This document shows, piece by piece, positions 1-64,000 of a stretch of DNA of 64,000 bases. Location: the NCBI RefSeq assembly GCF_030410135.1, contig NZ_JAUGQQ010000003.1:310001-374000 (forward strand), written 5' to 3'. This stretch comes from Aequorivita aurantiaca. Its GTDB lineage: Bacteria > Bacteroidota > Bacteroidia > Flavobacteriales > Flavobacteriaceae. Numbering within the stretch: position 1 is the first letter of the stretch; each line of letters starts with the position of its first letter. The notes below the pieces were generated by a model, which ran no database searches, was not told the origin of the DNA, and saw nothing but the letters and a program-made list of their open reading frames with translations. The position numbers and the translations under genes were made by a program.

Positions 1-177
1 AAAAATAAATCCCAGAATTCCATAAGCCAAAATTCTTCCGAAGTGATACAAAAATATTTGACCAAGTTTTTTAAAATTGTTGTTTCTATCCACCGGCAGC
101 AAAAACGCGATTGGGCCGCACATTCCCACACAATGGAAACTTCCCAATAATCCGAATATGAGCGCTGTGTAAAGCAT
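1..177 (-). CDS. TauE/SafE (UreH-like) membrane protein, N-terminal part
   Basis: The minus-strand frame opens with ATG at 177 and runs off the left edge, so only about 59 residues are seen. The visible protein begins with a hydrophobic helix carrying the motif HCVGMCGP, followed by a short loop and a second membrane segment. That motif is typical of the UreH/SafE-type branch of the TauE/SafE family, often found beside cbb3 oxidase genes in Bacteroidetes and linked to copper delivery for oxidase assembly. It is the last visible gene of the cco cluster, 91 bases after the FixH-like gene. The copper role is inferred from motif and position. Confidence 0.8.
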   Translation of the reverse strand, partial: MLYTALIFGLLGSFHCVGMCGPIAFLLPVDRNNNFKKLGQIFLYHFGRILAYGILGFIF

Positions 178-268
178 TTATTATTTCGTAATTAAATCAA
201 CAATTTAAACCTGTCATTAAAATTTTGGTTGTGAGAACCCTTCGCAAGCAATGACAATCAACTTTTTA

Positions 269-715
269 TCAATATACTATTTCCTCTTTATACAAATAAT
301 CCTCGCCGTCGTAATTCCATTGCACAATTGTGTTCCAACGGCCCGGAATCAATCGTGCATCGGGAATCAATAAATTTTGTGCCGACAGTTGAATGGGTTC
401 CTGAAAGTCAAGTTTTTTATTGCTAGGCCTGTAAAACAACACGTTGCCCTTTATCTTGGAATAATCCAAATTACCGGGGAAAGTCAAAACCCAGCCATCA
501 TTCGTTTTTGCTCCGCTAATATTTTCAAGAAGCGAATTGGAATTTGCCGCAGCATCTATTTCCTTTTGATATACCAATTCCCGCTTGTAATATTCTTCAG
601 TCACCAAATCATAATCATACTTTTTATCGGTGCTTATTTTTATAACAAAAAACATTATAAAACCCACAAAAAGTATCATTCCAATCACCAAACCTGTGCC
701 CCAGTTTATTTTCAT
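269..715 (-). CDS. ccoH: FixH/CcoH-family oxidase assembly protein
   Basis: This 148-residue protein has one N-terminal membrane helix (about residues 7-26), then a short stretch with the motif YYKRELVYQKEIDA and a beta-rich C-terminal domain. The YDL..EEYYKRELVYQ pattern after a single helix is characteristic of FixH proteins, which sit in the inner membrane and help CcoI deliver copper during cbb3 oxidase assembly. It lies 57 bases downstream of ccoG in the same direction, as expected in a ccoNOQPGH-type operon. The exact biochemical role of FixH is poorly defined in the family. Confidence 0.88.
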   Translation of the reverse strand: MKINWGTGLVIGMILFVGFIMFFVIKISTDKKYDYDLVTEEYYKRELVYQKEIDAAANSNSLLENISGAKTNDGWVLTFPGNLDYSKIKGNVLFYRPSNKKLDFQEPIQLSAQNLLIPDARLIPGRWNTIVQWNYDGEDYLYKEEIVY

Positions 716-772
716 TTTTATTATATTTTAGTTGTTCGCTCTATAATTTCAATCGAATTTTTTTGGCTCCTT

Positions 773-2203
773 TTACTTATAGCTTCGAGGCCCCAAAAAT
801 GTTACGCTGGTGGTTTCAATTAAATCATCCCCACTGTACACCTCAATCACCGCCCGATTTTTATCGCCGCTTAAAGCCGAATTGTTTATTTCTATAAAAA
901 GTGTTCCCTCTGCCAAATCCTGCGCTGGCACGATAATTTCGCCCTGTTTTACCGTATGAATTGTACCTTTGGGCGCTTTCAATTTAAAATGAATATTTTC
1001 AATGTTGCGCGTGGTTTTATTCAACAATTTATAAGTAAAAACATTGCTGATTATATTGTTCTCCTTGTGTTCATAAAGCTGGCCTGGCAAACGGAGAATA
1101 TTTGCTTCCACATCGCTTCTTAAAAATAAAAGCCCGGTAAGCACCCCAATCAAAATGACCAAAACAGCGGTATATCCCTTCAGTCTGGGTGTAAATTTAA
1201 AGGGAATCTTTTTTTCAATATTTTCCTCACTTGCGTAGCGAATCAAACCTTTTGGAAGATTCACTGCTTCCATTATGCTATCGCAGGCGTCAATGCAGGC
1301 GGTGCAGTTTACGCACTCCAATTGGGTTCCGTTGCGAATGTCAATACCCGTTGGACAAACATGCACGCACTGAAAACAGTCAATGCAATCTCCTTTACCG
1401 GAAGCTTCGCGGTCTTCATTTTTTTTGAATTTGGCGCGGCCTACTTCCTTTTCTCCTCGTTTATGGTCATAGGCCACCACTATGGATTTATTGTCCAGCA
1501 ATACACTTTGCAATCTTCCATAGGGACAAGCAATTATGCAAACCTGCTCGCGAAACCAAGCAAAAATAAAATAGAAAACCCCTGTAAAAATAAATAGGGA
1601 AATGAGCGTGCTAATATGGTCCAACGGACCTTCAAACACATATTGAATAAGCCTGTCGCTACCAATAAAATAGGCCAAAAAGACATTCGCGATCAAAAAT
1701 GAGATTATAAAAAATATGCTCCATTTTAGCGCTCGCTTTTTTACTTTTTCGGCATTCCATTCCTGTTTGTCCAAGCGCATTTGGGCACCACGGTCACCAT
1801 CAATCCAATATTCAATTCTTCGGAAAACCATTTCCATAAAAATAGTCTGCGGACAAATCCATCCACAGAAAATTCGACCAAAAGCAGCCGTAAAGAAAAT
1901 GATGAACAGCACTCCAATAATCATCATTATCACAAACAAATAAAAATCCTGCGGCCAAAACGGAAAGCCAAAAATGTTGAAACGCCGCTCCAGCACATTG
2001 AACAATAAAAATTGGTTGCCATTAATTTTTACAAATGGCGCAGCAAACAGGAAGGCGAGCAGAATATAGCTTACATATTTTCTATATTGATACAGTTTGC
2101 CTGAAGGCTTTTTAGGATATACCCAAGCTCTTTTTCCTTCTTCGGTCATCGTTCCGAGGGAGTCGCGGAATCTTTCGTTTTCTGGAGTATCCAAATTTGA
2201 CAT
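773..2203 (-). CDS. ccoG: CcoG, cbb3 oxidase accessory ferredoxin-like protein
   Basis: This 476-residue membrane protein has a cytoplasmic N-terminus, several hydrophobic helices (about residues 40-230), a polyferredoxin segment and a C-terminal Ig-like periplasmic domain (about 375-476). The iron-sulfur segment shows two cysteine clusters, CIDCFQCVHVCP and CVNCTACIDAC, and membrane motifs GRIFCGWICPQ and CIIACPYGRLQ. CcoG (RdxA/FixG) is reported to reduce copper(II) so that copper can be inserted into the cbb3 oxidase. Length and domain order are normal. It follows ccoP by 76 bases on the same strand. Confidence 0.95.
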   Translation of the reverse strand: MSNLDTPENERFRDSLGTMTEEGKRAWVYPKKPSGKLYQYRKYVSYILLAFLFAAPFVKINGNQFLLFNVLERRFNIFGFPFWPQDFYLFVIMMIIGVLFIIFFTAAFGRIFCGWICPQTIFMEMVFRRIEYWIDGDRGAQMRLDKQEWNAEKVKKRALKWSIFFIISFLIANVFLAYFIGSDRLIQYVFEGPLDHISTLISLFIFTGVFYFIFAWFREQVCIIACPYGRLQSVLLDNKSIVVAYDHKRGEKEVGRAKFKKNEDREASGKGDCIDCFQCVHVCPTGIDIRNGTQLECVNCTACIDACDSIMEAVNLPKGLIRYASEENIEKKIPFKFTPRLKGYTAVLVILIGVLTGLLFLRSDVEANILRLPGQLYEHKENNIISNVFTYKLLNKTTRNIENIHFKLKAPKGTIHTVKQGEIIVPAQDLAEGTLFIEINNSALSGDKNRAVIEVYSGDDLIETTSVTFLGPRSYK

Positions 2204-2279
2204 TATTTTTGTGACGTTTTATTTTTCATTTTCTAAGAATAGAATTTCGAAAAATCCGCAATCGTTTGTTTAAAAAAAA

Positions 2280-3260
2280 TTAATTTCCACTAACGATACT
2301 TTCTATTTTAGCATCGTTGGACATTTCGATTTTAATACTTGTGGAATCTATAATCTTCACATCCACATTATCAACCGGCGCATTTTCATCCATCCAGATG
2401 TCCCCTTCCGGTTCTTTTGGATCTACCGGATTTGTGCCGTGTAGGGTCAGAACATAACTTGCCACCTGCGCCATTTCGTTCGGTTTCAAATCTGTTTTCC
2501 ACGCCACCATGCCTTTTCCCGCACGGCCACCTTCGCTAATGGTGTTGAAAATATTTTTGATTCCGCCGCCCAAAATCCAATAATCATCCGTCAAGTTTGG
2601 ACCAATTCCCCCGCCGCCACTGGCTTTATGACATGCAACACAGTTTGCGACAAACACCGCTTCACCCGCAGCAAGATCCGATGGTTCGGTTAAAAGCTCC
2701 ACGGTATTTACATCAATCAAATCCTTATTGTTCTTTTTGAATTCCTCAATATCTTGCTTTGCCTGCGCTAATTCCATTTCATATTCATCCAACTGTGAGG
2801 GGCCATCGAACACTTCATAATATACAAAATAAACCACGGCGAAAACGATGGAAATATAGAAAAGCCACGTCCACCACGGTGGAAGATTGTTGTCCAGCTC
2901 CCGAATGCCGTCATAGTTATGGTCCAAAACAATTTCCTGCTCGTTTGCAATGGGTTTGGCCCCGAGCATTGCCTTATATTTTCTTTTGAACCAGGCAAAA
3001 CGGTTTTGATCTCGCAGAGTTTCTGTAGCAATGTAGTTTGCCTTTGCCTCCGCGCTAAGTCCGGCAAACAGTATGCGGTGAAGCGCGGCGGCAATAATTT
3101 CTAGTGCAATGGCGAAGAAAAGCACCATCGCCAAAATTGCCCAAATTATGGGATATTGCACTATCGCCCAACTTTCTCCGGACTCTACTATTATTTCCAG
3201 TAAAATAAAGGCAAGAATCATAAACCCGGTGACCCGTAAATAGGAGGCTGTGGTTTTCAT
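2280..3260 (-). CDS. ccoP: CcoP, cbb3 oxidase c-type cytochrome subunit
   Basis: The 326-residue product has two N-terminal membrane helices, a third near residues 130-150, and one cytochrome c domain with a single haem motif CVACH at residues 207-211. A downstream Met in the GKGMVAWK segment is a likely axial ligand. CcoP of proteobacteria usually carries two haem motifs; the single motif and the extra N-terminal helices fit the Bacteroidetes form. It passes electrons to the CcoN/O core. Its start overlaps the ccoQ stop by four bases (3257-3260), which indicates translational coupling. Confidence 0.94.
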   Translation of the reverse strand: MKTTASYLRVTGFMILAFILLEIIVESGESWAIVQYPIIWAILAMVLFFAIALEIIAAALHRILFAGLSAEAKANYIATETLRDQNRFAWFKRKYKAMLGAKPIANEQEIVLDHNYDGIRELDNNLPPWWTWLFYISIVFAVVYFVYYEVFDGPSQLDEYEMELAQAKQDIEEFKKNNKDLIDVNTVELLTEPSDLAAGEAVFVANCVACHKASGGGGIGPNLTDDYWILGGGIKNIFNTISEGGRAGKGMVAWKTDLKPNEMAQVASYVLTLHGTNPVDPKEPEGDIWMDENAPVDNVDVKIIDSTSIKIEMSNDAKIESIVSGN

Positions 3261-3454
3261 AACTGTTCGTCGTTTTGGTTGTTAGTATCGTTTTCCAGTG
3301 GAATATTGCTCACCTCGGCAATGTGATCTTTTTTGGCGGTGATTACCCAATAAAATAGCACCACAAAAAAGATGAAGAATATCAAAAGTGAGATTAATGG
3401 ATAAATTTGAACGTTATCTATATTCTCGAGGTTTCCTTTTACAAATTTCAACAT
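3257..3454 (-). CDS. ccoQ: CcoQ-like small membrane subunit
   Basis: This is a 65-residue protein with one central membrane helix (about residues 20-41) and a polar C-terminus rich in Asn and Asp. It sits between ccoN/O and ccoP, two bases after the ccoN/O stop and overlapping ccoP by four bases. Size, topology and position match CcoQ (FixQ), a small subunit that stabilises the cbb3 complex under oxygen. The sequence itself is too short for a firm family call, so the assignment rests mainly on position. Confidence 0.8.
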   Translation of the reverse strand: MLKFVKGNLENIDNVQIYPLISLLIFFIFFVVLFYWVITAKKDHIAEVSNIPLENDTNNQNDEQL

Positions 3455-3456
3455 AA

Positions 3457-5658
3457 CTATTCGTTTTTGGCCGAAGCATCTTCAGTGTTTTCAACTTTTA
3501 TATCTGTTCCCAAACGTTGCAAATAGGCGATAACTGCCACAATTTCGCGGTTTTTCATTTCTATGAATTCTTCGCCGTTTTCCGCTGCATATTTTTTATC
3601 TGCTTCATAAGTTTTTGCGAAGTCGGGATCGCTGTACAAGTTCTGCTCAATTTTAGTACCTTGTTCATCCATCCATTTTTGAGCATTGGCAATTTCTTGC
3701 TCGGTATAAGGCACACTCAGCTTCACCATAGCTTTCATTTTAGATTCAGTGTCGGATTTATCCAATTCTGAAGTAATCAACCAAGGATAGCGGGGCATAA
3801 TGGAACCGGAGGAAGTACTTTCTGGATCGTACATATGGTTTAGGTGCCAGTTATCAGAATATTTACCGCCCACACGGTGAAGGTCAGGGCCGGTGCGCTT
3901 ACTGCCCCAGAGGAAGGGATAATCATAAACGAATTCGCCCGATTTTGAATATTCCCCATAGCGCTCCACTTCACTTCTGAAGGGGCGAATCATTTGGGAA
4001 TGGCAACCAACGCAGCCTTCGCGGATGTAGATGTCTCTACCTTCCAATTCCAGCGGGGTGTAAGGTTTAACACTCGAAATTTTTGGCACATATTCATCAA
4101 CCATTAACGAAGGGATAATTTGTACCATTCCCCCAATTAAAATGGCGATGGTTGCATATATTGTCAATTTCACAGGTCGTCTTTCCAACCAAGTGTGCCA
4201 GCCCTCGCCTGCCGTCTGCTTTTTTGTAACGGGCGTTAACGGGGCCGCTTCGGCAAGTTCATCGGTAACCTTGCTTCCACTTCGGGCGGTCATTATTACG
4301 TTATAAAGCAGAATAAAGGAACCCGCAATATAGAGGCTTCCACCAATAGCCCGCATGGCATACATTGGGATAATTTGGGTAACAGTTTCCAAAAAGTTAC
4401 CGTAAGTGAGTGTTCCGTCCGGATTGAACTGATTCCACATGGAAGCTTGCATAAAGCCGGCCACATACATTGGCAAAGCATACATTATAATACCCACGGT
4501 GCCAATCCAGAAATGGGCATTTGCCAATTTTATGGAATATAATTTTGTTTTGAACAGGCGCGGAACCAACCAATAAACCATCCCAAAAGTTAGGAAACCG
4601 TTCCAAGCAAGTGCGCCAACGTGCACGTGGGCAATAATCCAATCACTAAAGTGTGCAATTGCGTTTACGTTTTTAAGCGAAAGCATTGGGCCTTCAAAGG
4701 TTGCCATTCCATAGCCGGTGATTGCGACCACCATAAATTTTAAAACTGGATCCACCCGTACCTTGTCCCAAGCGCCACGCAAGGTTAAAAGACCGTTGAT
4801 CATTCCACCCCAAGACGGCGCCAGGAGCATTACCGAAAATGCAACACCCAAATTTTGTGCCCATTCCGGAAGGGCAGTATATAACAGGTGGTGCGGTCCG
4901 GCCCAGATATAAATAAAAATCAACGACCAAAAGTGGATAATGGAAAGACGGTAGGAATACACGGGCCTGTTGGCCGCTTTCGGTACAAAATAATACATCA
5001 AACCGAGAAACGGAGTGGTTAGGAAAAATGCCACCGCATTGTGCCCATACCACCATTGCACGAGGGCATCCTGCACCCCGGAATACATGGAATAACTTTT
5101 TAGGGCAGTTACAGGAATGGCCATACTGTTCACAATGTGCAATACTGCCACGGTTACCCAAGTGCCCAAATAAAACCACAGGGCCACATAAAGGTGACGC
5201 TGGCGCCTTTTTATCATTGTCATTATCAGGTTTATTCCGAAGGCTACCCAAATTATGGCAATAGCAATATCAAAAGGCCATTCAAGTTCTGCATATTCTT
5301 TGGAACTTGTATATCCCAAAGGAAGCGTTATTGCCGCGCCAACAATAATTGCCTGCCACCCCCAGAAATTTAAATTGCTGAGAAAGTCGCTCCACATGCG
5401 CGCTTTTAGCAGTCGCTGGGATGAATAATAAACTCCAGCAAAAATTGCGTTCCCCACAAAAGCGAAAATAACCGCATTGGTGTGCAAGGGTCGCAAACGA
5501 CCGAAACTTAACCACGAAATGCCTTCGGTTAAATTAGGGAACAAAAACAAAAATGCCAGCAGTAAGCCTACACTCATACCGATGAGGCCCCAGAAAATGG
5601 TCGCATTTATAAACTTTTTGACGATCTTGTTGTCGTAATAAAATTGTTCTGTTTGCAT
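3457..5658 (-). CDS. ccoN: Fused CcoN/CcoO, cbb3 cytochrome oxidase subunits I and II
   Basis: A single 733-residue protein joins the two core oxidase subunits. The first part (about 1-480) is the twelve-helix haem-copper oxidase subunit I, with metal-binding His motifs such as WWYGHNAV, GPHHLLYT and HVHVGALAWNG. The second part starts with a new membrane anchor near residue 500 and carries one c-type haem motif, CVGCH at 549-553, as in CcoO. It is the catalytic, proton-pumping oxygen-reducing core used at low oxygen. The N/O fusion is normal in Bacteroidetes. It begins 13 bases after ccoS and ends two bases before ccoQ. Confidence 0.97.
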   Translation of the reverse strand: MQTEQFYYDNKIVKKFINATIFWGLIGMSVGLLLAFLFLFPNLTEGISWLSFGRLRPLHTNAVIFAFVGNAIFAGVYYSSQRLLKARMWSDFLSNLNFWGWQAIIVGAAITLPLGYTSSKEYAELEWPFDIAIAIIWVAFGINLIMTMIKRRQRHLYVALWFYLGTWVTVAVLHIVNSMAIPVTALKSYSMYSGVQDALVQWWYGHNAVAFFLTTPFLGLMYYFVPKAANRPVYSYRLSIIHFWSLIFIYIWAGPHHLLYTALPEWAQNLGVAFSVMLLAPSWGGMINGLLTLRGAWDKVRVDPVLKFMVVAITGYGMATFEGPMLSLKNVNAIAHFSDWIIAHVHVGALAWNGFLTFGMVYWLVPRLFKTKLYSIKLANAHFWIGTVGIIMYALPMYVAGFMQASMWNQFNPDGTLTYGNFLETVTQIIPMYAMRAIGGSLYIAGSFILLYNVIMTARSGSKVTDELAEAAPLTPVTKKQTAGEGWHTWLERRPVKLTIYATIAILIGGMVQIIPSLMVDEYVPKISSVKPYTPLELEGRDIYIREGCVGCHSQMIRPFRSEVERYGEYSKSGEFVYDYPFLWGSKRTGPDLHRVGGKYSDNWHLNHMYDPESTSSGSIMPRYPWLITSELDKSDTESKMKAMVKLSVPYTEQEIANAQKWMDEQGTKIEQNLYSDPDFAKTYEADKKYAAENGEEFIEMKNREIVAVIAYLQRLGTDIKVENTEDASAKNE

Positions 5659-5671
5659 AGGGTAAATAGAA

Positions 5672-5878
5672 TTATTTGTGGGGATTGGTTATTTCTTCTT
5701 TTGAAGTTTTTCTTTGGTTTTTATCCTTTTCCTTTACTAGTTCATCTTCAAATAGCATGCGTACGGAAGGTGTGTAGGTATCGTCATATTGGCCTTTTTT
5801 TACTGAAAAAATAAACAGTACAAAAAAGATGAGTGCCACGAAAACACTGATAGCCAAAAGCATGTAAATGATGTTCAT
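5672..5878 (-). CDS. ccoS: CcoS, cbb3 oxidase maturation protein
   Basis: This 68-residue protein has one N-terminal membrane helix and the conserved downstream segment KKGQYDDTYTPSVRMLF, where QYDD followed by a short acidic stretch is the CcoS hallmark. CcoS is needed to place haem and copper cofactors in the CcoN subunit. It is the first gene of the ccoS-NO-Q-P-G-H run. A TGAC-N4-GTCA palindrome is centred about 54 bases upstream of its start, suggesting an Fnr-type control point for the operon. Confidence 0.9.
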   Translation of the reverse strand: MNIIYMLLAISVFVALIFFVLFIFSVKKGQYDDTYTPSVRMLFEDELVKEKDKNQRKTSKEEITNPHK

Positions 5879-5926
5879 TTTCTATTAATATTTTTCAAAA
5901 TTATTGTTGTGCGTAACCATAAAATA

Positions 5927-5938
5927 TGACATTCGTCA
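5927..5938. promoter_or_regulatory. Fnr-type palindrome TGACattcGTCA upstream of ccoS-NOQPGH
   Basis: A perfect TGAC-N4-GTCA dyad, preceded by TA, lies about 54 bases before the ccoS start codon and overlaps the stop codon of the upstream ATPase gene. It is one of nine similar sites in the first 22 kb. Binding by the Crp/Fnr-type regulator encoded at 17034-18083 is inferred. Confidence 0.65.
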
Positions 5939-8347
5939 CCTTTGCTTATTTATATCCATTCTTAGTTTTTTGCCTATATACTGTGTGGCAATAGTGGTAA
6001 AAACAACTATACTGATAGAGCTTAACGGCATCAAAATGGCAGCAACCACAGGTTTTAAATGCCCCGTTACCGCAAACGAAAGCCCGATTAAATTATAAAA
6101 CAACGATAGCAAAAAAGCCCATTTGATAATCCGTACTCCGCTTTTGGAAAAATTAAGATAATCCCCAATTTTTTTGAATTGGGCTGCATCCAGAATTCCA
6201 TCACAGGCCGGGGAAAAAACATTCGTATTTTCTGAAACCACAAAACCCACGTCGCTTTGTTTTAGTGCGCCGGCATCATTCAGCCCATCGCCTATCATTA
6301 AAACCTTTTTGCCTTTTTGTTGAAGGGTTTTAATAAAGTTGAGCTTATCGTCCGGTTTTTGGTTGAAGTAGAGTTTTGTTCCCTTGGGCAGTAGTGTTTC
6401 CAATCGTTCGCGCTCGCCTTCATTGTCGCCGGAAAGCACAATTACTTCTTTGTCGCTACCCAGTTGTTCAAAGATTTCGGCGACGCCATTTCTGTATTCG
6501 CTGTTAAAGATGTAGCATCCCTTATAAATTTTATTGGTGCTTATGTGTACGGTTGTTCTATTTTTCAATTCGAAAGTAGCTTCACTGTTAGCACCAACAA
6601 AATCGAACGAGCCTACCTTTATTGAATTTTGATTGAAGGTGGCGGACATACCCTTACCCACTTCTTCTTCAAAATCATCCAATGTTTGAATATCATTCTT
6701 TTCCAACATGGAATAAAGGGATCGGCTGAGTGGGTGGCCCGATGCCCTCAGGGTGCTGGTGAGCAGTTTGTTCTCTTCCGCCGAAAGCGCAATGCCTTCA
6801 TAGGTAATCATGTTTTTCTGGTTGGTTGTGAGCGTTCCGGTTTTATCAAAAACTACGGTGTCCAACTTCGCCATTTGCTCGATAACCGAGGCTTCCTTTA
6901 AATACAGTTTTTCCCTTCCGAAAATTCGCAACACATTGCCCAAAGTGAAGGGTGCGGCCAGCGCAATGGCACACGGACATGCAACAATCAAAACGGAAGT
7001 GAACACATTAAACGCTATTGAAGGATCAACAACCAGCCAAAAAATAGTGGCAACAAAAGCAATGGAAAGCAATACTATTGTAAAACGTTTGCTGATTGCA
7101 TCGGTAATATTTTCAAAGGCACCGGTCTTGTCCTTGCTAAAAACGTCATTGCTCCAAAGTTGGGTTAGGTAACTTTGCGCCACGGGTTTCAGCACTTCAA
7201 CTTCCAAAATACCGGCCTGTTGCTTTCCGCCCGCAAAAAGTTTATCGCCGCTTATTTTTGAAATTGGCTCCGCTTCGCCGGTAACAAAACTGTAATCTAT
7301 CAGTGCATTGCCCTTAATTAAAATGGCATCAACCGAAAGGATTTCATTATTGCGGATAAGCAGCCGATCGCCTTTTTTTACGTTGTAAACCTCGGCTTGT
7401 TCCTCGATTGTTTTTCCTTCGGCATTTTTGAAAAGTCGCGTAACGGCAATGGGAAAATAAGATTTATAATCCCGCTCAAAGGAAAGATAGCTGTAGGTTT
7501 TCTGCTGAAAAAATTTCCCGAGAAGCAAAAAGAAAACCAGCCCGCTCAAACTATCAAAGAAGCCCGTGCCCAAGTCCATCATAATATCAATAGTGCTTCG
7601 GATGAAAAGAACCGCAATTCCTAGGGCTATGGGAACATCTATGTTCAAAATTTTAGAGCGAAGCCCTTTGTAGGCCGAAGTGAAATAGCCACTGCCCGAG
7701 TAAAAAACCACCGGTAGCGAAAATGCAAACATCAGCCAGCGGAAAAAGGGTTTAAATTGGTCCAGCCAAAATTCGGAATGTTCGAAATATTCCGGAAACG
7801 AAAGGAACATAATATTGCCAAAAGCAAAACCCGCAATTCCGAGTTTATAGATTAGGCTTCGGTTGATGCTTTTTTCCTTTCTTTCGGAATCTTCCAGTGA
7901 AATGTATGGTTCATATCCTATTCGGCTTAAAAGAAGTACTAAGTTTTTCAGCGAATTTTCTTCGGAAGAAAAAGTTATTCGCACAGATTTTTCGGGAAAA
8001 TTAACTTGTGAAGATTTTACGGAAGGATTGAGCTTGTTCAAATTTTCAAGAATCCAAATGCAGCTGCTGCAGTGGATTGCAGGAATGGTAAAGGAAACAA
8101 TCCCGATATTGCCGTCATTGAATTCCAAAAGTTTATCAACAATTGCTGCATTATCAAGAAAATCATATTTTCCGGCAATTTCCTTTGGCGAAATTCCCGG
8201 GGTTTTTTCAAGATCGTAATAATAACTTAAATCGTTATCGTGCAGAATATCAAAAACTGTTTTGCAGCCATGACAACAAAAGGATTTTTCGGCATGTTGA
8301 ATTTCAACGTCCAAACACGCATCGCCACAATGGAAACAGTTAACCAT
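5936..8347 (-). CDS. ccoI: CcoI/FixI copper-translocating P1B-type ATPase
   Basis: The 803-residue protein begins with a cysteine-rich metal-binding segment (CFHCGD, CCHGC), then an HMA-type domain with the motif CSSCIW near residue 94. About eight membrane helices follow, including the transport motif CPCAIALA. The cytoplasmic part has the phosphorylation motif DKTGTLTT and the hinge motif GDGLNDAGAL. The CPC motif and the N-terminal zinc-ribbon-like segment are typical of CcoI/FixI, which moves copper across the membrane for the cbb3 oxidase. It is immediately upstream of ccoS (57 bases) on the same strand and has its own Fnr-type site. Confidence 0.94.
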   Translation of the reverse strand: MVNCFHCGDACLDVEIQHAEKSFCCHGCKTVFDILHDNDLSYYYDLEKTPGISPKEIAGKYDFLDNAAIVDKLLEFNDGNIGIVSFTIPAIHCSSCIWILENLNKLNPSVKSSQVNFPEKSVRITFSSEENSLKNLVLLLSRIGYEPYISLEDSERKEKSINRSLIYKLGIAGFAFGNIMFLSFPEYFEHSEFWLDQFKPFFRWLMFAFSLPVVFYSGSGYFTSAYKGLRSKILNIDVPIALGIAVLFIRSTIDIMMDLGTGFFDSLSGLVFFLLLGKFFQQKTYSYLSFERDYKSYFPIAVTRLFKNAEGKTIEEQAEVYNVKKGDRLLIRNNEILSVDAILIKGNALIDYSFVTGEAEPISKISGDKLFAGGKQQAGILEVEVLKPVAQSYLTQLWSNDVFSKDKTGAFENITDAISKRFTIVLLSIAFVATIFWLVVDPSIAFNVFTSVLIVACPCAIALAAPFTLGNVLRIFGREKLYLKEASVIEQMAKLDTVVFDKTGTLTTNQKNMITYEGIALSAEENKLLTSTLRASGHPLSRSLYSMLEKNDIQTLDDFEEEVGKGMSATFNQNSIKVGSFDFVGANSEATFELKNRTTVHISTNKIYKGCYIFNSEYRNGVAEIFEQLGSDKEVIVLSGDNEGERERLETLLPKGTKLYFNQKPDDKLNFIKTLQQKGKKVLMIGDGLNDAGALKQSDVGFVVSENTNVFSPACDGILDAAQFKKIGDYLNFSKSGVRIIKWAFLLSLFYNLIGLSFAVTGHLKPVVAAILMPLSSISIVVFTTIATQYIGKKLRMDINKQR

Positions 8348-8409
8348 TAATCTTAAAATTTGCTAGTTATTTCGGCTGCAAAGGTTGCAAGAGATTCGGT
8401 TTTGCGAAA

Positions 8410-8421
8410 TGACATTTGTCA
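8410..8421. promoter_or_regulatory. Fnr-type palindrome TGACatttGTCA upstream of ccoI
   Basis: A TGAC-N4-GTCA dyad is centred about 68 bases upstream of the ccoI start codon, in the 115-base gap between ccoI and the next gene. It belongs to the same set as the sites before ccoS, ric and the universal stress genes. Confidence 0.62.
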
Positions 8422-8462
8422 GTTTAAAACCCTTTAACGATATAACTTCTCAATAAAAAAAT

Positions 8463-9680
8463 TTAAGTCCTCGGAGAAAAATACAAATTTTTAATGTTTT
8501 TAAAAAACAAAAATGCCACTGCCACCGGAAAAACGGAACTTAAAATAGCAAGCAGCAAATAATATTGCGGAAATAGGGTAAACCCCATCCATAGGGCGAA
8601 AGCCTTATAAAATATGAGCACTTCCGTGCTCACAAAGGCAAAAAGAAAGAGCAATAAAAAGGTTTTGGACAGATTTATTAATTTGAAGTACTGCAGGAAT
8701 GCGAGCATGGATGGGATTACGATTCCCAAGAAAACCAAATGTAGATAGCCAATCACAAAATCCTTTAACTGAAATGCCAGATTAGCGAAATATGGTAAAG
8801 CAGAAACAAGCTGCAGGACAAGTTTTGCAACCATTAAAACCGCGGCAATTTTTAAAAGCCGAAAATTCATTTTGCTCCATCCCGCTTTTAAAATTGGCAA
8901 TTGTGGCCCTAATAACAAATAAAGCTCATAAAACGCCAAAACTTGCGCTACCGCACCAAACAGACCTAGCACATTTAATGCAACGGGCGGCAAAAACCAG
9001 AGAAATGATAGAAAAACGGTAAACAATATCCCGAAATTCAAAAGCAGAAAAAATGATTTCAGCTTTTGGGGATTGAAATAAATTCCTTTGGACTCCAATA
9101 TGTAGAACAATATGCCCAAAAGTGCAATTATAAACCAACCATTATATTGAAAATGGAGGTAGAAATAAATGGAGGATTTGTACCAAATAGATTCGGGACC
9201 CAATGTTGCCATTACACCACCAATTGCCCAAGGACCAATGCTGGAAAGCACCAGATACCAAAGGGAGGTTCTTATCAATTTATAGGAAAATCTCTTTCTA
9301 AAATGTTGCGGCACATATTTCATCGCGTAAAATGTAAACCAATAGGATGCAAACAGAAACAAGGTTGAAAATATGATTGAAAACAGTGCGTAACCCTGAA
9401 TGGGAAAGGTTATCAACATTCCGGCTATACATAGATTCGTAAACACAAAAATAATTTTGTACACCTTCGTCTTTTGTGCTTCGACAAGAAAAATTTTATA
9501 AATTAAAGTTGTAAGCCCCAAATAAATCCAGCCAAGCAGCGCAGTATGCGAGTGTGCGTGCAGAATGTATTTATAATTAAGCGAAATGGGCGTTACGAAA
9601 AACAAGCGCAGCAAAACCCCCATCAATGCTACCATCAAAAAGTAGAAAAGTGCAATGGCTATGTGTTTTCTTAAATCCAT
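8463..9680 (-). CDS. Polytopic membrane protein, haem-copper oxidase subunit I/NnrS-like
   Basis: The 405-residue protein is almost entirely hydrophobic, with about twelve predicted helices. Near its N-terminus it has the motif HAHSHTALLGWIYLG, and further on LHFQYNGWF. Histidine motifs of this type bind low-spin haem in the haem-copper oxidase superfamily and occur in NnrS, a haem- and copper-containing protein linked to nitric oxide stress. The catalytic copper-site histidines of true oxidases are not apparent. It lies downstream of ric, separated by a strong terminator, and upstream of ccoI. The nitric-oxide role is inferred from location; the family call is tentative. Confidence 0.6.
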   Translation of the reverse strand: MDLRKHIAIALFYFLMVALMGVLLRLFFVTPISLNYKYILHAHSHTALLGWIYLGLTTLIYKIFLVEAQKTKVYKIIFVFTNLCIAGMLITFPIQGYALFSIIFSTLFLFASYWFTFYAMKYVPQHFRKRFSYKLIRTSLWYLVLSSIGPWAIGGVMATLGPESIWYKSSIYFYLHFQYNGWFIIALLGILFYILESKGIYFNPQKLKSFFLLLNFGILFTVFLSFLWFLPPVALNVLGLFGAVAQVLAFYELYLLLGPQLPILKAGWSKMNFRLLKIAAVLMVAKLVLQLVSALPYFANLAFQLKDFVIGYLHLVFLGIVIPSMLAFLQYFKLINLSKTFLLLFLFAFVSTEVLIFYKAFALWMGFTLFPQYYLLLAILSSVFPVAVAFLFFKNIKNLYFSPRT

Positions 9681-9692
9681 CCGATTTCAAAA

Positions 9693-9752
9693 TTAAAAAA
9701 ACAGTTCGGATTTTGGCAGCAAACATTCAACGTTGCCAAAACTCCGAACTGT
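9693..9752 (-). terminator. Rho-independent terminator after ric
   Basis: Read on the minus strand, an inverted repeat of about 18 base pairs (ACAGTTCGGA..TTTTGGCA against its complement, with one extra base) is followed directly by a run of seven T. It lies between the ric stop codon and the start of the membrane protein gene, so it should end ric transcription. Confidence 0.88.
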
Positions 9753-9811
9753 CATAAAAACCAATCAAATAAAAAAACCAAAGATTTGGGGCGAGGAATT
9801 TTAAAAGCGGT

Positions 9812-10537
9812 TTAGTTTTTTGTTAGCCTCTTTTCCAGTCCCAAGGCTTTTGGGAAAAGTATGTTATTTTCCAAATGGATGTGTTGGTGCAAATCCTGTT
9901 CAAATTCATCCAATTTCGCATAAAATGCACGATAGGTATTGCAAGCTCCCTGAGGTGGAGTGAAGTTGTTGCTCAGTTCTGCAATTTTCCGCATTATTTC
10001 GCCAGCCTCCTCGTGCTCCTCCTCCATCATTTTAATAGGATTTTCCACAGTACCGAAATGTATCGCAGGCATTTCAGAGTTTTCCCGCTCTGCGTTTACC
10101 ATTTTTTTTATGAAGGGAAATAGAATCAGTTCTTCTTTCTTTTGGTGTGACGCCATAGCCTGAACAACCCTTGTTACCAAGGTTTCAATCTCGGCGAGTT
10201 CGGTATAGTGGTGGCCGTGAACTTGATTTACACGCTTTGAATATTGCAGTAAAAGTGGGCTATTTTCTTCCACATAATGATGGTGAACGTTGATGATATG
10301 GTCTGCCAGGAAATCTAGTTTCCAACTGTTATAATCGTGGGCGCGGTCCATTACATTATCCAGCTTTAATAATTCTGCCTCCAAAATGGTGGGATCTATC
10401 TTTGCTTTTTCACAGGCTTTTTTAATGCTTACCCCGCCGCCACAGCAGAAATCGATGCCGTGCTTCTTGAAAATGTGAGCTGCTTTTATATTTTCCGTAA
10501 CCACATCGGCTACCGTACGTTCTTGAAGTGTTGTCAT
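9812..10537 (-). CDS. ric: Ric/ScdA/YtfE, di-iron protein for iron-sulfur cluster repair
   Basis: This 241-residue cytoplasmic protein has the N-terminal ScdA_N domain with the signature HGIDFCCGGG (residues about 25-34), followed by a hemerythrin-like four-helix domain supplying His and Glu ligands (DHIINVHHHY, HQKKEELILFPF, EEEHEEAGEI, HIHLENNILFP). The family restores iron-sulfur clusters damaged by nitric oxide or oxidants. Length is normal. A TGAC-N4-ATCA site is centred about 69 bases upstream, and a terminator follows the gene. Neighbouring hemerythrin and Rrf2 genes support a nitrosative-stress role. Confidence 0.95.
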   Translation of the reverse strand: MTTLQERTVADVVTENIKAAHIFKKHGIDFCCGGGVSIKKACEKAKIDPTILEAELLKLDNVMDRAHDYNSWKLDFLADHIINVHHHYVEENSPLLLQYSKRVNQVHGHHYTELAEIETLVTRVVQAMASHQKKEELILFPFIKKMVNAERENSEMPAIHFGTVENPIKMMEEEHEEAGEIMRKIAELSNNFTPPQGACNTYRAFYAKLDEFEQDLHQHIHLENNILFPKALGLEKRLTKN

Positions 10538-10600
10538 GATTCTTATTGTTTTATTGAATAATTACAATGCAAATTTCAGAAACACGGCAAAAAGAAAATA

Positions 10601-10612
10601 TGACCTAAATCA
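10601..10612. promoter_or_regulatory. Fnr-type site TGACctaaATCA upstream of ric
   Basis: A TGAC-N4-ATCA dyad within TATGAC..ATCATA lies about 69 bases before the ric start codon, in the gap between ric and the hemerythrin gene. It matches the TGAY-N4-RTCA pattern seen before other stress genes here. Confidence 0.6.
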
Positions 10613-10686
10613 TAAACAGATATTTTTGTCCGAAATAAAAAACCAATCATCTTGAACTATCCTTATTTTCTGATATTCAGAAGAAA

Positions 10687-11151
10687 CTACTCCCAAAAAG
10701 GATCGTGATATTCGGGAGATTTTTCCAAGTTACTATGTATTTCCTCAATTTTTTGTAGTTGGGCCTCGGTTGCAACATTTTGAATTTCATTAAAGAGCAC
10801 GCGCTCCTCAAAACGAATATGGGCATCCAGCTCCTCCTCCAATTGATGCAAGGATTTTTCAGGATCTTTGGAGTCGTGGAACAGGCGTTTTATTCTACGA
10901 TGTTCCTTCAATGCACGTTCCACGAGTTCGTTATCTTTTTCTAAAATTGGGAAAAGATATTTTTCCTCATCCTTAAAATGGGGCGCTATTTCGTGCTCAT
11001 AAAACCATTTTGCAAAATCCTGCATTCGCTGGATCTCAATATTTTTATGAAATCCCTTGCGCAACTTCCAACTGAAGAGTAGCCCAAAATGGTGCTGGCG
11101 GCTTAACGGCTGCAAGGCTTTATGGCGTTTGATTGGTTTCTTTCTTTCCAT
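10687..11151 (-). CDS. Hemerythrin HHE-domain protein
   Basis: The 154-residue protein is mostly helical and carries hemerythrin-type metal ligands spread along the chain: SRQHHFGL near residue 20, YEHEIAPHFKDEEKYLF near 52-68, LKEHRRIKRLF near 83 and LDAHIRFEERVLF near 108-120. Such proteins bind a di-iron centre and sense or store oxygen, nitric oxide or iron. The first part is very basic (RKKPIKRHK). It lies upstream of ric, separated by 149 bases, and downstream of the Rrf2 regulator, which may control both. Specific function is unknown. Confidence 0.85.
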   Translation of the reverse strand: MERKKPIKRHKALQPLSRQHHFGLLFSWKLRKGFHKNIEIQRMQDFAKWFYEHEIAPHFKDEEKYLFPILEKDNELVERALKEHRRIKRLFHDSKDPEKSLHQLEEELDAHIRFEERVLFNEIQNVATEAQLQKIEEIHSNLEKSPEYHDPFWE

Positions 11152-11319
11152 CGTTATTGTTTTAAAAATGAAATTCCGTGGTTAAATCCAATGGCCAGTT
11201 CAAATAAGATTTTGTTGTTGAGCATCTTCTCTGTGCAAAGATAGGAAACGGAGCAAATTCAGACAAAATTATCGGAAATAAAAACGGGATGATATTATTA
11301 TTGAATTAATTTGAATTAT

Positions 11320-11766
11320 TTAAAATTTAAGAAACGTTTCTCCCTTCCGAAGCTTTTCTGATAGTTGCATTACTGTGGTATTTTCGCACATACTTTTCAG
11401 ACCTTTTCGGATGTCGTTATATTGGTCGTGAACCGGGCAAGGACGGGCAGCCGAACATTCGGGCATACCTAAGATGCAGCCACTGAAAATATTTTGTCCA
11501 TCAATACTGACCACTATATCAGCCAAAGTAAGAGTAGCGTCCTTCGGTAAATGAAACCCTCCATTCGGGCCTTTTTTTGAAATAATTATTCCGGAACGTG
11601 CCAACTGTTGGCAAATTTTTGCGGTGAACGGTAGCGGAGAACCAATGGCATTGGCAATATCAACAATCGTGGGCCGGCGCTCCATTTGTGATTGTTCGGC
11701 AATGAACAGAACAGACCGAATACCATATTCGCACGCTTTTGAAAACATAGGATTTGTTTTGTCCAA
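11320..11766 (-). CDS. Rrf2-family regulator, NsrR/IscR-like
   Basis: The 148-residue protein has an N-terminal winged helix (about residues 1-75; GPNGGFHLP is the typical wing) and a C-terminal loop with three cysteines spaced C-x6-C-x5-C (CILGMPECSAARPC). Three cysteines in this position bind an iron-sulfur cluster in NsrR and IscR. Its position beside ric and a hemerythrin gene favours a nitric-oxide sensor of the NsrR type, but IscR-like or RsrR-like function cannot be excluded. The gene is transcribed alone, 168 bases upstream of the hemerythrin gene. Confidence 0.85.
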   Translation of the reverse strand: MDKTNPMFSKACEYGIRSVLFIAEQSQMERRPTIVDIANAIGSPLPFTAKICQQLARSGIIISKKGPNGGFHLPKDATLTLADIVVSIDGQNIFSGCILGMPECSAARPCPVHDQYNDIRKGLKSMCENTTVMQLSEKLRKGETFLKF

Positions 11767-11853
11767 ATTTATAAAAAAGCCTCAACAAATAACATAGAAT
11801 TGCCTAAAGTGCTCAGTGGCAGGTTTTTTCAGAAAGTGTTCCAGTGAATATTT

Positions 11854-13122
11854 TTAACCATTAAAACGCTCCCATGCCGCTTTTTCCAATGCCTCACGGT
11901 GGTCCGGGTGTGCTATGGAAATTAGCGCTTTCGCCCGTTGCTCCAAGCCTTTCCCGAAAAGATTCACAACACCATATTCCGTTACAACGTAATGCACATG
12001 GGCACGAGTGGTTGTAATACTGGCACCTTCCTTTAAAAAAGGTGTAATCTTGGAAATTCCTTTATTAGTGATGGAGGGCATAGCAATAATTGGTTTTCCG
12101 CCCGGTGAAAGCGAAGCCCCGCGAATAAAATCCATTTGCCCGCCCACTCCGGAATATTGATACATACCAATACTATCTGCACAAACTTGGCCGGTCAAAT
12201 CAATTTCGATTGCACTGTTTATTGCTGTTACTTTGGGATTTCTACGGATAATGGCGGTGTCATTGGTATATGCCGCTTCCTTAAAATGGACGATGGGATT
12301 ATCATTTATGAAATCATATAAATTCTTTGTTCCCATTGCGAAACAGGTAACTATTTTCCCCGTTTTAATTTCTTTTTCCTCGCCCGTAATAATTCCATTT
12401 TCGACCAATGGCAGTATGCCATCACTGAACATTTCGGTATGTATTCCCAATCTTTTATGATTGCCCAAATTGTGAAGCACCGCATTGGGAATGTTCCCAA
12501 TGCCCATTTGGAGAGTGGCGCCGTCTTCTACCAATTCGGCTACATTCCTTCCAATAGTGACCTCAATTTGTGATGGTTCACCCAACACGGATGCATAAAT
12601 AGGGGAATTTATTTCCACCCCAAAATCGATATTTTTTATATGAATTATGCCATCGCCATGGGTTCTGGGCACGTTTGGATTGATAAGTGCAACCACATGT
12701 TTTGCAGTTTGAATGGCGGGCAGGGTAACATCTACCGATACCCCAAGCGAGCAATAACCGTGTTTGTCAGGAGGTGACACCTGAATAAAGGCCACGTCCA
12801 ATGGAAGAATATTTCTTCTAAAAAGCCAGTGGATTTCACTTAAGAAAACCGGAATATAATCGCCATAGCTGGTATTCACACCTTTTCGAACATTGTCGCC
12901 AACAAAGCAACTTGAAAGATGGAAAGCATCAGTATACGGGGCTTGTGCGTATTTTGCCTCGCCGTGGGTGTGAATCTGGATTATTTCAACATTCTCTAGT
13001 TCCCGATAACGTTCGCACAGGGTGTCAATCAACAAGTTTGGGGTCATTGCCGCACCTTGAAAGAACACGCGGTTATTGGTTTTTACTATGGATACGGCCT
13101 CTTCGGCGGAAACTATTTGCAT
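11854..13122 (-). CDS. Acetyl-CoA hydrolase / 4-hydroxybutyrate CoA-transferase family
   Basis: The reading frame is open to 13242, but a start at 13122 (MQIVSAEEAVSI) is chosen. The longer form would overlap the upstream gene and has an implausible basic N-terminus. The protein of about 422 residues has the class I CoA-transferase fold, with the motif GIHTEMFSDG holding the probable catalytic Glu and the glycine motif GGQMDFIRGA. Family members transfer CoA between acetyl-CoA and carboxylates, often yielding acetate during fermentation. A TGAT-N4-GTCA site sits about 52 bases upstream, fitting low-oxygen induction. The actual acceptor acid cannot be read from sequence. Confidence 0.85.
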   Translation of the reverse strand: MQIVSAEEAVSIVKTNNRVFFQGAAMTPNLLIDTLCERYRELENVEIIQIHTHGEAKYAQAPYTDAFHLSSCFVGDNVRKGVNTSYGDYIPVFLSEIHWLFRRNILPLDVAFIQVSPPDKHGYCSLGVSVDVTLPAIQTAKHVVALINPNVPRTHGDGIIHIKNIDFGVEINSPIYASVLGEPSQIEVTIGRNVAELVEDGATLQMGIGNIPNAVLHNLGNHKRLGIHTEMFSDGILPLVENGIITGEEKEIKTGKIVTCFAMGTKNLYDFINDNPIVHFKEAAYTNDTAIIRRNPKVTAINSAIEIDLTGQVCADSIGMYQYSGVGGQMDFIRGASLSPGGKPIIAMPSITNKGISKITPFLKEGASITTTRAHVHYVVTEYGVVNLFGKGLEQRAKALISIAHPDHREALEKAAWERFNG

Positions 13123-13168
13123 AATGTAATTTTTGTGCAAAGGTTGGGAATAGGTTCGAAATTTTAAA

Positions 13169-13180
13169 TGATTTTGGTCA
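13169..13180. promoter_or_regulatory. Fnr-type site TGATtttgGTCA upstream of the CoA-transferase
   Basis: This dyad lies about 52 bases before the chosen start codon at 13122, in the 85-base gap between two minus-strand genes. Its presence also supports the shorter start, because the longer reading frame would place the site inside the gene. Confidence 0.55.
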
Positions 13181-13207
13181 GATTTTAAAAAGGATTGCAG
13201 GATTAAT

Positions 13208-13804
13208 CTACAGCGCCACTTCCGTGGTTTCCAAAATGTCATTCACAATGGATAGACCTTTGTCCTGATTGTACCATAGTTGAAGCATTTCCTTAAAAGT
13301 ATCGTCAATTTTACCGTGGCGGGTTTTATAATCCGCAACCAATTTGGTAGCCGCTTTGGAGCGGGGACCAAAAGTTTGATTAACGTTGAAATTTTCATCC
13401 ACCATAATTAAGATTGGAATGGAGCGGGTGCCGTTGGTCAAAAACTTATCCATCAATTCAGGATTATCATCGCGAAGCACAATTCTCAAATAAATATTTT
13501 CAGAAAGTTGGGCCATCTTATTTAAATAAGGCAATGTTTGTGCTGCGTCGCCGCACCAAGGCTCACTGATCACTAGCCAAGTTTGTTTGTCGGGAAAGTT
13601 TTTCAAGATTTGGGCCTGCTCCGTCAAAATTTCAGCGGTTTTGTCCAATCGTTTGCTTCGGCTGACGTTCAATTTGGTGTAATCTATTTTCTCCTGCGTT
13701 TGCACGCCAGTGGTGCTGCCCGCTTCCACCAATTGCTTAAAAAGTAGATTATACTGTGTATAATCCATGGCGTTGTTGATGGAGTTTTCTATTATATATT
13801 TCAT
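13208..13804 (-). CDS. Thioredoxin-like protein with a single active-site cysteine
   Basis: The 198-residue protein has a thioredoxin fold in its middle part. The motif WLVISEPWCGDAAQTLP (about residues 75-92) stands where WCxxC would be, but only the first cysteine is kept. This monothiol WCGDA form is common in a Bacteroidetes family of thioredoxin-like proteins of unknown partner. There is no signal peptide, so it should be cytoplasmic. An in-frame Met at residue 13 is an alternative start. A TGAC-N4-ATCA site lies about 100 bases upstream, placing it in the putative low-oxygen regulon. Confidence 0.82.
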   Translation of the reverse strand: MKYIIENSINNAMDYTQYNLLFKQLVEAGSTTGVQTQEKIDYTKLNVSRSKRLDKTAEILTEQAQILKNFPDKQTWLVISEPWCGDAAQTLPYLNKMAQLSENIYLRIVLRDDNPELMDKFLTNGTRSIPILIMVDENFNVNQTFGPRSKAATKLVADYKTRHGKIDDTFKEMLQLWYNQDKGLSIVNDILETTEVAL

Positions 13805-13901
13805 GGTTTAATTCTTTTAATTTGTTTTTTCCAATGCAAACATTTAATCTTTAGCTGTGATGACGGTATGCAAAATAAGCATTCAAAAAAGTATCAAATT
13901 A

Positions 13902-13913
13902 TGACTGTTATCA
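13902..13913. promoter_or_regulatory. Fnr-type site TGACtgttATCA upstream of the thioredoxin-like gene
   Basis: The site is embedded in TATGAC..ATCATA, the same extended form as the ric site. It lies about 100 bases before the start at 13804 and 85 bases after the end of the stress protein gene at 13999. Confidence 0.55.
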
Positions 13914-13998
13914 TAAAGTGGGATTTTCTGTTTTCACGAAATTTTAAGTTAGGTTTTTTAAAAGGAAATTTTTCTTATCCTCCTGCGAAACTATATTT

Positions 13999-14847
13999 TT
14001 AAGAAGATAATGGCACTACCAACGTTGGCACATGGGCGTGTTTCCCTACCCTATTTACAACCGGTTCGCGAAAAAGCTGCTTTAGAAAGGCGTGCTTGTG
14101 ATAAACCAATGCGAACAAATCTATGTTATGGCCATCAATGAAGGTGTGCAACGTTTTTGAAATGTTTTCCTTTTTCGGAATAAAATGAAATTCCGAATCA
14201 TATTCCGTGAGGTCGTTTTTAAAGTTTTCCAGGTTCTGTTTTTGCGCAACATCCATTTCCTTTTCTCCGCCCACATGCACCAAATGAATGATGGAATCAT
14301 ATTGCCGAACCAAACGAACGATAGGCTTTAAACTCGAAATTGGATAAAAATCTTTATAATCCGTCGCAAATGCTATGTTTATCGGCACCACGAAATCTAT
14401 ATTGCGCGGAATAATCAAAAGCGGACAGGCTTCTATGGACTTTGTAATTTTAATGGTTGTACTTCCCATCAAAATATCTTCCGTACTGGTGCGGCCCTTG
14501 CTACCCATTACCACCAGATCCATTCCTTCGGTGGCAACCAAAGTATTGATGGTGTTTGAAAGCGCCGCGGGTGTTGAAATTACTTCATAACTGTGCGCTA
14601 TTTTTGGGGAATCCAGTTTAATTTGCTTCACCAATGCCAAACCGTCTTCATCAGACTGCCGGTACAGCTTTTCGATAATGCTTTCTGAACGACCGATATC
14701 AACACGACTGGTCAGCTTGCCCACTTCCTCCCCAAATGAGTGCAGAAGGGTTATTTGCAAAGGTTCATCCCTGTAAAGTTTTGTTATATATAATAGGGCT
14801 GCATAGGCATTTTCGGAGAAATCGGTGGGAATGAGGACTTTTTTCAT
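13999..14847 (-). CDS. Universal stress protein, tandem UspA domains
   Basis: The 282-residue protein has two UspA-like domains (about 1-150 and 155-280). Domain 1 begins with KKVLIPTDFSENAYAAL and has the ATP-binding pattern VMGSKGRTSTEDILMGSTT. Domain 2 is degenerate, without a clear glycine loop. Such proteins bind ATP and accumulate under growth arrest or low oxygen. It is 22 bases downstream of another Usp gene on the same strand, so the two probably share the promoter and Fnr-type site upstream of 15700. Confidence 0.92.
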   Translation of the reverse strand: MKKVLIPTDFSENAYAALLYITKLYRDEPLQITLLHSFGEEVGKLTSRVDIGRSESIIEKLYRQSDEDGLALVKQIKLDSPKIAHSYEVISTPAALSNTINTLVATEGMDLVVMGSKGRTSTEDILMGSTTIKITKSIEACPLLIIPRNIDFVVPINIAFATDYKDFYPISSLKPIVRLVRQYDSIIHLVHVGGEKEMDVAQKQNLENFKNDLTEYDSEFHFIPKKENISKTLHTFIDGHNIDLFALVYHKHAFLKQLFREPVVNRVGKHAHVPTLVVPLSS

Positions 14848-14869
14848 TTTATGAATGTTTAGAAATGTA

Positions 14870-15700
14870 TTATCGAGGAAGGTTTTGAAGTACTAAAAAT
14901 GGAATATCTATTTTAAGGCCAATTTTTTCAATAGTTGATTGATGAAGAATATTCTCCAAATAAGAATGACGGGTATTTATCATTACAAGAAAATCGACGC
15001 TGTTTTCAGCGATAACTGAATTAATGGTTGATGTTATATCGGCTCCCATTTCCTGCCTGAAATTCACCTTATTTTCAGCAAATGAAGCTTCTAAAAAGTC
15101 TTTATTCTCCTGCTGCCTTAATGATAAAGTAGGGAATTTTGAAACATATAAAAATTCAACTTTGGAAACGAAGCGTTTCGCAATACTGCTCACTAGCTTT
15201 AATTCCCGGCGTTTATAGGGCAATTGGAAATCCGTGGGGAACAATAGCTTTTTTGGATGAACGTCCTCATAAACCGAAGGAATGGCAAGCACAGGGCATT
15301 TCACTAGCTTAATAACTTGAAGAGTGTTGCTGCCAAACGTAATTTTTTTATCGGCAGTTTTGCCTTTAGTACCCATTACTACCACGTCAATATCTTCCTT
15401 ATCCACCCAGTCATTCACTTCATCAACCAGCAATCCCGGAGCTGGAACAATATGAATTTTATGTTTGGGATTGGGCGAAAAACTTTGGATTTGCTTTCTT
15501 TTTTCCTCCAATTCAATTTCCACCATTTCCGAAACCTTCATTTGTTTCCCCTCAAATTTGGCAGTATTTATGGGGGTTTCGGCATCAAAGACGTGCATCA
15601 AAAAAATCTCTGAATGTTCATATTTAAAAAGTTCGGTGGCGTATCGAACTGCGTTCATCGAATTCTCAGAAAAATCAGTGGGAATCAAAATTTTTCTCAT
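14870..15700 (-). CDS. Universal stress protein, tandem UspA domains
   Basis: The 276-residue protein starts with RKILIPTDFSENSMNAV and carries the nucleotide-binding loop VMGTKGKTADKKITFGSNT in its first domain. The second domain (about 150-276) keeps the fold but lacks the glycine loop. It is the first gene of a two-gene Usp operon, and a TGAC-N4-ATCA site lies about 62 bases upstream. Similarity to the other three Usp proteins here in the start motif and domain plan suggests local duplication. Confidence 0.92.
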   Translation of the reverse strand: MRKILIPTDFSENSMNAVRYATELFKYEHSEIFLMHVFDAETPINTAKFEGKQMKVSEMVEIELEEKRKQIQSFSPNPKHKIHIVPAPGLLVDEVNDWVDKEDIDVVVMGTKGKTADKKITFGSNTLQVIKLVKCPVLAIPSVYEDVHPKKLLFPTDFQLPYKRRELKLVSSIAKRFVSKVEFLYVSKFPTLSLRQQENKDFLEASFAENKVNFRQEMGADITSTINSVIAENSVDFLVMINTRHSYLENILHQSTIEKIGLKIDIPFLVLQNLPR

Positions 15701-15756
15701 GGGGAAGGTTTTTTATAAATATCCGTAAAGATAGCCATAAAATACGCGTGAAAATA

Positions 15757-15768
15757 TGACTTTTATCA
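15757..15768. promoter_or_regulatory. Fnr-type site TGACttttATCA upstream of a Usp operon
   Basis: The site lies in the divergent gap between the Usp gene starting at 15700 and the small plus-strand gene at 15843. It is about 62 bases from the Usp start and 80 bases from the other start, so it could act on either. Confidence 0.58.
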
Positions 15769-15842
15769 ACCAATGACCTGATTTTTAGCGAATCATTAAG
15801 AATGACAACCTTGAAATTTCATTATCTTAAAATAAAAAAATT

Positions 15843-16067
15843 ATGAAAATCTCAGCAATACCCTATATTCTAATAACCACGGCCATTTTGGTTATGGTTG
15901 CCATCTTCGCAGCCCTGGATTTTCCCTTTGGATGGATCTTTTATCTTACGGTTTTAGGCGAGGCATTCTTAATATTTACCGTGTTTCGGGTATTAAAGGA
16001 TGCCTACACTACCACCAAGACCTTTGAGGACTTCTATGAAGATAATCCAGTGGGGCGGGCACAATGA
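15843..16067 (+). CDS. Small two-helix membrane protein
   Basis: This 74-residue protein has two predicted membrane helices (about residues 5-26 and 30-50) and a soluble acidic tail with FEDFYEDNP. I do not recognise a named family. It is transcribed divergently from a Usp operon with an Fnr-type site between them, and its tail faces another Usp gene on the opposite strand 20 bases away. The location suggests a link to the low-oxygen regulon, but no function can be assigned. Confidence 0.7.
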   Translation: MKISAIPYILITTAILVMVAIFAALDFPFGWIFYLTVLGEAFLIFTVFRVLKDAYTTTKTFEDFYEDNPVGRAQ

Positions 16068-16087
16068 CAAATGAATAAATTTTAAAG

Positions 16088-16924
16088 CTATTCATGAAGA
16101 ACCAAAAACGGCACTTTTGTAGTGTAACCAATGTCCGGGAACGTGGGGCGAAGTAGCAATCTTTGAATAAAATTTAAATTTTTTGCCACCACCGAAAGTA
16201 GATTTATATCCCATGTTTCCACAAAATCCTGGATTCCCATTTCCAAATCCTTGGATTCCACAAAATGGAAACTGTGTTTTTTTTCCTTAAAAGAATAGTG
16301 TAAAAATCCTTTATTATCGGTTTGGGATGCGGTCAAATTAGCGTTTGGCAGTTTTATATGCAACACCCGAAGCGGAGATTGATGCAGCTCCAAGGTTTGC
16401 GCAAGCGTGCTGATAACCTTGTTCCTGTATATGCCATTGTAATCAGTCAAAAACGCGATGTTGTTAATGAGCTTAAACCTGGCGTTTTGCGGTATTACGA
16501 GAATGGGACATTTCACCTTCGTGATCACGTCACAGGCATTGCTTCCCAATTCGCTGCTTTCCATTGTTGAATTTCCCCGCGTACCCATCACTATAAAATC
16601 AATTTCTATTTTGGCCATCTTTTTTCTGATGGCTTCCACCAAAGACAAGTTTTCGTGATGCGGAAAAAAATTGTGCGCTTTATTTGTTGTGTGAAATTTA
16701 CACATTCTGATTTCTTCCTTCAATAAAGCAGAAACGGATTTGACAGTTTGTATTTTTTCGTCCGACTGTATAATTGATTCCTGCTCCTTGGTTTCAGCAA
16801 AATTTTCGGAAGAAACATGCAGCATATGAAAATTCACCTCCACGCCCGAAAAATACTCCAAGGCATATTTCATGGCGTTGTGTGAACTATCGGAAAAATC
16901 CGTTGGAATTAAAATATTCATCAT
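16088..16924 (-). CDS. Universal stress protein, tandem UspA domains
   Basis: The 278-residue protein begins with MNILIPTDFSDSSHNAM and has VMGTRGNSTMESSELGSNA as the nucleotide-binding loop of domain 1. Domain 2 begins near residue 155 and is diverged. A TGAT-N4-ATCA site, the closest here to the classic Fnr sequence, is centred about 56 bases upstream. It sits between the response regulator gene and the small membrane protein gene, on the same strand as the regulator. Confidence 0.92.
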   Translation of the reverse strand: MMNILIPTDFSDSSHNAMKYALEYFSGVEVNFHMLHVSSENFAETKEQESIIQSDEKIQTVKSVSALLKEEIRMCKFHTTNKAHNFFPHHENLSLVEAIRKKMAKIEIDFIVMGTRGNSTMESSELGSNACDVITKVKCPILVIPQNARFKLINNIAFLTDYNGIYRNKVISTLAQTLELHQSPLRVLHIKLPNANLTASQTDNKGFLHYSFKEKKHSFHFVESKDLEMGIQDFVETWDINLLSVVAKNLNFIQRLLLRPTFPDIGYTTKVPFLVLHE

Positions 16925-16974
16925 AGCATCCTAAGGTCACCGACAAAAATATCGGTATGCATCGGGACAGAAAA

Positions 16975-16986
16975 TGATATAAATCA
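16975..16986. promoter_or_regulatory. Fnr-type site TGATataaATCA upstream of a Usp gene
   Basis: This dyad matches the core of the E. coli Fnr consensus (TTGAT-N4-ATCAA) except for the outermost bases. It lies about 56 bases before the Usp start at 16924 and just beyond the stop of the regulator gene. Confidence 0.65.
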
Positions 16987-17033
16987 GCTTTACGATAATG
17001 GGATGCCCAAGAAACGCTTAATTATTTTGCGTA

Positions 17034-18083
17034 TCAGTCAATAGCCCGCAAGCTTTCCACATTTACAATTCTAATATCACGGCCTTCAATTTCAATGATG
17101 CCGTCTTTTTTGAAATCAGATAGGGTCCGGATCAGGCTTTCGGTAGCAATGCCGGCCGTTGTGGCAAGATCATTCCGGGAGATGCGAAGGGCAGCCCCAG
17201 GTTTTTTATCCATAATTTCCACAAATTGAAGAATGGTGCTAGCAGTTTTTTTTCGGACGGAGCTATATGCCATTTTCACCAATTGCTGTTTTATTTCGGA
17301 AAGATTATCGGTCAAAAGGTTCATCAGTTCCAAGGAAACATCTTGGCTTTTTTTCAGAATATCTCTCACATAGATTTTTGAAATGCCCACAACTTCCGTT
17401 TCCTCAACCGCAGTGGCCGTTTCGTTGTAGGGAATGTTATCATCAAACGAGGTGAAACCCAAAAAATCATCTGCTTTATAAAGGCCGGTAATTAACTCCT
17501 TGGCATTCGCATCCATTGTGTGTGTTTTCACAACGCCCTTCAATATTAAAAACATGCTGTTGGAATGCGCCCCTTTTTTATAGATGGTTTCCCCTTTTTT
17601 AAAGTGGGCCACTTCACCTTCATCACAAAAAAAGTTTTTCAGTTGGTTTAGGTTTTGGGGGTTCTCGTCCTCTTCTCTTGGACTTTGCTCCTTTTCATCG
17701 CGGCTTTTCAGGATGCTAGCCTTTGCCAATCTGCTTTCCACGGCACTTAGCAGCTCCTGTTCGTCAAAAGGTTTTGTAAGATAATCGTCGGCACCCATAT
17801 CCATTCCTTTTCTAATTTCCTTGTGTTCGGTTTTCGCCGAAAGGAAAATGAATGGAATATGTTTAGTTCTTTCTTCTGATGAAACGTTTTCAAGCACGCC
17901 GTAGCCATCAATTTCGGGCATCATTATGTCGCAAATAATAATATCAGGCATTTCGCTTTTGGCCTTTTCGATTCCTATTTTGCCGTTGGGTGCAGTAAAA
18001 ACGGCATAGCCGGAGAGTTCCAATAGTTCAGCAGTGTTTTCACGCAAGGCGGTATCGTCTTCAATCAGAAGTATTTTTTTCAT
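17034..18083 (-). CDS. Response regulator fused to Crp/Fnr transcription factor (REC-CRP)
   Basis: The 349-residue protein has a receiver domain (about 1-120) with phospho-acceptor Asp52 in ICDIMMPE and the conserved LTKPFD lysine. A cyclic-nucleotide-binding-like beta-roll follows (about 150-265), then a Crp-type helix-turn-helix (about 290-345, NDLATTAGIATESLIRTLSDF). The recognition helix keeps the Glu and Arg of Fnr but has Ile in place of Ser. No four-cysteine cluster is present, so oxygen is probably not sensed directly. It looks like FixJ and FixK joined in one protein. The PAS kinase gene ends six bases upstream, so kinase and regulator form an operon. Confidence 0.93.
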   Translation of the reverse strand: MKKILLIEDDTALRENTAELLELSGYAVFTAPNGKIGIEKAKSEMPDIIICDIMMPEIDGYGVLENVSSEERTKHIPFIFLSAKTEHKEIRKGMDMGADDYLTKPFDEQELLSAVESRLAKASILKSRDEKEQSPREEDENPQNLNQLKNFFCDEGEVAHFKKGETIYKKGAHSNSMFLILKGVVKTHTMDANAKELITGLYKADDFLGFTSFDDNIPYNETATAVEETEVVGISKIYVRDILKKSQDVSLELMNLLTDNLSEIKQQLVKMAYSSVRKKTASTILQFVEIMDKKPGAALRISRNDLATTAGIATESLIRTLSDFKKDGIIEIEGRDIRIVNVESLRAID

Positions 18084-18089
18084 CCTAAT

Positions 18090-19319
18090 TTATATGTTTT
18101 TTAATGGAAAAGTAATTGTGAAAGTGCTCCCCACGCCTTCTTCGCTTTCAAAAGTTATGGTCCCACCAAGGCTTTCCAAATGGCTTTTCACGATGTTCAA
18201 TCCAATGCCAGTGCCTTGGTCCAAAAGTGCATTTTCAGCTCGGAAATATCTGTTGAAGATATATTTCTGTTCCTTTTTTGGAATCCCCATTCCCTCGTCA
18301 ATTATTTTAATGGTAAGAAAATCCTTTTTCGGAATCACTTCCACATCAATAACGGTGTGGCCCGGGGAATACTTTATGGCATTGTTTATAAGGTTTGTAA
18401 GCGATAATTCCAGAATTTTTTCGTCAAAATTCACCTGAATTTCATCAACGTTTTGTGGATAATTAATGCGTTGTCCTTCCTTCAAAAGCATATTCGCGCT
18501 GTAGATAACTTCATTCACCACCTTGCTAAGCGGAAACGTTTCAAATTTATACGTCGCTTTTCCGGACTCCAAACGCTCGATAGAGAGGAAATCATTCAAG
18601 ATATTGTTCAAATATTTAACCTTGCTTTGGATGGTTTTCAAATGCTTTTCCCGCTTGTCCTGTTGTTCTGTTTCCGTATATTTCCCCACAAGCATTGCGG
18701 AAGTTAGTATTCCACTTAATGGGGTTTTGAATTCGTGGGAAACGAGCGATAGAAACTTTGTTTTCAAATCATTGAGTTCCCGTTCCTTCCGCAGTGATTC
18801 CATAATTTTATGCTCTGCCTCCTTTCGTTTTAAAACTTCTTCCTTCAGTTCTTTTATGGTCTGCTTGAGCTCGGTAGTGCGTTCGTCAATTTTTTGTTCC
18901 AAAAGCAGGTTAAGTTCCATAATCTGCTTTTCATGGGTTTTACGAACCGAAATATCCGTGACCAAGGCCATGACATATTTACTGCCCTCAATTTCAAATG
19001 GATTCAATCCCGCCTCCACAGGAAATATGGTGCCGTCCTTCCGGCGGCCGTACAGATCGCGGCCATGGCCCATTTGCCTGGGAGCGCTCTTGTCCAAATA
19101 ATGGGTAACCTGCTGCGTGTGGGTATGTCTATATTCACGAGGAATCAACAAGTTGATGCTTTCGCCCAAAAGTTCATTTGGCCCATAGCCGAACATCCGG
19201 TCCGCAGCTTCATTGGAGGTCACTACTTCCTGACGTTCGTTCACAATCACGATACCTTCTGATATTGCTTCAGAAAGAATTTTAAATATGTTTCCCTTTT
19301 TTTCCTCGAAAACCTTCAT
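18090..19319 (-). CDS. PAS-domain histidine kinase, FixL-like
   Basis: Start chosen at 19319 (MKVFEEKKGN); the frame extends to 19424 but would run into the divergent promoter. The protein of about 409 residues has an N-terminal PAS domain (about 10-125), a coiled coil (about 130-185), a HisKA domain with phospho-acceptor His195 in SHEFKTP, and an ATPase domain with DEGMGIP and GTGIGLNIV. No membrane helix is seen. Aligned by eye to rhizobial FixL, His67 (HTHTQQ) falls at the proximal haem ligand and Arg87 (GHGRD) at the distal Arg. A haem oxygen sensor is therefore likely but unproven. Confidence 0.92.
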   Translation of the reverse strand: MKVFEEKKGNIFKILSEAISEGIVIVNERQEVVTSNEAADRMFGYGPNELLGESINLLIPREYRHTHTQQVTHYLDKSAPRQMGHGRDLYGRRKDGTIFPVEAGLNPFEIEGSKYVMALVTDISVRKTHEKQIMELNLLLEQKIDERTTELKQTIKELKEEVLKRKEAEHKIMESLRKERELNDLKTKFLSLVSHEFKTPLSGILTSAMLVGKYTETEQQDKREKHLKTIQSKVKYLNNILNDFLSIERLESGKATYKFETFPLSKVVNEVIYSANMLLKEGQRINYPQNVDEIQVNFDEKILELSLTNLINNAIKYSPGHTVIDVEVIPKKDFLTIKIIDEGMGIPKKEQKYIFNRYFRAENALLDQGTGIGLNIVKSHLESLGGTITFESEEGVGSTFTITFPLKNI

Positions 19320-19356
19320 CCGCCAAAAATAAGGATTTTCGGCTGTTTTCGGGAAC

Positions 19357-19368
19357 TGATCTTTATCA
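19357..19368. promoter_or_regulatory. Fnr-type site TGATctttATCA before the kinase-regulator operon
   Basis: The dyad lies about 43 bases upstream of the kinase start at 19319 and 58 bases before the divergent gene at 19426. It suggests that the REC-CRP regulator controls its own operon. Confidence 0.58.
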
Positions 19369-19425
19369 TAAATTGAATCCGTAAAACAATATAGATTTAC
19401 ACCCTTAAAATTTAAAAATTGCACT

Positions 19426-19830
19426 ATGGCAACTGCCGAAAAACCTCAACTTCTATATTATCAAAAAGTGGCGGAACTTTTTTATGCCCTTGCTGCGACA
19501 AATTTGGTAGTCCAAAAATCCGAATTTGAGATATTGGGAACTTTGGTTTTAGAGCAATGGAATAATCTAAAATATAGTGAAGATCCCTATTTCGCCGAGG
19601 CTGCCACACAAATGAAGATAGTTTTTGAATGGTTTGATTATGAAAACCTTGACGCCAACGATTGTTTTGAAAGTTTTGCCGATTATAAAAACGAACATCC
19701 CCAGCTTTTCAACAACGAACGAAATAACATTATTTGGCAAACCGCAAACACAATTGTTGATGCATTCGCCGGAAAAAGTAAAGCGGAAATAAAAATGCTT
19801 TCCAAATTGAACTCATTGCTAAACCAATAA
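19426..19830 (+). CDS. Helical protein of unknown function (TerB-like?)
   Basis: The 134-residue protein is predicted to be all-helical and acidic, with no signal or membrane segment. Its layout (FYALAATNLVVQKSEFEIL early, then DYKNEHPQLF and a final helix KAEIKMLSKLNSLL) loosely recalls TerB-type helical domains, but I cannot claim membership. It is divergent from the kinase-regulator operon and shares its 106-base intergenic region, including one Fnr-type site. thioredoxin and deoC follow on the same strand. Confidence 0.75.
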   Translation: MATAEKPQLLYYQKVAELFYALAATNLVVQKSEFEILGTLVLEQWNNLKYSEDPYFAEAATQMKIVFEWFDYENLDANDCFESFADYKNEHPQLFNNERNNIIWQTANTIVDAFAGKSKAEIKMLSKLNSLLNQ

Positions 19831-19900
19831 GCGGCGGCAAGAATTCATTTTAAACTTGAAGATTGATTGCTTAACTTTATAATTACTAAAAAAAATTGTT

Positions 19901-20203
19901 ATGAAAAGCAACTTCAAAGAAATCATAGATTCCGAAACTCCGGTGCTGGTGGACTTTTTCGCAGATTGGTGCGGCCCATGCAAAATGCTTTCCCCGATAT
20001 TGAAACAGGTAAAGGACGAACTCGGTGAAGCAGTAAAAATTGTGAAAATTGATGTTGATAAAAACCAACCCTTAGCATCACAATATCAAGTTCGGGGCGT
20101 GCCAACGTTGATTCTTTTTAAGAATGGCAAACAACTGTGGCGGCAGAGTGGTGTTCTTCAAAAAGATGAACTTGTTTCCATTATCGGGCAACATAAAAAT
20201 TGA
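19901..20203 (+). CDS. trxA: Thioredoxin
   Basis: The 100-residue protein is a classic small thioredoxin with the active site DFFADWCGPCKMLSP at about residues 20-34 and the cis-proline motif RGVPTLILF. It reduces disulfides of cytoplasmic proteins using thioredoxin reductase. The stop codon overlaps the deoC start by one base (TGATG), so the two genes are translationally coupled. It lies 70 bases after an unknown helical protein gene. Confidence 0.95.
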   Translation: MKSNFKEIIDSETPVLVDFFADWCGPCKMLSPILKQVKDELGEAVKIVKIDVDKNQPLASQYQVRGVPTLILFKNGKQLWRQSGVLQKDELVSIIGQHKN

Positions 20204-20868
20204 TGCAACTGAACCGTTTTATTGACCACACCCTTCTAAAGGCAACTGCCCTGCCCGAAGATATTATTACCTTATGCCGTGACGCCATAAAATATGATTT
20301 TCACGCCGTTTGCGTGAACAGCGGTAATGTGCTTCTGGCTAAAAGAGAGGTAAAGGATAGTGGCGTAATGGTAGCTTCTACAGTAGGTTTTCCTTTGGGA
20401 GCACAGAGCAGCGCGGCGAAAGTGAAGGAGGCCGCGCAATGCATAACCGATGGGGCCGATGAAATTGATATGGTTATAAACATTGGTTTGCTAAAGGCCA
20501 ATTGCCACCGCCCTATTTTGGAAGAAATCAGGGAGGTGAAAAAGACCATTGGCAGCAAATCCTTAAAGGTTATTTTGGAAACGTGTTATTTAAACGAGGA
20601 AGAAATTAGAACGGCCTGCAAAATAGCCAAAGAAGCCGACGCGGATTTTGTAAAAACCTCCACAGGCTTCGGCACGGGAGGTGCCACGGAACAGGCTGTA
20701 AAGATAATGGTTGACGCGGTGGGAAAGCATTTAAAGATAAAAGCCTCTGGCGGAATCAAGGATTATGCGACCGCTATCAAATTTATTGATTTGGGAGTGA
20801 GCAGAATTGGCACCTCTTCTGGCATGGAAATTATCGGCGGCACTGGAGCGAAAACTTCTTTATATTAA
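20203..20868 (+). CDS. deoC: Deoxyribose-phosphate aldolase
   Basis: Start at ATG 20203 is preferred over the in-frame TTG at 20200 because it gives the MQLNRFIDHTLLKA beginning typical of the family and a one-base overlap with thioredoxin. The protein of about 221 residues has the Schiff-base lysine in DFVKTSTGFG and the second active-site lysine in KASGGIKD. It cleaves 2-deoxyribose-5-phosphate to glyceraldehyde-3-phosphate and acetaldehyde in deoxynucleoside breakdown. Length matches the short bacterial form. Confidence 0.96.
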   Translation: MQLNRFIDHTLLKATALPEDIITLCRDAIKYDFHAVCVNSGNVLLAKREVKDSGVMVASTVGFPLGAQSSAAKVKEAAQCITDGADEIDMVINIGLLKANCHRPILEEIREVKKTIGSKSLKVILETCYLNEEEIRTACKIAKEADADFVKTSTGFGTGGATEQAVKIMVDAVGKHLKIKASGGIKDYATAIKFIDLGVSRIGTSSGMEIIGGTGAKTSLY

Positions 20869-20955
20869 AACCTTATTCGAAACCATTTTTTGAAAAAAGT
20901 TTATGGCAGCGATTGGATATAGATTGGAAATGCGCCCGCTGGATTTCTACAAAAT

Positions 20956-20991
20956 AAAAAAGCAGGAATATGTATTATAATCCTGCTTTTT
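20956..20991. terminator. Bidirectional terminator between deoC and a Usp gene
   Basis: The inverted repeat AAAAAGCAGGA ... TCCTGCTTTTT with a loop of about 14 bases has A-rich and T-rich flanks on both sides. It sits between two convergent genes and can end transcription from both. Confidence 0.88.
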
Positions 20992-21019
20992 AGCTTTAAT
21001 TGTTGCAATTCGAAATTAA

Positions 21020-21856
21020 CTATACTCTAAATGTTATCACCGGCAAGTCAGAATGGTTTACAACATCCTCACCAATACTTCCTGAGAAGAAATGCGCCAA
21101 GCCTTGACGACCTTGGGTGGGCAAAGCAATTATGTCTGCATTGCTAACTTGGCTATAGCCGAAAATTCCCGCCTCTACGGAATATTCATTGTATTGGGCA
21201 ACTTTATTTAACAGTTCCAACGGGTTGCTTTCACCCGCGTTGTTTAAGAAATTTAGGATTCGTTTTTCTGTTTCACGGGTGCTTTGGAAATTGCCCGAAA
21301 CGTTTACGTAGAGCATTTGCATTTCAATTCCGAGGGCTTCAAAAAGATTTTTTGCACGCCTGTATGGGCCCAATGAATTGTCTTGGAAGTCGCAGGCGAA
21401 TATTCCTAGTTGGGGATTGAAATTCTCGTGGCGGTGTTTGATTACCAACACGGGAACTTCTGATGTCCGCACCACTTTTTCAGTATTGCTTCCTACAAAA
21501 ACTTCCTTTAAGCCTGAAGTTCCGTGGGAGCCCATTACTATTAATTCGGCCCCTAAATTAAGGGCTACCTCATTTATTTCGCTGAAAATCCTATAATTAT
21601 GGACGGTGTCCGTAACGGTTATTCCCTTTAGGTATTCCCTGTCCACAAATTCCGCAAAACGCTTTTTGGCCAGCTTCATATATAGCAGGACCTCAACGGA
21701 TTCGTTGTTTTCATCACGGGTTACTACGGCATCACTAAGCCCTATCATGTGCAACGCAATTATTTCAGCATTTTGTTTTCTGGCAATTTTGGCTGCCACT
21801 TCCATTGCATATTCGGAATGTATAGAGAAATCGACGGGTACTAGGATTTTTTTCAT
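21020..21856 (-). CDS. Universal stress protein, tandem UspA domains
   Basis: The 278-residue protein opens with MKKILVPVDFSIHSEYAM and has the loop VMGSHGTSGLKEVFVGSNT in domain 1. Domain 2 ends with the partly kept loop LPTQGRQGLAHFFSGSIG, so both halves may bind nucleotide, unlike the other three Usp proteins here. A TGAC-N4-GTCA dyad lies about 148 bases upstream. It is convergent with deoC across a shared terminator and is the last member of the stress region before the accessory stretch. Confidence 0.93.
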   Translation of the reverse strand: MKKILVPVDFSIHSEYAMEVAAKIARKQNAEIIALHMIGLSDAVVTRDENNESVEVLLYMKLAKKRFAEFVDREYLKGITVTDTVHNYRIFSEINEVALNLGAELIVMGSHGTSGLKEVFVGSNTEKVVRTSEVPVLVIKHRHENFNPQLGIFACDFQDNSLGPYRRAKNLFEALGIEMQMLYVNVSGNFQSTRETEKRILNFLNNAGESNPLELLNKVAQYNEYSVEAGIFGYSQVSNADIIALPTQGRQGLAHFFSGSIGEDVVNHSDLPVITFRV

Positions 21857-21998
21857 GATTCTTTTTTTTTGTTAATAATTGACGGCTCTTGGTTCTTGGC
21901 TTTTCGCTCTTCGCATTTCCTTTTAGCTTTTACCTTTTCACCAGTAATATTAATTTTTGATTAATTTCAAATATATCCCGAATTTATGGTATTTGAAA

Positions 21999-22010
21999 TG
22001 ACCAATGTCA
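21999..22010. promoter_or_regulatory. Fnr-type site TGACcaatGTCA upstream of a Usp gene
   Basis: The site lies in a 314-base gap (21857-22170) about 148 bases before the Usp start. Apart from this dyad the gap holds only low-complexity sequence, with repeated CTT/TTC words around 21884-21945; no gene is seen there. Confidence 0.5.
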
Positions 22011-22170
22011 AGTTGAAAGCATATTTGAAATAATTTGTAAAGAAATGGGCGATAGGATTGGAAATGTACACTTTGAACCCTTCGCTTTTATATCACTATA
22101 CACAGCCCCTACGTGCTATAATCCAAGTGTACATGATAAGTATTAATTTTCATGTTCCGGGTTTTCAACC

Positions 22171-22758
22171 TTATTTATTTGCAGGTGTAATCATTATATG
22201 TGAACGATGGGTGCCCGCATCCATTAACCAAGGCATACCGGGAGCCTGAGGTTTTGTGGGTAGTCCGGTGCTTTCACCAGTCATATAAGGTTTGTAAATT
22301 ACGTATCTCATGGCGCTCTTCAGAAGTTCACCGGTTTCTACGCTATAATCTTTTTCATCGCCAGTTAAAATATAAACCATGGAAGGCTCCGTGGGCATTG
22401 TTAGGAGGCCAGATTCAATTTCCCGTTTTCTTATTTCCTGCTTTTCAATCAGTGTTTTTCCTTCGGCCACAAGTTCACGGCCCCGCGCCATAAACGGTTC
22501 TAATTTTGCTCCGTAACACGCAACGCTTATGCCTTCACTCTTCGGGTCGTCTGCCAGGCATACCATCTGGTTATTTCCTTCGCGCAATGTTATTAGTTTT
22601 CCTTCTTCATTATAGCCTAAAACCGTGGCACCCTCTCGGTATGTTTCTGGTGCAGAGAGCAGGGCAGTTTTTATTTGAATGTTTTTTGGGAGGATCCCGT
22701 TTTGGGCCATAGCGGAAAATGCAGTGGCAAAAGCGAATAGCATTAATAAATATTTCAT
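22171..22758 (-). CDS. Exported protein of unknown function
   Basis: The 195-residue product has an N-terminal signal peptide (residues 1-18, ending in FSAMAQ) and is therefore periplasmic or outer-membrane associated. The mature part contains a repeated beta-like pattern, a helical stretch rich in Glu and Lys near residues 90-115, and a C-terminus with LMDAGTHRSHIMI. I do not recognise the family. It is a single minus-strand gene at the border between the stress region and the accessory stretch. Confidence 0.78.
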   Translation of the reverse strand: MKYLLMLFAFATAFSAMAQNGILPKNIQIKTALLSAPETYREGATVLGYNEEGKLITLREGNNQMVCLADDPKSEGISVACYGAKLEPFMARGRELVAEGKTLIEKQEIRKREIESGLLTMPTEPSMVYILTGDEKDYSVETGELLKSAMRYVIYKPYMTGESTGLPTKPQAPGMPWLMDAGTHRSHIMITPANK

Positions 22759-23034
22759 AATTAATCGTTTTGAAAATATTCCTTAAGATACGGAGTTTTA
22801 TAAAATAACCAATAAGAACAGCAGTTAATAATCTGTTCTGAAGCCTTTAAAATCCAACACACTTTGATTTCATTATTATCTTGAAAAACTTGGGAGAGAA
22901 AAATTCTAATACAATCATTTTATTGGCTGTTTCAGGATTTTTGGTTACAAAATGAAACGAGGCGTAACTGTTTTATACAAATTTGATGTATTAGGGAATC
23001 GGTTCGCCTCATCAATCTCCTCTTGGAAAATATG

Positions 23035-23562
23035 CTAAAAGTTTTCTAGCCAGTTCTTTCTTTCAAGTTCATATCTTCTATCGGTACAATTATCATTTTC
23101 ATTATAGTATTCACTCACCAGTTTCATAAACTTATCCAAAATCTTTACAGAACCAGTATTTACTAAATTAACATCGGCTATTACTTTGTTTACACGCAAG
23201 TGCTGAAAATAATATTCCAACATCTCTTTGGTCGTTTCCGTTCCGTATCCTTTGCCCCAGTATTCCGATCTGAACCGATAGCCTAATTCCTGTTCTCCAT
23301 GTTCATTAATTAAAAACAGAGCTAGGCCAATCATTGCTGCATTCCCTTTTTCAAATATTCCACAATCGCATTTCTGATTACTTAAATCTGATACTTTCAA
23401 ATTTAAATTTTTGTGGAATCTTTCTATTACTTGATTTTCCGTAAAGGCCTTTTGTGGAATGAGCTCCAAGATTTTTGGGTCAGTAAAAAGTTCAGCAAAA
23501 TATCGCTTATCTACACTTTCTAAACTTTTGATTACCAACCTTTCTCTTTCAAATATTTTCAT
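23035..23562 (-). CDS. GNAT-family N-acetyltransferase (RimJ/RimL type)
   Basis: The 175-residue protein shows the RimJ/RimL-type GNAT fold: an opening ERERLVIKSLESVDKRY, a central strand EQELGYRFRSEYWGKGYGTE with the acetyl-CoA-binding loop, and the motif VNTGSVKILDKFMKL near residue 135. These enzymes acetylate protein N-termini, small amines or antibiotics; the substrate is unknown here. It is a lone gene with AT-rich flanks, typical of a mobile cassette gene. About 270 bases without other genes separate it from the exported protein gene downstream. Confidence 0.88.
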   Translation of the reverse strand: MKIFERERLVIKSLESVDKRYFAELFTDPKILELIPQKAFTENQVIERFHKNLNLKVSDLSNQKCDCGIFEKGNAAMIGLALFLINEHGEQELGYRFRSEYWGKGYGTETTKEMLEYYFQHLRVNKVIADVNLVNTGSVKILDKFMKLVSEYYNENDNCTDRRYELERKNWLENF

Positions 23563-23639
23563 TCGTTTATAGAATATTTAATTTTTACAGTTTTAAAGGA
23601 AGGAATAATCATGATGTTAGCATTTACTCTTTGATGTGT

Positions 23640-23705
23640 CAACAATATGTAAACCGGGTAAATTATCACTATCAATATGGCTAGTATAGCCGTAGTTGTT
23701 AAAAC
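23640..23705. repeat. attC-like inverted element between acetyltransferase and amidohydrolase genes
   Basis: On the minus strand it contains TTAACAACTACGGCTATACTAGCC, in which GGCTA-TAC-TAGCC is a perfect stem, and further on TGTTGACAC and GCTAACATC. The AACAA..GGCTATA..TAGC arrangement recurs near 29038-29062. The resemblance to integron attC sites is by eye only. Confidence 0.3.
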
Positions 23706-23722
23706 CATATTATCATATCATT

Positions 23723-24565
23723 TTATCGTGCAAAAAATAATTCCGCATTTTCATAATAGATTTTCCGTTTTTGTGTATCATTCAGAATAACAAGGTCTTC
23801 TATACTCGCTATGGCGCTTTTTATATCTCCATTATCTGACCCAAACATTAATCGGTCCTCTAACCCAGCATCTATAAACCTGTTCATAATGGCCTCAAAA
23901 TCTGCTTTCGGGAAAATATACGGATTATTTATTGCTGAAATGTCCGCATAAACATTTGGGTAATATTTCATAATGGCAATGGAATCCTCGATGAAAGGCG
24001 CCCCCGCGTGCATAATCCAGACTTTTAATTTTGGAAACCTTTGTAAAAGATTTTCCAACAATAGCGGCGTGCCCAAACTAATTTTAAAATTAGGGCTGCC
24101 ATGTTCAGGGCCTGCTAACCCCGTGTGAATTCCCACAGGTATATTATATTTTTCAGCCAAGGCATAATACGGAAACAGTTTTTCATCGGAAGGGGAAATT
24201 CCATAATATTGGTTCAATACCTCCCCCAAAAATTGTATTTTATTTTCTTTAATAAGTTGTTCCACCCAATCAATGTCAGGAAATTCCCTTTGGTCAGAAA
24301 AACAGAATTGCAAGCTATACGGAACTTTACCCTCAGGACAAGCTAACATAAGGCCGTGAAGAAACAATAGGCTTTCTGTGTTTTGATAACTTGTCTGAAG
24401 ATCCCACGAAGTACTGACTGCTGCTTTATACACCCCATTTGATGCCAATTGTGCCAATTGACTTGTTGGGTTCTTATTACCATGAATGTGGACATCGAAA
24501 ATCTTCTGGGCATTGGCTCCAAATACGAATAAGAGTAAACCAATTATAGGTGCAATTTTTTTCAT
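23723..24565 (-). CDS. Exported amidohydrolase-type metal hydrolase
   Basis: Start chosen at 24565 because it yields a signal peptide (MKKIAPIIGLLLFVFGANAQ); the longer frame begins at 24637 with an unlikely leader. The mature enzyme of about 260 residues has the amidohydrolase-2 barrel motifs: metal-binding DVHIHG at the start, GIHTG in the middle, IMHAGAP and finally GSDNG with the catalytic Asp. Members include decarboxylases and lactone or amide hydrolases; the substrate is unknown. An exported member of this family is somewhat unusual. Confidence 0.85.
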   Translation of the reverse strand: MKKIAPIIGLLLFVFGANAQKIFDVHIHGNKNPTSQLAQLASNGVYKAAVSTSWDLQTSYQNTESLLFLHGLMLACPEGKVPYSLQFCFSDQREFPDIDWVEQLIKENKIQFLGEVLNQYYGISPSDEKLFPYYALAEKYNIPVGIHTGLAGPEHGSPNFKISLGTPLLLENLLQRFPKLKVWIMHAGAPFIEDSIAIMKYYPNVYADISAINNPYIFPKADFEAIMNRFIDAGLEDRLMFGSDNGDIKSAIASIEDLVILNDTQKRKIYYENAELFFAR

Positions 24566-24750
24566 AAGCAACACATATTCTTTTAGTTGGAGTTTCCCAA
24601 ATATAATTAAATACTGCATTACTTTTTTGCCCTTCACAAAAGCAATCCACTCTCCACTATTTATATTTTTAAAATCATGGTACTCGTGAATCGTCCAAAT
24701 ATTTTAAATGTGTGTGCTTGTGCAACGCTTCCTAATATTAGCTGGATTTA

Positions 24751-25467
24751 TCAGCTCAGCGCCATAAGCAACATTCCTAGACTCATCACGATCATCAGCC
24801 CGTCTTCTATTATGGTTACCGTACTCATTGGTAAGTTGAAAACATCACCTAAGCAGGCACACTTAATCGTTTTTTTGTTCAATACGGTTTGTAAAACACC
24901 AATAATACTGAGCGTCATTACTACTAAAGTTACGCTATTGGTCACTATCGGATTGAAGTTTATCAGAAAAGCAATTCCCAATAATAATTCCGTAAAGGCA
25001 TAAATATAACCCCAAGCAGGAAATTTTCGGGCAATGATGTCATACATTAAATAGCTTTCCTTAAAACCTTTTAGGTTTAGCATCTTGAAAAAGGAAAACG
25101 TTAAAAAGAAACCAGCCATAAAATTTCGCATCCATCTCATTAAATCCATATTTTCAGCTGTCAATTCCACAAGGGCAGTCGCTGAAAAAATGTATAAAAA
25201 TATGAGCAAAACGGGTTTGTATGTTGCCAACCAAGATTTGGTTTGCTCTACTGCTTCATTATGCTGTGTGGCGGAGATTCGATATTTGTCGTCCAGTGCA
25301 GTTTGCAAATCGGCCAAGGCAATATGTTTTTCCATCGTGATGTTGGCAGTACCAGCATCTTTAGAAACCTCTGCAGCTGTTACATTATCTACGGAAAGCA
25401 GGGCCGATTTCACTTTGGCTTCACAACTTCCACAGGTCATTCCTGTTATTTGATAAATATGTGTCAT
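24751..25467 (-). CDS. HMA metal-binding domain fused to MauE-like membrane protein
   Basis: The 238-residue protein starts with a heavy-metal-associated domain (about 1-70) with the metal motif GMTCGSCEAKV. Four to five membrane helices follow (about 85-238) with the MauE/DoxX-like segment RKFPAWGYIYAFTELLLG and a conserved CACLGDVFNLP motif whose cysteines may also bind metal or act in thiol transfer. It lies 22 bases downstream of a lipoprotein with a metal-binding domain, so the two form an operon. A role in handling copper or a related soft metal is inferred. Confidence 0.85.
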   Translation of the reverse strand: MTHIYQITGMTCGSCEAKVKSALLSVDNVTAAEVSKDAGTANITMEKHIALADLQTALDDKYRISATQHNEAVEQTKSWLATYKPVLLIFLYIFSATALVELTAENMDLMRWMRNFMAGFFLTFSFFKMLNLKGFKESYLMYDIIARKFPAWGYIYAFTELLLGIAFLINFNPIVTNSVTLVVMTLSIIGVLQTVLNKKTIKCACLGDVFNLPMSTVTIIEDGLMIVMSLGMLLMALS

Positions 25468-25489
25468 AACTATTTCTTTTTAAAATTTC

Positions 25490-26437
25490 TTAATGATGGT
25501 TATGCCCACCCTCTTGATATTCTTCATTTCCTTGAAGGACATTTACCGTAAAATCGGCAGTATGTACCTTCCCATAGGTTTGAAACTCTACCCAAATTCT
25601 GTAGATCCCCGGGTTTTCAATATGCGTTTCGGCATAAATCGGGAAGCGTTTGTCAGTAGTGGGGTGTATATGAAGAAAGTCTATATCCTCTTTACCAATC
25701 ATTGCGATATGGGCAGTTGCACCTAGATATGGCTCTATGTCCTTTTCAGCCAATCTCTTTTTATTCCTTTCAACCGAAATTTCCAATGCCTGTGTTCTAA
25801 TGGTTTTTAAATCATCTCCATTTTCCAGCGTAACGGTATAACCGTCAATAACAGAAACAAAATTAGGAGTTAAATCAACCTTGACACTATTGGGATTTCC
25901 TTTTACGGTAATCACTTTCTTATCTACAGTGGGCCCAACACCTTGAGGTTTATGGTCTGCAAAAAGTATGTATTTACCACCGTAGGGAAATGTTTCCGAT
26001 ACAACATATGTGCTATCCGCTTGCTCCAATGGGTGGATATGACGAAACCACGTCAGATTTTCATCAACAATCATTAAATGCACCTTCCTTTCGTGGGAAA
26101 TATCCAAGGGTACATTTCGGTCATTTTCTTTGAATGCGAATGTCAGCTTTGTGGATGTTCCTGCCTCAATGGATTGTGGTTCAGTGATGAGTTCCACCTC
26201 CACCCTATTTTCATTTTCATCAGTAGCGGCAACTAATTCCATGCCACATTTGTGGCATATATCGCCCTTTTTGCCTGTTACCTCAGGATGCATCGGGCAG
26301 GCATATGTGCTGTCCTGCTGTGGTATATGTTTATCTTCCAATCCTGAAGATTTCTGTTGTGTGTTGTTGCAAGCTGTAAATAATACAACCCCGACAACGG
26401 AACTTATCAATACAGATGTTTTAAATAACCTTTTCAT
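25490..26437 (-). CDS. Lipoprotein with YHS-like heavy-metal-binding domain
   Basis: Start chosen at 26437 (MKRLFKTSVL), giving a lipoprotein signal with lipobox LFTAC. The mature part begins with a metal-binding motif, YACPMHPEVTGKKGDICHKCGMEL, found in CusB-like adaptors, followed by two beta-rich domains (about 85-195 and 200-310) holding repeated HIHP motifs, and a His-rich end (GGHNHH). It is probably anchored outside the inner membrane and binds copper or a similar ion. It is the first gene of an operon with the HMA-MauE gene. It is not an efflux adaptor, because no hairpin or barrel-sandwich domain is visible. Confidence 0.85.
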   Translation of the reverse strand: MKRLFKTSVLISSVVGVVLFTACNNTQQKSSGLEDKHIPQQDSTYACPMHPEVTGKKGDICHKCGMELVAATDENENRVEVELITEPQSIEAGTSTKLTFAFKENDRNVPLDISHERKVHLMIVDENLTWFRHIHPLEQADSTYVVSETFPYGGKYILFADHKPQGVGPTVDKKVITVKGNPNSVKVDLTPNFVSVIDGYTVTLENGDDLKTIRTQALEISVERNKKRLAEKDIEPYLGATAHIAMIGKEDIDFLHIHPTTDKRFPIYAETHIENPGIYRIWVEFQTYGKVHTADFTVNVLQGNEEYQEGGHNHH

Positions 26438-26489
26438 TTTTATATTTCTTTTGGATACTGCAAATTTCAGCATAAATAGGGCTATACTA

Positions 26490-26737
26490 TTGCGTAATTA
26501 TGGAAAGGGTTTGTAAGATTACGGATGTGTGGTGATATTTCCCTTCATAAGCGCAAACAAGACTCTGTACCTAAAGACAGAATAATAGCTCCAATATTTA
26601 GTTCAATTTGCCTGGATCTCGAGAAGATCTTATTTAATAATTGTGTGGCCTTAATTCTTTGCAATTATTTGTAATGCAAAAGGTGGCATCAAAGGAAGAT
26701 TACAGTGTTGCGCGATTCTGGAAAGGTTATGGTCGAT
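26490..26737. promoter_or_regulatory. Possible AraC-type direct repeats before the metal operon
   Basis: Two imperfect 30-base direct repeats lie at 26490-26522 and 26708-26737. Both begin TTGCG and share ATT, then TGGAAAGG. They flank the 300-base gap between the AraC-type regulator gene and the lipoprotein start. Spaced direct repeats are typical AraC-family targets, but the match is weak. Nothing else is seen in the gap. Confidence 0.28.
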
Positions 26738-27298
26738 TTATAATTCCTCTATTGGACTCCGTTTTATGGTTCGCAGTTTCTTAAAGTGGCTTGGAGTAAG
26801 CCCTGTAACTTTTTTAAATTGGTTGCTTAAATAAGCCACACTTGAATAGTTGAGTTGGAAGGCAATTTCGCTTAATGTTAGCTCATCATATACCAACAAC
26901 TCCTTTACTTTCTCAATTTTTTGAAGGATAAAATATTTCTCAATGGTAATACCTTCCACTTCGGAAAACAAGTTGCTTAACGCACTGTAGTTCTGATGAA
27001 GTTCTTGTGTTAAATACTCTGAAAGTGTAACCTGAAGGTTTCCGTTCTTGTTCTGTACCAAATCAACAATCCTATTTTTTACTTTTTCAATGATTTTGGT
27101 CTTTTTGTCGTCCAATAGGTCAAAACCAAGAGATTGAAGTTCTTGTTTCAGTTGTTCCTTAATAGTCGAAATGTCATTTTCTTGTAATTCGATTTCTCCC
27201 AATTCCACTTTTAAAGAATGAAGCCCCAACTTTTCGAGTGTTGATTTTACAACCATTTTACAGCGGTTGCATACCATATTTTTAATGTATATCTTCAT
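26738..27298 (-). CDS. AraC-family regulator with N-terminal HMA-like metal domain
   Basis: The 186-residue protein has an N-terminal ferredoxin-like segment with the metal motif NMVCNRCKMVV (residues 7-17) and a C-terminal AraC double helix-turn-helix (about 95-180) with FQLNYSSVAYLSNQFKKVTG. A metal sensor joined directly to an AraC DNA-binding domain is a recurring Bacteroidetes arrangement. It is immediately upstream of the metal-lipoprotein operon on the same strand, with a 300-base gap, and most likely controls it in response to copper or another thiophilic metal. Confidence 0.88.
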   Translation of the reverse strand: MKIYIKNMVCNRCKMVVKSTLEKLGLHSLKVELGEIELQENDISTIKEQLKQELQSLGFDLLDDKKTKIIEKVKNRIVDLVQNKNGNLQVTLSEYLTQELHQNYSALSNLFSEVEGITIEKYFILQKIEKVKELLVYDELTLSEIAFQLNYSSVAYLSNQFKKVTGLTPSHFKKLRTIKRSPIEEL

Positions 27299-27311
27299 TT
27301 GTTTTCAGTTT

Positions 27312-27457
27312 GCCTACAACGGTTTAGTTATTCCCGAAGACGTGAGTTTTATCACAGAAATTCAATGGAAGAACAAATTTTGAACCTTGCACGCATATGC
27401 CATCCAACCGCTCCCGCCCCGCAATTGGCAATACTTGTAAGAAGTAGGTGTTGTATG
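27312..27457. repeat. attC-like inverted element upstream of the AraC gene
   Basis: GCCTACAACGG at 27312 and AGGTGTTGTATG at 27446 are near-inverted copies that bound about 146 bases lacking any gene, just before the AraC gene. The ends resemble the RYYYAAC and GTTRRRY boxes of integron attC sites, with mismatches. Confidence 0.3.
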
Positions 27458-27472
27458 TCATTTCCTGCGGAT

Positions 27473-28042
27473 TCAATATTCTCCCACCTCAATCCATTCC
27501 TCAGAACTAACATCCTTAAGCCGAATTAAACTAAAATCTATAAAATCTTTGGTTGTATATTCCAAGCTATAGGTCAAAATATCCGGACTCGGTTCATAAG
27601 GGCGTGGGTTGTACGATTTAACATTAACTTTAATTAGATAGGAACCATCAGCTAATTTTTCTTTTACGGCTGGAAGTGTCCATAATTCAGTTCTATATAT
27701 AAATCTAGATTCCTCGGATACATAGCTATTTAATTTTGCCAAGAAAACATTGTCTTTTGGTAAAGCTTCAATTTCCCTTAACGTATCATTTTTTATAAGG
27801 AACATACTGTTCAATAGAAATCGTCCGTCCATTCGTGACCAAGCTATGACTTCTCCGGGAATATATTCGTATAAGTCCGGTTTTTCCTCTAAATGCGCTA
27901 TTGATTTCTGGAATTCTAACAATACTTTCTCAGTATAATTTTCAGGTTTGAACTTCTCCTGCAATTCCTCTAACGTATAGGGTTGTGCATAGGAAAAAGT
28001 CCAAATAAACATAAAGAGTAAGAAGGAAAATATTTTATTCAT
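27473..28042 (-). CDS. Exported protein of unknown function
   Basis: The 189-residue protein has a clear signal peptide (NKIFSFLLFMFIWTFSYAQ) and a mature domain rich in Glu, Tyr and Leu, ending in a beta-type pattern with DVSSEEWIEVGEY. I do not recognise the family. It is a lone minus-strand gene bounded on both sides by short inverted repeats, which is the layout of a gene cassette. Confidence 0.75.
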   Translation of the reverse strand: MNKIFSFLLFMFIWTFSYAQPYTLEELQEKFKPENYTEKVLLEFQKSIAHLEEKPDLYEYIPGEVIAWSRMDGRFLLNSMFLIKNDTLREIEALPKDNVFLAKLNSYVSEESRFIYRTELWTLPAVKEKLADGSYLIKVNVKSYNPRPYEPSPDILTYSLEYTTKDFIDFSLIRLKDVSSEEWIEVGEY

Positions 28043-28084
28043 TCCATTTTAGGATTTTAAATCGTTACCAGTTTTTTCAGTCCA

Positions 28085-28133
28085 TTTACCGTTAACGGCT
28101 AGCGCTTAGGGAAGTTGCTACCGTTGTTGTAAA
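28085..28133. repeat. Inverted repeat with unpaired base, attC-like
   Basis: The arm TTTACCGTTAACGGCTAGC pairs with GCTACCGTTGTTGTAAA: TAGC with GCTA, AACGG with CCGTT, and TTTAC with GTAAA, leaving one C extrahelical and a small internal loop. A folded arm with an unpaired base is a feature of integron attC sites. It lies between two unrelated minus-strand genes. Confidence 0.5.
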
Positions 28134-28182
28134 GCTACAAAAAGGTTCCACACATTCAAGCATCTGCAAACTCACGATGAGG

Positions 28183-28911
28183 TCATTCTGGGTTTTCAAA
28201 TTCCCATCGTTCCCCATTATCCCATTCCTTTCGAGAGTTACCATAATTAGGATAGCCGCCATTTTCCTTGAGCATCATTGCTAAATGAAGCAGATTATAA
28301 GTCATAAAAGTGGTATTTCTATTTGTAAAATCACTATCGAAACCAACGGGGATATCTAATTTTTCTCCTTTCCATTCTTTATCTCCATAACTTGGTCCCG
28401 GACCCACTTTTCCAATCCATCCGCAATCTGCTTGGGGTGGTATTGAATATCCTATGTGTTGAAGCGAGTACAATATTCCCATCGCACAATGTTTTATGCC
28501 ATCTTCATTACCGGTAACTATGCAGCCACCAACTTTACCATAAAAAATATATTGACCTCTATCATTCGTTAAACTGCTCAAAGCATAAAGTCTTTCAATT
28601 AGTTTTTGAGTTTCAGAAGATTTTTCGCCAAGCCAAATTGGTGTTCCAATTATCAGAATATCAGCATCCAAAACTCTTTTTGTTAATGCTGGCCATTCAT
28701 CATTATCCCATCCATATTCTTTCATATCAGGATAAACACCACTCGCTACTTGATGGTCGATTAATCTAATCTCATCGATCTTGACTTTTTCCTTAATCAT
28801 AATGGCTTTAGAAACGTCCATTAATGTTTGGGTGTGGCTTTCTTGCGGTGATTTTTTTAGCGTACAATTTATATAAATCACTTTTAAATCACTGTAATCT
28901 GATTTTTTCAT
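28183..28911 (-). CDS. Flavodoxin-like NAD(P)H-dependent oxidoreductase
   Basis: The 242-residue protein has a flavodoxin-like fold: first strand VIYINCTLKKSPQESHTQTL with the FMN phosphate-binding loop, then DADILIIGTPIWLGEKSS, the characteristic second flavin loop, and GGCIVTGNEDGIKH. It belongs with the NADPH-dependent FMN reductase group (flavodoxin family). Substrate unknown; such enzymes reduce quinones or aromatic nitro compounds. It is a single gene flanked by inverted repeats within the cassette-like stretch. Confidence 0.85.
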   Translation of the reverse strand: MKKSDYSDLKVIYINCTLKKSPQESHTQTLMDVSKAIMIKEKVKIDEIRLIDHQVASGVYPDMKEYGWDNDEWPALTKRVLDADILIIGTPIWLGEKSSETQKLIERLYALSSLTNDRGQYIFYGKVGGCIVTGNEDGIKHCAMGILYSLQHIGYSIPPQADCGWIGKVGPGPSYGDKEWKGEKLDIPVGFDSDFTNRNTTFMTYNLLHLAMMLKENGGYPNYGNSRKEWDNGERWEFENPE

Positions 28912-28939
28912 AGTTATAGTTTTTTTAAATCGGTTACTG

Positions 28940-29062
28940 TCTCGGCAATGAAAAGCAGCAGAAAAACAGGCGTAAACCTGTCCGCCTCAACTTTGATTTT
29001 TTTAAAATACAAAAACTTTCGATTTATGACAGTAGCAGCTATTTTTTATAGCCATTGTTGGC
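28940..29062. repeat. attC-like element between flavodoxin and acetyltransferase-like genes
   Basis: The element contains TCTCGGCAATGA at 28940 (repeated exactly at 29769), a small hairpin ACAGG-CGTAAA-CCTGT near 28980, and GCTATTTTTTATAGC next to CCATTGTTGGC at 29038-29062. The last part resembles the elements at 23.7 and 34.3 kb. Confidence 0.38.
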
Positions 29063-29074
29063 GGCAGTGTATTG

Positions 29075-29737
29075 CTATTCACTCATTAGTTTCTGAAATT
29101 GGTCGATAAACTGTCCAACGTGATAGCCGTCCATTAATGCGTGGTGTCCGTGAATGGAAATCGGCATTGACTTTCTTCCATTGGTTTCAGTCATTTTGCC
29201 AAACGAAATTTTTGGGCAACTGTCAGGATGTGAAAAACTCCTTGCGTGAGAAATGCTCGTAAAATCAATCCACGGAATTGCTGAAAAGTGTATAGATTCA
29301 ATAATGATTAAGTAACTTTCTGGAATGTCGGATTTGTTAGATGTCGAATAAACAAAATCAGTTGTTAAAATCCGCCTCAAGTCATCGGTTTTGATTTCTT
29401 TAGAAAAGTGGTCTAGAAATGCTTTGCCTTTATTAAAAGTAACGTAGTGTTTCCCTTTTGGGTCAAATTTGATCGGTTCGCAATGTTCAATTGGATATAA
29501 ATTCCGAATCAGATTTTTTTGTTTAACAACTATTTTTGCAATACTATCATTACAAGTTACTTCTCGAATTCTGTCTAGGAGTATTCCATAAGTTTTATAT
29601 TGCGATAATTCAAGAGGTACATTTAAACTTCTATTTTTGCTTTTGGGAAATCCATAATTCTTTATTACGGTTTCCTGCTTTCCACAATTTGTCAATAACA
29701 CTAGTATTATCAAATATTTTGCGAAGATTAAATTCAT
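29075..29737 (-). CDS. Lipoprotein with chloramphenicol-acetyltransferase-like C-terminus
   Basis: Start chosen at 29737 (MNLIFAKYLI), which gives a lipoprotein signal with lipobox LLTNC. The last 75 residues are unmistakably like type A chloramphenicol acetyltransferase: SAIPWIDFTSISHARSF, then PKISFGK and the active-site motif HGHHALMDGYHVGQF. The N-terminal half does not resemble that family; the usual WKRKEHF start is missing. The whole is about 220 residues, close to a normal enzyme length, but chimeric. It may be an exported acyltransferase, a trimming remnant or an inactive product; antibiotic resistance should not be assumed. Confidence 0.68.
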   Translation of the reverse strand: MNLIFAKYLIILVLLTNCGKQETVIKNYGFPKSKNRSLNVPLELSQYKTYGILLDRIREVTCNDSIAKIVVKQKNLIRNLYPIEHCEPIKFDPKGKHYVTFNKGKAFLDHFSKEIKTDDLRRILTTDFVYSTSNKSDIPESYLIIIESIHFSAIPWIDFTSISHARSFSHPDSCPKISFGKMTETNGRKSMPISIHGHHALMDGYHVGQFIDQFQKLMSE

Positions 29738-29768
29738 TCCGATATTTTGTTCAAATGCAAATACAACA

Positions 29769-29800
29769 TCTCGGCAATGAGGAGTTGCGTGTGTTAGCAC
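29769..29800. repeat. Repeat copy TCTCGGCAATGA with GTGTTAGCAC
   Basis: An exact 12-base copy of the sequence at 28940 stands upstream of the acetyltransferase-like gene, followed by GTTGCG and GTGTTAGCAC. Identical placement, just before the gene start, is seen for the flavodoxin gene. Confidence 0.35.
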
Positions 29801-29896
29801 TTAACTTTGCAAGTACACATTAAACTGAAAACCCACAGGATTTCCCCAGTAGGCTTAGACCAGCCATGACTTAAACACCGAGTTAAGCACCATTTT

Positions 29897-30586
29897 TTAT
29901 TCGTACACTATTTTTTCCAAGTCGCTTTTTTTTCCGCTATAAATGTTAAAAAAATCGATGGGCTCACTTGCTATTAATTTTACTGATTGGTCGTGATCAT
30001 GATTTAACCTATAAATTTTGCCCTTTTTATCGACTGCAATATAATTACCATCTTCCATATCCAAAATTGTGTAGTAAAGTTTTTCGTCTAATTCAATTTC
30101 AAATGTATATTCCAATTCCAGTAATTCCATTTGTTCTTTTGACAGAGATTTCAATGCTTTTTCTGCAATTTTGCGGTCTGGATTTTCCAATTTCAAATGC
30201 TCAAGCTTAATTTCGTTTCTCTGAATTTGGTTTAAGTCAAACGTTTTATGAAAATATTCCGGATTTTCGGTTTCAATTTGAGTCAGAGTATCATGTTGAT
30301 ATCTTAATTTAATTGGCTCATAATTTTCTGCTTTACGATTCCAAACTGAAATACCAGTCAGATTAAAATAAGTGTTGTGATTTCGATTAACTTCCTCAAT
30401 GCCTCTTGGGTCATAACCTCTTAATATAAAAATCGCATTTGGTTTTTGCATAAAATTAAAACCTACAAACCTGGAAATTCCGATCGATCGTTTCAATTCC
30501 GGCAATTCAGATATCAATAATTCGGCAATTTTAAGCTCAAATTTTTCAATGTGTTTCTGCTTTATCTTTCGATTGAAAATGTTCAT
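29897..30586 (-). CDS. Unrecognised cytoplasmic protein
   Basis: The 229-residue protein has no signal or membrane segment. It begins with a basic stretch (NRKIKQKHIEKF), followed by a mixed alpha/beta region with RSIGISRFVGFNF and IFILRGYDPRGIEEV, and ends with a beta-rich part including YYTILDMEDGNYIAVDKKGKIYRL, which recalls SMI1/KNR4-like immunity proteins only in general layout. No family is claimed. It is a lone cassette-type gene on the minus strand. Confidence 0.7.
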   Translation of the reverse strand: MNIFNRKIKQKHIEKFELKIAELLISELPELKRSIGISRFVGFNFMQKPNAIFILRGYDPRGIEEVNRNHNTYFNLTGISVWNRKAENYEPIKLRYQHDTLTQIETENPEYFHKTFDLNQIQRNEIKLEHLKLENPDRKIAEKALKSLSKEQMELLELEYTFEIELDEKLYYTILDMEDGNYIAVDKKGKIYRLNHDHDQSVKLIASEPIDFFNIYSGKKSDLEKIVYE

Positions 30587-30822
30587 TTCAAATTTTGACT
30601 AACGATTTTGTAAATGAGTTTGGCGTGTCCCGGCCCCGATCTCTCCAAATATAAACCATCTTTGGAAAATTCTACGGATTTTCCAAGAGAGAACTGACCG
30701 AGCCATAGCTTATATACATCTTAAGTTTGATTTTAATAAATCAGTTAACTTTAAGTTACTGGCCCAAAAGAGCGGAATTAGGGTATGAACAATGCCAGAA
30801 TTCCCATAAATAAATTATTAGA

Positions 30823-30872
30823 GAAAATGTTTGGTTTTTACTTCAGTTCTTTGTTTTGCTACGTTATTTTCT
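30823..30872. repeat. Direct repeat copy 1 flanking an IS110 remnant
   Basis: This 50-base segment, with the core TCAGTTCTTTG, is similar to 31244-31292; the shared pattern is GAAAATGT..TTAC..TCAGTTCTTTG..ACGTT. The rest of 30587-30973 holds no recognisable gene. Confidence 0.5.
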
Positions 30873-30973
30873 GTTTTAACTTAGCAGTAAATTTTTTGCT
30901 TTTTTGTTCAATATCCTTTAATAAAGCCTATAACTTCATTCGTTTCGGTTAAGAATTCCAATTAATTTTCTGA

Positions 30974-31162
30974 GTAGCCTGCAATGCCAGTAAGTGCAAC
31001 GAGGCATGCCGATCACTTAACAAGCTAATCGTAAACAAAGGGAAGAGTAAGAAGCTCGCACTCATAGCGATTGCAAATAAGCTTTTGAAACAGTGTTTTG
31101 CCATTGCAAAATCGATACTGCCCTATAATGCCGGATTTGTTTCGGTGCTTGCGGTAAAATAA
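30974..31162 (+). pseudogene. IS110-family transposase, C-terminal remnant
   Basis: A 62-codon open stretch without a start codon encodes the C-terminal end of an IS110-type transposase: CNEACRSLNKLIVNKGKSK, then KLALIAIANKLLKQCFAIAK and a short tail before a stop at 31160-31162. The pattern of a lone Cys-rich helix, VxKGKxKKLALIA and NKLLKQxFAI is typical of the family. The frame is closed by a stop just upstream, and no N-terminal DEDD domain is present in the window, so the element is dead. It marks past transposition in this stretch. Confidence 0.75.
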
Positions 31163-31176
31163 TTGGCTTCCAAACA

Positions 31177-31214
31177 AAAAAATAGCTTACAGATCTATTT
31201 TATAATCTGTAAGC
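31177..31214 (-). terminator. Rho-independent terminator after DUF1254 genes
   Basis: On the minus strand, a perfect ten-base stem (GCTTACAGAT against ATCTGTAAGC) with a ten-base loop is followed by TATTTTTTTG. It lies 76 bases downstream of the second DUF1254 gene and should end that operon. Confidence 0.9.
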
Positions 31215-31243
31215 CTAAAATAAAACTGTCAAAAATTAATGAA

Positions 31244-31292
31244 GAAATGTGTTGTTATTTACCTCAGTTCTTTGATTGGTAACGTTTTTTTA
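31244..31292. repeat. Direct repeat copy 2, overlapping the DUF1254 gene end
   Basis: This segment resembles 30823-30872 and includes the stop codon of the DUF1254 gene at 31290. The two copies bracket the IS110 remnant and the terminator. Confidence 0.5.
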
Positions 31293-32726
31293 TTGTATTA
31301 CTTTTTCGATATAGGGTGGTTTCCATGTGCCATCCATAGCTGATTCTTTTGGTCCATAAATACGAAGACATAAATAAAATGGCTCTTTTGGTGCAGGCAA
31401 CCAATTTGCAACTTTATCAACTCTAGGTTTCTCATTTTGAATGTAAACCGTAAAACCTCCATCCTTATCGTAAATCAATCCTTCTGATGTTGAATTGATA
31501 AGGTAACGGTCTAATTCATTTTGTACTAAATACCCTCCCACACCATCTGCTTTTTTGTTATATAAAGTTATTGACCAAAAATATTTTGCAGGAGGAATTT
31601 CATCTTTCTTAAAATGAATCTGGTATTTGTTTTCTCCGTTTAATACTTCACCATTCTTGTCTACATACCCCATTGGGTAGAACGCTTCAATTTTATCATT
31701 GGCATAAATACCAACCATAGCCGCTGCAGCTCTCAATACATGATCACCTTTATAAAATGACCTTGATCCAAAGGCATCCATCATGTTCCATCCGTTAATT
31801 TGTTCTGCAATATTTCCCGCTTTTGCTTTAATCTCTGCTGTTCCTTCTTGTACACCTGCTTTTATAGCGGCTAATACTTCAGGGCTATATTCAGAAGCAT
31901 CAAACTTTTTACCCGGAGCAATACCTATTTTCTCAAATTCCTTTAATTGCGCTTTGTCTTCATCGTTAAACGGAGTTACAAGTGCTAAAAGAAAATTATA
32001 ATAATCGATGAAATTTTCATTGGTTAAGTCTACAGGATTCAATTTTATCCAATCCAATTTGGGTGCCTTTTCCGGAGTGTCTTTACCTAAAAATGTGCTT
32101 AACGGGGTTGCCTTTAGTTTCTTTTGAACAGCAATAACATTTGGTAAATCAGACTTACCTAACAATTGTGTTCTCCCAATAGTGGTTACCAATTCACTTT
32201 CACTTTTAAATACCTTCTTGAATTTGCCTTCAGGAATGTCGCCTTTCCAATTTGGTCCAACAAACAAATAATCACCTGCTTCTGTTCCAGTAGCACGTGT
32301 CCCAATAAACGCAAAGTTATGAGTGAATAAATCTATAAACTGAATAACATAATAGCGATCCTTTATTTCAGGCACAGAAATAACCATAGGTTCTGCACGT
32401 AAATCCATTGCCGTTAATGAGTATGGCGTATCGGCATTCATGGTTACTACGTCTGTACGTGTATAATCTGCAGGACTCGTATCGTGCGTAAACGAATTAA
32501 AATCCCCACGATATCCGGGACTAGATTCATCGACCATTGTGAAATACATTGCTTGATAGCCCATTATCATTGGATAAGCGAAAATATAAGCATCTTTCGC
32601 TATAGATTGGGCTTCACTAGGGGTAAGTGTAGATGCAGAAGCTTCTGCGCCATCTTTCCGATTTTCATTTTTGCAGCCTACTATTACAAGTAAACTGAAA
32701 AATAATAGGAGTGTTTGTTTAGTCAT
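31290..32726 (-). CDS. DUF1254/DUF1214 lipoprotein
   Basis: The 478-residue protein has a lipoprotein signal (LLLFFSLLVIVGC) and then the DUF1254 domain (about 40-190), with AKDAYIFAYPMIMGYQAMY and the conserved NADTPYSLTAMDLRAEP segment. The DUF1214 domain (about 330-460) contains YFWSITLYN and the closing LPAPKEPFYLCLRIYGP. The family is widespread, exported and without a firmly established enzyme activity. It starts nine bases after the stop of a paralogous gene, and a strong terminator follows, so the two form a duplicated operon. Confidence 0.9.
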   Translation of the reverse strand: MTKQTLLLFFSLLVIVGCKNENRKDGAEASASTLTPSEAQSIAKDAYIFAYPMIMGYQAMYFTMVDESSPGYRGDFNSFTHDTSPADYTRTDVVTMNADTPYSLTAMDLRAEPMVISVPEIKDRYYVIQFIDLFTHNFAFIGTRATGTEAGDYLFVGPNWKGDIPEGKFKKVFKSESELVTTIGRTQLLGKSDLPNVIAVQKKLKATPLSTFLGKDTPEKAPKLDWIKLNPVDLTNENFIDYYNFLLALVTPFNDEDKAQLKEFEKIGIAPGKKFDASEYSPEVLAAIKAGVQEGTAEIKAKAGNIAEQINGWNMMDAFGSRSFYKGDHVLRAAAAMVGIYANDKIEAFYPMGYVDKNGEVLNGENKYQIHFKKDEIPPAKYFWSITLYNKKADGVGGYLVQNELDRYLINSTSEGLIYDKDGGFTVYIQNEKPRVDKVANWLPAPKEPFYLCLRIYGPKESAMDGTWKPPYIEKVIQ

Positions 32727-32735
32727 ATGGTTAGT

Positions 32736-34166
32736 TTATTTAGTTTGTTTTTCCATTTTTGGAGTTATCCATGTTCCATCCAAAACTTCATTTTTTGGTC
32801 CATATAAACGCAATACGGTATAAAAAGGCCCATCTGGAGCCGGTAGCCAATTTGATTCTAATAATTTCCCTGGAGAATTTTTCTGGACATAAATTGTTAA
32901 AGAGCCGTTTTCATTTTTCACAAAACCATCCTTCATATTGGAGTTCACCAAATATCTGTTTATATCATTTTCTACTAATAACTGTGTTTTTCCATCATAC
33001 ATGGTCAATGACCAAAATGCCTTAACAGGGGGCAAACTATTTGCTTTAAACGTAAGTGTATAATTATTTTTTGAGGCATCCATGGGGTTACCATCTGCAT
33101 CTACTAAAAAAGTAGGATACGTTGCTTCTAATGCGGAGTTTCCATATATACCAAGATGTGCGGCTACAGCTCTAATTAAATAAATGTTTTCTAGATTGTA
33201 ATTGTCTTTAGCACTTTGCTCTAAAAATTTTCTTGATCCAAATATTTTAGAACTTGCCAGAGGGTCTTTATTAGTTTCAGCGATAAATGCTTCCATACTG
33301 GAGAAACCATCCTTTACCCCTTGTTTAATAGCTTCTTGAATCTCTGGGCTAAAACTAGCAAAATCATAACCTTCAGGAGTGCTAATGCCTAATTTCTTGA
33401 ATCGTTTAAGTAACTCTATTTCTGAAGCATCAGGAGTTTTTATTAATTTAAGCACAGCATCAAGATAAGTAAATGATGCTTCGGTAAATTGCGACCCTTC
33501 TACCCATTCAGGAAATGCATCTGTATTGGTAGAAATTTTAGGCGCTTCCCCCAAATATTCACTTAAAGTTTCTAATTGGTAGCTATTTTGAACGGACTTC
33601 ACATTTTCCAAATCGTTAGCATCCATTAATTGAGTGCGCACAATGGTAAAAAATATTCCAGTTTCTGTTCGGATAACTTCCGAAATACCTTCAGGAACAT
33701 CGCCCTCCCAATCCTTCAATGCGATTAAATACTTACCTGCTTTACTTCCTGTAGTAAGCGAACCTACATAAGCAAAATTGTGTGTATATAAATCAATAAA
33801 CTGGAAACTATAATACCTGTTAGGGTCAATTTCAGGAACAGTAACAACTACAGGTTCGGTTCTTACGTCATTCCAAAACATACAATAGGGCGTGTCAGAG
33901 TTCACAGTAACAATAGCCTTATCGTTTGGAGTGTATAGTCTAGCCTCGCACGACTTTTTGTTAATCTCACCTTTATAATCACCTGAATTTTCATTAATGG
34001 TATTAGCATAAAATGTTTTGTAATTCAGTACCAGAGGTAGGCCATAGACATAGGCTTCTTTAGCGATTTCTCTAGCTTCTTCTTTTGATAAACTTTTCTC
34101 TGACTGAGTATACCCACTCGTAAAAACGAACGATGCTATAATCATAAATTTTAATTGTAGTTTCAT
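32736..34166 (-). CDS. DUF1254/DUF1214 exported protein, paralogue of the next gene
   Basis: The 476-residue protein has a conventional signal peptide (residues about 1-20, ending SGYTQS) instead of a lipobox, so it should be soluble in the periplasm. It repeats the DUF1254 part (AKEAYVYGLPLVLNYKTFY, NSDTPYCMFWNDVRTEP) and DUF1214 part (FWSLTMYDGKTQLLVEND, LPAPDGPFYTVLRLYGP). It is the first gene of the pair. One anchored and one soluble copy suggest a division of roles. Between its start and 34354 only an attC-like element is seen. Confidence 0.9.
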   Translation of the reverse strand: MKLQLKFMIIASFVFTSGYTQSEKSLSKEEAREIAKEAYVYGLPLVLNYKTFYANTINENSGDYKGEINKKSCEARLYTPNDKAIVTVNSDTPYCMFWNDVRTEPVVVTVPEIDPNRYYSFQFIDLYTHNFAYVGSLTTGSKAGKYLIALKDWEGDVPEGISEVIRTETGIFFTIVRTQLMDANDLENVKSVQNSYQLETLSEYLGEAPKISTNTDAFPEWVEGSQFTEASFTYLDAVLKLIKTPDASEIELLKRFKKLGISTPEGYDFASFSPEIQEAIKQGVKDGFSSMEAFIAETNKDPLASSKIFGSRKFLEQSAKDNYNLENIYLIRAVAAHLGIYGNSALEATYPTFLVDADGNPMDASKNNYTLTFKANSLPPVKAFWSLTMYDGKTQLLVENDINRYLVNSNMKDGFVKNENGSLTIYVQKNSPGKLLESNWLPAPDGPFYTVLRLYGPKNEVLDGTWITPKMEKQTK

Positions 34167-34201
34167 ATTATTACGTAATTTTTAGTGAGATTTTAAATGT
34201 T

Positions 34202-34337
34202 GCCTAACGTTTAGGGCTTTCAAAAGTGGCTGTAAATTAGTTACTTACTAAAGTAAATATAGACTAATTTTCGACTCCTCGAAGTTTTTTCTTTTTAAAA
34301 ATTAAGCCCAAGCCATTTTATAAATCCATTGTTAGCC
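34202..34337. repeat. attC-like site with RYYYAAC and GTTRRRY-type ends
   Basis: The left end GCCTAAC matches the integron R'' box RYYYAAC exactly, and the right end GTTAGCC matches GTTRRRY at six of seven positions. Inside, TTAGGGCTTT near 34211 can pair with TTAAGCCCAA near 34302. The length of about 136 bases is in the range of long attC sites such as those of Vibrio. No integrase gene is in the window. Confidence 0.5.
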
Positions 34338-34465
34338 ATTTCTACTTTCTTCAATTGATTTGTCTTTCAATAATGCTTGAATTCATTTTCAGATTTGTTC
34401 TAACATGCTTTTCAGTTTGTTCGTTCCAAGTTTCTCTCAATTTTAATGGTGAAAATGTTCGTCTT

Positions 34466-34780
34466 AATAGTCTAAATATCGTGATTGATAGTCAGAACAT
34501 CTATTTTAATAGTCAGAACATCATTATTAATAGTCAGATCATCATTATTAATAGTCAGATCATCATTATTAATAGTCAGAACATCATTATTAATAGTCAG
34601 AAAATCATTATTAATAGTCAGAACATCATTATTAATAGTCAGAACATCGTTTTTAATAGTCAGAACATCTATTTTAATAGTCAGAACATCATTATTAATA
34701 GTCAGAATATCATTATTAATAGTCAGAACACCATTTTTAATAGTCAGAATATCATTTTAAATAGTCAGAACATCATTTTA
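34466..34780. repeat. 21-base tandem array, 15 units
   Basis: Fourteen close copies of AATAGTCAGAACATCATTATT, plus one degenerate copy at the left end, run without spacers. The first nine bases (AATAGTCAG) are almost invariant, while the last twelve vary. Because 21 is a multiple of three, two plus frames stay open as heptads (NSQNIII or IVRTSLL) and one minus frame as NNDVLTI, with a stop in the two right-most units. A plus-strand frame from 34355 to 34873 spans the array and ends in a hydrophobic stretch, but I do not call it a gene. Confidence 0.95.
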
Positions 34781-34972
34781 AATAGTGCAATTGCCATTTT
34801 TATAGTGGTTTTGACTATCTTTTTTATGATAATGGAGGCGCAAAAAAAACGGTTCCTCAAGAACCATTTTTGACTGCTCCAGTTTTTCTAACAGAGTAGT
34901 TGCCTTGTCATCCAGGGCCCGCTGTATACTTTCCAATGGAACTACCTGCGGCATTCGGGCAGGCTTCACCAT
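34778..34972 (-). CDS. Small protein gene running into the 21-base array (uncertain)
   Basis: This 64-codon minus-strand frame encodes a helical, charged segment (PLESIQRALDDKATTLLEKL) followed by EEPFFLRLHYHKK and NGNCTI. Its stop codon is formed by the last array unit (TTA at 34778-34780 read as TAA). Past the stops in two units the same frame is open for heptads of the xxDVLTI type. Base composition looks more coding-like than its flanks. It could be the head of a longer heptad-repeat protein cut short by the last units, or chance. Confidence 0.38.
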   Translation of the reverse strand: MVKPARMPQVVPLESIQRALDDKATTLLEKLEQSKMVLEEPFFLRLHYHKKDSQNHYKNGNCTI

Positions 34973-35060
34973 GCCAACTCCAATGTCTATGTTATTAACA
35001 AAATTTTAATATATTGCGAACCCAAAAAAACCCAATCAACAAAATTCCTATACCGATTTT

Positions 35061-36977
35061 ATGAAGAAATTTTACGTTCTCACATGCTGTTTCTTGGTCG
35101 CCAATTTTGCCTTTGCCCAATTGAATGGTAGCTATGTAATTGGCGGTCCCCCTTCAGATTATACCACCATCAAAAATGCAGTGACAGACCTTACCACCGT
35201 TGGAATTTCTGGGCCTGTTGTTTTCAATATAAAGGATGGCACCTATACGGAACAAAATATAAATATTACCGCCATCGCCGGTACCTCTGCCGCCAATACG
35301 GTAACCTTTCAGTCGGAAAGTTTAAATGCGGAAAATGTTACCGTAAAAGGCAACAAAATATTCGTGGTGCGCGATGGCGCCCAGTATATTACGTTTAAGC
35401 ATCTTAAACTTGACACCTATACAAATTCCAATCTGTTTAGACGGGCTTTTGATGTTTTAGGGCCTACAACCTCACATATAACCATTTCGCATTGTAAATT
35501 TGTGGGAGGGTCGTCATCTTTGACTTCAGAAACGTTCAACGGCAATGAAACCAACAGATTTACACATACCTTTATGTTGATTTCAAACCCTTCCCATCTA
35601 ACAATTTCCAATAACGATTTTGGCACCATTGGCGCAGTTATTTTTAAACAAGGCCTTACTAACCAAGGCTTTGCGAACACTGTAACCATTGCAAACAATA
35701 TCTTTTCCGGCACAATGATTACCCCGCTTCACCTGAAACGCGTGAATGATCTAACCTTTCATAACAACACCTTTACGGGAAACGTAAAATATAGAACGCT
35801 ACACACCACCATTCTGTCCGGCACCACCACAATAAGCAGCAATAAAATGTACGTTACCAATTCAGAATATCCCGGCCCTAGTGGCTATACCACTTATATA
35901 AACAATTCCTCCGTGGAGGCCGGAAATTTAATTTTCATAAACAATTTCCTAGCGCAAATGGCAAGTTTGGCAACGTCAGATTTTGACAATATGACCATCG
36001 CCAATAATTCCTTCGCTTCCAACAGCAGCCATTGTTTGGGGGTTTTTGGCGATACAAAACTGGTGAGTGTTAATCTTCAAAATAACATTTTCCACACAGA
36101 TAGTGAATCGCCTAATTTACTTGTGGGACAAAACTTGGATTTGAATAAGCTAACCGCAAACCACAATGCCTTCAGTAAAGAAAAAGATGCCATCGTGTAT
36201 TTGGAAAACAGTTATACTTGGGAATATTTTGACCTGCAGGATTGGAAAAGCTTTTCAGGAAAGGAAGCCAATAGCAAAGTAGTTCGGGATGTTTATACCT
36301 CCACCTCAGATTTTCATACGCCAAATGCCTTTCTTTTGGATGGAGCAGGCGTACCCATTGCAGAGGTAACTCATGATATTGATGGCGAAAACAGAAATCC
36401 TTCAACCCCCGATATTGGGGCAGATGAATTTACCCAGGACCCCAATACCTATATGGATCTTGAGCTGGTGGAAATTGTTTCCCCCACCACGGCCCCGTGT
36501 GATACTTCTGATGTTGTTTTGGCCTTAAAAAATAATAGCGCCACCACTATTACAAACTTCGAAATAGAATGCGCCATCAATGGCAACCGCGGCAATATTG
36601 CCAGTTATAATATCAATATTCCCTCCACTGAAACAGTGTTGGTGAATGTGACAAACTGTAGCATCATGGGCAATACGAATTATGCCAAAATCGAATTCTT
36701 TTTAAGCAACCCAAATGGTCAATTGGACAATAATTATAGTAATGACCATAAGTCTATCCTAAACATTTTTCAGTTGGAGGAATTTCCCATCTTTACTGAA
36801 AACAGTGAATGCGAAACCGACACAAATCTTATTGTTCCATTTATGCATGGCACCACCCTCCTGTGGTCCACTGGGGAAACAACAAACGTAATCACCGTTG
36901 ACCAGTTGGGCACCTATACGGTTACCGCAACAGGGCCGCAGGGGTGCCAGGTTACTAACTCAATTACACTCGACTAA
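35061..36977 (+). CDS. Exported right-handed beta-helix protein
   Basis: The 638-residue protein has a signal peptide ending FAFAQ and a long parallel beta-helix (about residues 25-420) built of repeated segments such as LTISNNDFGTIG, VTIANNIFSGTMI and LTFHNNTFTGNVK. This ends with a DIDGENRNPSTPDIGADEF motif that often closes such helices. The C-terminal 170 residues form two Ig-like domains, the last with LLWSTGETTN..YTVTATGPQGC. No type IX sorting tail follows. The gene starts an operon with the next protein, two bases away. A role as surface-associated polysaccharide-binding or lyase-like protein is possible but unproven. Confidence 0.85.
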   Translation: MKKFYVLTCCFLVANFAFAQLNGSYVIGGPPSDYTTIKNAVTDLTTVGISGPVVFNIKDGTYTEQNINITAIAGTSAANTVTFQSESLNAENVTVKGNKIFVVRDGAQYITFKHLKLDTYTNSNLFRRAFDVLGPTTSHITISHCKFVGGSSSLTSETFNGNETNRFTHTFMLISNPSHLTISNNDFGTIGAVIFKQGLTNQGFANTVTIANNIFSGTMITPLHLKRVNDLTFHNNTFTGNVKYRTLHTTILSGTTTISSNKMYVTNSEYPGPSGYTTYINNSSVEAGNLIFINNFLAQMASLATSDFDNMTIANNSFASNSSHCLGVFGDTKLVSVNLQNNIFHTDSESPNLLVGQNLDLNKLTANHNAFSKEKDAIVYLENSYTWEYFDLQDWKSFSGKEANSKVVRDVYTSTSDFHTPNAFLLDGAGVPIAEVTHDIDGENRNPSTPDIGADEFTQDPNTYMDLELVEIVSPTTAPCDTSDVVLALKNNSATTITNFEIECAINGNRGNIASYNINIPSTETVLVNVTNCSIMGNTNYAKIEFFLSNPNGQLDNNYSNDHKSILNIFQLEEFPIFTENSECETDTNLIVPFMHGTTLLWSTGETTNVITVDQLGTYTVTATGPQGCQVTNSITLD

Positions 36978-36979
36978 TT

Positions 36980-39109
36980 ATGAAATATCTAATTTCCACA
37001 ATCGTTTCCCTAATTTCCTTTGTTGGTTTCGCGCAGGCGCCTTGTGATATATTGTTTGATTCCTTGGAAACCACAGATGGTATTTTTATAAGTGCCGAGG
37101 TTGCCGATGCCACCCCCAACATCCCAGTTATTTCAAAAATAGATTTAACTGGCGAAGAAGTTTGGCGTATTGAGGATGATATTGATGGCTATACCCACTT
37201 AACATATATTGAACTTTTTGAATTCTCTGATGGATTTTTATACGCCCTGCTAACCATTCCGCAGACGCATCATAATAGCTCGCCCAACAAAAAAATTTTA
37301 AAAATTGATCCGGTAGCAGGAACTATTTTATGGGAAAGCCAAATTTATGTATCAGATCGGGATTCCCCCGCCGGGTTGATAGATTATGATGGTGATAGAC
37401 TCCTTTTTTATAATCCGAAAAGAAATACCAATGGCGGAAACATTTCAGGTTGGGAAGTTATTATGTTTGAAAAATTGAGTGGTGATGCCGATTTGATTTA
37501 TGAATCCAACCAAACCTTAAGTTCCCTGAAAATGGTGAAGGACTCCAAGGGCAACATGTACCACTCCTTCATTAGACGCGACAATGCAGATAGCCCCTAC
37601 CGCACCTCTTTACGAAAGGTGAACGGCCTCGATTTTAAAAACGTTATTTGGGAAAATGATTATTACCATTGGGAAAATGGGGTGGCTTCCATGGAGGAAA
37701 TGAGTAATTTATATATCAATAATTTGGATGAGATTTATGCTTTTAGCATCAATTCCAATACCACCGATCTTTTTAAAATAAACAGTCTTGACGGCAGTGA
37801 AACCTGGTCCATCAACAATGTGGGCTATGAAGAGCGGGTATCCGATTTTCATTTTCACGATAACAGTATGTATTTTAGCTTAGCCCATCTTTTAGTTGGG
37901 GGTAATTCTACCTATTTCCATATCGTAAAAGTCAATCTTCAAAATGCCGCTATTGAATGGTCCAGCAATTTGCATATGACGGTTGTTGGGCAAAGTACAC
38001 CTCGCACGGGCGATAAGGAAGCAATTCTATCCTTCGATTTTGATTGTGACGGCAACATATTTGCAACCGGATATTATGGCGATGCAAATTACGGTCCGGG
38101 CGCTTGGGGCATTATGAAAATTAATGGCCAGAATGGAACCAAAATGAATGACCTAACGGTAACCTATGATACGGAATTTATTGATGAAGAAAGTTCTGGT
38201 TTAAAGGCATTTGTAATCAACAACACCCCTATCTTTTTAGGCAATATTGAATATGAGCCATTAAAAAACACCCGTGCTTTCGTAACAACCAATACAGACT
38301 TAACCACCATAGAAAGTCTGGTAGATTTATGCGGCCTTGCCCCCGATAGTTTTCCAACTGCTGTGTGCACAGATTTCACGGGAGTTTTAAATGCAAATGG
38401 AGAATTCACATTAACCCCTGCCGATATTGATAACGGCTCTTACGACCTTCAAGGAGATATAACCATGAGCATCGATGTAACTGACTTTACGTGCGATGAT
38501 TTAGGCGAAACGGAAGTAACCCTTACGGTAACAGATAATATTGGCCAAGTGTCCACCTGTACCGCTATTGTTACTATAGTAGATGATGAAGCACCTACTA
38601 TAACAAACTGCCCGACAGCCCCCATTACGGAGCTCATTCCAATGGGAGAATCATTCACCATTCCAGATTATGTGGCAACCCTTGGCTTGACTATAACAGA
38701 CAATTGCGATTCCTCATTCTCTGGACAAACGCCACCAATGGGAACCTTGGTTGGCCCCGGCACAACCGCTATTGAAATAACCGGTATGGATACCGCCGGA
38801 AATGAAGTTACCTGCACCTTTGATTTAATAGTAGAAGAAATTCTGGGCGTTGAAGAAAACAATCTAAAAAATAGTCTTGTTTTTTATCCTAACCCAACGA
38901 ATGGTATATTGGTATTAGTCAATACAAACAGCATTGATTTACTGTCCGCGGAAATTATGAATACCCATGGAAGCGTTATCAAAAAAATAGACCTGAAAAC
39001 AGAAAACCAAACCACTGAAATATCATTAGAAAATCTCGCTTCTGGAGTCTATTACATAAGGGTTAATGGTACAGATGCACACTATATCAAGAAAATTATA
39101 AAAAACTGA
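36980..39109 (+). CDS. Secreted T9SS cargo protein with beta-propeller and HYR-like domains
   Basis: The 709-residue protein has a signal peptide ending FVGFAQ. Residues about 25-450 look like repeated blades (YLISKIDLTGEEVW-type segments, ILKIDPVAGTILWESQ, LFKINSLDGSETWSI) of a PQQ-like beta-propeller. Two HYR-like domains (about 455-625) follow, with VTLTVTDNIGQVSTC and VDDEAPTITNCP. The last 80 residues are a type A T9SS sorting domain (FYPNPTNGILVL ... YIRVNGTDAHYIKKIIK). It is therefore exported to the cell surface. The upstream beta-helix protein lacks such a tail. Confidence 0.9.
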   Translation: MKYLISTIVSLISFVGFAQAPCDILFDSLETTDGIFISAEVADATPNIPVISKIDLTGEEVWRIEDDIDGYTHLTYIELFEFSDGFLYALLTIPQTHHNSSPNKKILKIDPVAGTILWESQIYVSDRDSPAGLIDYDGDRLLFYNPKRNTNGGNISGWEVIMFEKLSGDADLIYESNQTLSSLKMVKDSKGNMYHSFIRRDNADSPYRTSLRKVNGLDFKNVIWENDYYHWENGVASMEEMSNLYINNLDEIYAFSINSNTTDLFKINSLDGSETWSINNVGYEERVSDFHFHDNSMYFSLAHLLVGGNSTYFHIVKVNLQNAAIEWSSNLHMTVVGQSTPRTGDKEAILSFDFDCDGNIFATGYYGDANYGPGAWGIMKINGQNGTKMNDLTVTYDTEFIDEESSGLKAFVINNTPIFLGNIEYEPLKNTRAFVTTNTDLTTIESLVDLCGLAPDSFPTAVCTDFTGVLNANGEFTLTPADIDNGSYDLQGDITMSIDVTDFTCDDLGETEVTLTVTDNIGQVSTCTAIVTIVDDEAPTITNCPTAPITELIPMGESFTIPDYVATLGLTITDNCDSSFSGQTPPMGTLVGPGTTAIEITGMDTAGNEVTCTFDLIVEEILGVEENNLKNSLVFYPNPTNGILVLVNTNSIDLLSAEIMNTHGSVIKKIDLKTENQTTEISLENLASGVYYIRVNGTDAHYIKKIIKN

Positions 39110-39140
39110 TAGAAACCAATTCAACAATTCAACAGTTAAA

Positions 39141-39347
39141 CAATTAAATATCAAACAAAGGTCATTGCGAAAGAGGCACAACTGAAGCAATCCGCTGAGG
39201 TGTAGTTCCTATCATGATAACAAGCAGCCTCATGGGATTGCTTCGTTGCGCTCGCAATGACAGTGCTGCTTAAACATTTAACAATTAGACGATTCAACAA
39301 TTAAACATCAAACAAAGGTCATTGCGAAAGAGGCACAACTGAAGCAA
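39141..39347. repeat. REP-like palindrome and 50-base direct repeat
   Basis: Two nearly identical 50-base copies (39141-39190 and 39298-39347) share the core GTCATTGCGAAAGAGG. GTCATTGCGA at 39161 and GAAGCAATCC at 39184 are answered by inverted copies at 39252-39261 and 39236-39244, forming a long palindrome. Such GTCATTGCGA palindromes are widespread between genes in Bacteroidetes. Confidence 0.85.
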
Positions 39348-39421
39348 CCAAAAATCCAAAAATCCAAAAATCCAAAAATCCAAAAATCTAATAATCCAAC
39401 AATCCAGCAATCCAAAAATCC
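39348..39421. repeat. Nine-base tandem repeat CCAAAAATC
   Basis: About eight copies of a nine-base unit, drifting to CCAACAATC and CCAGCAATC, fill the space before the upp promoter region. It is simple-sequence DNA with no gene. Confidence 0.85.
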
Positions 39422-39498
39422 ATTCACACCCACAAAAAGTAAAAAATCATCATAATAAAAAACCATATTTTATAACTTCGTAGAAATTCACTCAGAAA

Positions 39499-40155
39499 AT
39501 GATTGTCCACGATTTTAGCAACGAAACCTCAATCCTAAACCAGTTTATTTTGGAAATGCGCGATGTTTCCATCCAAAAGGATTCCATGCGCTTTAGAAGA
39601 AATGTGGAACGCGTGGGGGAAATTCTTTGTTATGAAATGAGCAAAACTTTGGAATACAATTCCAAAGTAATAAAGACTCCCTTAGGCGAAAAAACCGTTA
39701 ATGCTCCCACTTCTGAAATTGTGCTGTGTTCCATTCTAAGGGCGGGAATTCCACTTCATCATGGCATTCTAAATTACTTTGATAGTGTGGAAAATGCTTT
39801 TATTTCGGCTTATAGATATCATCCGAATGGTGGCGATGATTTTGAGGTAAATGTGAAATATTTGGCAGCTCCCTCAATCGAAGGGAAGACCTTAATTTTA
39901 GCCGATCCCATGCTTGCCACTGGAAAAACGCTTGAAAATGTACTAAAAGCCCTGAAAACCCACGGCATACCCGAACAAATTCATATAATATCTATTATTG
40001 GCGCTAAACCGGGAATTGAACTGGCCGCCAAAATTTTTCCGAAAAATACCCATCTTTGGATAGCCGCAGTGGATAATGCCCTTAATGAACGAGGCTATAT
40101 CGTCCCCGGTCTGGGAGATGCCGGCGATCTATGCTACGGCCCAAGACTTGATTAA
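39499..40155 (+). CDS. upp: Uracil phosphoribosyltransferase
   Basis: The 218-residue cytoplasmic enzyme carries the PRPP-binding loop LILADPMLATGKT near residue 132 and the uracil-binding end YIVPGLGDAGDLCYG. It converts uracil and PRPP to UMP in pyrimidine salvage. Length and motifs are normal. The gene stands alone, with repeat-rich DNA upstream and exonuclease III convergent downstream. Confidence 0.97.
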   Translation: MIVHDFSNETSILNQFILEMRDVSIQKDSMRFRRNVERVGEILCYEMSKTLEYNSKVIKTPLGEKTVNAPTSEIVLCSILRAGIPLHHGILNYFDSVENAFISAYRYHPNGGDDFEVNVKYLAAPSIEGKTLILADPMLATGKTLENVLKALKTHGIPEQIHIISIIGAKPGIELAAKIFPKNTHLWIAAVDNALNERGYIVPGLGDAGDLCYGPRLD

Positions 40156-40241
40156 TCCCGCAGCGATGCAAATATAAATGAAGTTTTTAAAAACCATGCG
40201 CATCTAAAAGTCTTGAATCAAGATATCCAAAAACGAATAGC

Positions 40242-41003
40242 CTACTTAATTTCCAGCATAATTGGGCAATGATCGGAACCGTAATATTCAGATAATATTT
40301 CGGCTTTTTTTATCTTCTGGACCAATGTTTCACTCACCAAAAAATAATCTATTCGCCACCCGCTATTGCGTTCCCTTGCCCTAAATCGATAACTCCAGTA
40401 AGTATAGGCAACGCTCTCAGGGTGAAAATACCTGTACGTATCCACAAGGCCCGTGCCCAGCAAATTATCCATGCCATCAATTTCAATTTGGGTGTAACCT
40501 GCCGATTTGTTGTAATTGGCCTTGTCATTTTTAAGGTCGATAGGTCGATGCGCCACATTCAAATCCCCGCATAGTATCAAGGGTTTTGTCTGTTGCAAAT
40601 TCATTAGATAGCTCTTAAAGTCGGCATCCCAGCGCTTTCGATAATCCAGTCTTTCCAATTCCTGTCCCGAATTGGGCACGTACACATTCACCAAAAAGAA
40701 GTCGGCAAATTCCAAACAAATTACCCGGCCCTCATTGTCGTGCTCCGCCACGCCCATATCATAAGTAACTCCAATCGGTTCTTTTTTACTCAATACGGCA
40801 ACCCCAGAATAGCCCTTCCGCGTTGCGGAATTAAAATATTGATGATATCCTGAAATTCCAGTCAAAGCTGCGGCAACTTCCGCATCTTGCGCCTTTGTTT
40901 CCTGTAAACATAGAATATCCGGCGCGAGATTTGAAAAATCCTCAAAGAAATCCTTTTTTGTTATCGCTCGTATTCCGTTTATATTCCAAGAGATTATTTT
41001 CAT
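40242..41003 (-). CDS. xth: Exodeoxyribonuclease III
   Basis: The 253-residue enzyme shows all the motifs of the ExoIII/AP-endonuclease family: MKIISWNINGIRA at the start, CLQETKA with the metal-binding Glu, NVYVPNSG, GDLNVAH with catalytic Asp and Asn, WRIDYFLVS and the final SDHCPIMLEI with Asp-His. It cuts DNA at abasic sites and removes 3' blocks. It is divergent from the fpg gene, another base-excision repair enzyme, 345 bases away. Confidence 0.96.
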   Translation of the reverse strand: MKIISWNINGIRAITKKDFFEDFSNLAPDILCLQETKAQDAEVAAALTGISGYHQYFNSATRKGYSGVAVLSKKEPIGVTYDMGVAEHDNEGRVICLEFADFFLVNVYVPNSGQELERLDYRKRWDADFKSYLMNLQQTKPLILCGDLNVAHRPIDLKNDKANYNKSAGYTQIEIDGMDNLLGTGLVDTYRYFHPESVAYTYWSYRFRARERNSGWRIDYFLVSETLVQKIKKAEILSEYYGSDHCPIMLEIK

Positions 41004-41348
41004 AGCCGCTGTTCATTTTTGTAAATATCCTAAAGTTGTTCTAATTCTGCAATAATATATGTGAATGTGAGGCATCATAATTTTACAATTTCCCCTTCTT
41101 CAGTTATTCATTCCAATGAAAATAATAATCAAATCGCTGTGAAAGATGGTCAAGTATATAGCTATTTATAACGGATCCATCAACCAAATGCAAATATCCT
41201 TATTTTTCTAGCCATAATATCCTAATTTAGAAGATCAGGATTAAAAACTATTCTGATGGAAATCTTTTAAAGGAAACGAATACCCTTATAAATAAACCAT
41301 TTATAGATTTCTAGCTTATAGAAATCAATAATTAAAAATAGAAAAACA
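41004..41348. other. Gene-free gap between xth and mutM
   Basis: This 345-base divergent region is AT-rich and must hold promoters for both repair genes. I see no gene, clear hairpin or repeat in it. Confidence 0.6.
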
Positions 41349-42128
41349 GTGCCAGAACTACCAGAAATAGCACACGCTAAAAAGTTTGCTGACAAAGCAC
41401 TACTTAATAAAAAAGTGAGGAAAATAAGCTTTGGAGCCGCAAAACCATTACAGGCGGCCCAGAAAAAATTTAAGGAAATTTTTGAAGACCAAACTTTTAC
41501 CGAAACCCAACAATTGGGCAAATATCTCTTTGCAAAAAGCGATTCCAATAAGTGGTTGGTTCTCCATTTTGGGATGAGCGGCAAACTGGACTTTTCCGCA
41601 CAGCCCAAATTGCCCAAGCACGCCATTATTACTTTCCATTTTAAAGACGACACCCACTTTTCATTCGTGTGCCCGCGCAAATTCGGAAAAGTGTGGATAG
41701 CTGATAGTGTAGAAAAATTTCAAAAAGAACACGAGCTGGGCCCCGATGCCCTTTCCATCTCCAAAAAAGAGTTTTTGGATTTGATGGAAAAGCAGTCCGC
41801 CGGTGTAAAAAGTGTGTTGATGGACCAACATAAAATTGCAGGGATAGGAAATGTATATACTGATGAAATTCTCTTCCAAAGCCACATCCATCCCAAAAAG
41901 AAAGTTTCCAATCTCTCCAAAACAGAGCTCAATTCTATTCACCGCAATATCACAAAAGTGCTAAAAAAAGCTACCCAATTAATAGATGAAGGCGAAAAAT
42001 CTCCGGACAATTGGTTAAAATCCCACAGAGACGAAGGGGACGCCTGTCCTAATTGCAAGGGGAAGATTAAAATGATAAAGATTGGAGGAAGGAGTACTTA
42101 TTTTTGTGAGGGATGTCAGAAATTATGA
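41349..42128 (+). CDS. mutM: Formamidopyrimidine-DNA glycosylase (Fpg/MutM family), GTG start
   Basis: Translation must start at the GTG at 41349, because the next codons give PELPEIAHAKKF and the enzyme needs proline at position 2 as its nucleophile and Glu at 3. The 259-residue protein has the helix-two-turn-helix (SVLMDQHKIAGIGNVYTDEIL) and a C-terminal zinc finger (CPNCKG ... GRSTYFCEGCQ) with the conserved Arg. It removes oxidised purines from DNA. The stop overlaps the next gene by four bases (ATGA). MutM versus the closely related Nei cannot be fully separated by eye. Confidence 0.93.
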   Translation: MPELPEIAHAKKFADKALLNKKVRKISFGAAKPLQAAQKKFKEIFEDQTFTETQQLGKYLFAKSDSNKWLVLHFGMSGKLDFSAQPKLPKHAIITFHFKDDTHFSFVCPRKFGKVWIADSVEKFQKEHELGPDALSISKKEFLDLMEKQSAGVKSVLMDQHKIAGIGNVYTDEILFQSHIHPKKKVSNLSKTELNSIHRNITKVLKKATQLIDEGEKSPDNWLKSHRDEGDACPNCKGKIKMIKIGGRSTYFCEGCQKL

Positions 42129-43408
42129 AACACCGCACCCTGTATTTTTGGATGATTTTTTTAATTGCAGCCTGCGGAAATCTTCAGCACCCCCGCACCA
42201 CCAGCGGTCACTTTACTAGACTAAATTATCTTTTTACAACCCATCAATATTTTAAACTTACGGATGAATTTGAGGAAAGCAAACCGAAACTTTCCGAAGC
42301 GGAGCGTCTTATCATAAGCGCAAAGTTAAACTCTGTTTTCAATAAGAAAGAAACTTCAAATGCGGCTATTGAGGAACTCTTCGAAACCCACAAAAACCAA
42401 CTTGCGGATTCCACGAAAATCCAATTACTGGAAATTGAAATGAACAACAGTGTGCTGTTATATGATTATAAAAAAGCCTTGGAAATTTCTGAAAAGATTC
42501 TTGCTTTTTCCAACGTTTTGGATGAGGAAGAAAGAACGGATATTGAAAACAACCGAAAAATTTTCAATATTCTTGAAAATGTTCCAAAGCAAACCATTTC
42601 CATAAATGAAACCTCTTTGCAAATCACAAAAGACATTGCCGGACTCTCCCGAATTCCTGTAAAATTAGGCCTTAGTACACAATCGGCAGTATTTGACACG
42701 GGCGCAAATTTTTCAGTAATCACAGATTCCCTTGCGCTCAAATCAGGATTGAAAACTTTGTTGGGCACATTTAAAGTTACAGCGATCACTGGGAACAAAG
42801 TGGATTCTAAAATAGCGGTCGCCGAAACTTTAAAGCTTGGAAGCACGACACTTAAAAACGTTATATTTTTGGTGTTTCCCGAGGCAAGTTTAAGTTTTCC
42901 GGAAGCCAACTATGCTATAGAAATAATCATTGGTTTCCCGGTTATTGAGGCCTTAACGGAAATTAGCATCGTTAAGGACTCTATATTTTATATTCCAAAA
43001 ATGCAATCCGAAAACCCTACAAAAAATATGGCGCTAAATTTCCTTACACCGGTTGTTGAAGTTATGAAAAATGGAAAGTCGCTCCCTTTTACTTTTGACA
43101 CGGGCGCCTCAGACACTATGCTCTACTATACCTATTTTAAGGAAAATAACACTGAAATTCTAAATTCCACAACCCTCGATTCTTCCAAAATAGGCGGAGC
43201 CGGTGGAACTAAAATTTTTAGAAATTATAAAATTCCTTTCTCAGGAAATATTTCTGGGAAAAACTTCACCCTTCAAAATACCAGCGTACTTTTTGAGGAA
43301 CACTTAAATGATAAGACGGGTGTTTATGGCAATTTGGGCAAAGATGTGGTTAAACAATTTGACACCCTCACCCTAAACTTTGAAAAAATGTTTTTGAAAT
43401 TGAACTAA
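42125..43408 (+). CDS. Lipoprotein with two retropepsin-like aspartyl protease lobes
   Basis: Start chosen at 42125, giving an ATGA overlap with mutM and a lipoprotein signal (FLIAAC). The protein of about 427 residues has a helical region (about 30-160) and then two aspartyl-protease lobes, each with a full DTGA active-site motif: FDTGANFSVI and FDTGASDTML. One polypeptide thus holds both halves of what is usually a retropepsin-type homodimer. It is probably anchored in the outer membrane facing the periplasm. The coupling to a DNA repair gene is probably incidental. Confidence 0.85.
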   Translation: MKHRTLYFWMIFLIAACGNLQHPRTTSGHFTRLNYLFTTHQYFKLTDEFEESKPKLSEAERLIISAKLNSVFNKKETSNAAIEELFETHKNQLADSTKIQLLEIEMNNSVLLYDYKKALEISEKILAFSNVLDEEERTDIENNRKIFNILENVPKQTISINETSLQITKDIAGLSRIPVKLGLSTQSAVFDTGANFSVITDSLALKSGLKTLLGTFKVTAITGNKVDSKIAVAETLKLGSTTLKNVIFLVFPEASLSFPEANYAIEIIIGFPVIEALTEISIVKDSIFYIPKMQSENPTKNMALNFLTPVVEVMKNGKSLPFTFDTGASDTMLYYTYFKENNTEILNSTTLDSSKIGGAGGTKIFRNYKIPFSGNISGKNFTLQNTSVLFEEHLNDKTGVYGNLGKDVVKQFDTLTLNFEKMFLKLN

Positions 43409-43409
43409 A

Positions 43410-44951
43410 CTACAACGGAATATTCCCGTGCTTTCTATTGGGTCGCGGCACATCTTTAGTTTCAAGCATCGCAAAAGCCTTCAATAGTTTTCTGCGTGTG
43501 TCGCGAGGTTGGATTACCTCATCTATAAATCCGCGTTGCGCTGCCTTAAACGGATTTGCGAATTTTTCGGCGTATTCCGCTTCCTTTTCCGAAAGTTTCA
43601 GCTCAGGATTCGCAGATTCGGAAATTTCTTTTCTGAAAATAATCTCACTGGCTCCCTTCGCTCCCATCACCGCAATTTCGGCCGTGGGCCAGGCGTAATT
43701 CATATCGGCTCCAATGTGCTTGCTGTTCATTACATCATACGCGCCTCCGTACGCCTTTCGGGTGATGACAGTAACTCGCGGCACGGTTGCTTCACTTAAA
43801 GCGTACAACAATTTTGCGCCATTCAAAATAATTCCATTCCATTCTTGATCGGTCCCCGGCAGAAAACCCGGAACGTCCACCAACACCAACAAGGGAATAT
43901 TAAAACAGTCGCAGAAACGCGTGAACCTCGCCCCTTTTTTGGAACTGTCCACGTCCAATACGCCCGCCAAACTCATAGGTTGGTTGGCAACAATCCCGAT
44001 GCTTCTACCGCCAAGCCTTGCAAAACCCACGATAATATTATCGGCGTAATCCTTATGCACTTCGAAAAATGAATCGGCATCAATTATTCCCTTTATTACG
44101 TCGTGCATATCGTAAGGCTTGTTTGAAGAGTCCGGCACGATGGTTTCCAATTCCTCCCGAAATTCGTCACCAACGTCGAAAGGAAGTTTTTGGGTTACGG
44201 ATTTATTGTTTTGGGGAAGATAACCGAGTAGGGTTCTAATCTGTTCCAAACACACAATATCATTGGCCGCGGTGAAATGCGTCACGCCGCTTTTGGTGGC
44301 GTGGGTTCTCGCGCCACCCAATTCTTCGGAAGTAACGTTTTCATTGGTTACCGTTTTCACAACATTCGGCCCCGTAACAAACATATAACTGCTGTCCTGC
44401 ACCATCAAAGTGAAATCGGTCATTGCGGGCGAATACACCGCGCCACCAGCACAAGGACCCATTATAGCCGAAATCTGGGGCACTACGCCCGATGCCTGCA
44501 CATTTCTATAAAAAATATCGGCATACCCACCCAAACTCCGAACGCCTTCCTGTATACGCGCCCCGCCGGAATCATTTAAACCAATAATCGGCGCGCCAAC
44601 GCTCACCGCATGGTCCATTATTTTGCAAATCTTTTCTGCGTGGGTTTCGGAAAGTGCGCCACCAAAAACCGTAAAATCCTGTGCAAATACATAAACCAAT
44701 CTGTCATTGATTGTACCGTAACCAGTAACTACACCATCGCCGTAATACACTTCATCTTGCATATCGAAATCTGTAGTTCTGTGCGTAACGAGAATTCCCA
44801 TTTCCTCAAAGGAACCTTCGTCGAGCAAGTATTCCACGCGTTCGCGGGCGGTTAGTTTTTTCTTTTCGTGCTGCTTTGCAATTCGTTTTTCGCCGCCGCC
44901 CAATTTGGCCTCGGCAAGTATTTGCTGCAATTTCTTATTGTTGTCGCTCAT
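43410..44951 (-). CDS. Acyl-CoA carboxylase, carboxyltransferase (beta) subunit
   Basis: The 513-residue protein is a fused carboxyltransferase of the propionyl/methylcrotonyl/acetyl-CoA type, with the acyl-CoA-binding motif [24 protein letters not shown] and the biotin-binding half [14 protein letters not shown] and [14 protein letters not shown]. It transfers CO2 from carboxybiotin to an acyl-CoA. The biotin carboxylase and carrier genes lie just upstream on the same strand, so the complex is encoded as an operon. Which acyl-CoA is used cannot be read, although propionyl-CoA is likely. It is convergent with the lipoprotein gene, one base apart. Confidence 0.92.
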
Positions 44952-44962
44952 AGTTTTATTTT

Positions 44963-45050
44963 CTCTGTGAACCTCTGTGATTTTCTCCGTGAATCTCTGC
45001 GGAAAAACTATTACACCGAGTTTCGCAGAAGTTCACAAAGTTGCGCTGAG
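44963..45050. repeat. Palindromic repeat between carboxylase genes
   Basis: CTCTGTGAAC at 44963 and CTCTGCGG near 44995 face inverted copies CGCAGAAGTTCACAAAG near 45024, giving an imperfect hairpin in the 102-base gap inside the operon. Such CTCTGTG repeats are common between flavobacterial genes. Confidence 0.5.
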
Positions 45051-45053
45051 AAG

Positions 45054-46496
45054 TTATTTTGGCAATCTCAGTTTTTCTGAATCCTTTAAATATTGTTTTA
45101 ATGCGAAGAGTGCCGCAACTTTTGCCTCTTCTTGGTGTATTGCTTTTAACTTATCCGCAGACCAATAGTTTTTTACAAAATTAGTGTCGAAATCTCCGCT
45201 GCGGAAGGCCTCGTGTTCAAATACAAATTTCCCAAAGGGAAGCGTGGTACTAACCCCTTCAATATTATAATCCGATATGGCTTTAAGCATGATTTGCATC
45301 GCTTCATTTCGTGTTTTGCCGTAGGTTATCAATTTTGAAAGCATAGGGTCGTATTGGATTGGCACTTGCATTCCTTCGGTAAAGCCATCGTCCACACGAA
45401 TATTCTTTCCGCTTGGCGGTTTATATACTTCCAGTTTTCCAACGCTCGGCATAAAATTATCCAACGGGTCTTCGGCATAAACGCGAAGCTCAAAAGCGTG
45501 ACCCGTAATTTTTAAATCTTCCTGTGAAAAGGCCAGTTTTTCATTTTTGGCAACCTTTATTTGTTGTTCCACCAAATCTAGACCTGTAATCATTTCCGTT
45601 ACGGGATGCTCCACTTGCAGGCGCGTGTTCATTTCAAGAAAATAGAAATTGTGCTTATCGTCCAACAGAAATTCCACAGTTCCCGCGCCCACGTAATCAC
45701 AAGCTTTTGCAACCTTTACTGCCGCTTCGCCCATTTGTGTGCGAAGTTCGGGCGTCAAGACTGAAGAAGGGGCCTCCTCCACCACTTTTTGGTGGCGGCG
45801 CTGAATGCTGCACTCGCGTTCAAAAAGGTGAACCGTATTTCCAAAATTATCTGCCAAAACCTGAATTTCGATATGGCGCGGCGAAGTGACAAATTTTTCA
45901 ATAAAAACAGAGCCATCGCCAAAGGCATTTTCGGCTTCGCTTATGGCGCGTTTCATTTGGTCCTCAAATTCGGGGGCATTTTCCACTATTCGCATTCCCT
46001 TTCCGCCGCCACCGGCCGAGGCTTTTATGAGAATCGGGAAACCGATTTCCTTGGCAATTTCTTTCGCTACGGAAACATCGGTTATTGCTTCGGCAGTTCC
46101 GGGAACCATTGGTATATTGTATTCCTTTACGGCATCCTTTGCGGCCAGTTTGCTCCCCATCACGCGAATGGCGTGCGATTTCGGGCCAATAAAAATCATT
46201 CCGCTCCTTTCTACTTTTTCCCCAAATTCTGCATTTTCACTTAAAAATCCATAGCCGGGGTGAATGGCATCTACATTTAATTCCTGGGCAACTTTTATAA
46301 TTTTATCGCCCAAAAGATACGATTCGTTAGAGGGCGGTGGCCCAATGCAAACTGCTTCATCCGCAAATTTTACGTGTGGTGCATTTCTATCTGCCTCGGA
46401 AAAAATGGCGACGGTTTTAATGCCCATATTTTGGGCGGTCTTCATTATGCGCAGAGCGATTTCTCCCCTATTGGCAACTAATATTTTTTTAATCAT
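45054..46496 (-). CDS. Biotin carboxylase subunit of acyl-CoA carboxylase
   Basis: The 480-residue protein has the N-terminal carboxylase domain (KKILVANRGEIALRIMKTA), the ATP-grasp domain with KASAGGGGKGMRIV and EKFVTSPRHIEIQVL, and the catalytic motif FLEMNTRLQVEHPVTE. It carboxylates biotin using ATP and bicarbonate. It overlaps the biotin carrier gene by eight bases (46489-46496), so the two are translationally coupled. The last 25 residues (AKVAALFALKQYLKDSEK) extend past the core fold. Confidence 0.94.
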   Translation of the reverse strand: MIKKILVANRGEIALRIMKTAQNMGIKTVAIFSEADRNAPHVKFADEAVCIGPPPSNESYLLGDKIIKVAQELNVDAIHPGYGFLSENAEFGEKVERSGMIFIGPKSHAIRVMGSKLAAKDAVKEYNIPMVPGTAEAITDVSVAKEIAKEIGFPILIKASAGGGGKGMRIVENAPEFEDQMKRAISEAENAFGDGSVFIEKFVTSPRHIEIQVLADNFGNTVHLFERECSIQRRHQKVVEEAPSSVLTPELRTQMGEAAVKVAKACDYVGAGTVEFLLDDKHNFYFLEMNTRLQVEHPVTEMITGLDLVEQQIKVAKNEKLAFSQEDLKITGHAFELRVYAEDPLDNFMPSVGKLEVYKPPSGKNIRVDDGFTEGMQVPIQYDPMLSKLITYGKTRNEAMQIMLKAISDYNIEGVSTTLPFGKFVFEHEAFRSGDFDTNFVKNYWSADKLKAIHQEEAKVAALFALKQYLKDSEKLRLPK

Positions 46497-46980
46497 TCCT
46501 TTCTAATTCAATTAGCAATTTTCCTTTATCAACCGTTTCGCCCTTGGCAATATTTACCGATTTTACAATGCCGTCCCGTGGTGCGGTGAGGGTGTTTTCC
46601 ATTTTCATCGCCTCCAAAACACAGAGGAAATCGCCTTTTTTAACCACTTCGCCTTCGCTTACATTCACTTCTAAAATAATGCCCGGCATGGGGGAATGGA
46701 TTTCGTCTTTCTCGGAAGTATTGCCCAGCGACAAACCCATTTCGGCAATGCGTGCATCCAATTGGTTTTCAATTTTGGTTTGATAACGGTTTCCATTAAT
46801 GGCGATGGTATAAATTCTTTTATGAAAATCCGATCGAATGGAATCAACCTTAATGGATTTATTGTTAAAAATTATGTGGGAATTATTTGTGTCCGAAATG
46901 GAATCAAATGCGCTCAAATCATTAGAGCTCAAGGCGAACTCGAAATTATCATTTACAACAACTTTAAATTTTACTTCCAT
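46489..46980 (-). CDS. Biotin carboxyl carrier protein
   Basis: Start chosen at 46980 (MEVKFKVVVNDN); the longer frame to 47097 has an improbable leader. The protein of about 163 residues has an N-terminal beta domain and a C-terminal biotinyl domain with the modified lysine in CVLEAMKMENTL. It shuttles carboxybiotin between the two enzyme subunits encoded next. In many bacteria this domain is fused to the carboxylase; here it is a separate first gene of a three-gene operon. Confidence 0.92.
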   Translation of the reverse strand: MEVKFKVVVNDNFEFALSSNDLSAFDSISDTNNSHIIFNNKSIKVDSIRSDFHKRIYTIAINGNRYQTKIENQLDARIAEMGLSLGNTSEKDEIHSPMPGIILEVNVSEGEVVKKGDFLCVLEAMKMENTLTAPRDGIVKSVNIAKGETVDKGKLLIELERND

Positions 46981-47144
46981 AAATAGAAATTTCGATAAAG
47001 GTACTATTTGTGGAATGATTATGCCAACTTCAAAATATGGAAAAGTGAGCTTTTTGCTCTCCGCGCGGTAGATGCAATTATCCCGCCAAAGCCTCAAAAT
47101 TCAATATTAACAAGCTTACTAATCGTAACGTAAAAACGGAATGA

Positions 47145-50100
47145 TTACTTATTCTGCTTCGGCTTTACCTTAGGTTTTGAAGTTGCTTTCGTTATTTTCG
47201 GTTTTGCTATTGTGGCTTTTTCCGACTTAATTTTTTTTCGGACACCACTCAAGGCGGTCCGCAGATCCGTGATACGTTTTTCCAAATCGGCTTTGGCCTT
47301 GCTACTTTCTGTGGGACTATCGGTTATTGTGTTTAGGGAACGGGTCAAGAAATCCAGATGTTCCAATTCCGCTGCTTTTTTTGCTTCGGAACCGGCTTTT
47401 TTCCAGATCTTATTGAAGTTTTGGATAACCTCATTCCATTTAGATTCAATTTTTTCATCCTCAATAATTAAAAGCAGGCACAAATCGATATTTAAAAACG
47501 CGATAAAGCTCCAATAATCAAGATCCTCGATTTCAGCTTTCTCAATTAATCGTTTCTGCAGTTCGAGCAGTAATTGCTGTGCTTCGGCAACAGATCGTAA
47601 TTTGTATTTTTTGCCGCCCACCGTAAATTCACCACCATGGTTTATTGCCGCATTCAAAACCAATAAACAGGCGAGCTCAATGGAATTGGCAAGGGAATAA
47701 ATTTTGTTGGAATTCAAATTGTTGGTGTAGGCACGTTCATAATGTGAAATTGCGTTTTTATAGGCGCTCATTCTCTTTTTATGGTCCGTTGCCAGCATTG
47801 ACAGTCGTTTGTATGCGCTGCCCAATAAGTTGTGCCGTTCGGCGGTCTCACCCGCAAAAAGCAGAACTTCCAGATCTGTAATTACCCTTTCCGTTTTTTG
47901 ATAGGCTTCTTTTTTGGCTGCAGCAGTGGCCTCTTCGTTTTCGAAGATTTCCATAATGTACATTTTTGCTCGCGTGTTGCAGTATTTTTCCATGCACGAA
48001 AAGGAGAAATCCGCCTTTTCCATTTTTAGAAGTTCCTCATAATGTTCGGAAGCTTCGGTATACATTGCTAATTCTTGATAAATTTTGGCCACTCTTTCAA
48101 TAATGGGAGGCGTGCGGAAAACGTCCCTATCCACTGCCCTCATTATAGTATGTAATTCTGCCAAATGGTCATGTTCTGAAGTTGTCGCCATTTGCAATTG
48201 GTTCAGCAAATTGTCCAAATGTATCTCGGCTTCCTGCGGCACGATATAGCTTGGGGACCAAGAGCCTTTCCCTGCGGTGATTCCTTTCAATTTAAAAAAT
48301 GGATCGCCATAGCATTGGTAGGCGCCCCAAGTATTGTTGCCGGGATGTTTTTCATATATATAGTTGCGGGCGTTTTTTACTGCATCGCCAAAATTGTCGC
48401 CGGAGAACATACTGTTGTAAAAAACCTGGGCAAAATCCAACGCAGCGGCATCATTAACCGCCCAGCCCGCGGCGATTACTGCCTTCACGCCAATACTGAT
48501 CAATTGGGTGCCGATGTTGGCGGCAAGTTTGTAACGGTCCTTATAGAAACGCTCTTCTTCGGCATTGCTATAGCCCAGGTGGCAACAGTTCACAAAAACC
48601 AATTCGGGGACTACGGGCATCTGCTGGATTTCAAAAACGGTGAGAAACATATCCTTTCCTATCACCATTCCTGATTTTTTGGGCGATTTGGGGTTAAAAA
48701 CGCCGTGGCCAGCCAAATGAATTATTGAATAATCATTGCAGAAAAAATTCTTGACAATACTTTCGGCGTCGGTGCTGATAAGGTGCGTTGTGGGATAGCC
48801 TAAGTTTTCCAGGGTGTCCTTAACCATCATTCCTTCTTCCTTTGCTCCCGGCAATTGTGAAATGAAACCATTGAGGATTGGATCGGCTATAATCAAAGCG
48901 CCTTTTTCGGCAACGCGCTTAATGTTTATCCTGTATTCCTTTGTGGATAGCTGGCGAATCATACCGGCATTTATGCAAAGCGGTTTGGCATTGGTGGTAT
49001 TGTCCTGTAGCAATTCCCACGGATAAGAAGCCGTTTTGGAATCCAATATCCACGAAATGTTTCCTTTGCGCTTCAGTTTTTCCTTTAAATTATTCGGAAT
49101 CAACAATTCGAAAAGGGTTTTTGCAGTACAGGCAGACCATTGATTATTGCTGGATGCTTCGGAAATGAAGAGATCAATTAAAGGGGTACTGCTGAAAAGT
49201 TCATTCTCTTCCTCTCGCGAGTCGCCCGTGGAAGATCCAAAAATCATACTGGCCGGTTCACCCGTTTGTTCATTGGCTTCTTTATATTTAACGGTAATTC
49301 GGTTCCACCAATCTTCGGCATTGTCCAACGGAGTTCTTTTGCGTATGCCCAATAGGTTTTTGATTCGTTTGTTGCCGATTATAATATTATAGGTTGAATT
49401 TTCCTTATTGGCTATTTTGTTGATTACGTACATACAGTTCAGCGCGCGGTCTGCATATAGCTCAATTATCTCGATGTTTTGGACGGTTCTATAACCCTCG
49501 TCAGACACCATTTTTACTTTTTCATTTGCTCTATTCACGCCATCAATAACTGCTTTTAGCGAGCCTTCCACAGATAGCCCGCCGTAACCAGAGGCAATGA
49601 TTAATGAAGAAATCCCGATGCCTCTTTTGGGGATGGTTGTTCCTTTGATGCTTAATAGATAATTCAAAACGCCATGTTCAATGGATTTCGAAAGTTGAAA
49701 GGAAGTAAGTTGGTCCGGTTCTCCCAGACCTACGATTATAGCCCCTTCAAAATCGCTATTTTTCATTTTGCCGAAAATGGCGTTGGTACCAATTTCCCCG
49801 GGGTAAAGCCCCAGGCGGTGTTTCGCCGTTAAGCTTCCTTCCAAATAACTATCTATGGATTTTTCGGCATAAAGCACACCGTCATTCAAAAAATGCCCTG
49901 CCACAACGGGATATTCAGAATATCTTAAATCACCATTGCTTACAGTTATTGTAATTGGTATTTGGCTGGCAACCGGCTCTATGGAATCGCCGAAGCCCAA
50001 GATTGTTTTTTCTAAGCCGCTTTCGGACAAATCGAAATTGATATCGGGTTCTGCTCTAAATATTTTTTCCTCGCCGCGCAACAGCGGTTTGGTGTTTCGG

Positions 50101-52628
50101 AGCAATTGTGTTTTGCCCGTAACCAGAATTTCCTCAATGGCATTAAATAGTTCCGGCTCATTGGCCAAGGCGCCGTGGGTAACGCGTGAATAATAAACCG
50201 CATTGGACTCAATAAGCTGTTTGGGAATTCCCGATTCCCAGGTTACGCTTTGGTCACCCTCGCTGGTATAAAGGAAATATAGTTGTTTTTTCGGCGGAAT
50301 CTCATCGAGATAATAGCCGCAGGGCGTCATTTTGTCCTTGCCGGCAATATAGGCCATGTTGGAATAATCGATGGCGTCTCTTTTTGCTAAAATATTATCT
50401 CTGTAATTTTTAAAATATTCTAGATCAGATTTTTGAGGTAAAGGCCAATCTAGTTTTCCGAAATATTTTCGCATATTTTCCCAAGTCTCCATTTTTGCAA
50501 AATCGTTCTTTTCATCAGTATTTAGTGGCAGTAGGGCCAAAATACCGGGAAATTTGGAGAACATTTTCAAAAGCCCTTCCTTGGTGTGGAAAAGATCCAA
50601 TTTACTTAACTTTTGAATGATTGCATCCTCCCCGAACAGCACGGAAGGAATCCGGAATGAACCGCCAAGAGGCGAGCCAAGAAACAGCATTTTAAATCCT
50701 TTTGAAGCCTTTAGCTCTTGCCAAGTATCGTCGTGGTTCAAAATGAAATCACGCGCCAATAAGCCTCCCATGGAGTGGCCGATTATCTTTATGGGTTGCC
50801 CATGTTTGAGCAAACTCTTAATTTTTGTATTAAATTCATTGGCACATTCGGGCAGCGGTTTGCGCCAGTCGAAGGGATATACTACCACATCATACTTGCC
50901 GGACAACCATTTGTACAGTTTATAATAAGATGTTTTTACAACGGAATCCGCTACAATTTTATTGACGTTGGAATACCCAAGATTTACCAATCCCCCACTG
51001 AGAATTCGGCCATAATGAAGCCATATTTCCTTGTCTTTTTGCGAAAGGTTGGAGCCCATAATTCCGGGCAGCATAACAACAATAGGCTTTGAGCCCGAGG
51101 GCGGGAATGGCGAAGGGTATAACTCCCCGGACTCCACAAGGGCCCGGTCGGAACCAGGAATTTCATCCTGTGCAAAATATTTGAACCCGGGAATAAGTTC
51201 ACCTTCGGGAGTTTTTAGCACCAATTCTATGGCCTCCCTGGTTTTGTCGTTTTCAAAATATTTTACGTGGTTAACATCATCGCCCTGATCAAAGAAATAT
51301 TGAATTTGATTTTTGCGTTTTGCCCCCAAATACATGGAATCTGTGTTCACCACCAAGTCGTTTCGCTGCCAATAGAATAATTTTCCAAGGATCACGAATA
51401 AACCCTGCCCCGAAAAACTAACCCTTCCGTTGCCAGATATAATAGCCAACGGTTTGCCATCAATTGCAGTTTCGGGTGTGGGATCGTTTAAGATTTTAAT
51501 AAATGGCGATTCGGGCCTTTGTGCCTCCAAGCCTGGAAGAACGCTTACGTCATCTTTACTTTCAACGGCGGCAGAAAGCAATTCCTTTAAAACATCGCCA
51601 AACGCGCCACCAATTACGGTCAGAAGATTAAAAAACACATTCAGAATATGGTCCAATCTTTTGGAGGCCAGTTTTGTGCCGGCGGCAGGACAGCCTACCC
51701 GCACAAATTTGGCAACCGTAATCTTTTTATCCTTAAAAATTTTATTCAGGGCCTCTATGTTTTCAATGTCCTGTTCCCTATCGCCCTCTTTTTCGAGCAG
51801 AGCAATATGGTGACTGTTAAACCCGAGGGAAGCCTCGTCATTTTTACTGCTGTATTTGTTTAATATATCGCCTACAATCCCGCCCCGGGAATGGGTAAGC
51901 AAGTGTACCACTGAATTATCGGGCAGCATTTTGGCCAGTTTTACCACATTTAGCAAAGGGCTTTCAGTAAGCGTTCTATGTTGAAAGGCGAGAACATTTT
52001 TGCCATAAAATTGATGGATGGTATTCCAAACAGAAGTATTTTTCAAAGCTTGAAAAGCTCCAAAAGAGTCGGAATTTGTACCATGGATAAAAAGGAAAAA
52101 AGGACTATTGGAAGGTTTTCCGTCAAAAGTTCCAAATTTGAAATTCTTGTCAACAGTTAATAAGGCAGCACCGGTTTCCAATAAATTCTGAGGGATGGCT
52201 TGTGGATCAGTTTGATGTTGCAGATGCTTATCCTCCAATTTTCGGGCGATTTCCGCAACTCCTTTTCCAATGGTTTTTTTGGCGAATACCTTTAAAAGTT
52301 TAACCGCAATTTTGCCAACAATTCCCCTTTCGGTGGATGGCGCATCCACAGCCGCCGGCATCACAAAAATTTCCACTTCCAAATCGCGACTTCCCGCGGG
52401 CTTTAATGCTGGGTCCAGTTCGGGAAAAACTTCGTGCATGGTGGAAGCGTCGCACATCCAAGAAGTGCCGTCATCAAGCACCAATTCAAGTAATTTATCG
52501 TTTTCCGCAAGTTGGATTTCATGTTGATTGGCAACATCCCTATTGCTGGCCTGCAAATTATAAACTACGGCCCCCTCTTCATTTGTTTCCTTTTTGCCGT
52601 AAACCACAAGTTTTTTAATTGGTTCCAT
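47145..52628 (-). CDS. Giant CHAT-protease protein with two alpha/beta-hydrolase domains
   Basis: The 1827-residue cytoplasmic protein has, in order: an N-terminal beta region (1-100); a first hydrolase domain (about 170-350) with IHGTNSD and a THSRGG nucleophile elbow (Ser247); a second, LCAT/PGAP1-like hydrolase (about 515-840) with PGIMGSN, GHSMGG (Ser619) and a probable catalytic His818; a domain with VVAGHFLNDGVLYAEKSID (about 905-1060); a CHAT caspase-like protease (about 1145-1450) with His in HLAGHG (1304-1309) and Cys in VNCCHLG (1348-1349); a helical, TPR-like region (about 1480-1770); and a Lys-rich tail. Both protease residues are intact. Its substrate and trigger are unknown. It is transcribed alone. 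Confidence 0.9.
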   Translation of the reverse strand: MEPIKKLVVYGKKETNEEGAVVYNLQASNRDVANQHEIQLAENDKLLELVLDDGTSWMCDASTMHEVFPELDPALKPAGSRDLEVEIFVMPAAVDAPSTERGIVGKIAVKLLKVFAKKTIGKGVAEIARKLEDKHLQHQTDPQAIPQNLLETGAALLTVDKNFKFGTFDGKPSNSPFFLFIHGTNSDSFGAFQALKNTSVWNTIHQFYGKNVLAFQHRTLTESPLLNVVKLAKMLPDNSVVHLLTHSRGGIVGDILNKYSSKNDEASLGFNSHHIALLEKEGDREQDIENIEALNKIFKDKKITVAKFVRVGCPAAGTKLASKRLDHILNVFFNLLTVIGGAFGDVLKELLSAAVESKDDVSVLPGLEAQRPESPFIKILNDPTPETAIDGKPLAIISGNGRVSFSGQGLFVILGKLFYWQRNDLVVNTDSMYLGAKRKNQIQYFFDQGDDVNHVKYFENDKTREAIELVLKTPEGELIPGFKYFAQDEIPGSDRALVESGELYPSPFPPSGSKPIVVMLPGIMGSNLSQKDKEIWLHYGRILSGGLVNLGYSNVNKIVADSVVKTSYYKLYKWLSGKYDVVVYPFDWRKPLPECANEFNTKIKSLLKHGQPIKIIGHSMGGLLARDFILNHDDTWQELKASKGFKMLFLGSPLGGSFRIPSVLFGEDAIIQKLSKLDLFHTKEGLLKMFSKFPGILALLPLNTDEKNDFAKMETWENMRKYFGKLDWPLPQKSDLEYFKNYRDNILAKRDAIDYSNMAYIAGKDKMTPCGYYLDEIPPKKQLYFLYTSEGDQSVTWESGIPKQLIESNAVYYSRVTHGALANEPELFNAIEEILVTGKTQLLRNTKPLLRGEEKIFRAEPDINFDLSESGLEKTILGFGDSIEPVASQIPITITVSNGDLRYSEYPVVAGHFLNDGVLYAEKSIDSYLEGSLTAKHRLGLYPGEIGTNAIFGKMKNSDFEGAIIVGLGEPDQLTSFQLSKSIEHGVLNYLLSIKGTTIPKRGIGISSLIIASGYGGLSVEGSLKAVIDGVNRANEKVKMVSDEGYRTVQNIEIIELYADRALNCMYVINKIANKENSTYNIIIGNKRIKNLLGIRKRTPLDNAEDWWNRITVKYKEANEQTGEPASMIFGSSTGDSREEENELFSSTPLIDLFISEASSNNQWSACTAKTLFELLIPNNLKEKLKRKGNISWILDSKTASYPWELLQDNTTNAKPLCINAGMIRQLSTKEYRINIKRVAEKGALIIADPILNGFISQLPGAKEEGMMVKDTLENLGYPTTHLISTDAESIVKNFFCNDYSIIHLAGHGVFNPKSPKKSGMVIGKDMFLTVFEIQQMPVVPELVFVNCCHLGYSNAEEERFYKDRYKLAANIGTQLISIGVKAVIAAGWAVNDAAALDFAQVFYNSMFSGDNFGDAVKNARNYIYEKHPGNNTWGAYQCYGDPFFKLKGITAGKGSWSPSYIVPQEAEIHLDNLLNQLQMATTSEHDHLAELHTIMRAVDRDVFRTPPIIERVAKIYQELAMYTEASEHYEELLKMEKADFSFSCMEKYCNTRAKMYIMEIFENEEATAAAKKEAYQKTERVITDLEVLLFAGETAERHNLLGSAYKRLSMLATDHKKRMSAYKNAISHYERAYTNNLNSNKIYSLANSIELACLLVLNAAINHGGEFTVGGKKYKLRSVAEAQQLLLELQKRLIEKAEIEDLDYWSFIAFLNIDLCLLLIIEDEKIESKWNEVIQNFNKIWKKAGSEAKKAAELEHLDFLTRSLNTITDSPTESSKAKADLEKRITDLRTALSGVRKKIKSEKATIAKPKITKATSKPKVKPKQNK

Positions 52629-52955
52629 AATATCGATGATTGGTTAGTTTTTAAAATTTCTTATAAATACTGCTGTTTGAGCGTACTTAATTCAATGTCA
52701 GTTGATTAAATACATAACTAAAATAGAACTTATTTCGCAATAGCGAATATCATTCTATTGAAGGTGAGCTAATTAAAATATATGTGAGGTCTTTTGTGAG
52801 GAGTTGAAAAAGTTACGTTATTTTTTCAAACTGGGAAGAAATTCCGTCTTCAATTTTTCAAAGTAGGGGTAATATAGTTAAGAATTTTCCAAAATTTCCC
52901 GGATGATTAATTTTTAAACCCTATTTTCTGTATCTTTTTTCGAAATAAAATATCT
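52629..52955. other. Gene-free divergent region
   Basis: This 327-base AT-rich gap separates the CHAT gene from the divergent sugar dehydrogenase gene and must hold both promoters. TGTATCTTTTTT near 52930 could be a Bacteroidetes -7 element (TAnnTTTG type) for the plus-strand gene. I see no other structure. Confidence 0.4.
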
Positions 52956-54074
52956 ATGAAAATGAAGTTTATATTTCTCCTGCTTTTGACCTTTTCCATC
53001 TCCTGCGCGCAACCGCAAAAAAAGAATGACGTTGAATTAAAAACGGAGCCTCAATCCTACAAAATTGAGGAAGCCGTGAAAGGCCTTACCATTCCGTGGG
53101 GAATGACATGGCTGCCCGACGGAAGTATGTTGATTACAGAAAAAGATGGCCGATTGATTCATTTTAAAAATGGCGAAAAGACCGAAATTGCCAACGTTCC
53201 AGAGGTTTACAACAGCGGGCAGGGTGGTTTAATGGATATTGAGCTGCACCCCAATTATGCCGAAAATGGGTGGATTTATATAACCTATGCCACAGAAGAA
53301 GGAACAGGAAATGGCGGAAATACCGCTTTGATCCGTTGCAAGCTGCAAAACAATTCGCTTACAAACATTGAAAAACTTTACAAAGCCGAACCAAACACAA
53401 CGGCCGGGCAGCACTTCGGGTCTCGCATTGAATTTGATAATGAAGGTTACGTGTATTTCTCTATTGGCGAACGTGGCGAACGCGATGTAAATCCGCAAGA
53501 CATAACCCGTGACGGCGGAAAAATTTATAGATTGAATGACGATGGCAGCATCCCAACGGACAATCCGTTTTACGATGAACCCAATGCCAAGAAAGCAATA
53601 TATACCTTCGGAAACCGTAATCCACAAGGCATGGCAAAACATCCGGAATCGGGAAAAATATGGTTGCACGAGCACGGCCCAAAAGGTGGCGATGAAATAA
53701 ATGTTGTGAAAAAACGCGCAAATTATGGATGGCCCATCGTTACTTACGGCATTAATTATAGCGGTTCCGAAATTACGAACCAAACAACAAAACCCGGCAT
53801 TGAGCCGCCCATTTACTATTGGACGCCTTCAATCGCGCCCAGTGGGATGGCATTTGTTACCAGCAATAAATATCCACAGTGGGAAGGAAAACTTTTAGTG
53901 GGTTCGCTCAAGTTCGCTTATGTGGAATTACTGTCATTGGATGGAGAAAAAGTTACTTCCCGCGAAAAAATTGCACAGGATATTGGCCGTGTGCGCAATG
54001 TGAAAATAGGACCCGATGGCTTGATTTATATTGCAGTGGAAGGACAGGGAATTTTCAGATTGGTGCCAGAATAA
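52956..54074 (+). CDS. Exported PQQ-dependent aldose dehydrogenase-like lipoprotein
   Basis: The 372-residue protein has a lipoprotein signal (LLTFSISC) and a six-bladed propeller of the soluble glucose/aldose sugar dehydrogenase family: GLTIPWGMTWLPDGSMLITEKDG, GQHFGSRIEFDNEGYVYFS, the metal and cofactor segment YTFGNRNPQGMAKHPESGK and HEHGPKGGDEIN. It probably oxidises sugars in the periplasm with PQQ and calcium. No PQQ synthesis genes are in the window. Two adjacent ATGs (52956 and 52962) are possible starts. Confidence 0.9.
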   Translation: MKMKFIFLLLLTFSISCAQPQKKNDVELKTEPQSYKIEEAVKGLTIPWGMTWLPDGSMLITEKDGRLIHFKNGEKTEIANVPEVYNSGQGGLMDIELHPNYAENGWIYITYATEEGTGNGGNTALIRCKLQNNSLTNIEKLYKAEPNTTAGQHFGSRIEFDNEGYVYFSIGERGERDVNPQDITRDGGKIYRLNDDGSIPTDNPFYDEPNAKKAIYTFGNRNPQGMAKHPESGKIWLHEHGPKGGDEINVVKKRANYGWPIVTYGINYSGSEITNQTTKPGIEPPIYYWTPSIAPSGMAFVTSNKYPQWEGKLLVGSLKFAYVELLSLDGEKVTSREKIAQDIGRVRNVKIGPDGLIYIAVEGQGIFRLVPE

Positions 54075-54242
54075 TGTCGTCCGATTTTCTAATTTTTCCA
54101 CATTATACCAGAAGTGAAACCCTAGGTTCACCCGTATAATAGCCCACCCAAAGCTATGGATACTTCATAGATTAAGTATGGATAGTGTATGGAAAAGCTT
54201 TACGCAAACACGCAATGACTAAGATTTGTCTACTTTGAAATC

Positions 54243-55802
54243 TTATTTCTTAACTCCTTTTTTTCTTTTCCTCCAGAAATCAAATGCGAACCAACCGATA
54301 ACGGCTATCACAAAATACATTAGGTAAGAAACAGGTTTTCCGCTACCGCCCACGGTGGTGAATAAACGTTCCCATCGCACTTTTTTGTTCACGCCATCCC
54401 AGCTCATCCAAATGAACACAGGTTTTCCTACTACGTGATTGAAGGGCACAAATCCCCACGTACGAGCGTCCTCGCTATTGTTTCGGTTATCGCCCATCAT
54501 CCAATAGTAGTCCATTTTAAAGGTGTACTCCGAAAGAAGTTGGCCGTTCAATAGAATTTCGGTGCCGGCTTGTGTGATTTTATTTTCGATACCCAATTCA
54601 CTGCCTTCATAAACCTCAATTAAGCGCTTATATAATGGCAGGGTTTCGGGGGTAATGGAAACGGTTGCGCCTTTCTTCGGAATATAGAGCGGGCCAAAAT
54701 AATCGTTATTCCAAGCATATCGCTGATTGTTTGGAAAAGTGCCCTCATTCCATTGGTCTTTTTCGCTGTTCAATCTTTTCACCTCAATAACATTCGGATT
54801 GTTTTTGAGCATATTCAAGGATTCTTCTGAAATAGCACCAAAAATATAGGTTCCATTCTGATAGCCATAGCGGTCCGTGATATTATATCTATTATGCAGC
54901 ATTTCCGGATTTAACTGGCCATTCACCTTTACTTCATATGAAAACTGAAGTTTTGCCCTATCCGGCAAATCATTCTTCTTTCCGTTTATAAAAACATAAC
55001 CGTCCCGCACCTCTAAAGAATCGCCCGGAAGGCCAACACACCTTTTTACGTAATTGGATTTTTTATCTATGGGTTTGTAATAATATTTCCCATCGCCATA
55101 TTGCTGAAATGCGTTTACCGTATCAACCGGCCAGTTGAAAACCACAATATCATTACGCTTTATATCCTGAAATCCAGGTAATCTGAAATAAGGAATTTGC
55201 GGTTTTGTTAAGTATGATTTTGTATGAATAACGGGAATAGTATCATGCACCATCGGAAATGCCACGGCCGTCATCGGGGCGCGGGCACCGTAATGGAATT
55301 TGCTCACAAAAAGGAAATCCCCAACCAACAATGTTTTTTCCAAAGAAGAAGTGGGGATAGTAAAGGGTTGCATAAAATAGGTGTGCACAATTGTGGCTGC
55401 AACCACCGCAAAAAGAATGGAACTAACCCACTCGCCCGTTGATGTACGTGGTTTCAGGCTTCTATCTTTAATATGCGTTACATTCTGCGTGTAATTGATG
55501 TAGTAAATATAAAGTCCGAATGTTATCAAAACCAAAACCGTATCGGTCGTGGAATTTCGGCCAAAACTTCGGATGGTTTCCACCCACACCACCGGAAACA
55601 TTATGAGGTTCACAATTGGCACGAACAGCAAAATGGTCCACCACCACGGACGGTTTATGATTTTCATCAAAACCACGGCGTTGTAAACCGGCACTGCAGC
55701 TTCCCAAGCTTTTCTACCGGCTATTTGGTATAACTTCCACGTTCCGGCAAAATGGATTACCTGAACTACCAAAAAAAATATAAACCAACCTGTCCAACTC
55801 AT
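54243..55802 (-). CDS. lepB: Signal peptidase I, large Bacteroidetes form
   Basis: The 519-residue protein starts with three membrane helices carrying a DUF5684-like region (1-110), a further helix (about 125-145), and the peptidase domain with catalytic Ser in IPTSSLEKTLL (about Ser153) and catalytic Lys in YVKRCVGLPGDS (Lys253). The closing MMGDNRNNSEDARTWGFV is the usual family box, and a final membrane helix ends at about residue 508. It removes signal peptides from exported proteins. The extra N-terminal helices and insertion explain its length, normal for this phylum. Confidence 0.95.
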   Translation of the reverse strand: MSWTGWFIFFLVVQVIHFAGTWKLYQIAGRKAWEAAVPVYNAVVLMKIINRPWWWTILLFVPIVNLIMFPVVWVETIRSFGRNSTTDTVLVLITFGLYIYYINYTQNVTHIKDRSLKPRTSTGEWVSSILFAVVAATIVHTYFMQPFTIPTSSLEKTLLVGDFLFVSKFHYGARAPMTAVAFPMVHDTIPVIHTKSYLTKPQIPYFRLPGFQDIKRNDIVVFNWPVDTVNAFQQYGDGKYYYKPIDKKSNYVKRCVGLPGDSLEVRDGYVFINGKKNDLPDRAKLQFSYEVKVNGQLNPEMLHNRYNITDRYGYQNGTYIFGAISEESLNMLKNNPNVIEVKRLNSEKDQWNEGTFPNNQRYAWNNDYFGPLYIPKKGATVSITPETLPLYKRLIEVYEGSELGIENKITQAGTEILLNGQLLSEYTFKMDYYWMMGDNRNNSEDARTWGFVPFNHVVGKPVFIWMSWDGVNKKVRWERLFTTVGGSGKPVSYLMYFVIAVIGWFAFDFWRKRKKGVKK

Positions 55803-55870
55803 TGTTTTTATTCTTTATTATTATTTTTTATTTTCGATTGAAAGAGTACTTGTTAATTGTTAAGGGCAAA

Positions 55871-55997
55871 TCGTTATTCGTTATTCGTTATTCGTTAATT
55901 CGGAATCTGTGATTTGGAATTTGTGATTTGTGATTTGTGATTTGCGATTTGAAATTTGAAATTTGAAATTTGAAATTTGAAATTTGAAATTTGAAAT
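55871..55997. repeat. Seven-base tandem repeats between dapB and lepB
   Basis: Runs of GTTATTC, then GTGATTT and finally seven copies of GAAATTT, all with a seven-base period, lead directly into the dapB stop codon. The period is kept while the unit changes, suggesting slippage followed by divergence. Confidence 0.9.
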
Positions 55998-56702
55998 TTA
56001 CTCGTAAATCCCCAAAACATCCTTCATTGTAAAAATACCTTTTTTATCCTTTAAAAATTCAGCAGCCAAAATTGCCCCCGCAGCAAAACCTTCGCGGCTG
56101 TGAGCTTCGTGTTTGAAGGAAATTGAATCGATTGGGGAATCGTATGAAATTATATGCGTTCCCTTTACATCCTCTTCTCTTTTTGCGGTGATCTGCAAAC
56201 TATTTTCCTCGGAAGTATTAAGTTTCCAATCCTTTTTATCACTATGTTTTAAAATTCCTTCTGCAATGGTGATGGCCGTTCCGCTAGGTGCATCCTTCTT
56301 TTGGAGATGATGAATCTCCTCAACCGAAACATTGTATTCCTTCCACGGCGAAATCAATTTTGCGGCATATTCATTTATGGCAAAAAAAAGATTGACTCCC
56401 ACGCTGAAGTTGGACGCCGTTATAAAACTTCCGTTACTATTTTCACAAAGCTTTACCATTTCAGGATATTTCTCGAGCCATCCGGTTGTACCCGAAACCA
56501 CCGGAATTCCAGCTTTCAATGCCTTGGAAATATTTGTGACTGCAGCTTCGGGGGTAGAGAATTCAATGGCAACCTCGGCATCCTCAAAATTTCCTTCGGA
56601 AGAATTGCTGGTACTTTTGAAAACTACTGAATGTCCTTTTTCCAAAGCCAATTTTTCAATTGTCTTCCCCATTTTTCCGTAACCAAGCAGTGCTATTTTC
56701 AT
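55998..56702 (-). CDS. dapB: 4-hydroxy-tetrahydrodipicolinate reductase
   Basis: The 234-residue enzyme has the NAD(P)-binding start MKIALLGYGKMGKTIEKLA, the active-site motif EIHHLQKKDAPSGTA with catalytic His and Lys, and HEAHSREGFAAGA near the end. It acts in the lysine/diaminopimelate pathway. It is slightly shorter than the E. coli enzyme, as usual in this phylum. Its start is six bases after the DUF5683 gene, within the parA-parB-DUF5683-dapB-lepB gene run. Confidence 0.96.
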   Translation of the reverse strand: MKIALLGYGKMGKTIEKLALEKGHSVVFKSTSNSSEGNFEDAEVAIEFSTPEAAVTNISKALKAGIPVVSGTTGWLEKYPEMVKLCENSNGSFITASNFSVGVNLFFAINEYAAKLISPWKEYNVSVEEIHHLQKKDAPSGTAITIAEGILKHSDKKDWKLNTSEENSLQITAKREEDVKGTHIISYDSPIDSISFKHEAHSREGFAAGAILAAEFLKDKKGIFTMKDVLGIYE

Positions 56703-56708
56703 AATATT

Positions 56709-57290
56709 TTACTTAAAACGATACGTTAATGACATCCCGTACTGCGGTTTTGCATTAAACTGATTGTAATCAAAATTGGGTTGCAGGGAAAGATCTTCGC
56801 TCACTTCATATTGACGCAGATGTGCATCCACATTGGCATCTATCACATTTAGCAAGTAAAAGGCCACGGTAACTATGATGCTTATACTTTTGTTTTTTTC
56901 TGCGGATTTTTGAGCATTAATGAGTCTATCATCAGAGATGCCCTGAAATTCATCATCATCATAGCCGGCCAATCTTCGTTTGTAAGCATCGCGGAAACGG
57001 TCATATTCCTCATCCTGCTGTTTATAAAAGTAAATCCCGGCCGCCATTCCCGCATAAATAATAGGGATTTTCCAATACTTTTTATTGTAAACCTGCCCCA
57101 ATCCGGGAACCACTGCAGAGTAAAATGCTGCCTTTGCGGGCGCCAATGGATTGTATTCCTCTTTTGGCAGAAGGGAATCGTTCAACACAATTACCCTTTC
57201 TTCCTTTTTTACCGTCAAGGAATCAGTGGTCTGCGCAAACAGCGCCGTGGCGAAGATTAAAAAAAAAATATTTAGGAAATTATTTCTCAC
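56709..57290 (-). CDS. DUF5683 exported or membrane protein
   Basis: The 193-residue protein has a signal peptide (residues 1-19, ending ATALFAQ), then the DUF5683 hallmark NPLAPAKAAFYSAVVPGLGQVYNKKYWK with a hydrophobic stretch, KIPIIYAGMAAGIYFYK, and a second helix near residues 135-155. The family function is unknown. It overlaps the start of the neighbouring parB gene end by 11 bases (57280-57290), and dapB follows six bases later, so the genes are co-transcribed. Confidence 0.9.
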   Translation of the reverse strand: MRNNFLNIFFLIFATALFAQTTDSLTVKKEERVIVLNDSLLPKEEYNPLAPAKAAFYSAVVPGLGQVYNKKYWKIPIIYAGMAAGIYFYKQQDEEYDRFRDAYKRRLAGYDDDEFQGISDDRLINAQKSAEKNKSISIIVTVAFYLLNVIDANVDAHLRQYEVSEDLSLQPNFDYNQFNAKPQYGMSLTYRFK

Positions 57291-58179
57291 CCTTTATAAG
57301 CTTCAAAATTCGTTCGAAGTCATCCTTATTTTTGAAAGGAACCACCAACTGCCCTTTTCCGGATTTTGAAACCTTTACCTCAACGGAAGTTTCAAAAATA
57401 TCTGTCAATTCCTTTTTAGCTTTTTTGGCGAATGGTGGAGCGGCAGTCTTTTGAGGTGCGGTCTTTTGCCAGGGATTCTTATATTCGCGCACCAATGATT
57501 CGGTATCGCGAACGGAAAGATTTTGGCTTAAAATCTTTTCATAAATATCCAACTGATCGCTTAAATCGTCAATATTTATTAATGCTCGGCCGTGGCCCAT
57601 ACTTATAAAACCATCGCGCATTCCGGTTTGGATGATTGGATCCAACTTCAGTAAACGCAGATAATTGGCGATTGTGGAACGGTTTTTCCCTACGCGATCG
57701 CTCAATTCTTCTTGGGTTACGTTTATTTCCTCAATCAAACGTTGATAGGAAAGTGCAATTTCAATCGGGTCCAAATCCTGCCTTTGGATGTTTTCAACCA
57801 AAGCCATTTCCAAAGATTCTTGGTCATTCGCAATGCGAATGTATGCCGGAATGGTTTCCAGCCCAACCAATTTTGAAGCACGGAAACGGCGTTCGCCACT
57901 CACCAATTGATATTTGTTGAAATCTAATTTTCGAACGGTAATGGGCTGTATTACCCCCAATTCCCGAATGGAAGAAGCCAACTCCCGAAGCGATTCCTCA
58001 TTGAAACTGGTTCGGGGCTGAAATGGGTTTACTTCAATACTGCCCAATTCCAATTCCACGATGCTGCCCACAACCTTGTCGGCATTTTTGTCCGCAACGG
58101 ATTTTATATCATTGGAAGGATCTTTCAACAATGCTGAAAGTCCGCGGCCTAGGGCTTGTTTTTTGGTCGCTTTCGCCAT
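57280..58179 (-). CDS. parB: ParB chromosome partitioning protein
   Basis: The 299-residue protein has the ParB N-terminal CTP-binding domain with NPFQPRTSFNEESL and the motif LVSGERRFRA, a helix-turn-helix (VTQEELSDRVGKNRSTIANYL), and a C-terminal dimerisation part with a basic linker. It binds parS sites and with ParA moves the replication origin region. It starts one base before the parA stop. I did not notice a canonical parS sequence in the surrounding DNA, although my reading was not exhaustive. Confidence 0.97.
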   Translation of the reverse strand: MAKATKKQALGRGLSALLKDPSNDIKSVADKNADKVVGSIVELELGSIEVNPFQPRTSFNEESLRELASSIRELGVIQPITVRKLDFNKYQLVSGERRFRASKLVGLETIPAYIRIANDQESLEMALVENIQRQDLDPIEIALSYQRLIEEINVTQEELSDRVGKNRSTIANYLRLLKLDPIIQTGMRDGFISMGHGRALINIDDLSDQLDIYEKILSQNLSVRDTESLVREYKNPWQKTAPQKTAAPPFAKKAKKELTDIFETSVEVKVSKSGKGQLVVPFKNKDDFERILKLIKGEK

Positions 58180-58950
58180 TTATTCTCTTTCGTTTTTTTT
58201 GATTAATTCGTGCGCCAAACTTAAGTAGTTATCGGCGCCTTTGCTGGCCGCATCGTAACTGATAATGCTTTCGCCATAACTGGGCGCTTCACTTAAACGC
58301 ACGTTGCGCTGAATGATTGTTTCAAAAACCATTTCGTCAAAATGTTTCTTCACCTCATCCACCACTTGATTTGAAAGGCGCAGGCGCTGATCGTACATCG
58401 TCAATAAAAGGCCTTCAATATCAAGATTTTCATTGTGTATTTTCTGGACACTTTTAATGGTATTCAAAAGTTTTCCCAACCCTTCCAACGCAAAATATTC
58501 GCATTGTATGGGAATGATCACAGAATCTGCCGCCGTAAGGGCATTTAAAGTCAACAATCCCAATGATGGCGCACAGTCTATAAGTATATAATCGTAATCT
58601 TCCTTCAAACCATCGAGCGCCTTTTTCAGCATGTATTCACGATTTTCCACATCAACCAACTCGATCTCGATCGCTACCAAATCTATGTGTGACGGAATTA
58701 ATTCTAAATTGGGTGAATTGGTGGGAACAATCGCTTCCCGCGCTGTGGCGCTGTGCTCCAGTAATTGGTAGGTTCCAATTTCCACACCTTCAACATCAAT
58801 TCCCAAACCGGAAGTGGCATTGGCCTGTGGATCTGCATCAATAAGTAAAACTTTTTTCTCCAAAACGCCCAAGGAGGCCGCTAAATTTACTGAGGTCGTG
58901 GTCTTGCCCACGCCTCCTTTTTGGTTTGCAATTGCAATTATTTTACCCAT
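58180..58950 (-). CDS. parA: ParA-type chromosome partitioning ATPase
   Basis: The 256-residue protein begins MGKIIAIANQKGGVGKTTTSVNLA, the deviant Walker A motif of ParA/Soj, followed by LLIDADPQANAT and YILIDCAPSLGLL. It is the ATPase partner of ParB in chromosome segregation. It is the first gene of a minus-strand run that continues through parB, DUF5683, dapB and lepB. The presence of parAB next to core genes fits a chromosomal, origin-proximal region. Confidence 0.97.
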   Translation of the reverse strand: MGKIIAIANQKGGVGKTTTSVNLAASLGVLEKKVLLIDADPQANATSGLGIDVEGVEIGTYQLLEHSATAREAIVPTNSPNLELIPSHIDLVAIEIELVDVENREYMLKKALDGLKEDYDYILIDCAPSLGLLTLNALTAADSVIIPIQCEYFALEGLGKLLNTIKSVQKIHNENLDIEGLLLTMYDQRLRLSNQVVDEVKKHFDEMVFETIIQRNVRLSEAPSYGESIISYDAASKGADNYLSLAHELIKKNERE

Positions 58951-59034
58951 TAATTTGCTTGAAATTTTAGCAGTTAAAAGTACAATTAATTATGTGGAAA
59001 GAAAATCATTTTTGTTAACAGAAAATGAACATTG

Positions 59035-59110
59035 GATATAGGCTATAGGCTATAAGCTGTAAGCTTCAAGCTTTTTAATTGCCTATAGCCTAAAGCTTAT
59101 AGCTTAAAGC
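59035..59110. repeat. Imperfect hairpin repeat between parA and the SDR gene
   Basis: TATAGGCTATAGGCTATAAG and AAGCTTATAGCTTAAAGC are largely inverted copies, separated by about 25 bases; GGCTATAGGC pairs with GCCTATAGCC. There is no T-run, so a terminator is uncertain. It is likely one of the dispersed short repeats seen in this genome. Confidence 0.6.
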
Positions 59111-59113
59111 AAT

Positions 59114-59995
59114 TTATTTACCCTTCTTTTCGCGAATCATTGCCTCAAGCATATCCCACATTTGCTGTGGAACTTCTTCAAGCTGGTTCATTTGGCCGGC
59201 ACCTTTTAACCATTCGCCGCCGTCTATAACCACTACTTCGCCATTGATATAAGCAGAAAAATCTGAAACTAAATAGGCTGCCAGATTTGCCAATTCTTGG
59301 TGTTCGCCCACACGTTTTACGGGTACTTTTTTTGCGGGATCGAATTTCTCCTTTAAATCGCCCGGCAGCAAACGGTCCCAAGCGCCTTTTGTGGGGAAAG
59401 GTCCCGGAGCTATTGCATTAAAACGGATTCCATATTTTGCCCACTCAACCGCCAATGAGCGCGTCATTGCCAAAACGCCAGCCTTTGCGGTGGCGCTGGG
59501 CACCACGTATGCAGAGCCGGTGAAAGCATAAGTTGTAACAATATTTAACACCGTTTTATTGGTTTCCTTTTTATCAATCCAATGTTTCCCAAAGGCGAGG
59601 GTGCAGTTTTTCGTTCCCTTCAAAACAATATCGATTATTGTGTCGAAAGCATTTGCCGATAGCCGTTCGGTGGGCGCAATGAAATTTCCCGCAGCGTTGT
59701 TCAAAAGCACATCCACTTTCCCGAATTCCTTTACGGAAGCCGCTACCATGGCCTCCACTTCATCATAATTTCGAACATCACACTGTACCGGCAAAACTTT
59801 GCCACCGGTTTCACTTTCCAATTCCTCCTTTACGGTCTGCAGTTTTTCTAAATTCCGCGAAGTGATTATCACATTGGCGCCAAGCTCCAGGAAATAAGTG
59901 GTCATTGCTTTTCCAAGGCCGCTTCCGCCGCCGGTAACTACTATCGTTTTTCCCTTTAATGCGCCGTCGCGAAGCATTTTTGCTGTATAATCCAT
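59114..59995 (-). CDS. SDR-family enoyl/dienoyl-CoA reductase-like enzyme
   Basis: Start chosen at 59995 (MDYTAKMLRD). The protein of about 293 residues has the SDR nucleotide loop VVTGGGSGLGKAM, NNAAGNF, and an active-site region ATAKAGVLAMTRSLAVEWAKYGIRFN with a conserved Lys. The typical SDR Tyr is replaced in a TYAFTGSAYVVPSATAKAG context, matching the 2,4-dienoyl-CoA reductase branch. It probably acts in unsaturated fatty acid breakdown. It is a single gene divergent from the DUF1704 gene. Confidence 0.88.
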   Translation of the reverse strand: MDYTAKMLRDGALKGKTIVVTGGGSGLGKAMTTYFLELGANVIITSRNLEKLQTVKEELESETGGKVLPVQCDVRNYDEVEAMVAASVKEFGKVDVLLNNAAGNFIAPTERLSANAFDTIIDIVLKGTKNCTLAFGKHWIDKKETNKTVLNIVTTYAFTGSAYVVPSATAKAGVLAMTRSLAVEWAKYGIRFNAIAPGPFPTKGAWDRLLPGDLKEKFDPAKKVPVKRVGEHQELANLAAYLVSDFSAYINGEVVVIDGGEWLKGAGQMNQLEEVPQQMWDMLEAMIREKKGK

Positions 59996-60196
59996 ACTAT
60001 TTTTTTGAAACACAAAAATACATTAATTGCGCGACATCGCTATTTAAAACACCTTTTGATATATCTTTTGAAAGTCTTCGTTTTATTTTAAAGAACCGCC
60101 AATTCGCTGTTAAATAAATTTTAAACCCCCCAAGGCACCGCCCGCTTTTTTATAACTTCCCAAATATTGATTCCAAAAACCAACATTTTTACTACA

Positions 60197-62035
60197 ATGA
60201 AGGCAATGGCCACCCCTGAAAAGGAACTACTTTTAAATGATTTGCAACCCGGAGAACGAACCATAATGGAACTGCCATTTGGGGGCTACCTCTTTTTGGA
60301 ACACGATGTGCCTTTTTTGATCATTTACCGAAACATCCCAAATGATAAAGCCACCATTCGCTTGGCGCGGACGGGCGCTTCCTATTTGGTTATTGGCAAG
60401 GATAACTTTGATTATTTCAGGGAATTTATAAAAGAATTGACCGAAAAAATGAGTGCGCTCTTCGGCTCTTTCATTCTTATGGAAATTTATAGTGGTCCGA
60501 AAGAAAGCACCCAATTTATTATTCGCGGACCTTCGCACAAACTACCCGTATCCTTGGAAGTTTTAAGGGCGGAGCTGGATAAAATGGAAAGTCGAAGATA
60601 CGGCGGACAACTAATTACCGCCAAAATTGAACAAACCAAACAACGACAACCGGAAACCCAACAGGCCTTTTGCAGTATCGAGGAAATAAAGGAATGCGGC
60701 GGAACCTTTATTGGCCTTGAGATTCCGCCGGTTTACAGAAATCCGGAAGGGGAGGTTTATCCGCTTTATTTCAGAAGATTTCAAAATGGATTTTCAAAGG
60801 CGGTCCATAAAGCGGTTTTTGAATTTATCCGCGTGCAAACCTCATCCGATATTGAAAGTTTTGCCGCCCTCGGCCGTAGAAAAATTCACGAGGAGGTTTT
60901 CAAAATAGATCGTGGGCTTACCGAAATTGAAAGCAGCTTTCAGTTTTTATTGTTGGTAGCGCCGGTGAATATTCAGGCTATGCGCGAATGCTTTTTTAAA
61001 TCCAATTTTGAGAAATTGCTTGCCTATCACTATCGGCTCCTTCCCATTGATCCCGATATTCTAAAACGAAAACTCTATGATTTGCGCATCGATGAGATTG
61101 ACGACCCCGCCATTTCATTTCTTTTTGACGAAAAACGAGAGGAAATAGATCAGCAATTAACCATGCTAAAGGAACGCGGAAGTAAGAATTTTTTCTATCG
61201 AAGTGTACGTCTTTACCAAGGTTTGGACAAGAATATAGTAAAGGAAGCGGAAATGATTCTTTCTTCTATTTCTGAAAATACATTGCAGGAAAAGGTAAAA
61301 ACCTTGGATGCGAAAGCCTTCGCAAATTTGGCTATGGAAGAGTTTGATTTTTTCCGAACCCAAGCTCCAGATTATCAATGCCGCGTGCATATTCGGGAAG
61401 ATGTAAACGTAATGATGGTTTCCAGGGGTGAACTCTATTTGCCGGAAGATTATACACTGACCGATTCGGAAGCTTCGGCATTAATACAACACGAGGTTGG
61501 CACTCACGCCCTCACTTTTTACAACGGAAGTCAACAGCCGCTGACGCAGCTTTCACAAGGGTTGGCAGATTATGATCCGTTGCAGGAAGGTATCGCGGTA
61601 CTTTCGGAATATTTAATTGGTGGGCTTACGGGAAACAGACTTCGAACGTTGGCAGGGCGGGTTATTGCTGGGGAAGCGCTACTCAATGGGGCGGAGTTTA
61701 AGGAAGTGTTCCATTTGCTGTATGTAAAGCATGGATTCTCAAAAGAACCCGCATTCAATATTACGTCACGAATATTCCAAGGCGGCGGTTTTTTAAAGGA
61801 CATTATTTATTTGAAAGGGCTTGTGGAGCTTCGGGATTATTTGCGGGACGGCGGCAATCTCGAGTTTCTGCTAGCGGGAAAATTTGCCTTAAAACATGTG
61901 CCAATGATAAAGGATTTGACGGCTCGGGGCCTGCTTCAGCCTCCAAAGATAAAACCCAGGTATTTGCAACAACTGGATTTTAAGGAACGAATGGCCAAAA
62001 TGAGAAAGGGAATATCCCTTTGCGAAATGGTTTAA
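60197..62035 (+). CDS. DUF1704 (QEGLA-motif) zinc peptidase
   Basis: ATG at 60197 (MKAMATPEKELL) is preferred over an in-frame TTG at 60167. The protein of about 612 residues has an N-terminal mixed domain and a C-terminal zincin-like domain with HEVGTH (His432, Glu433, His437) and QEGIAVLSEY (Glu464), the so-called QEGLA motif. Bacterial members are often labelled flavohemoglobin-expression modulators; the related human MATCAP enzyme removes the C-terminal tyrosine of tubulin. An ATP-grasp ligase gene follows, so a peptidase acting on a ligase product is plausible. This is inference. Confidence 0.92.
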   Translation: MKAMATPEKELLLNDLQPGERTIMELPFGGYLFLEHDVPFLIIYRNIPNDKATIRLARTGASYLVIGKDNFDYFREFIKELTEKMSALFGSFILMEIYSGPKESTQFIIRGPSHKLPVSLEVLRAELDKMESRRYGGQLITAKIEQTKQRQPETQQAFCSIEEIKECGGTFIGLEIPPVYRNPEGEVYPLYFRRFQNGFSKAVHKAVFEFIRVQTSSDIESFAALGRRKIHEEVFKIDRGLTEIESSFQFLLLVAPVNIQAMRECFFKSNFEKLLAYHYRLLPIDPDILKRKLYDLRIDEIDDPAISFLFDEKREEIDQQLTMLKERGSKNFFYRSVRLYQGLDKNIVKEAEMILSSISENTLQEKVKTLDAKAFANLAMEEFDFFRTQAPDYQCRVHIREDVNVMMVSRGELYLPEDYTLTDSEASALIQHEVGTHALTFYNGSQQPLTQLSQGLADYDPLQEGIAVLSEYLIGGLTGNRLRTLAGRVIAGEALLNGAEFKEVFHLLYVKHGFSKEPAFNITSRIFQGGGFLKDIIYLKGLVELRDYLRDGGNLEFLLAGKFALKHVPMIKDLTARGLLQPPKIKPRYLQQLDFKERMAKMRKGISLCEMV

Positions 62036-62073
62036 AATAAAATTGTTATCAAAAAAAAGAAAATTATAAACGA

Positions 62074-62110
62074 GAAAAACGGAACCATTGCAGTTCGTTT
62101 TCCTTTTTAA
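62074..62110 (+). terminator. Possible terminator or attenuator after DUF1704
   Basis: GAAAAACGGAAC and GTTCGTTTTCC form an imperfect hairpin with a short loop, followed by TTTTTAA. It lies in the 87-base gap before the ATP-grasp gene, so it may attenuate rather than stop transcription into that gene. Confidence 0.4.
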
Positions 62111-62122
62111 AACAAAGAAAAA

Positions 62123-63175
62123 ATGAAAATATGTTTTGTAATAAGCGACATTAAAACCGAAACCTGTGGGACTACGGTTGTTATTTTAAAAAAGGCCCAC
62201 GAACGCGGCCACCAAGTATATGTAATGAGCGTTGGGGATTTTATTTTCCATCGGGATAAAGATATTAGCTTGCGATGCAAAAAAATTCCCACCTCCGTGA
62301 AAGGAGACACTGTCGAGCAGTTTTGGGAACAGGTGCAGGATGATGCCCTTAAACCTAAACCCGTTGCCAGTGCCGATATGGACATACTTTTTCTTCGGAA
62401 TAACCCCACCGAGGAAACTTCGGATAGGCATTGGGCCGAGCATAGTGGCATCGCCTTCGCCCGTATGATTCAGCAATCAGGGGTTTTGGTGTTGAATGAT
62501 GCCTTCGCGATGAGCCACGCTTTTATCGATAAATTGTATTTTGAGGAACTTCCGGCAGAAATTAAACCCAACAGTTTAATAACCCGCAACAAGGAAGATT
62601 TATTGAAATTCTGGGAAAAGAACGGAAAAAAAATGGTGCTGAAACCCTTGGAAGGAAGCGGTGGCCAAGACGTATATTTAATTGACAAGGATAAGAAAAA
62701 CCTGAACCAAATCGTGGAAACGCTGATTGCCAAAGGTTATATAATTGCTCAGGAATTTCTACCAAAAGTGAGCAAGGGTGATGTACGGGTGATTCTAATG
62801 AACGGAAAAATTTTGGAGGAAGATGGCCAAAAAGCAATTATAAGAAGAGTAAGCTCCGACAAAAGTGAATTTCGAAGTAACCTTTCCCTTGGGGCAAAGG
62901 CGCAGAAAGCAAAATTAACCCCGGAAATAGAAAAAATAGTTTCCCTAACCGCCCCAAAGCTTATTCGTGACGGACTCTTCTTCGTAGGCCTGGATATTGT
63001 GGATGACAAATTGATAGAAATAAATGTATTAAGTCCCGGAGGACTGGATTATTGTGAAAACATAGGCCTTCCCGCATTTACGGATACGGTAATCGATGCA
63101 CTGGAACGTAAAATGGAATACCTAAAGTATTACAAAAAGAGCTTGAGCAATCGGGCATTGGCCACGATGGAATAG
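62123..63175 (+). CDS. GshB-like ATP-grasp ligase
   Basis: The 350-residue protein has an N-terminal domain like glutathione synthetase (MKICFVISDIKTE, DILFLRNNPTEE) and an ATP-grasp domain with KPLEGSGGQDVYLI, AQEFLPKVSKGDVRVILMNGK and FVGLDIVDDKLIEINVLSPGG, where the Asp, Glu and Asn bind magnesium. It should form an amide bond between a carboxylate and an amine using ATP. No glutamate-cysteine ligase gene is nearby, so true glutathione synthesis is not assumed. It lies between a DUF1704 peptidase and an aspartoacylase-type hydrolase. Confidence 0.88.
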   Translation: MKICFVISDIKTETCGTTVVILKKAHERGHQVYVMSVGDFIFHRDKDISLRCKKIPTSVKGDTVEQFWEQVQDDALKPKPVASADMDILFLRNNPTEETSDRHWAEHSGIAFARMIQQSGVLVLNDAFAMSHAFIDKLYFEELPAEIKPNSLITRNKEDLLKFWEKNGKKMVLKPLEGSGGQDVYLIDKDKKNLNQIVETLIAKGYIIAQEFLPKVSKGDVRVILMNGKILEEDGQKAIIRRVSSDKSEFRSNLSLGAKAQKAKLTPEIEKIVSLTAPKLIRDGLFFVGLDIVDDKLIEINVLSPGGLDYCENIGLPAFTDTVIDALERKMEYLKYYKKSLSNRALATME

Positions 63176-63231
63176 GAATTTTTTCTTCAACTGAATATGT
63201 TGCTAATTAATAATGAATAATGAACAATAAA

Positions 63232-64000
63232 ATGATTGAAATACCACGCATTATTGGAGAATATAACAGCGATAAGCCCGGACCGCTTCTATTTGTAACA
63301 GCTGGAATACACGGAAACGAACCCAGTGGCATTGTTGCACTTACTAAAGTCTTAAAAATCCTCCATGAAGAAATACCAGAAATAAACGGCAAAATAGTTG
63401 GCGTCTCGGGAAACAGAAAAGCATTATTAAATAGCGTTCGATATATTGATGAAGACCTTAACCGAACGTGGACGGTTGAAAATATTGATTCCGAGAAAAA
63501 GGATTCACACGAAAAAAAGGAAATGTTCGAAATTATAGACGTGCTAAAAAAATATCCCGAACGCGATTTTACAAAACGCTATTTTTTGGATTGTCACACC
63601 ACTTCCGCGGCGAGTGAGCCCTATATTTCAGTGCAGGAAAAAAATGATAATGACGATTGGGCGCATAAATTTCCCACGTACATCATCCGCGGATTTTCCG
63701 ATATTGTTTTGGGCTGTATTGACCATTACGAAACTCGGATTGGCATCACCGGGTTTGTGTTTGAGGGGGGGCAGCACGATAGTGAAATTTCCGAAATAAA
63801 CCACGAAGGAATGATTTGGTTAGCCCTGCAGCACGCTTGCGAATTAAATTTGAATTCCCTAAAAACCTATCCCGAAGCCGCCAAAATGTTGGAAGAACGA
63901 AATAACCGGAAAACCTTCGAAATAAAGTACCGCCATGGTTTGGAGGACGGCGACGAATTTAAAATGGAGCCAGGTTTCGGTAATTTTCAGCCCATTAAAA
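63232..64000 (+). CDS. Succinylglutamate desuccinylase/aspartoacylase-family hydrolase, partial
   Basis: An open frame starts at ATG 63232 (MIEIPRIIGEYN; an alternative in-frame ATG is at 63220) and runs off the right edge. It shows the zinc-binding motif TAGIHGNEPSG, the conserved NGKIVGVSGNRKALL and EDLNRTW, and the second zinc ligand region LDCHTTS. These are marks of the AstE/aspartoacylase branch of M14-type zinc hydrolases, which cleave N-acyl amino acids. At least 256 residues are visible, 56 bases after the ATP-grasp stop. It is the third member of the putative ligase-hydrolase set. Confidence 0.9.
   Translation, partial: MIEIPRIIGEYNSDKPGPLLFVTAGIHGNEPSGIVALTKVLKILHEEIPEINGKIVGVSGNRKALLNSVRYIDEDLNRTWTVENIDSEKKDSHEKKEMFEIIDVLKKYPERDFTKRYFLDCHTTSAASEPYISVQEKNDNDDWAHKFPTYIIRGFSDIVLGCIDHYETRIGITGFVFEGGQHDSEISEINHEGMIWLALQHACELNLNSLKTYPEAAKMLEERNNRKTFEIKYRHGLEDGDEFKMEPGFGNFQPIK

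Follow-up and report, generated by a model that had tools for sequence, protein, structure and literature searches.

In the FNR, FnrL and ANR systems the core dyad is the same as TGAY-N4-RTCA, and the FixK box of the alphaproteobacterial FixL-FixJ-FixK system is of the TGA-N6-TCA type, as in the dyad described below. The E and R of a Crp-type recognition helix read the TGA half-sites. The mycobacterial DosS/DosT-DosR system governs a hypoxia regulon; DosR has a NarL-type helix-turn-helix output, and GAF domains serve as the sensors of its kinases. The Flavobacteriaceae rank among the main degraders of organic matter in the sea, and a literature search returned little on low-oxygen sensing in this family. 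For Caulobacterales, the loss of FnrN with FixLJ and FixK as its replacement has been proposed (excerpts of PMC4999443), and a Crp/Fnr protein of Flavobacteriales was once predicted to be carbon-sensing (excerpts of PMC8510549). Among the literature matches listed, judged by titles and beginnings of abstracts, none deals with a receiver-Crp oxygen regulator of Bacteroidota, most subscription journals lying outside the search; a search by term in a signalling census of 2005 likewise turned up nothing on proteins of receiver-Crp type.

Here we describe a 64-kb window, the whole stretch of DNA analysed, from the marine bacterium Aequorivita aurantiaca (Flavobacteriaceae), in which a predicted low-oxygen gene set has one operator sequence in common. 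Judged by sequence comparison, we put the probability at roughly 0.78 that nine TGAY-N4-RTCA dyads are the operators of one regulon, read by a locally encoded regulator (REC-CRP) with a FixL/DosP-like partner kinase. All nine dyads listed in an initial annotation are present. The window holds 12 matches to the pattern, compared to a mean of 3.83 and a maximum of 9 in dinucleotide shuffles, none of 100 reaching 12; the form extended by the FNR outer bases (TTGAY-N4-RTCAA) has no match in the 64 kb. The nine dyads fall within a span of 16,084 bases, where 0.60 are expected because the genome-wide count is 115 (Poisson P(≥9) = 1.6e-8, or about 6e-6 after a rough scanning correction). The remaining three (28553, 55658 and 56761) lie inside open reading frames and outside the ten top promoter matches, and are therefore probably background. 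To the left of the window, 5.3-6.8 kb upstream, matching sites precede hemN and a nirK operon.

The -7 box, of Bacteroidota type, lies 23 bases downstream of every dyad, and 25 bases on the kinase side of the dyad at 19357; at least five of the ten boxes have one mismatch to TANNTTTG. Given this fixed spacing, each dyad has the appearance of a class II-type promoter operator, and in the usual -7 and -41 position conventions the ten are predicted to be class II Crp/Fnr-type promoters with operators centred uniformly at about -41 on a Bacteroidota -7 box. Unless stated otherwise, the following features are on the minus strand and the promoters were found by dyad, composite pattern and matrix. 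The operator at 5927-5938 with -7 box TAATTTTG (5896..5938) precedes ccoS and then the ccoNO genes, in a block identified by Pfam that consists of fixH, fixG, ccoP, ccoQ (under the Pfam cut-off), a fused ccoNO and ccoS (269..5878). A ccoI-type copper ATPase (5936..8347) follows the operator at 8410-8421 with -7 box AACCTTTG (8379..8421), and the gene for the iron-sulphur repair protein Ric (9812..10537, above the NCBIfam cut-off) follows that at 10601-10612 with box GAAATTTG (10570..10612). The operator at 13169-13180, again with box AACCTTTG (13138..13180), lies before an acetyl-CoA hydrolase/transferase-family protein (11854..13122, probable start ATG 13122) that reaches no NCBIfam cut-off. 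For the thioredoxin-like protein (13208..13804, Thioredoxin_9) the operator at 13902-13913 has a weaker box TTATTTTG (13871..13913), found by dyad and matrix and missed by the composite pattern. Universal stress proteins account for the operators at 15757-15768 with box TATCTTTA (15726..15768), before Usp2 with Usp1 directly behind it (282 aa for Usp1 and 276 aa for Usp2, 13999..15700); at 16975-16986 with box TATTTTTG (16944..16986), before Usp3 (16088..16924); and at 21999-22010 with box TATATTTG (21968..22010), before Usp4 (21020..21856). The operator at 19357-19368 is shared. Its kinase side, with box TATTTTTG (19324..19368), is recovered by the matrix and missed by the composite pattern; its divergent side, on the plus strand with box TAGATTTA (19357..19399, pattern and matrix), precedes a 134-aa protein (19426..19830, plus strand) that has no Pfam or NCBIfam match. 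The kinase-side box is located just before ATG 19319, so the kinase transcript is probably leaderless.

Some details of the initial annotation change with these assignments. It had placed all nine dyads in intergenic DNA or at gene borders: six are located fully between called reading frames and the one at 5927 touches only the ccoI stop codon, but those at 13169 and 19357 fall inside mechanically called reading frames, probably only because these frames begin too far upstream. In both cases the likely start (ATG 13122 for the CoA-transferase, ATG 19319 for the kinase) comes after the site and the -7 box. A distance of mostly 40-105 bases to the start codon had been given, but for the Usp4 site it is 142 bases; the outer A or T reported before TGAY is an A at eight of the nine sites but a C at 19357; and the site at 19357, described as preceding the kinase-regulator operon, does so on its kinase side and in fact lies between two divergent genes.

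The motif was examined in 80 named loci, the best 80 of at least 581 REC-CRP relatives, picked by REC-CRP relatives only. As evidence against operator function the initial annotation had named dyads as common within genes as upstream; in these loci, 85% (428/504) are intergenic instead, as compared to 8-16% when the two half-sites stand 2, 3, 5, 6 or 7 bases apart. A spacer of 4 gives 504 dyads versus 60-107 for eleven other spacers, and TANNTTTG begins exactly 23 bases past the dyad 165 times among the 504 sites, with every other offset at 14 or fewer. The intergenic bias and the 23-base offset thus indicate a genuine promoter-operator family, and the assignment of the dyad as an Fnr/FixK-type box is supported. 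When the 64 kb are scored with a matrix built from 138 promoters of 68 loci whose titles do not name Aequorivita, exactly the nine sites (ten promoters) rank on top, with scores of 16.0-31.5 and a maximum of 7.2 in the reversed window. In all 17 Aequorivita loci compared, a site precedes the Usp3 relative and another the kinase relative. Among the targets that could be named in the 80 loci, Usp genes are the most frequent, and relatives of the 134-aa protein are found downstream of such promoters in 41 of them; targets were named by the longest downstream reading frame, which gives none for 22 of 378 promoters, leaves 120 of 356 unnamed, and undercounts the kinase because its -7 spacing is longer. 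Relatives of the S30AE ribosome-hibernation family and one Hsp20 relative are also found behind these promoters in the window's relatives. The proposal of one regulon that joins respiration, NO-related, CoA/acetate and Usp genes is supported, as is that of a Crp/Fnr-type regulator encoded amid its sites.

REC-CRP (17034..18083, minus strand) consists of a receiver with D52 fused to a cNMP-type sensor and a Crp helix-turn-helix (PF00027 and PF13545 above cut-offs); receiver and Crp domain ordinarily occur in different proteins. The recognition-helix residues E315, I318 and R319 are the same in all 81 sequences aligned. REC-CRP is most likely the reader of the sites. No model spanning the whole architecture is found among the 25 best of 106 from NCBIfam. 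The only cysteines, at 51 and 153, are not at Fnr Fe-S ligand positions, and the N-terminal CxxC and the cysteine near 122 that belong to the FNR cluster are absent from the sequence. The partner is a FixL-like sensor kinase (18090..19319, minus strand, probable start ATG 19319) with a PAS domain and a HisKA-HATPase part (PF00512 and PF02518 above cut-offs); 78 of the 80 named loci have a kinase no more than 3 kb from REC-CRP. The best PDB matches of the PAS domain are DosP (8.8e-19) and FixL (6.9e-16), and 13 of the 14 solved sequences that match at 1e-8 or better are DosP/YddU or FixL. Aligned with H102 (numbered in the GTG-started reading) is the DosP histidine that we take to be the heme axial ligand; of 79 kinase rows, 74 have His in this column and 5 do not, and 22 lack the distal Arg. 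By alignment, the PAS domain is predicted to be a heme-type oxygen sensor.

The distribution of both regulators was compared in 149 evenly drawn Flavobacteriaceae genomes, with presence defined by E ≤ 1e-45 for REC-CRP and Fnr and by 1e-100 for ccoNO. Seven weaker Fnr matches (G077, G081, G101, G111, G137, G141, G146) were left out; the ccoNO match of G132 covers residues 443-732 only, and the Fnr match of G068, an Fnr-only genome, starts at residue 33. The 124 genomes with ccoNO all possess REC-CRP, a cysteine-bearing stand-alone Fnr, or both: REC-CRP is the only one of the two in 28, and 46 genomes have both. Both regulators are missing from none of the 124 genomes with ccoNO but from 19 of 25 without it, counts that carry no correction for phylogeny. 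In all 11 examined cases the stand-alone Fnr of sister genera, whose best NCBIfam match is Fnr, carries a CxxC towards its N-terminus together with cysteines close to positions 53 and 106, and in 10 of the 11 it adjoins ccoI; by match offset, we take the CxxC and C106 to correspond to C20, C23 and C122 of E. coli FNR, with no counterpart for C29. The ccoS and ccoI operators are alike in REC-CRP-only and Fnr-only genomes (20 of 28 and 20 of 50 compared, respectively); in the REC-CRP-only genomes they are present in 19 of 20 and 19 of 19 cases, one ccoI not having been found. The stand-alone Fnr appears to serve the same operator in sister genera. In a tree of 33 Crp domains, REC-CRP and the neighbouring Fnr each need two changes, three long rows being unreliable. 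One of 28 Aequorivita genomes is without REC-CRP and also has no kinase (E ≤ 1e-50) and no ccoNO (best 2e-9). It has 4 composite promoters versus 13-42 in the other 27, among which A. aurantiaca, with 13, has the fewest. We note that composite promoters are not a marker of REC-CRP alone: many genomes without it carry them, for example relatives with 38 (G030) and 31 (G032).

A chance origin of the dyads, as palindromes in AT-rich intergenic DNA, has a practically negligible probability. The genome count of 115 is only moderately over the 74 of a reversed-pattern control, so that noise may account for many isolated dyads away from the cluster, and TGA is fifth by raw count among 64 half-site triplets, behind the AT-only TTT, AAA, ATT and AAT; it is singled out by the spacer and placement controls and not by raw count. 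These controls and the matrix scan, which is independent, rule chance out, and it is also contradicted by the -7 box standing at exactly 23 bases and by the conservation across genera. A different, stand-alone Crp/Fnr protein encoded in the genome might also be the reader of the operators, with REC-CRP in control of something else. We consider this improbable, though far less so than chance. The genome encodes two further HTH_Crp_2 matches, one of them under the curated cut-off; one of these two Crp-type proteins has a somewhat similar recognition helix (VETVIR) with E and R at the corresponding positions, and the stand-alone Fnr beside ccoI seems to play this part in sister genera. However, both other Crp proteins are encoded on a different contig (C22) than the operator cluster (C33), the operators cluster around REC-CRP and the kinase with one of them before that pair, the 80 loci picked by REC-CRP are operator-rich, and the single Aequorivita genome without REC-CRP has a promoter count at background level. 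A plain Fe-S FNR is out as the local regulator: REC-CRP has no cysteines at ligand positions, and the sister-genus Fnr has no match in this genome at E ≤ 1e-30.

With REC-CRP as the reader, a fall in oxygen (or another heme ligand) would lead the kinase to phosphorylate the receiver at D52; the Crp domain would then bind TGAY-N4-RTCA near -41 and act as a class II activator together with the Bacteroidota -7 box. The output would be a microaerobic and survival programme of cbb3 oxidase, copper ATPase, Ric, CoA-transferase, thioredoxin-like and Usp proteins, joined outside the window by hemN and the nirK operon. As the kinase-regulator pair is itself under an operator of this type, the circuit is probably self-amplifying. 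We infer oxygen as the signal. Such a regulon could also be real and driven by REC-CRP with NO or redox state as its primary signal, which is unlikely but deserves more weight than a different reader: Ric is among its members, a copper nitrite reductase joins it beyond the window, and heme-PAS domains can bind NO. On the other hand, regulation by low oxygen is typical of cbb3 oxidase, ccoI and the oxygen-independent HemN, and the solved PAS domains most similar to this one sense oxygen. FixK of Caulobacterales targets cco and hemN (excerpts of PMC4999443).

For the putative oxygen-responsive pair, the analysis supports several points beyond the initial annotation, namely that REC-CRP is a response regulator partnered by a FixL-like kinase, that the set extends to hemN and nirK, and that an Fnr-like protein substitutes for REC-CRP in sister genera. 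Regulator, sensor, operator and targets are thus named together in an experimentally testable form, and a natural comparison is offered by like operators at the same genes, accompanied by an Fnr-like protein in some genera and by a fused two-component regulator elsewhere. On a wider scale, the odds are about even that in much of the Flavobacteriaceae a heme-kinase/REC-CRP pair has either displaced an Fe-S Fnr from its operators or uses them jointly with it, the operators staying put, that a Usp and ribosome-hibernation survival programme resembling the mycobacterial dormancy regulon was coupled to these operators, and that the regulon forms a chromosomal island of about 29 kb here.

Compared with described systems, the pair resembles a FixL-FixJ-FixK cascade condensed into two proteins that would replace Fnr on an unchanged operator. 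It shares with the alphaproteobacterial system a kinase of predicted heme-PAS type, a receiver, a Crp/Fnr domain without Fe-S cysteines, and cco and hemN as targets. Unlike that system, receiver and Crp domain are in one protein, with no LuxR-type output and no separate fixK transcription step, the promoter is of Bacteroidota type, and Usp genes are the commonest named targets. FixK is a single-domain protein whose gene is switched on by FixJ, whereas REC-CRP has its own receiver; with FixJ it shares a receiver with D52, but the output is Crp-type and not LuxR-type. The class II-type position and the types of targets are those of FNR, FnrL and ANR, from which REC-CRP differs by its lack of Fnr-ligand cysteines and its receiver domain. 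The likeness to DosS/DosT-DosR consists of a putative heme-sensor kinase with a response regulator and many Usp genes, together with the S30AE and Hsp20 relatives behind the present promoters, whereas the output domain of DosR is not homologous to that of REC-CRP.

The window contains 12 matches to the dyad TGAY-N4-RTCA, a count reached by none of 100 shuffles, and nine of these matches lie within 5927-22010. Since the whole genome (3.09 Mb, 53 contigs) holds 115 matches, this span shows a roughly fifteenfold local excess over the genome-wide rate (Poisson P = 1.6e-8). One dyad each is located upstream of ccoS, ccoI, ric, a CoA-transferase gene, a thioredoxin-like gene, Usp2 (with Usp1 behind it), Usp3, the kinase-regulator operon and Usp4, bearing out the nine sites and genes named in the initial annotation; the dyad of the kinase-regulator operon is common to a divergent gene encoding a 134-aa protein. 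Between ccoI and ric the window also encodes a 405-aa protein (8463-9680) with no Pfam match over cut-off and none in NCBIfam; a relative (50%) has the same neighbourhood in genome G034.

Read toward the genes, a Bacteroidota -7 box (TANNTTTG or a near form) is found downstream of all nine sites, 23 bases from the dyad or, on the kinase side, 25. By the usual promoter numbering, the dyad centre is therefore placed near -41. The boxes of ccoI, ric, the CoA-transferase gene, the thioredoxin-like gene and Usp2 differ from TANNTTTG by one base. Site 19357 has a -7 box on each side, serving two divergent genes (19319-19426); since the kinase box ends only a few bases upstream of the kinase ATG, the kinase transcript is probably leaderless. 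The 25-base spacing is kept in most of the Aequorivita relatives displayed. Two sites seemingly within ORFs precede likelier start codons (ATG 13122 and ATG 19319).

The comparison across species uses the best 80 loci, out of at least 581 relatives of the regulator REC-CRP, from one scan of named genomes, mostly titled Flavobacteriaceae (nearest: Aequorivita, 91%). Over their combined 1.53 Mb, the half-sites are found 504 times at spacer 4, whereas any one of eleven other spacers yields 60-107. When all 64 triplets are compared at spacer 4 by raw count, four AT-only ones outnumber TGA, which comes fifth. The intergenic-versus-genic check attached to the initial annotation came out in favour of the dyads: 428 of the 504 sites (85%) are intergenic, compared to 8-16% at five control spacers. 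In 165 cases TANNTTTG begins 23 bases after the dyad; no other offset has more than 14 cases. A promoter matrix built from 138 promoters in 68 loci not titled Aequorivita was scanned over the window; its top ranks are taken by the nine sites, which make ten promoters because 19357 is two-sided (scores 16.0-31.5), with a maximum of 7.2 in the reversed window. All 17 Aequorivita loci fetched have a site before the Usp3 relative and one before the kinase relative.

Composite promoters, defined by dyad and box at set spacing, occur at 13 places in the genome holding the window (reversed control: 3); the Trx9 site and the kinase-facing box of 19357 escape this pattern. Ten of the 13 fall in about 29 kb (C33:303221-332010, on the contig with the operator cluster), two of them left of the window, upstream of hemN and of an operon holding nirK; hemN and the copper nitrite reductase both exceed NCBIfam cut-offs. 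One of the three places outside the cluster has a catalase gene downstream. In the region left of the window (L147 12120-18457), an ECF sigma-factor gene lies immediately upstream of hemN, and a single regulon promoter is followed by genes for a porin, NirK with a fused cytochrome c domain, an FGE-domain protein and SCO1.

The best 80 loci contain 378 composite promoters, 356 with a downstream ORF. Because the loci were picked around REC-CRP, the target mix is skewed to its neighbourhood: Usp genes (143 promoters, 73 loci), relatives of the 134-aa gene (42, 41 loci), the S30AE ribosome-hibernation family (29, 29 loci), the kinase (25), ccoNO/S/I (15) and hemN (8). A first labelling pass left 120 downstream ORFs without label, including the S30AE cluster. 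In a few loci, Hsp20, YceI and pyridoxamine-oxidase-like genes also stand behind composite promoters. Together with S30AE, these targets suggest a dormancy-like programme.

REC-CRP (17034-18083) consists of a receiver domain, a cNMP-type sensor domain and a Crp helix-turn-helix. D52 is conserved in 80 of 81 rows (the remaining row is a gap), E315, I318 and R319 in all 81; the only cysteines are 51 and 153. The kinase gene, located upstream, ends 6 bases from the REC-CRP gene, and 78 of the best 80 loci have a kinase no more than 3 kb from REC-CRP. Among solved structures, the kinase PAS domain best matches the heme oxygen sensors DosP (8.8e-19) and FixL (6.9e-16); the histidine of DosP aligns with H102, conserved in 74 of 79 rows (R122: 57 of 79). 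Some genomes carry two or three REC-CRP proteins (loci L051, L052 and L053; genomes G034 and G028). The G034 copies are 56% and 51% like that of the window, a copy in other genomes near 45%; L052 and L053, about 20 kb each, hold 12 and 8 dyads.

Of 28 Aequorivita genomes, 27 encode REC-CRP. The one without it, G026, yields neither a kinase match at E<=1e-50 nor ccoNO, the fused cbb3 oxidase protein (best match 2e-9), and has 4 composite promoters versus 13-42 in the other 27, the genome holding the window being the lowest of these. REC-CRP-less relatives, and G028 alongside REC-CRP, encode a stand-alone Crp protein, adjoining ccoI in 10 of 11 examined, with CxxC and further cysteines in 11 of 11; the one tested has Fnr as its best NCBIfam match, and its recognition helix is close (TATESAIR vs IATESLIR). 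No Fnr of this sister-genus type was found in the genome holding the window, which has two Crp-type proteins besides REC-CRP. Of 149 sampled Flavobacteriaceae genomes, 124 have ccoNO, with both regulators in 46, REC-CRP only in 28, Fnr only in 50 and neither in 0; 19 of the 25 genomes without ccoNO have neither (Fisher P = 4e-19, a statistic that ignores phylogeny). Operators were read in 20 of the 28 REC-CRP-only genomes (ccoS 19/20, ccoI 19/19) and 20 of the 50 Fnr-only genomes (ccoS 20/20, ccoI 19/20); they are alike in both groups, with a -7 box at all but one. The fused-ccoNO matches of 17 genomes (G067, G092, G099, G107 and others) contain in-frame TAA codons, one in 14 and two in 3; ccoN and ccoO are possibly separate adjacent genes there.

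Operators, geometry, architecture and conservation support and extend, at the level of sequence, the initial reading as an Fnr/FixK-type regulon, here predicted to be under a fused response regulator and a heme-PAS-type kinase. Most likely, low oxygen would release the kinase, which would phosphorylate REC-CRP; its Crp domain would then bind the dyad and recruit polymerase to the -7-box promoter. The least certain of these predictions are the identity of the binding Crp-type protein and the signal it answers to. For Caulobacterales, PMC4999443 names cco and hemN as FixK targets and proposes that FixLJ with FixK took the place of a lost FnrN, and a meta-regulon study assigns a MalR-like carbon role to a Flavobacteriales Crp/Fnr protein (PMC8510549). 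Judged by titles and the start of abstracts, no description of a fused receiver-Crp regulator in Bacteroidota was found among the papers listed in literature searches. The predicted regulon is alike in type to known Fnr/FixK-type regulons; what appears to be new is a regulator fused to its receiver and paired with a heme-PAS-type kinase.
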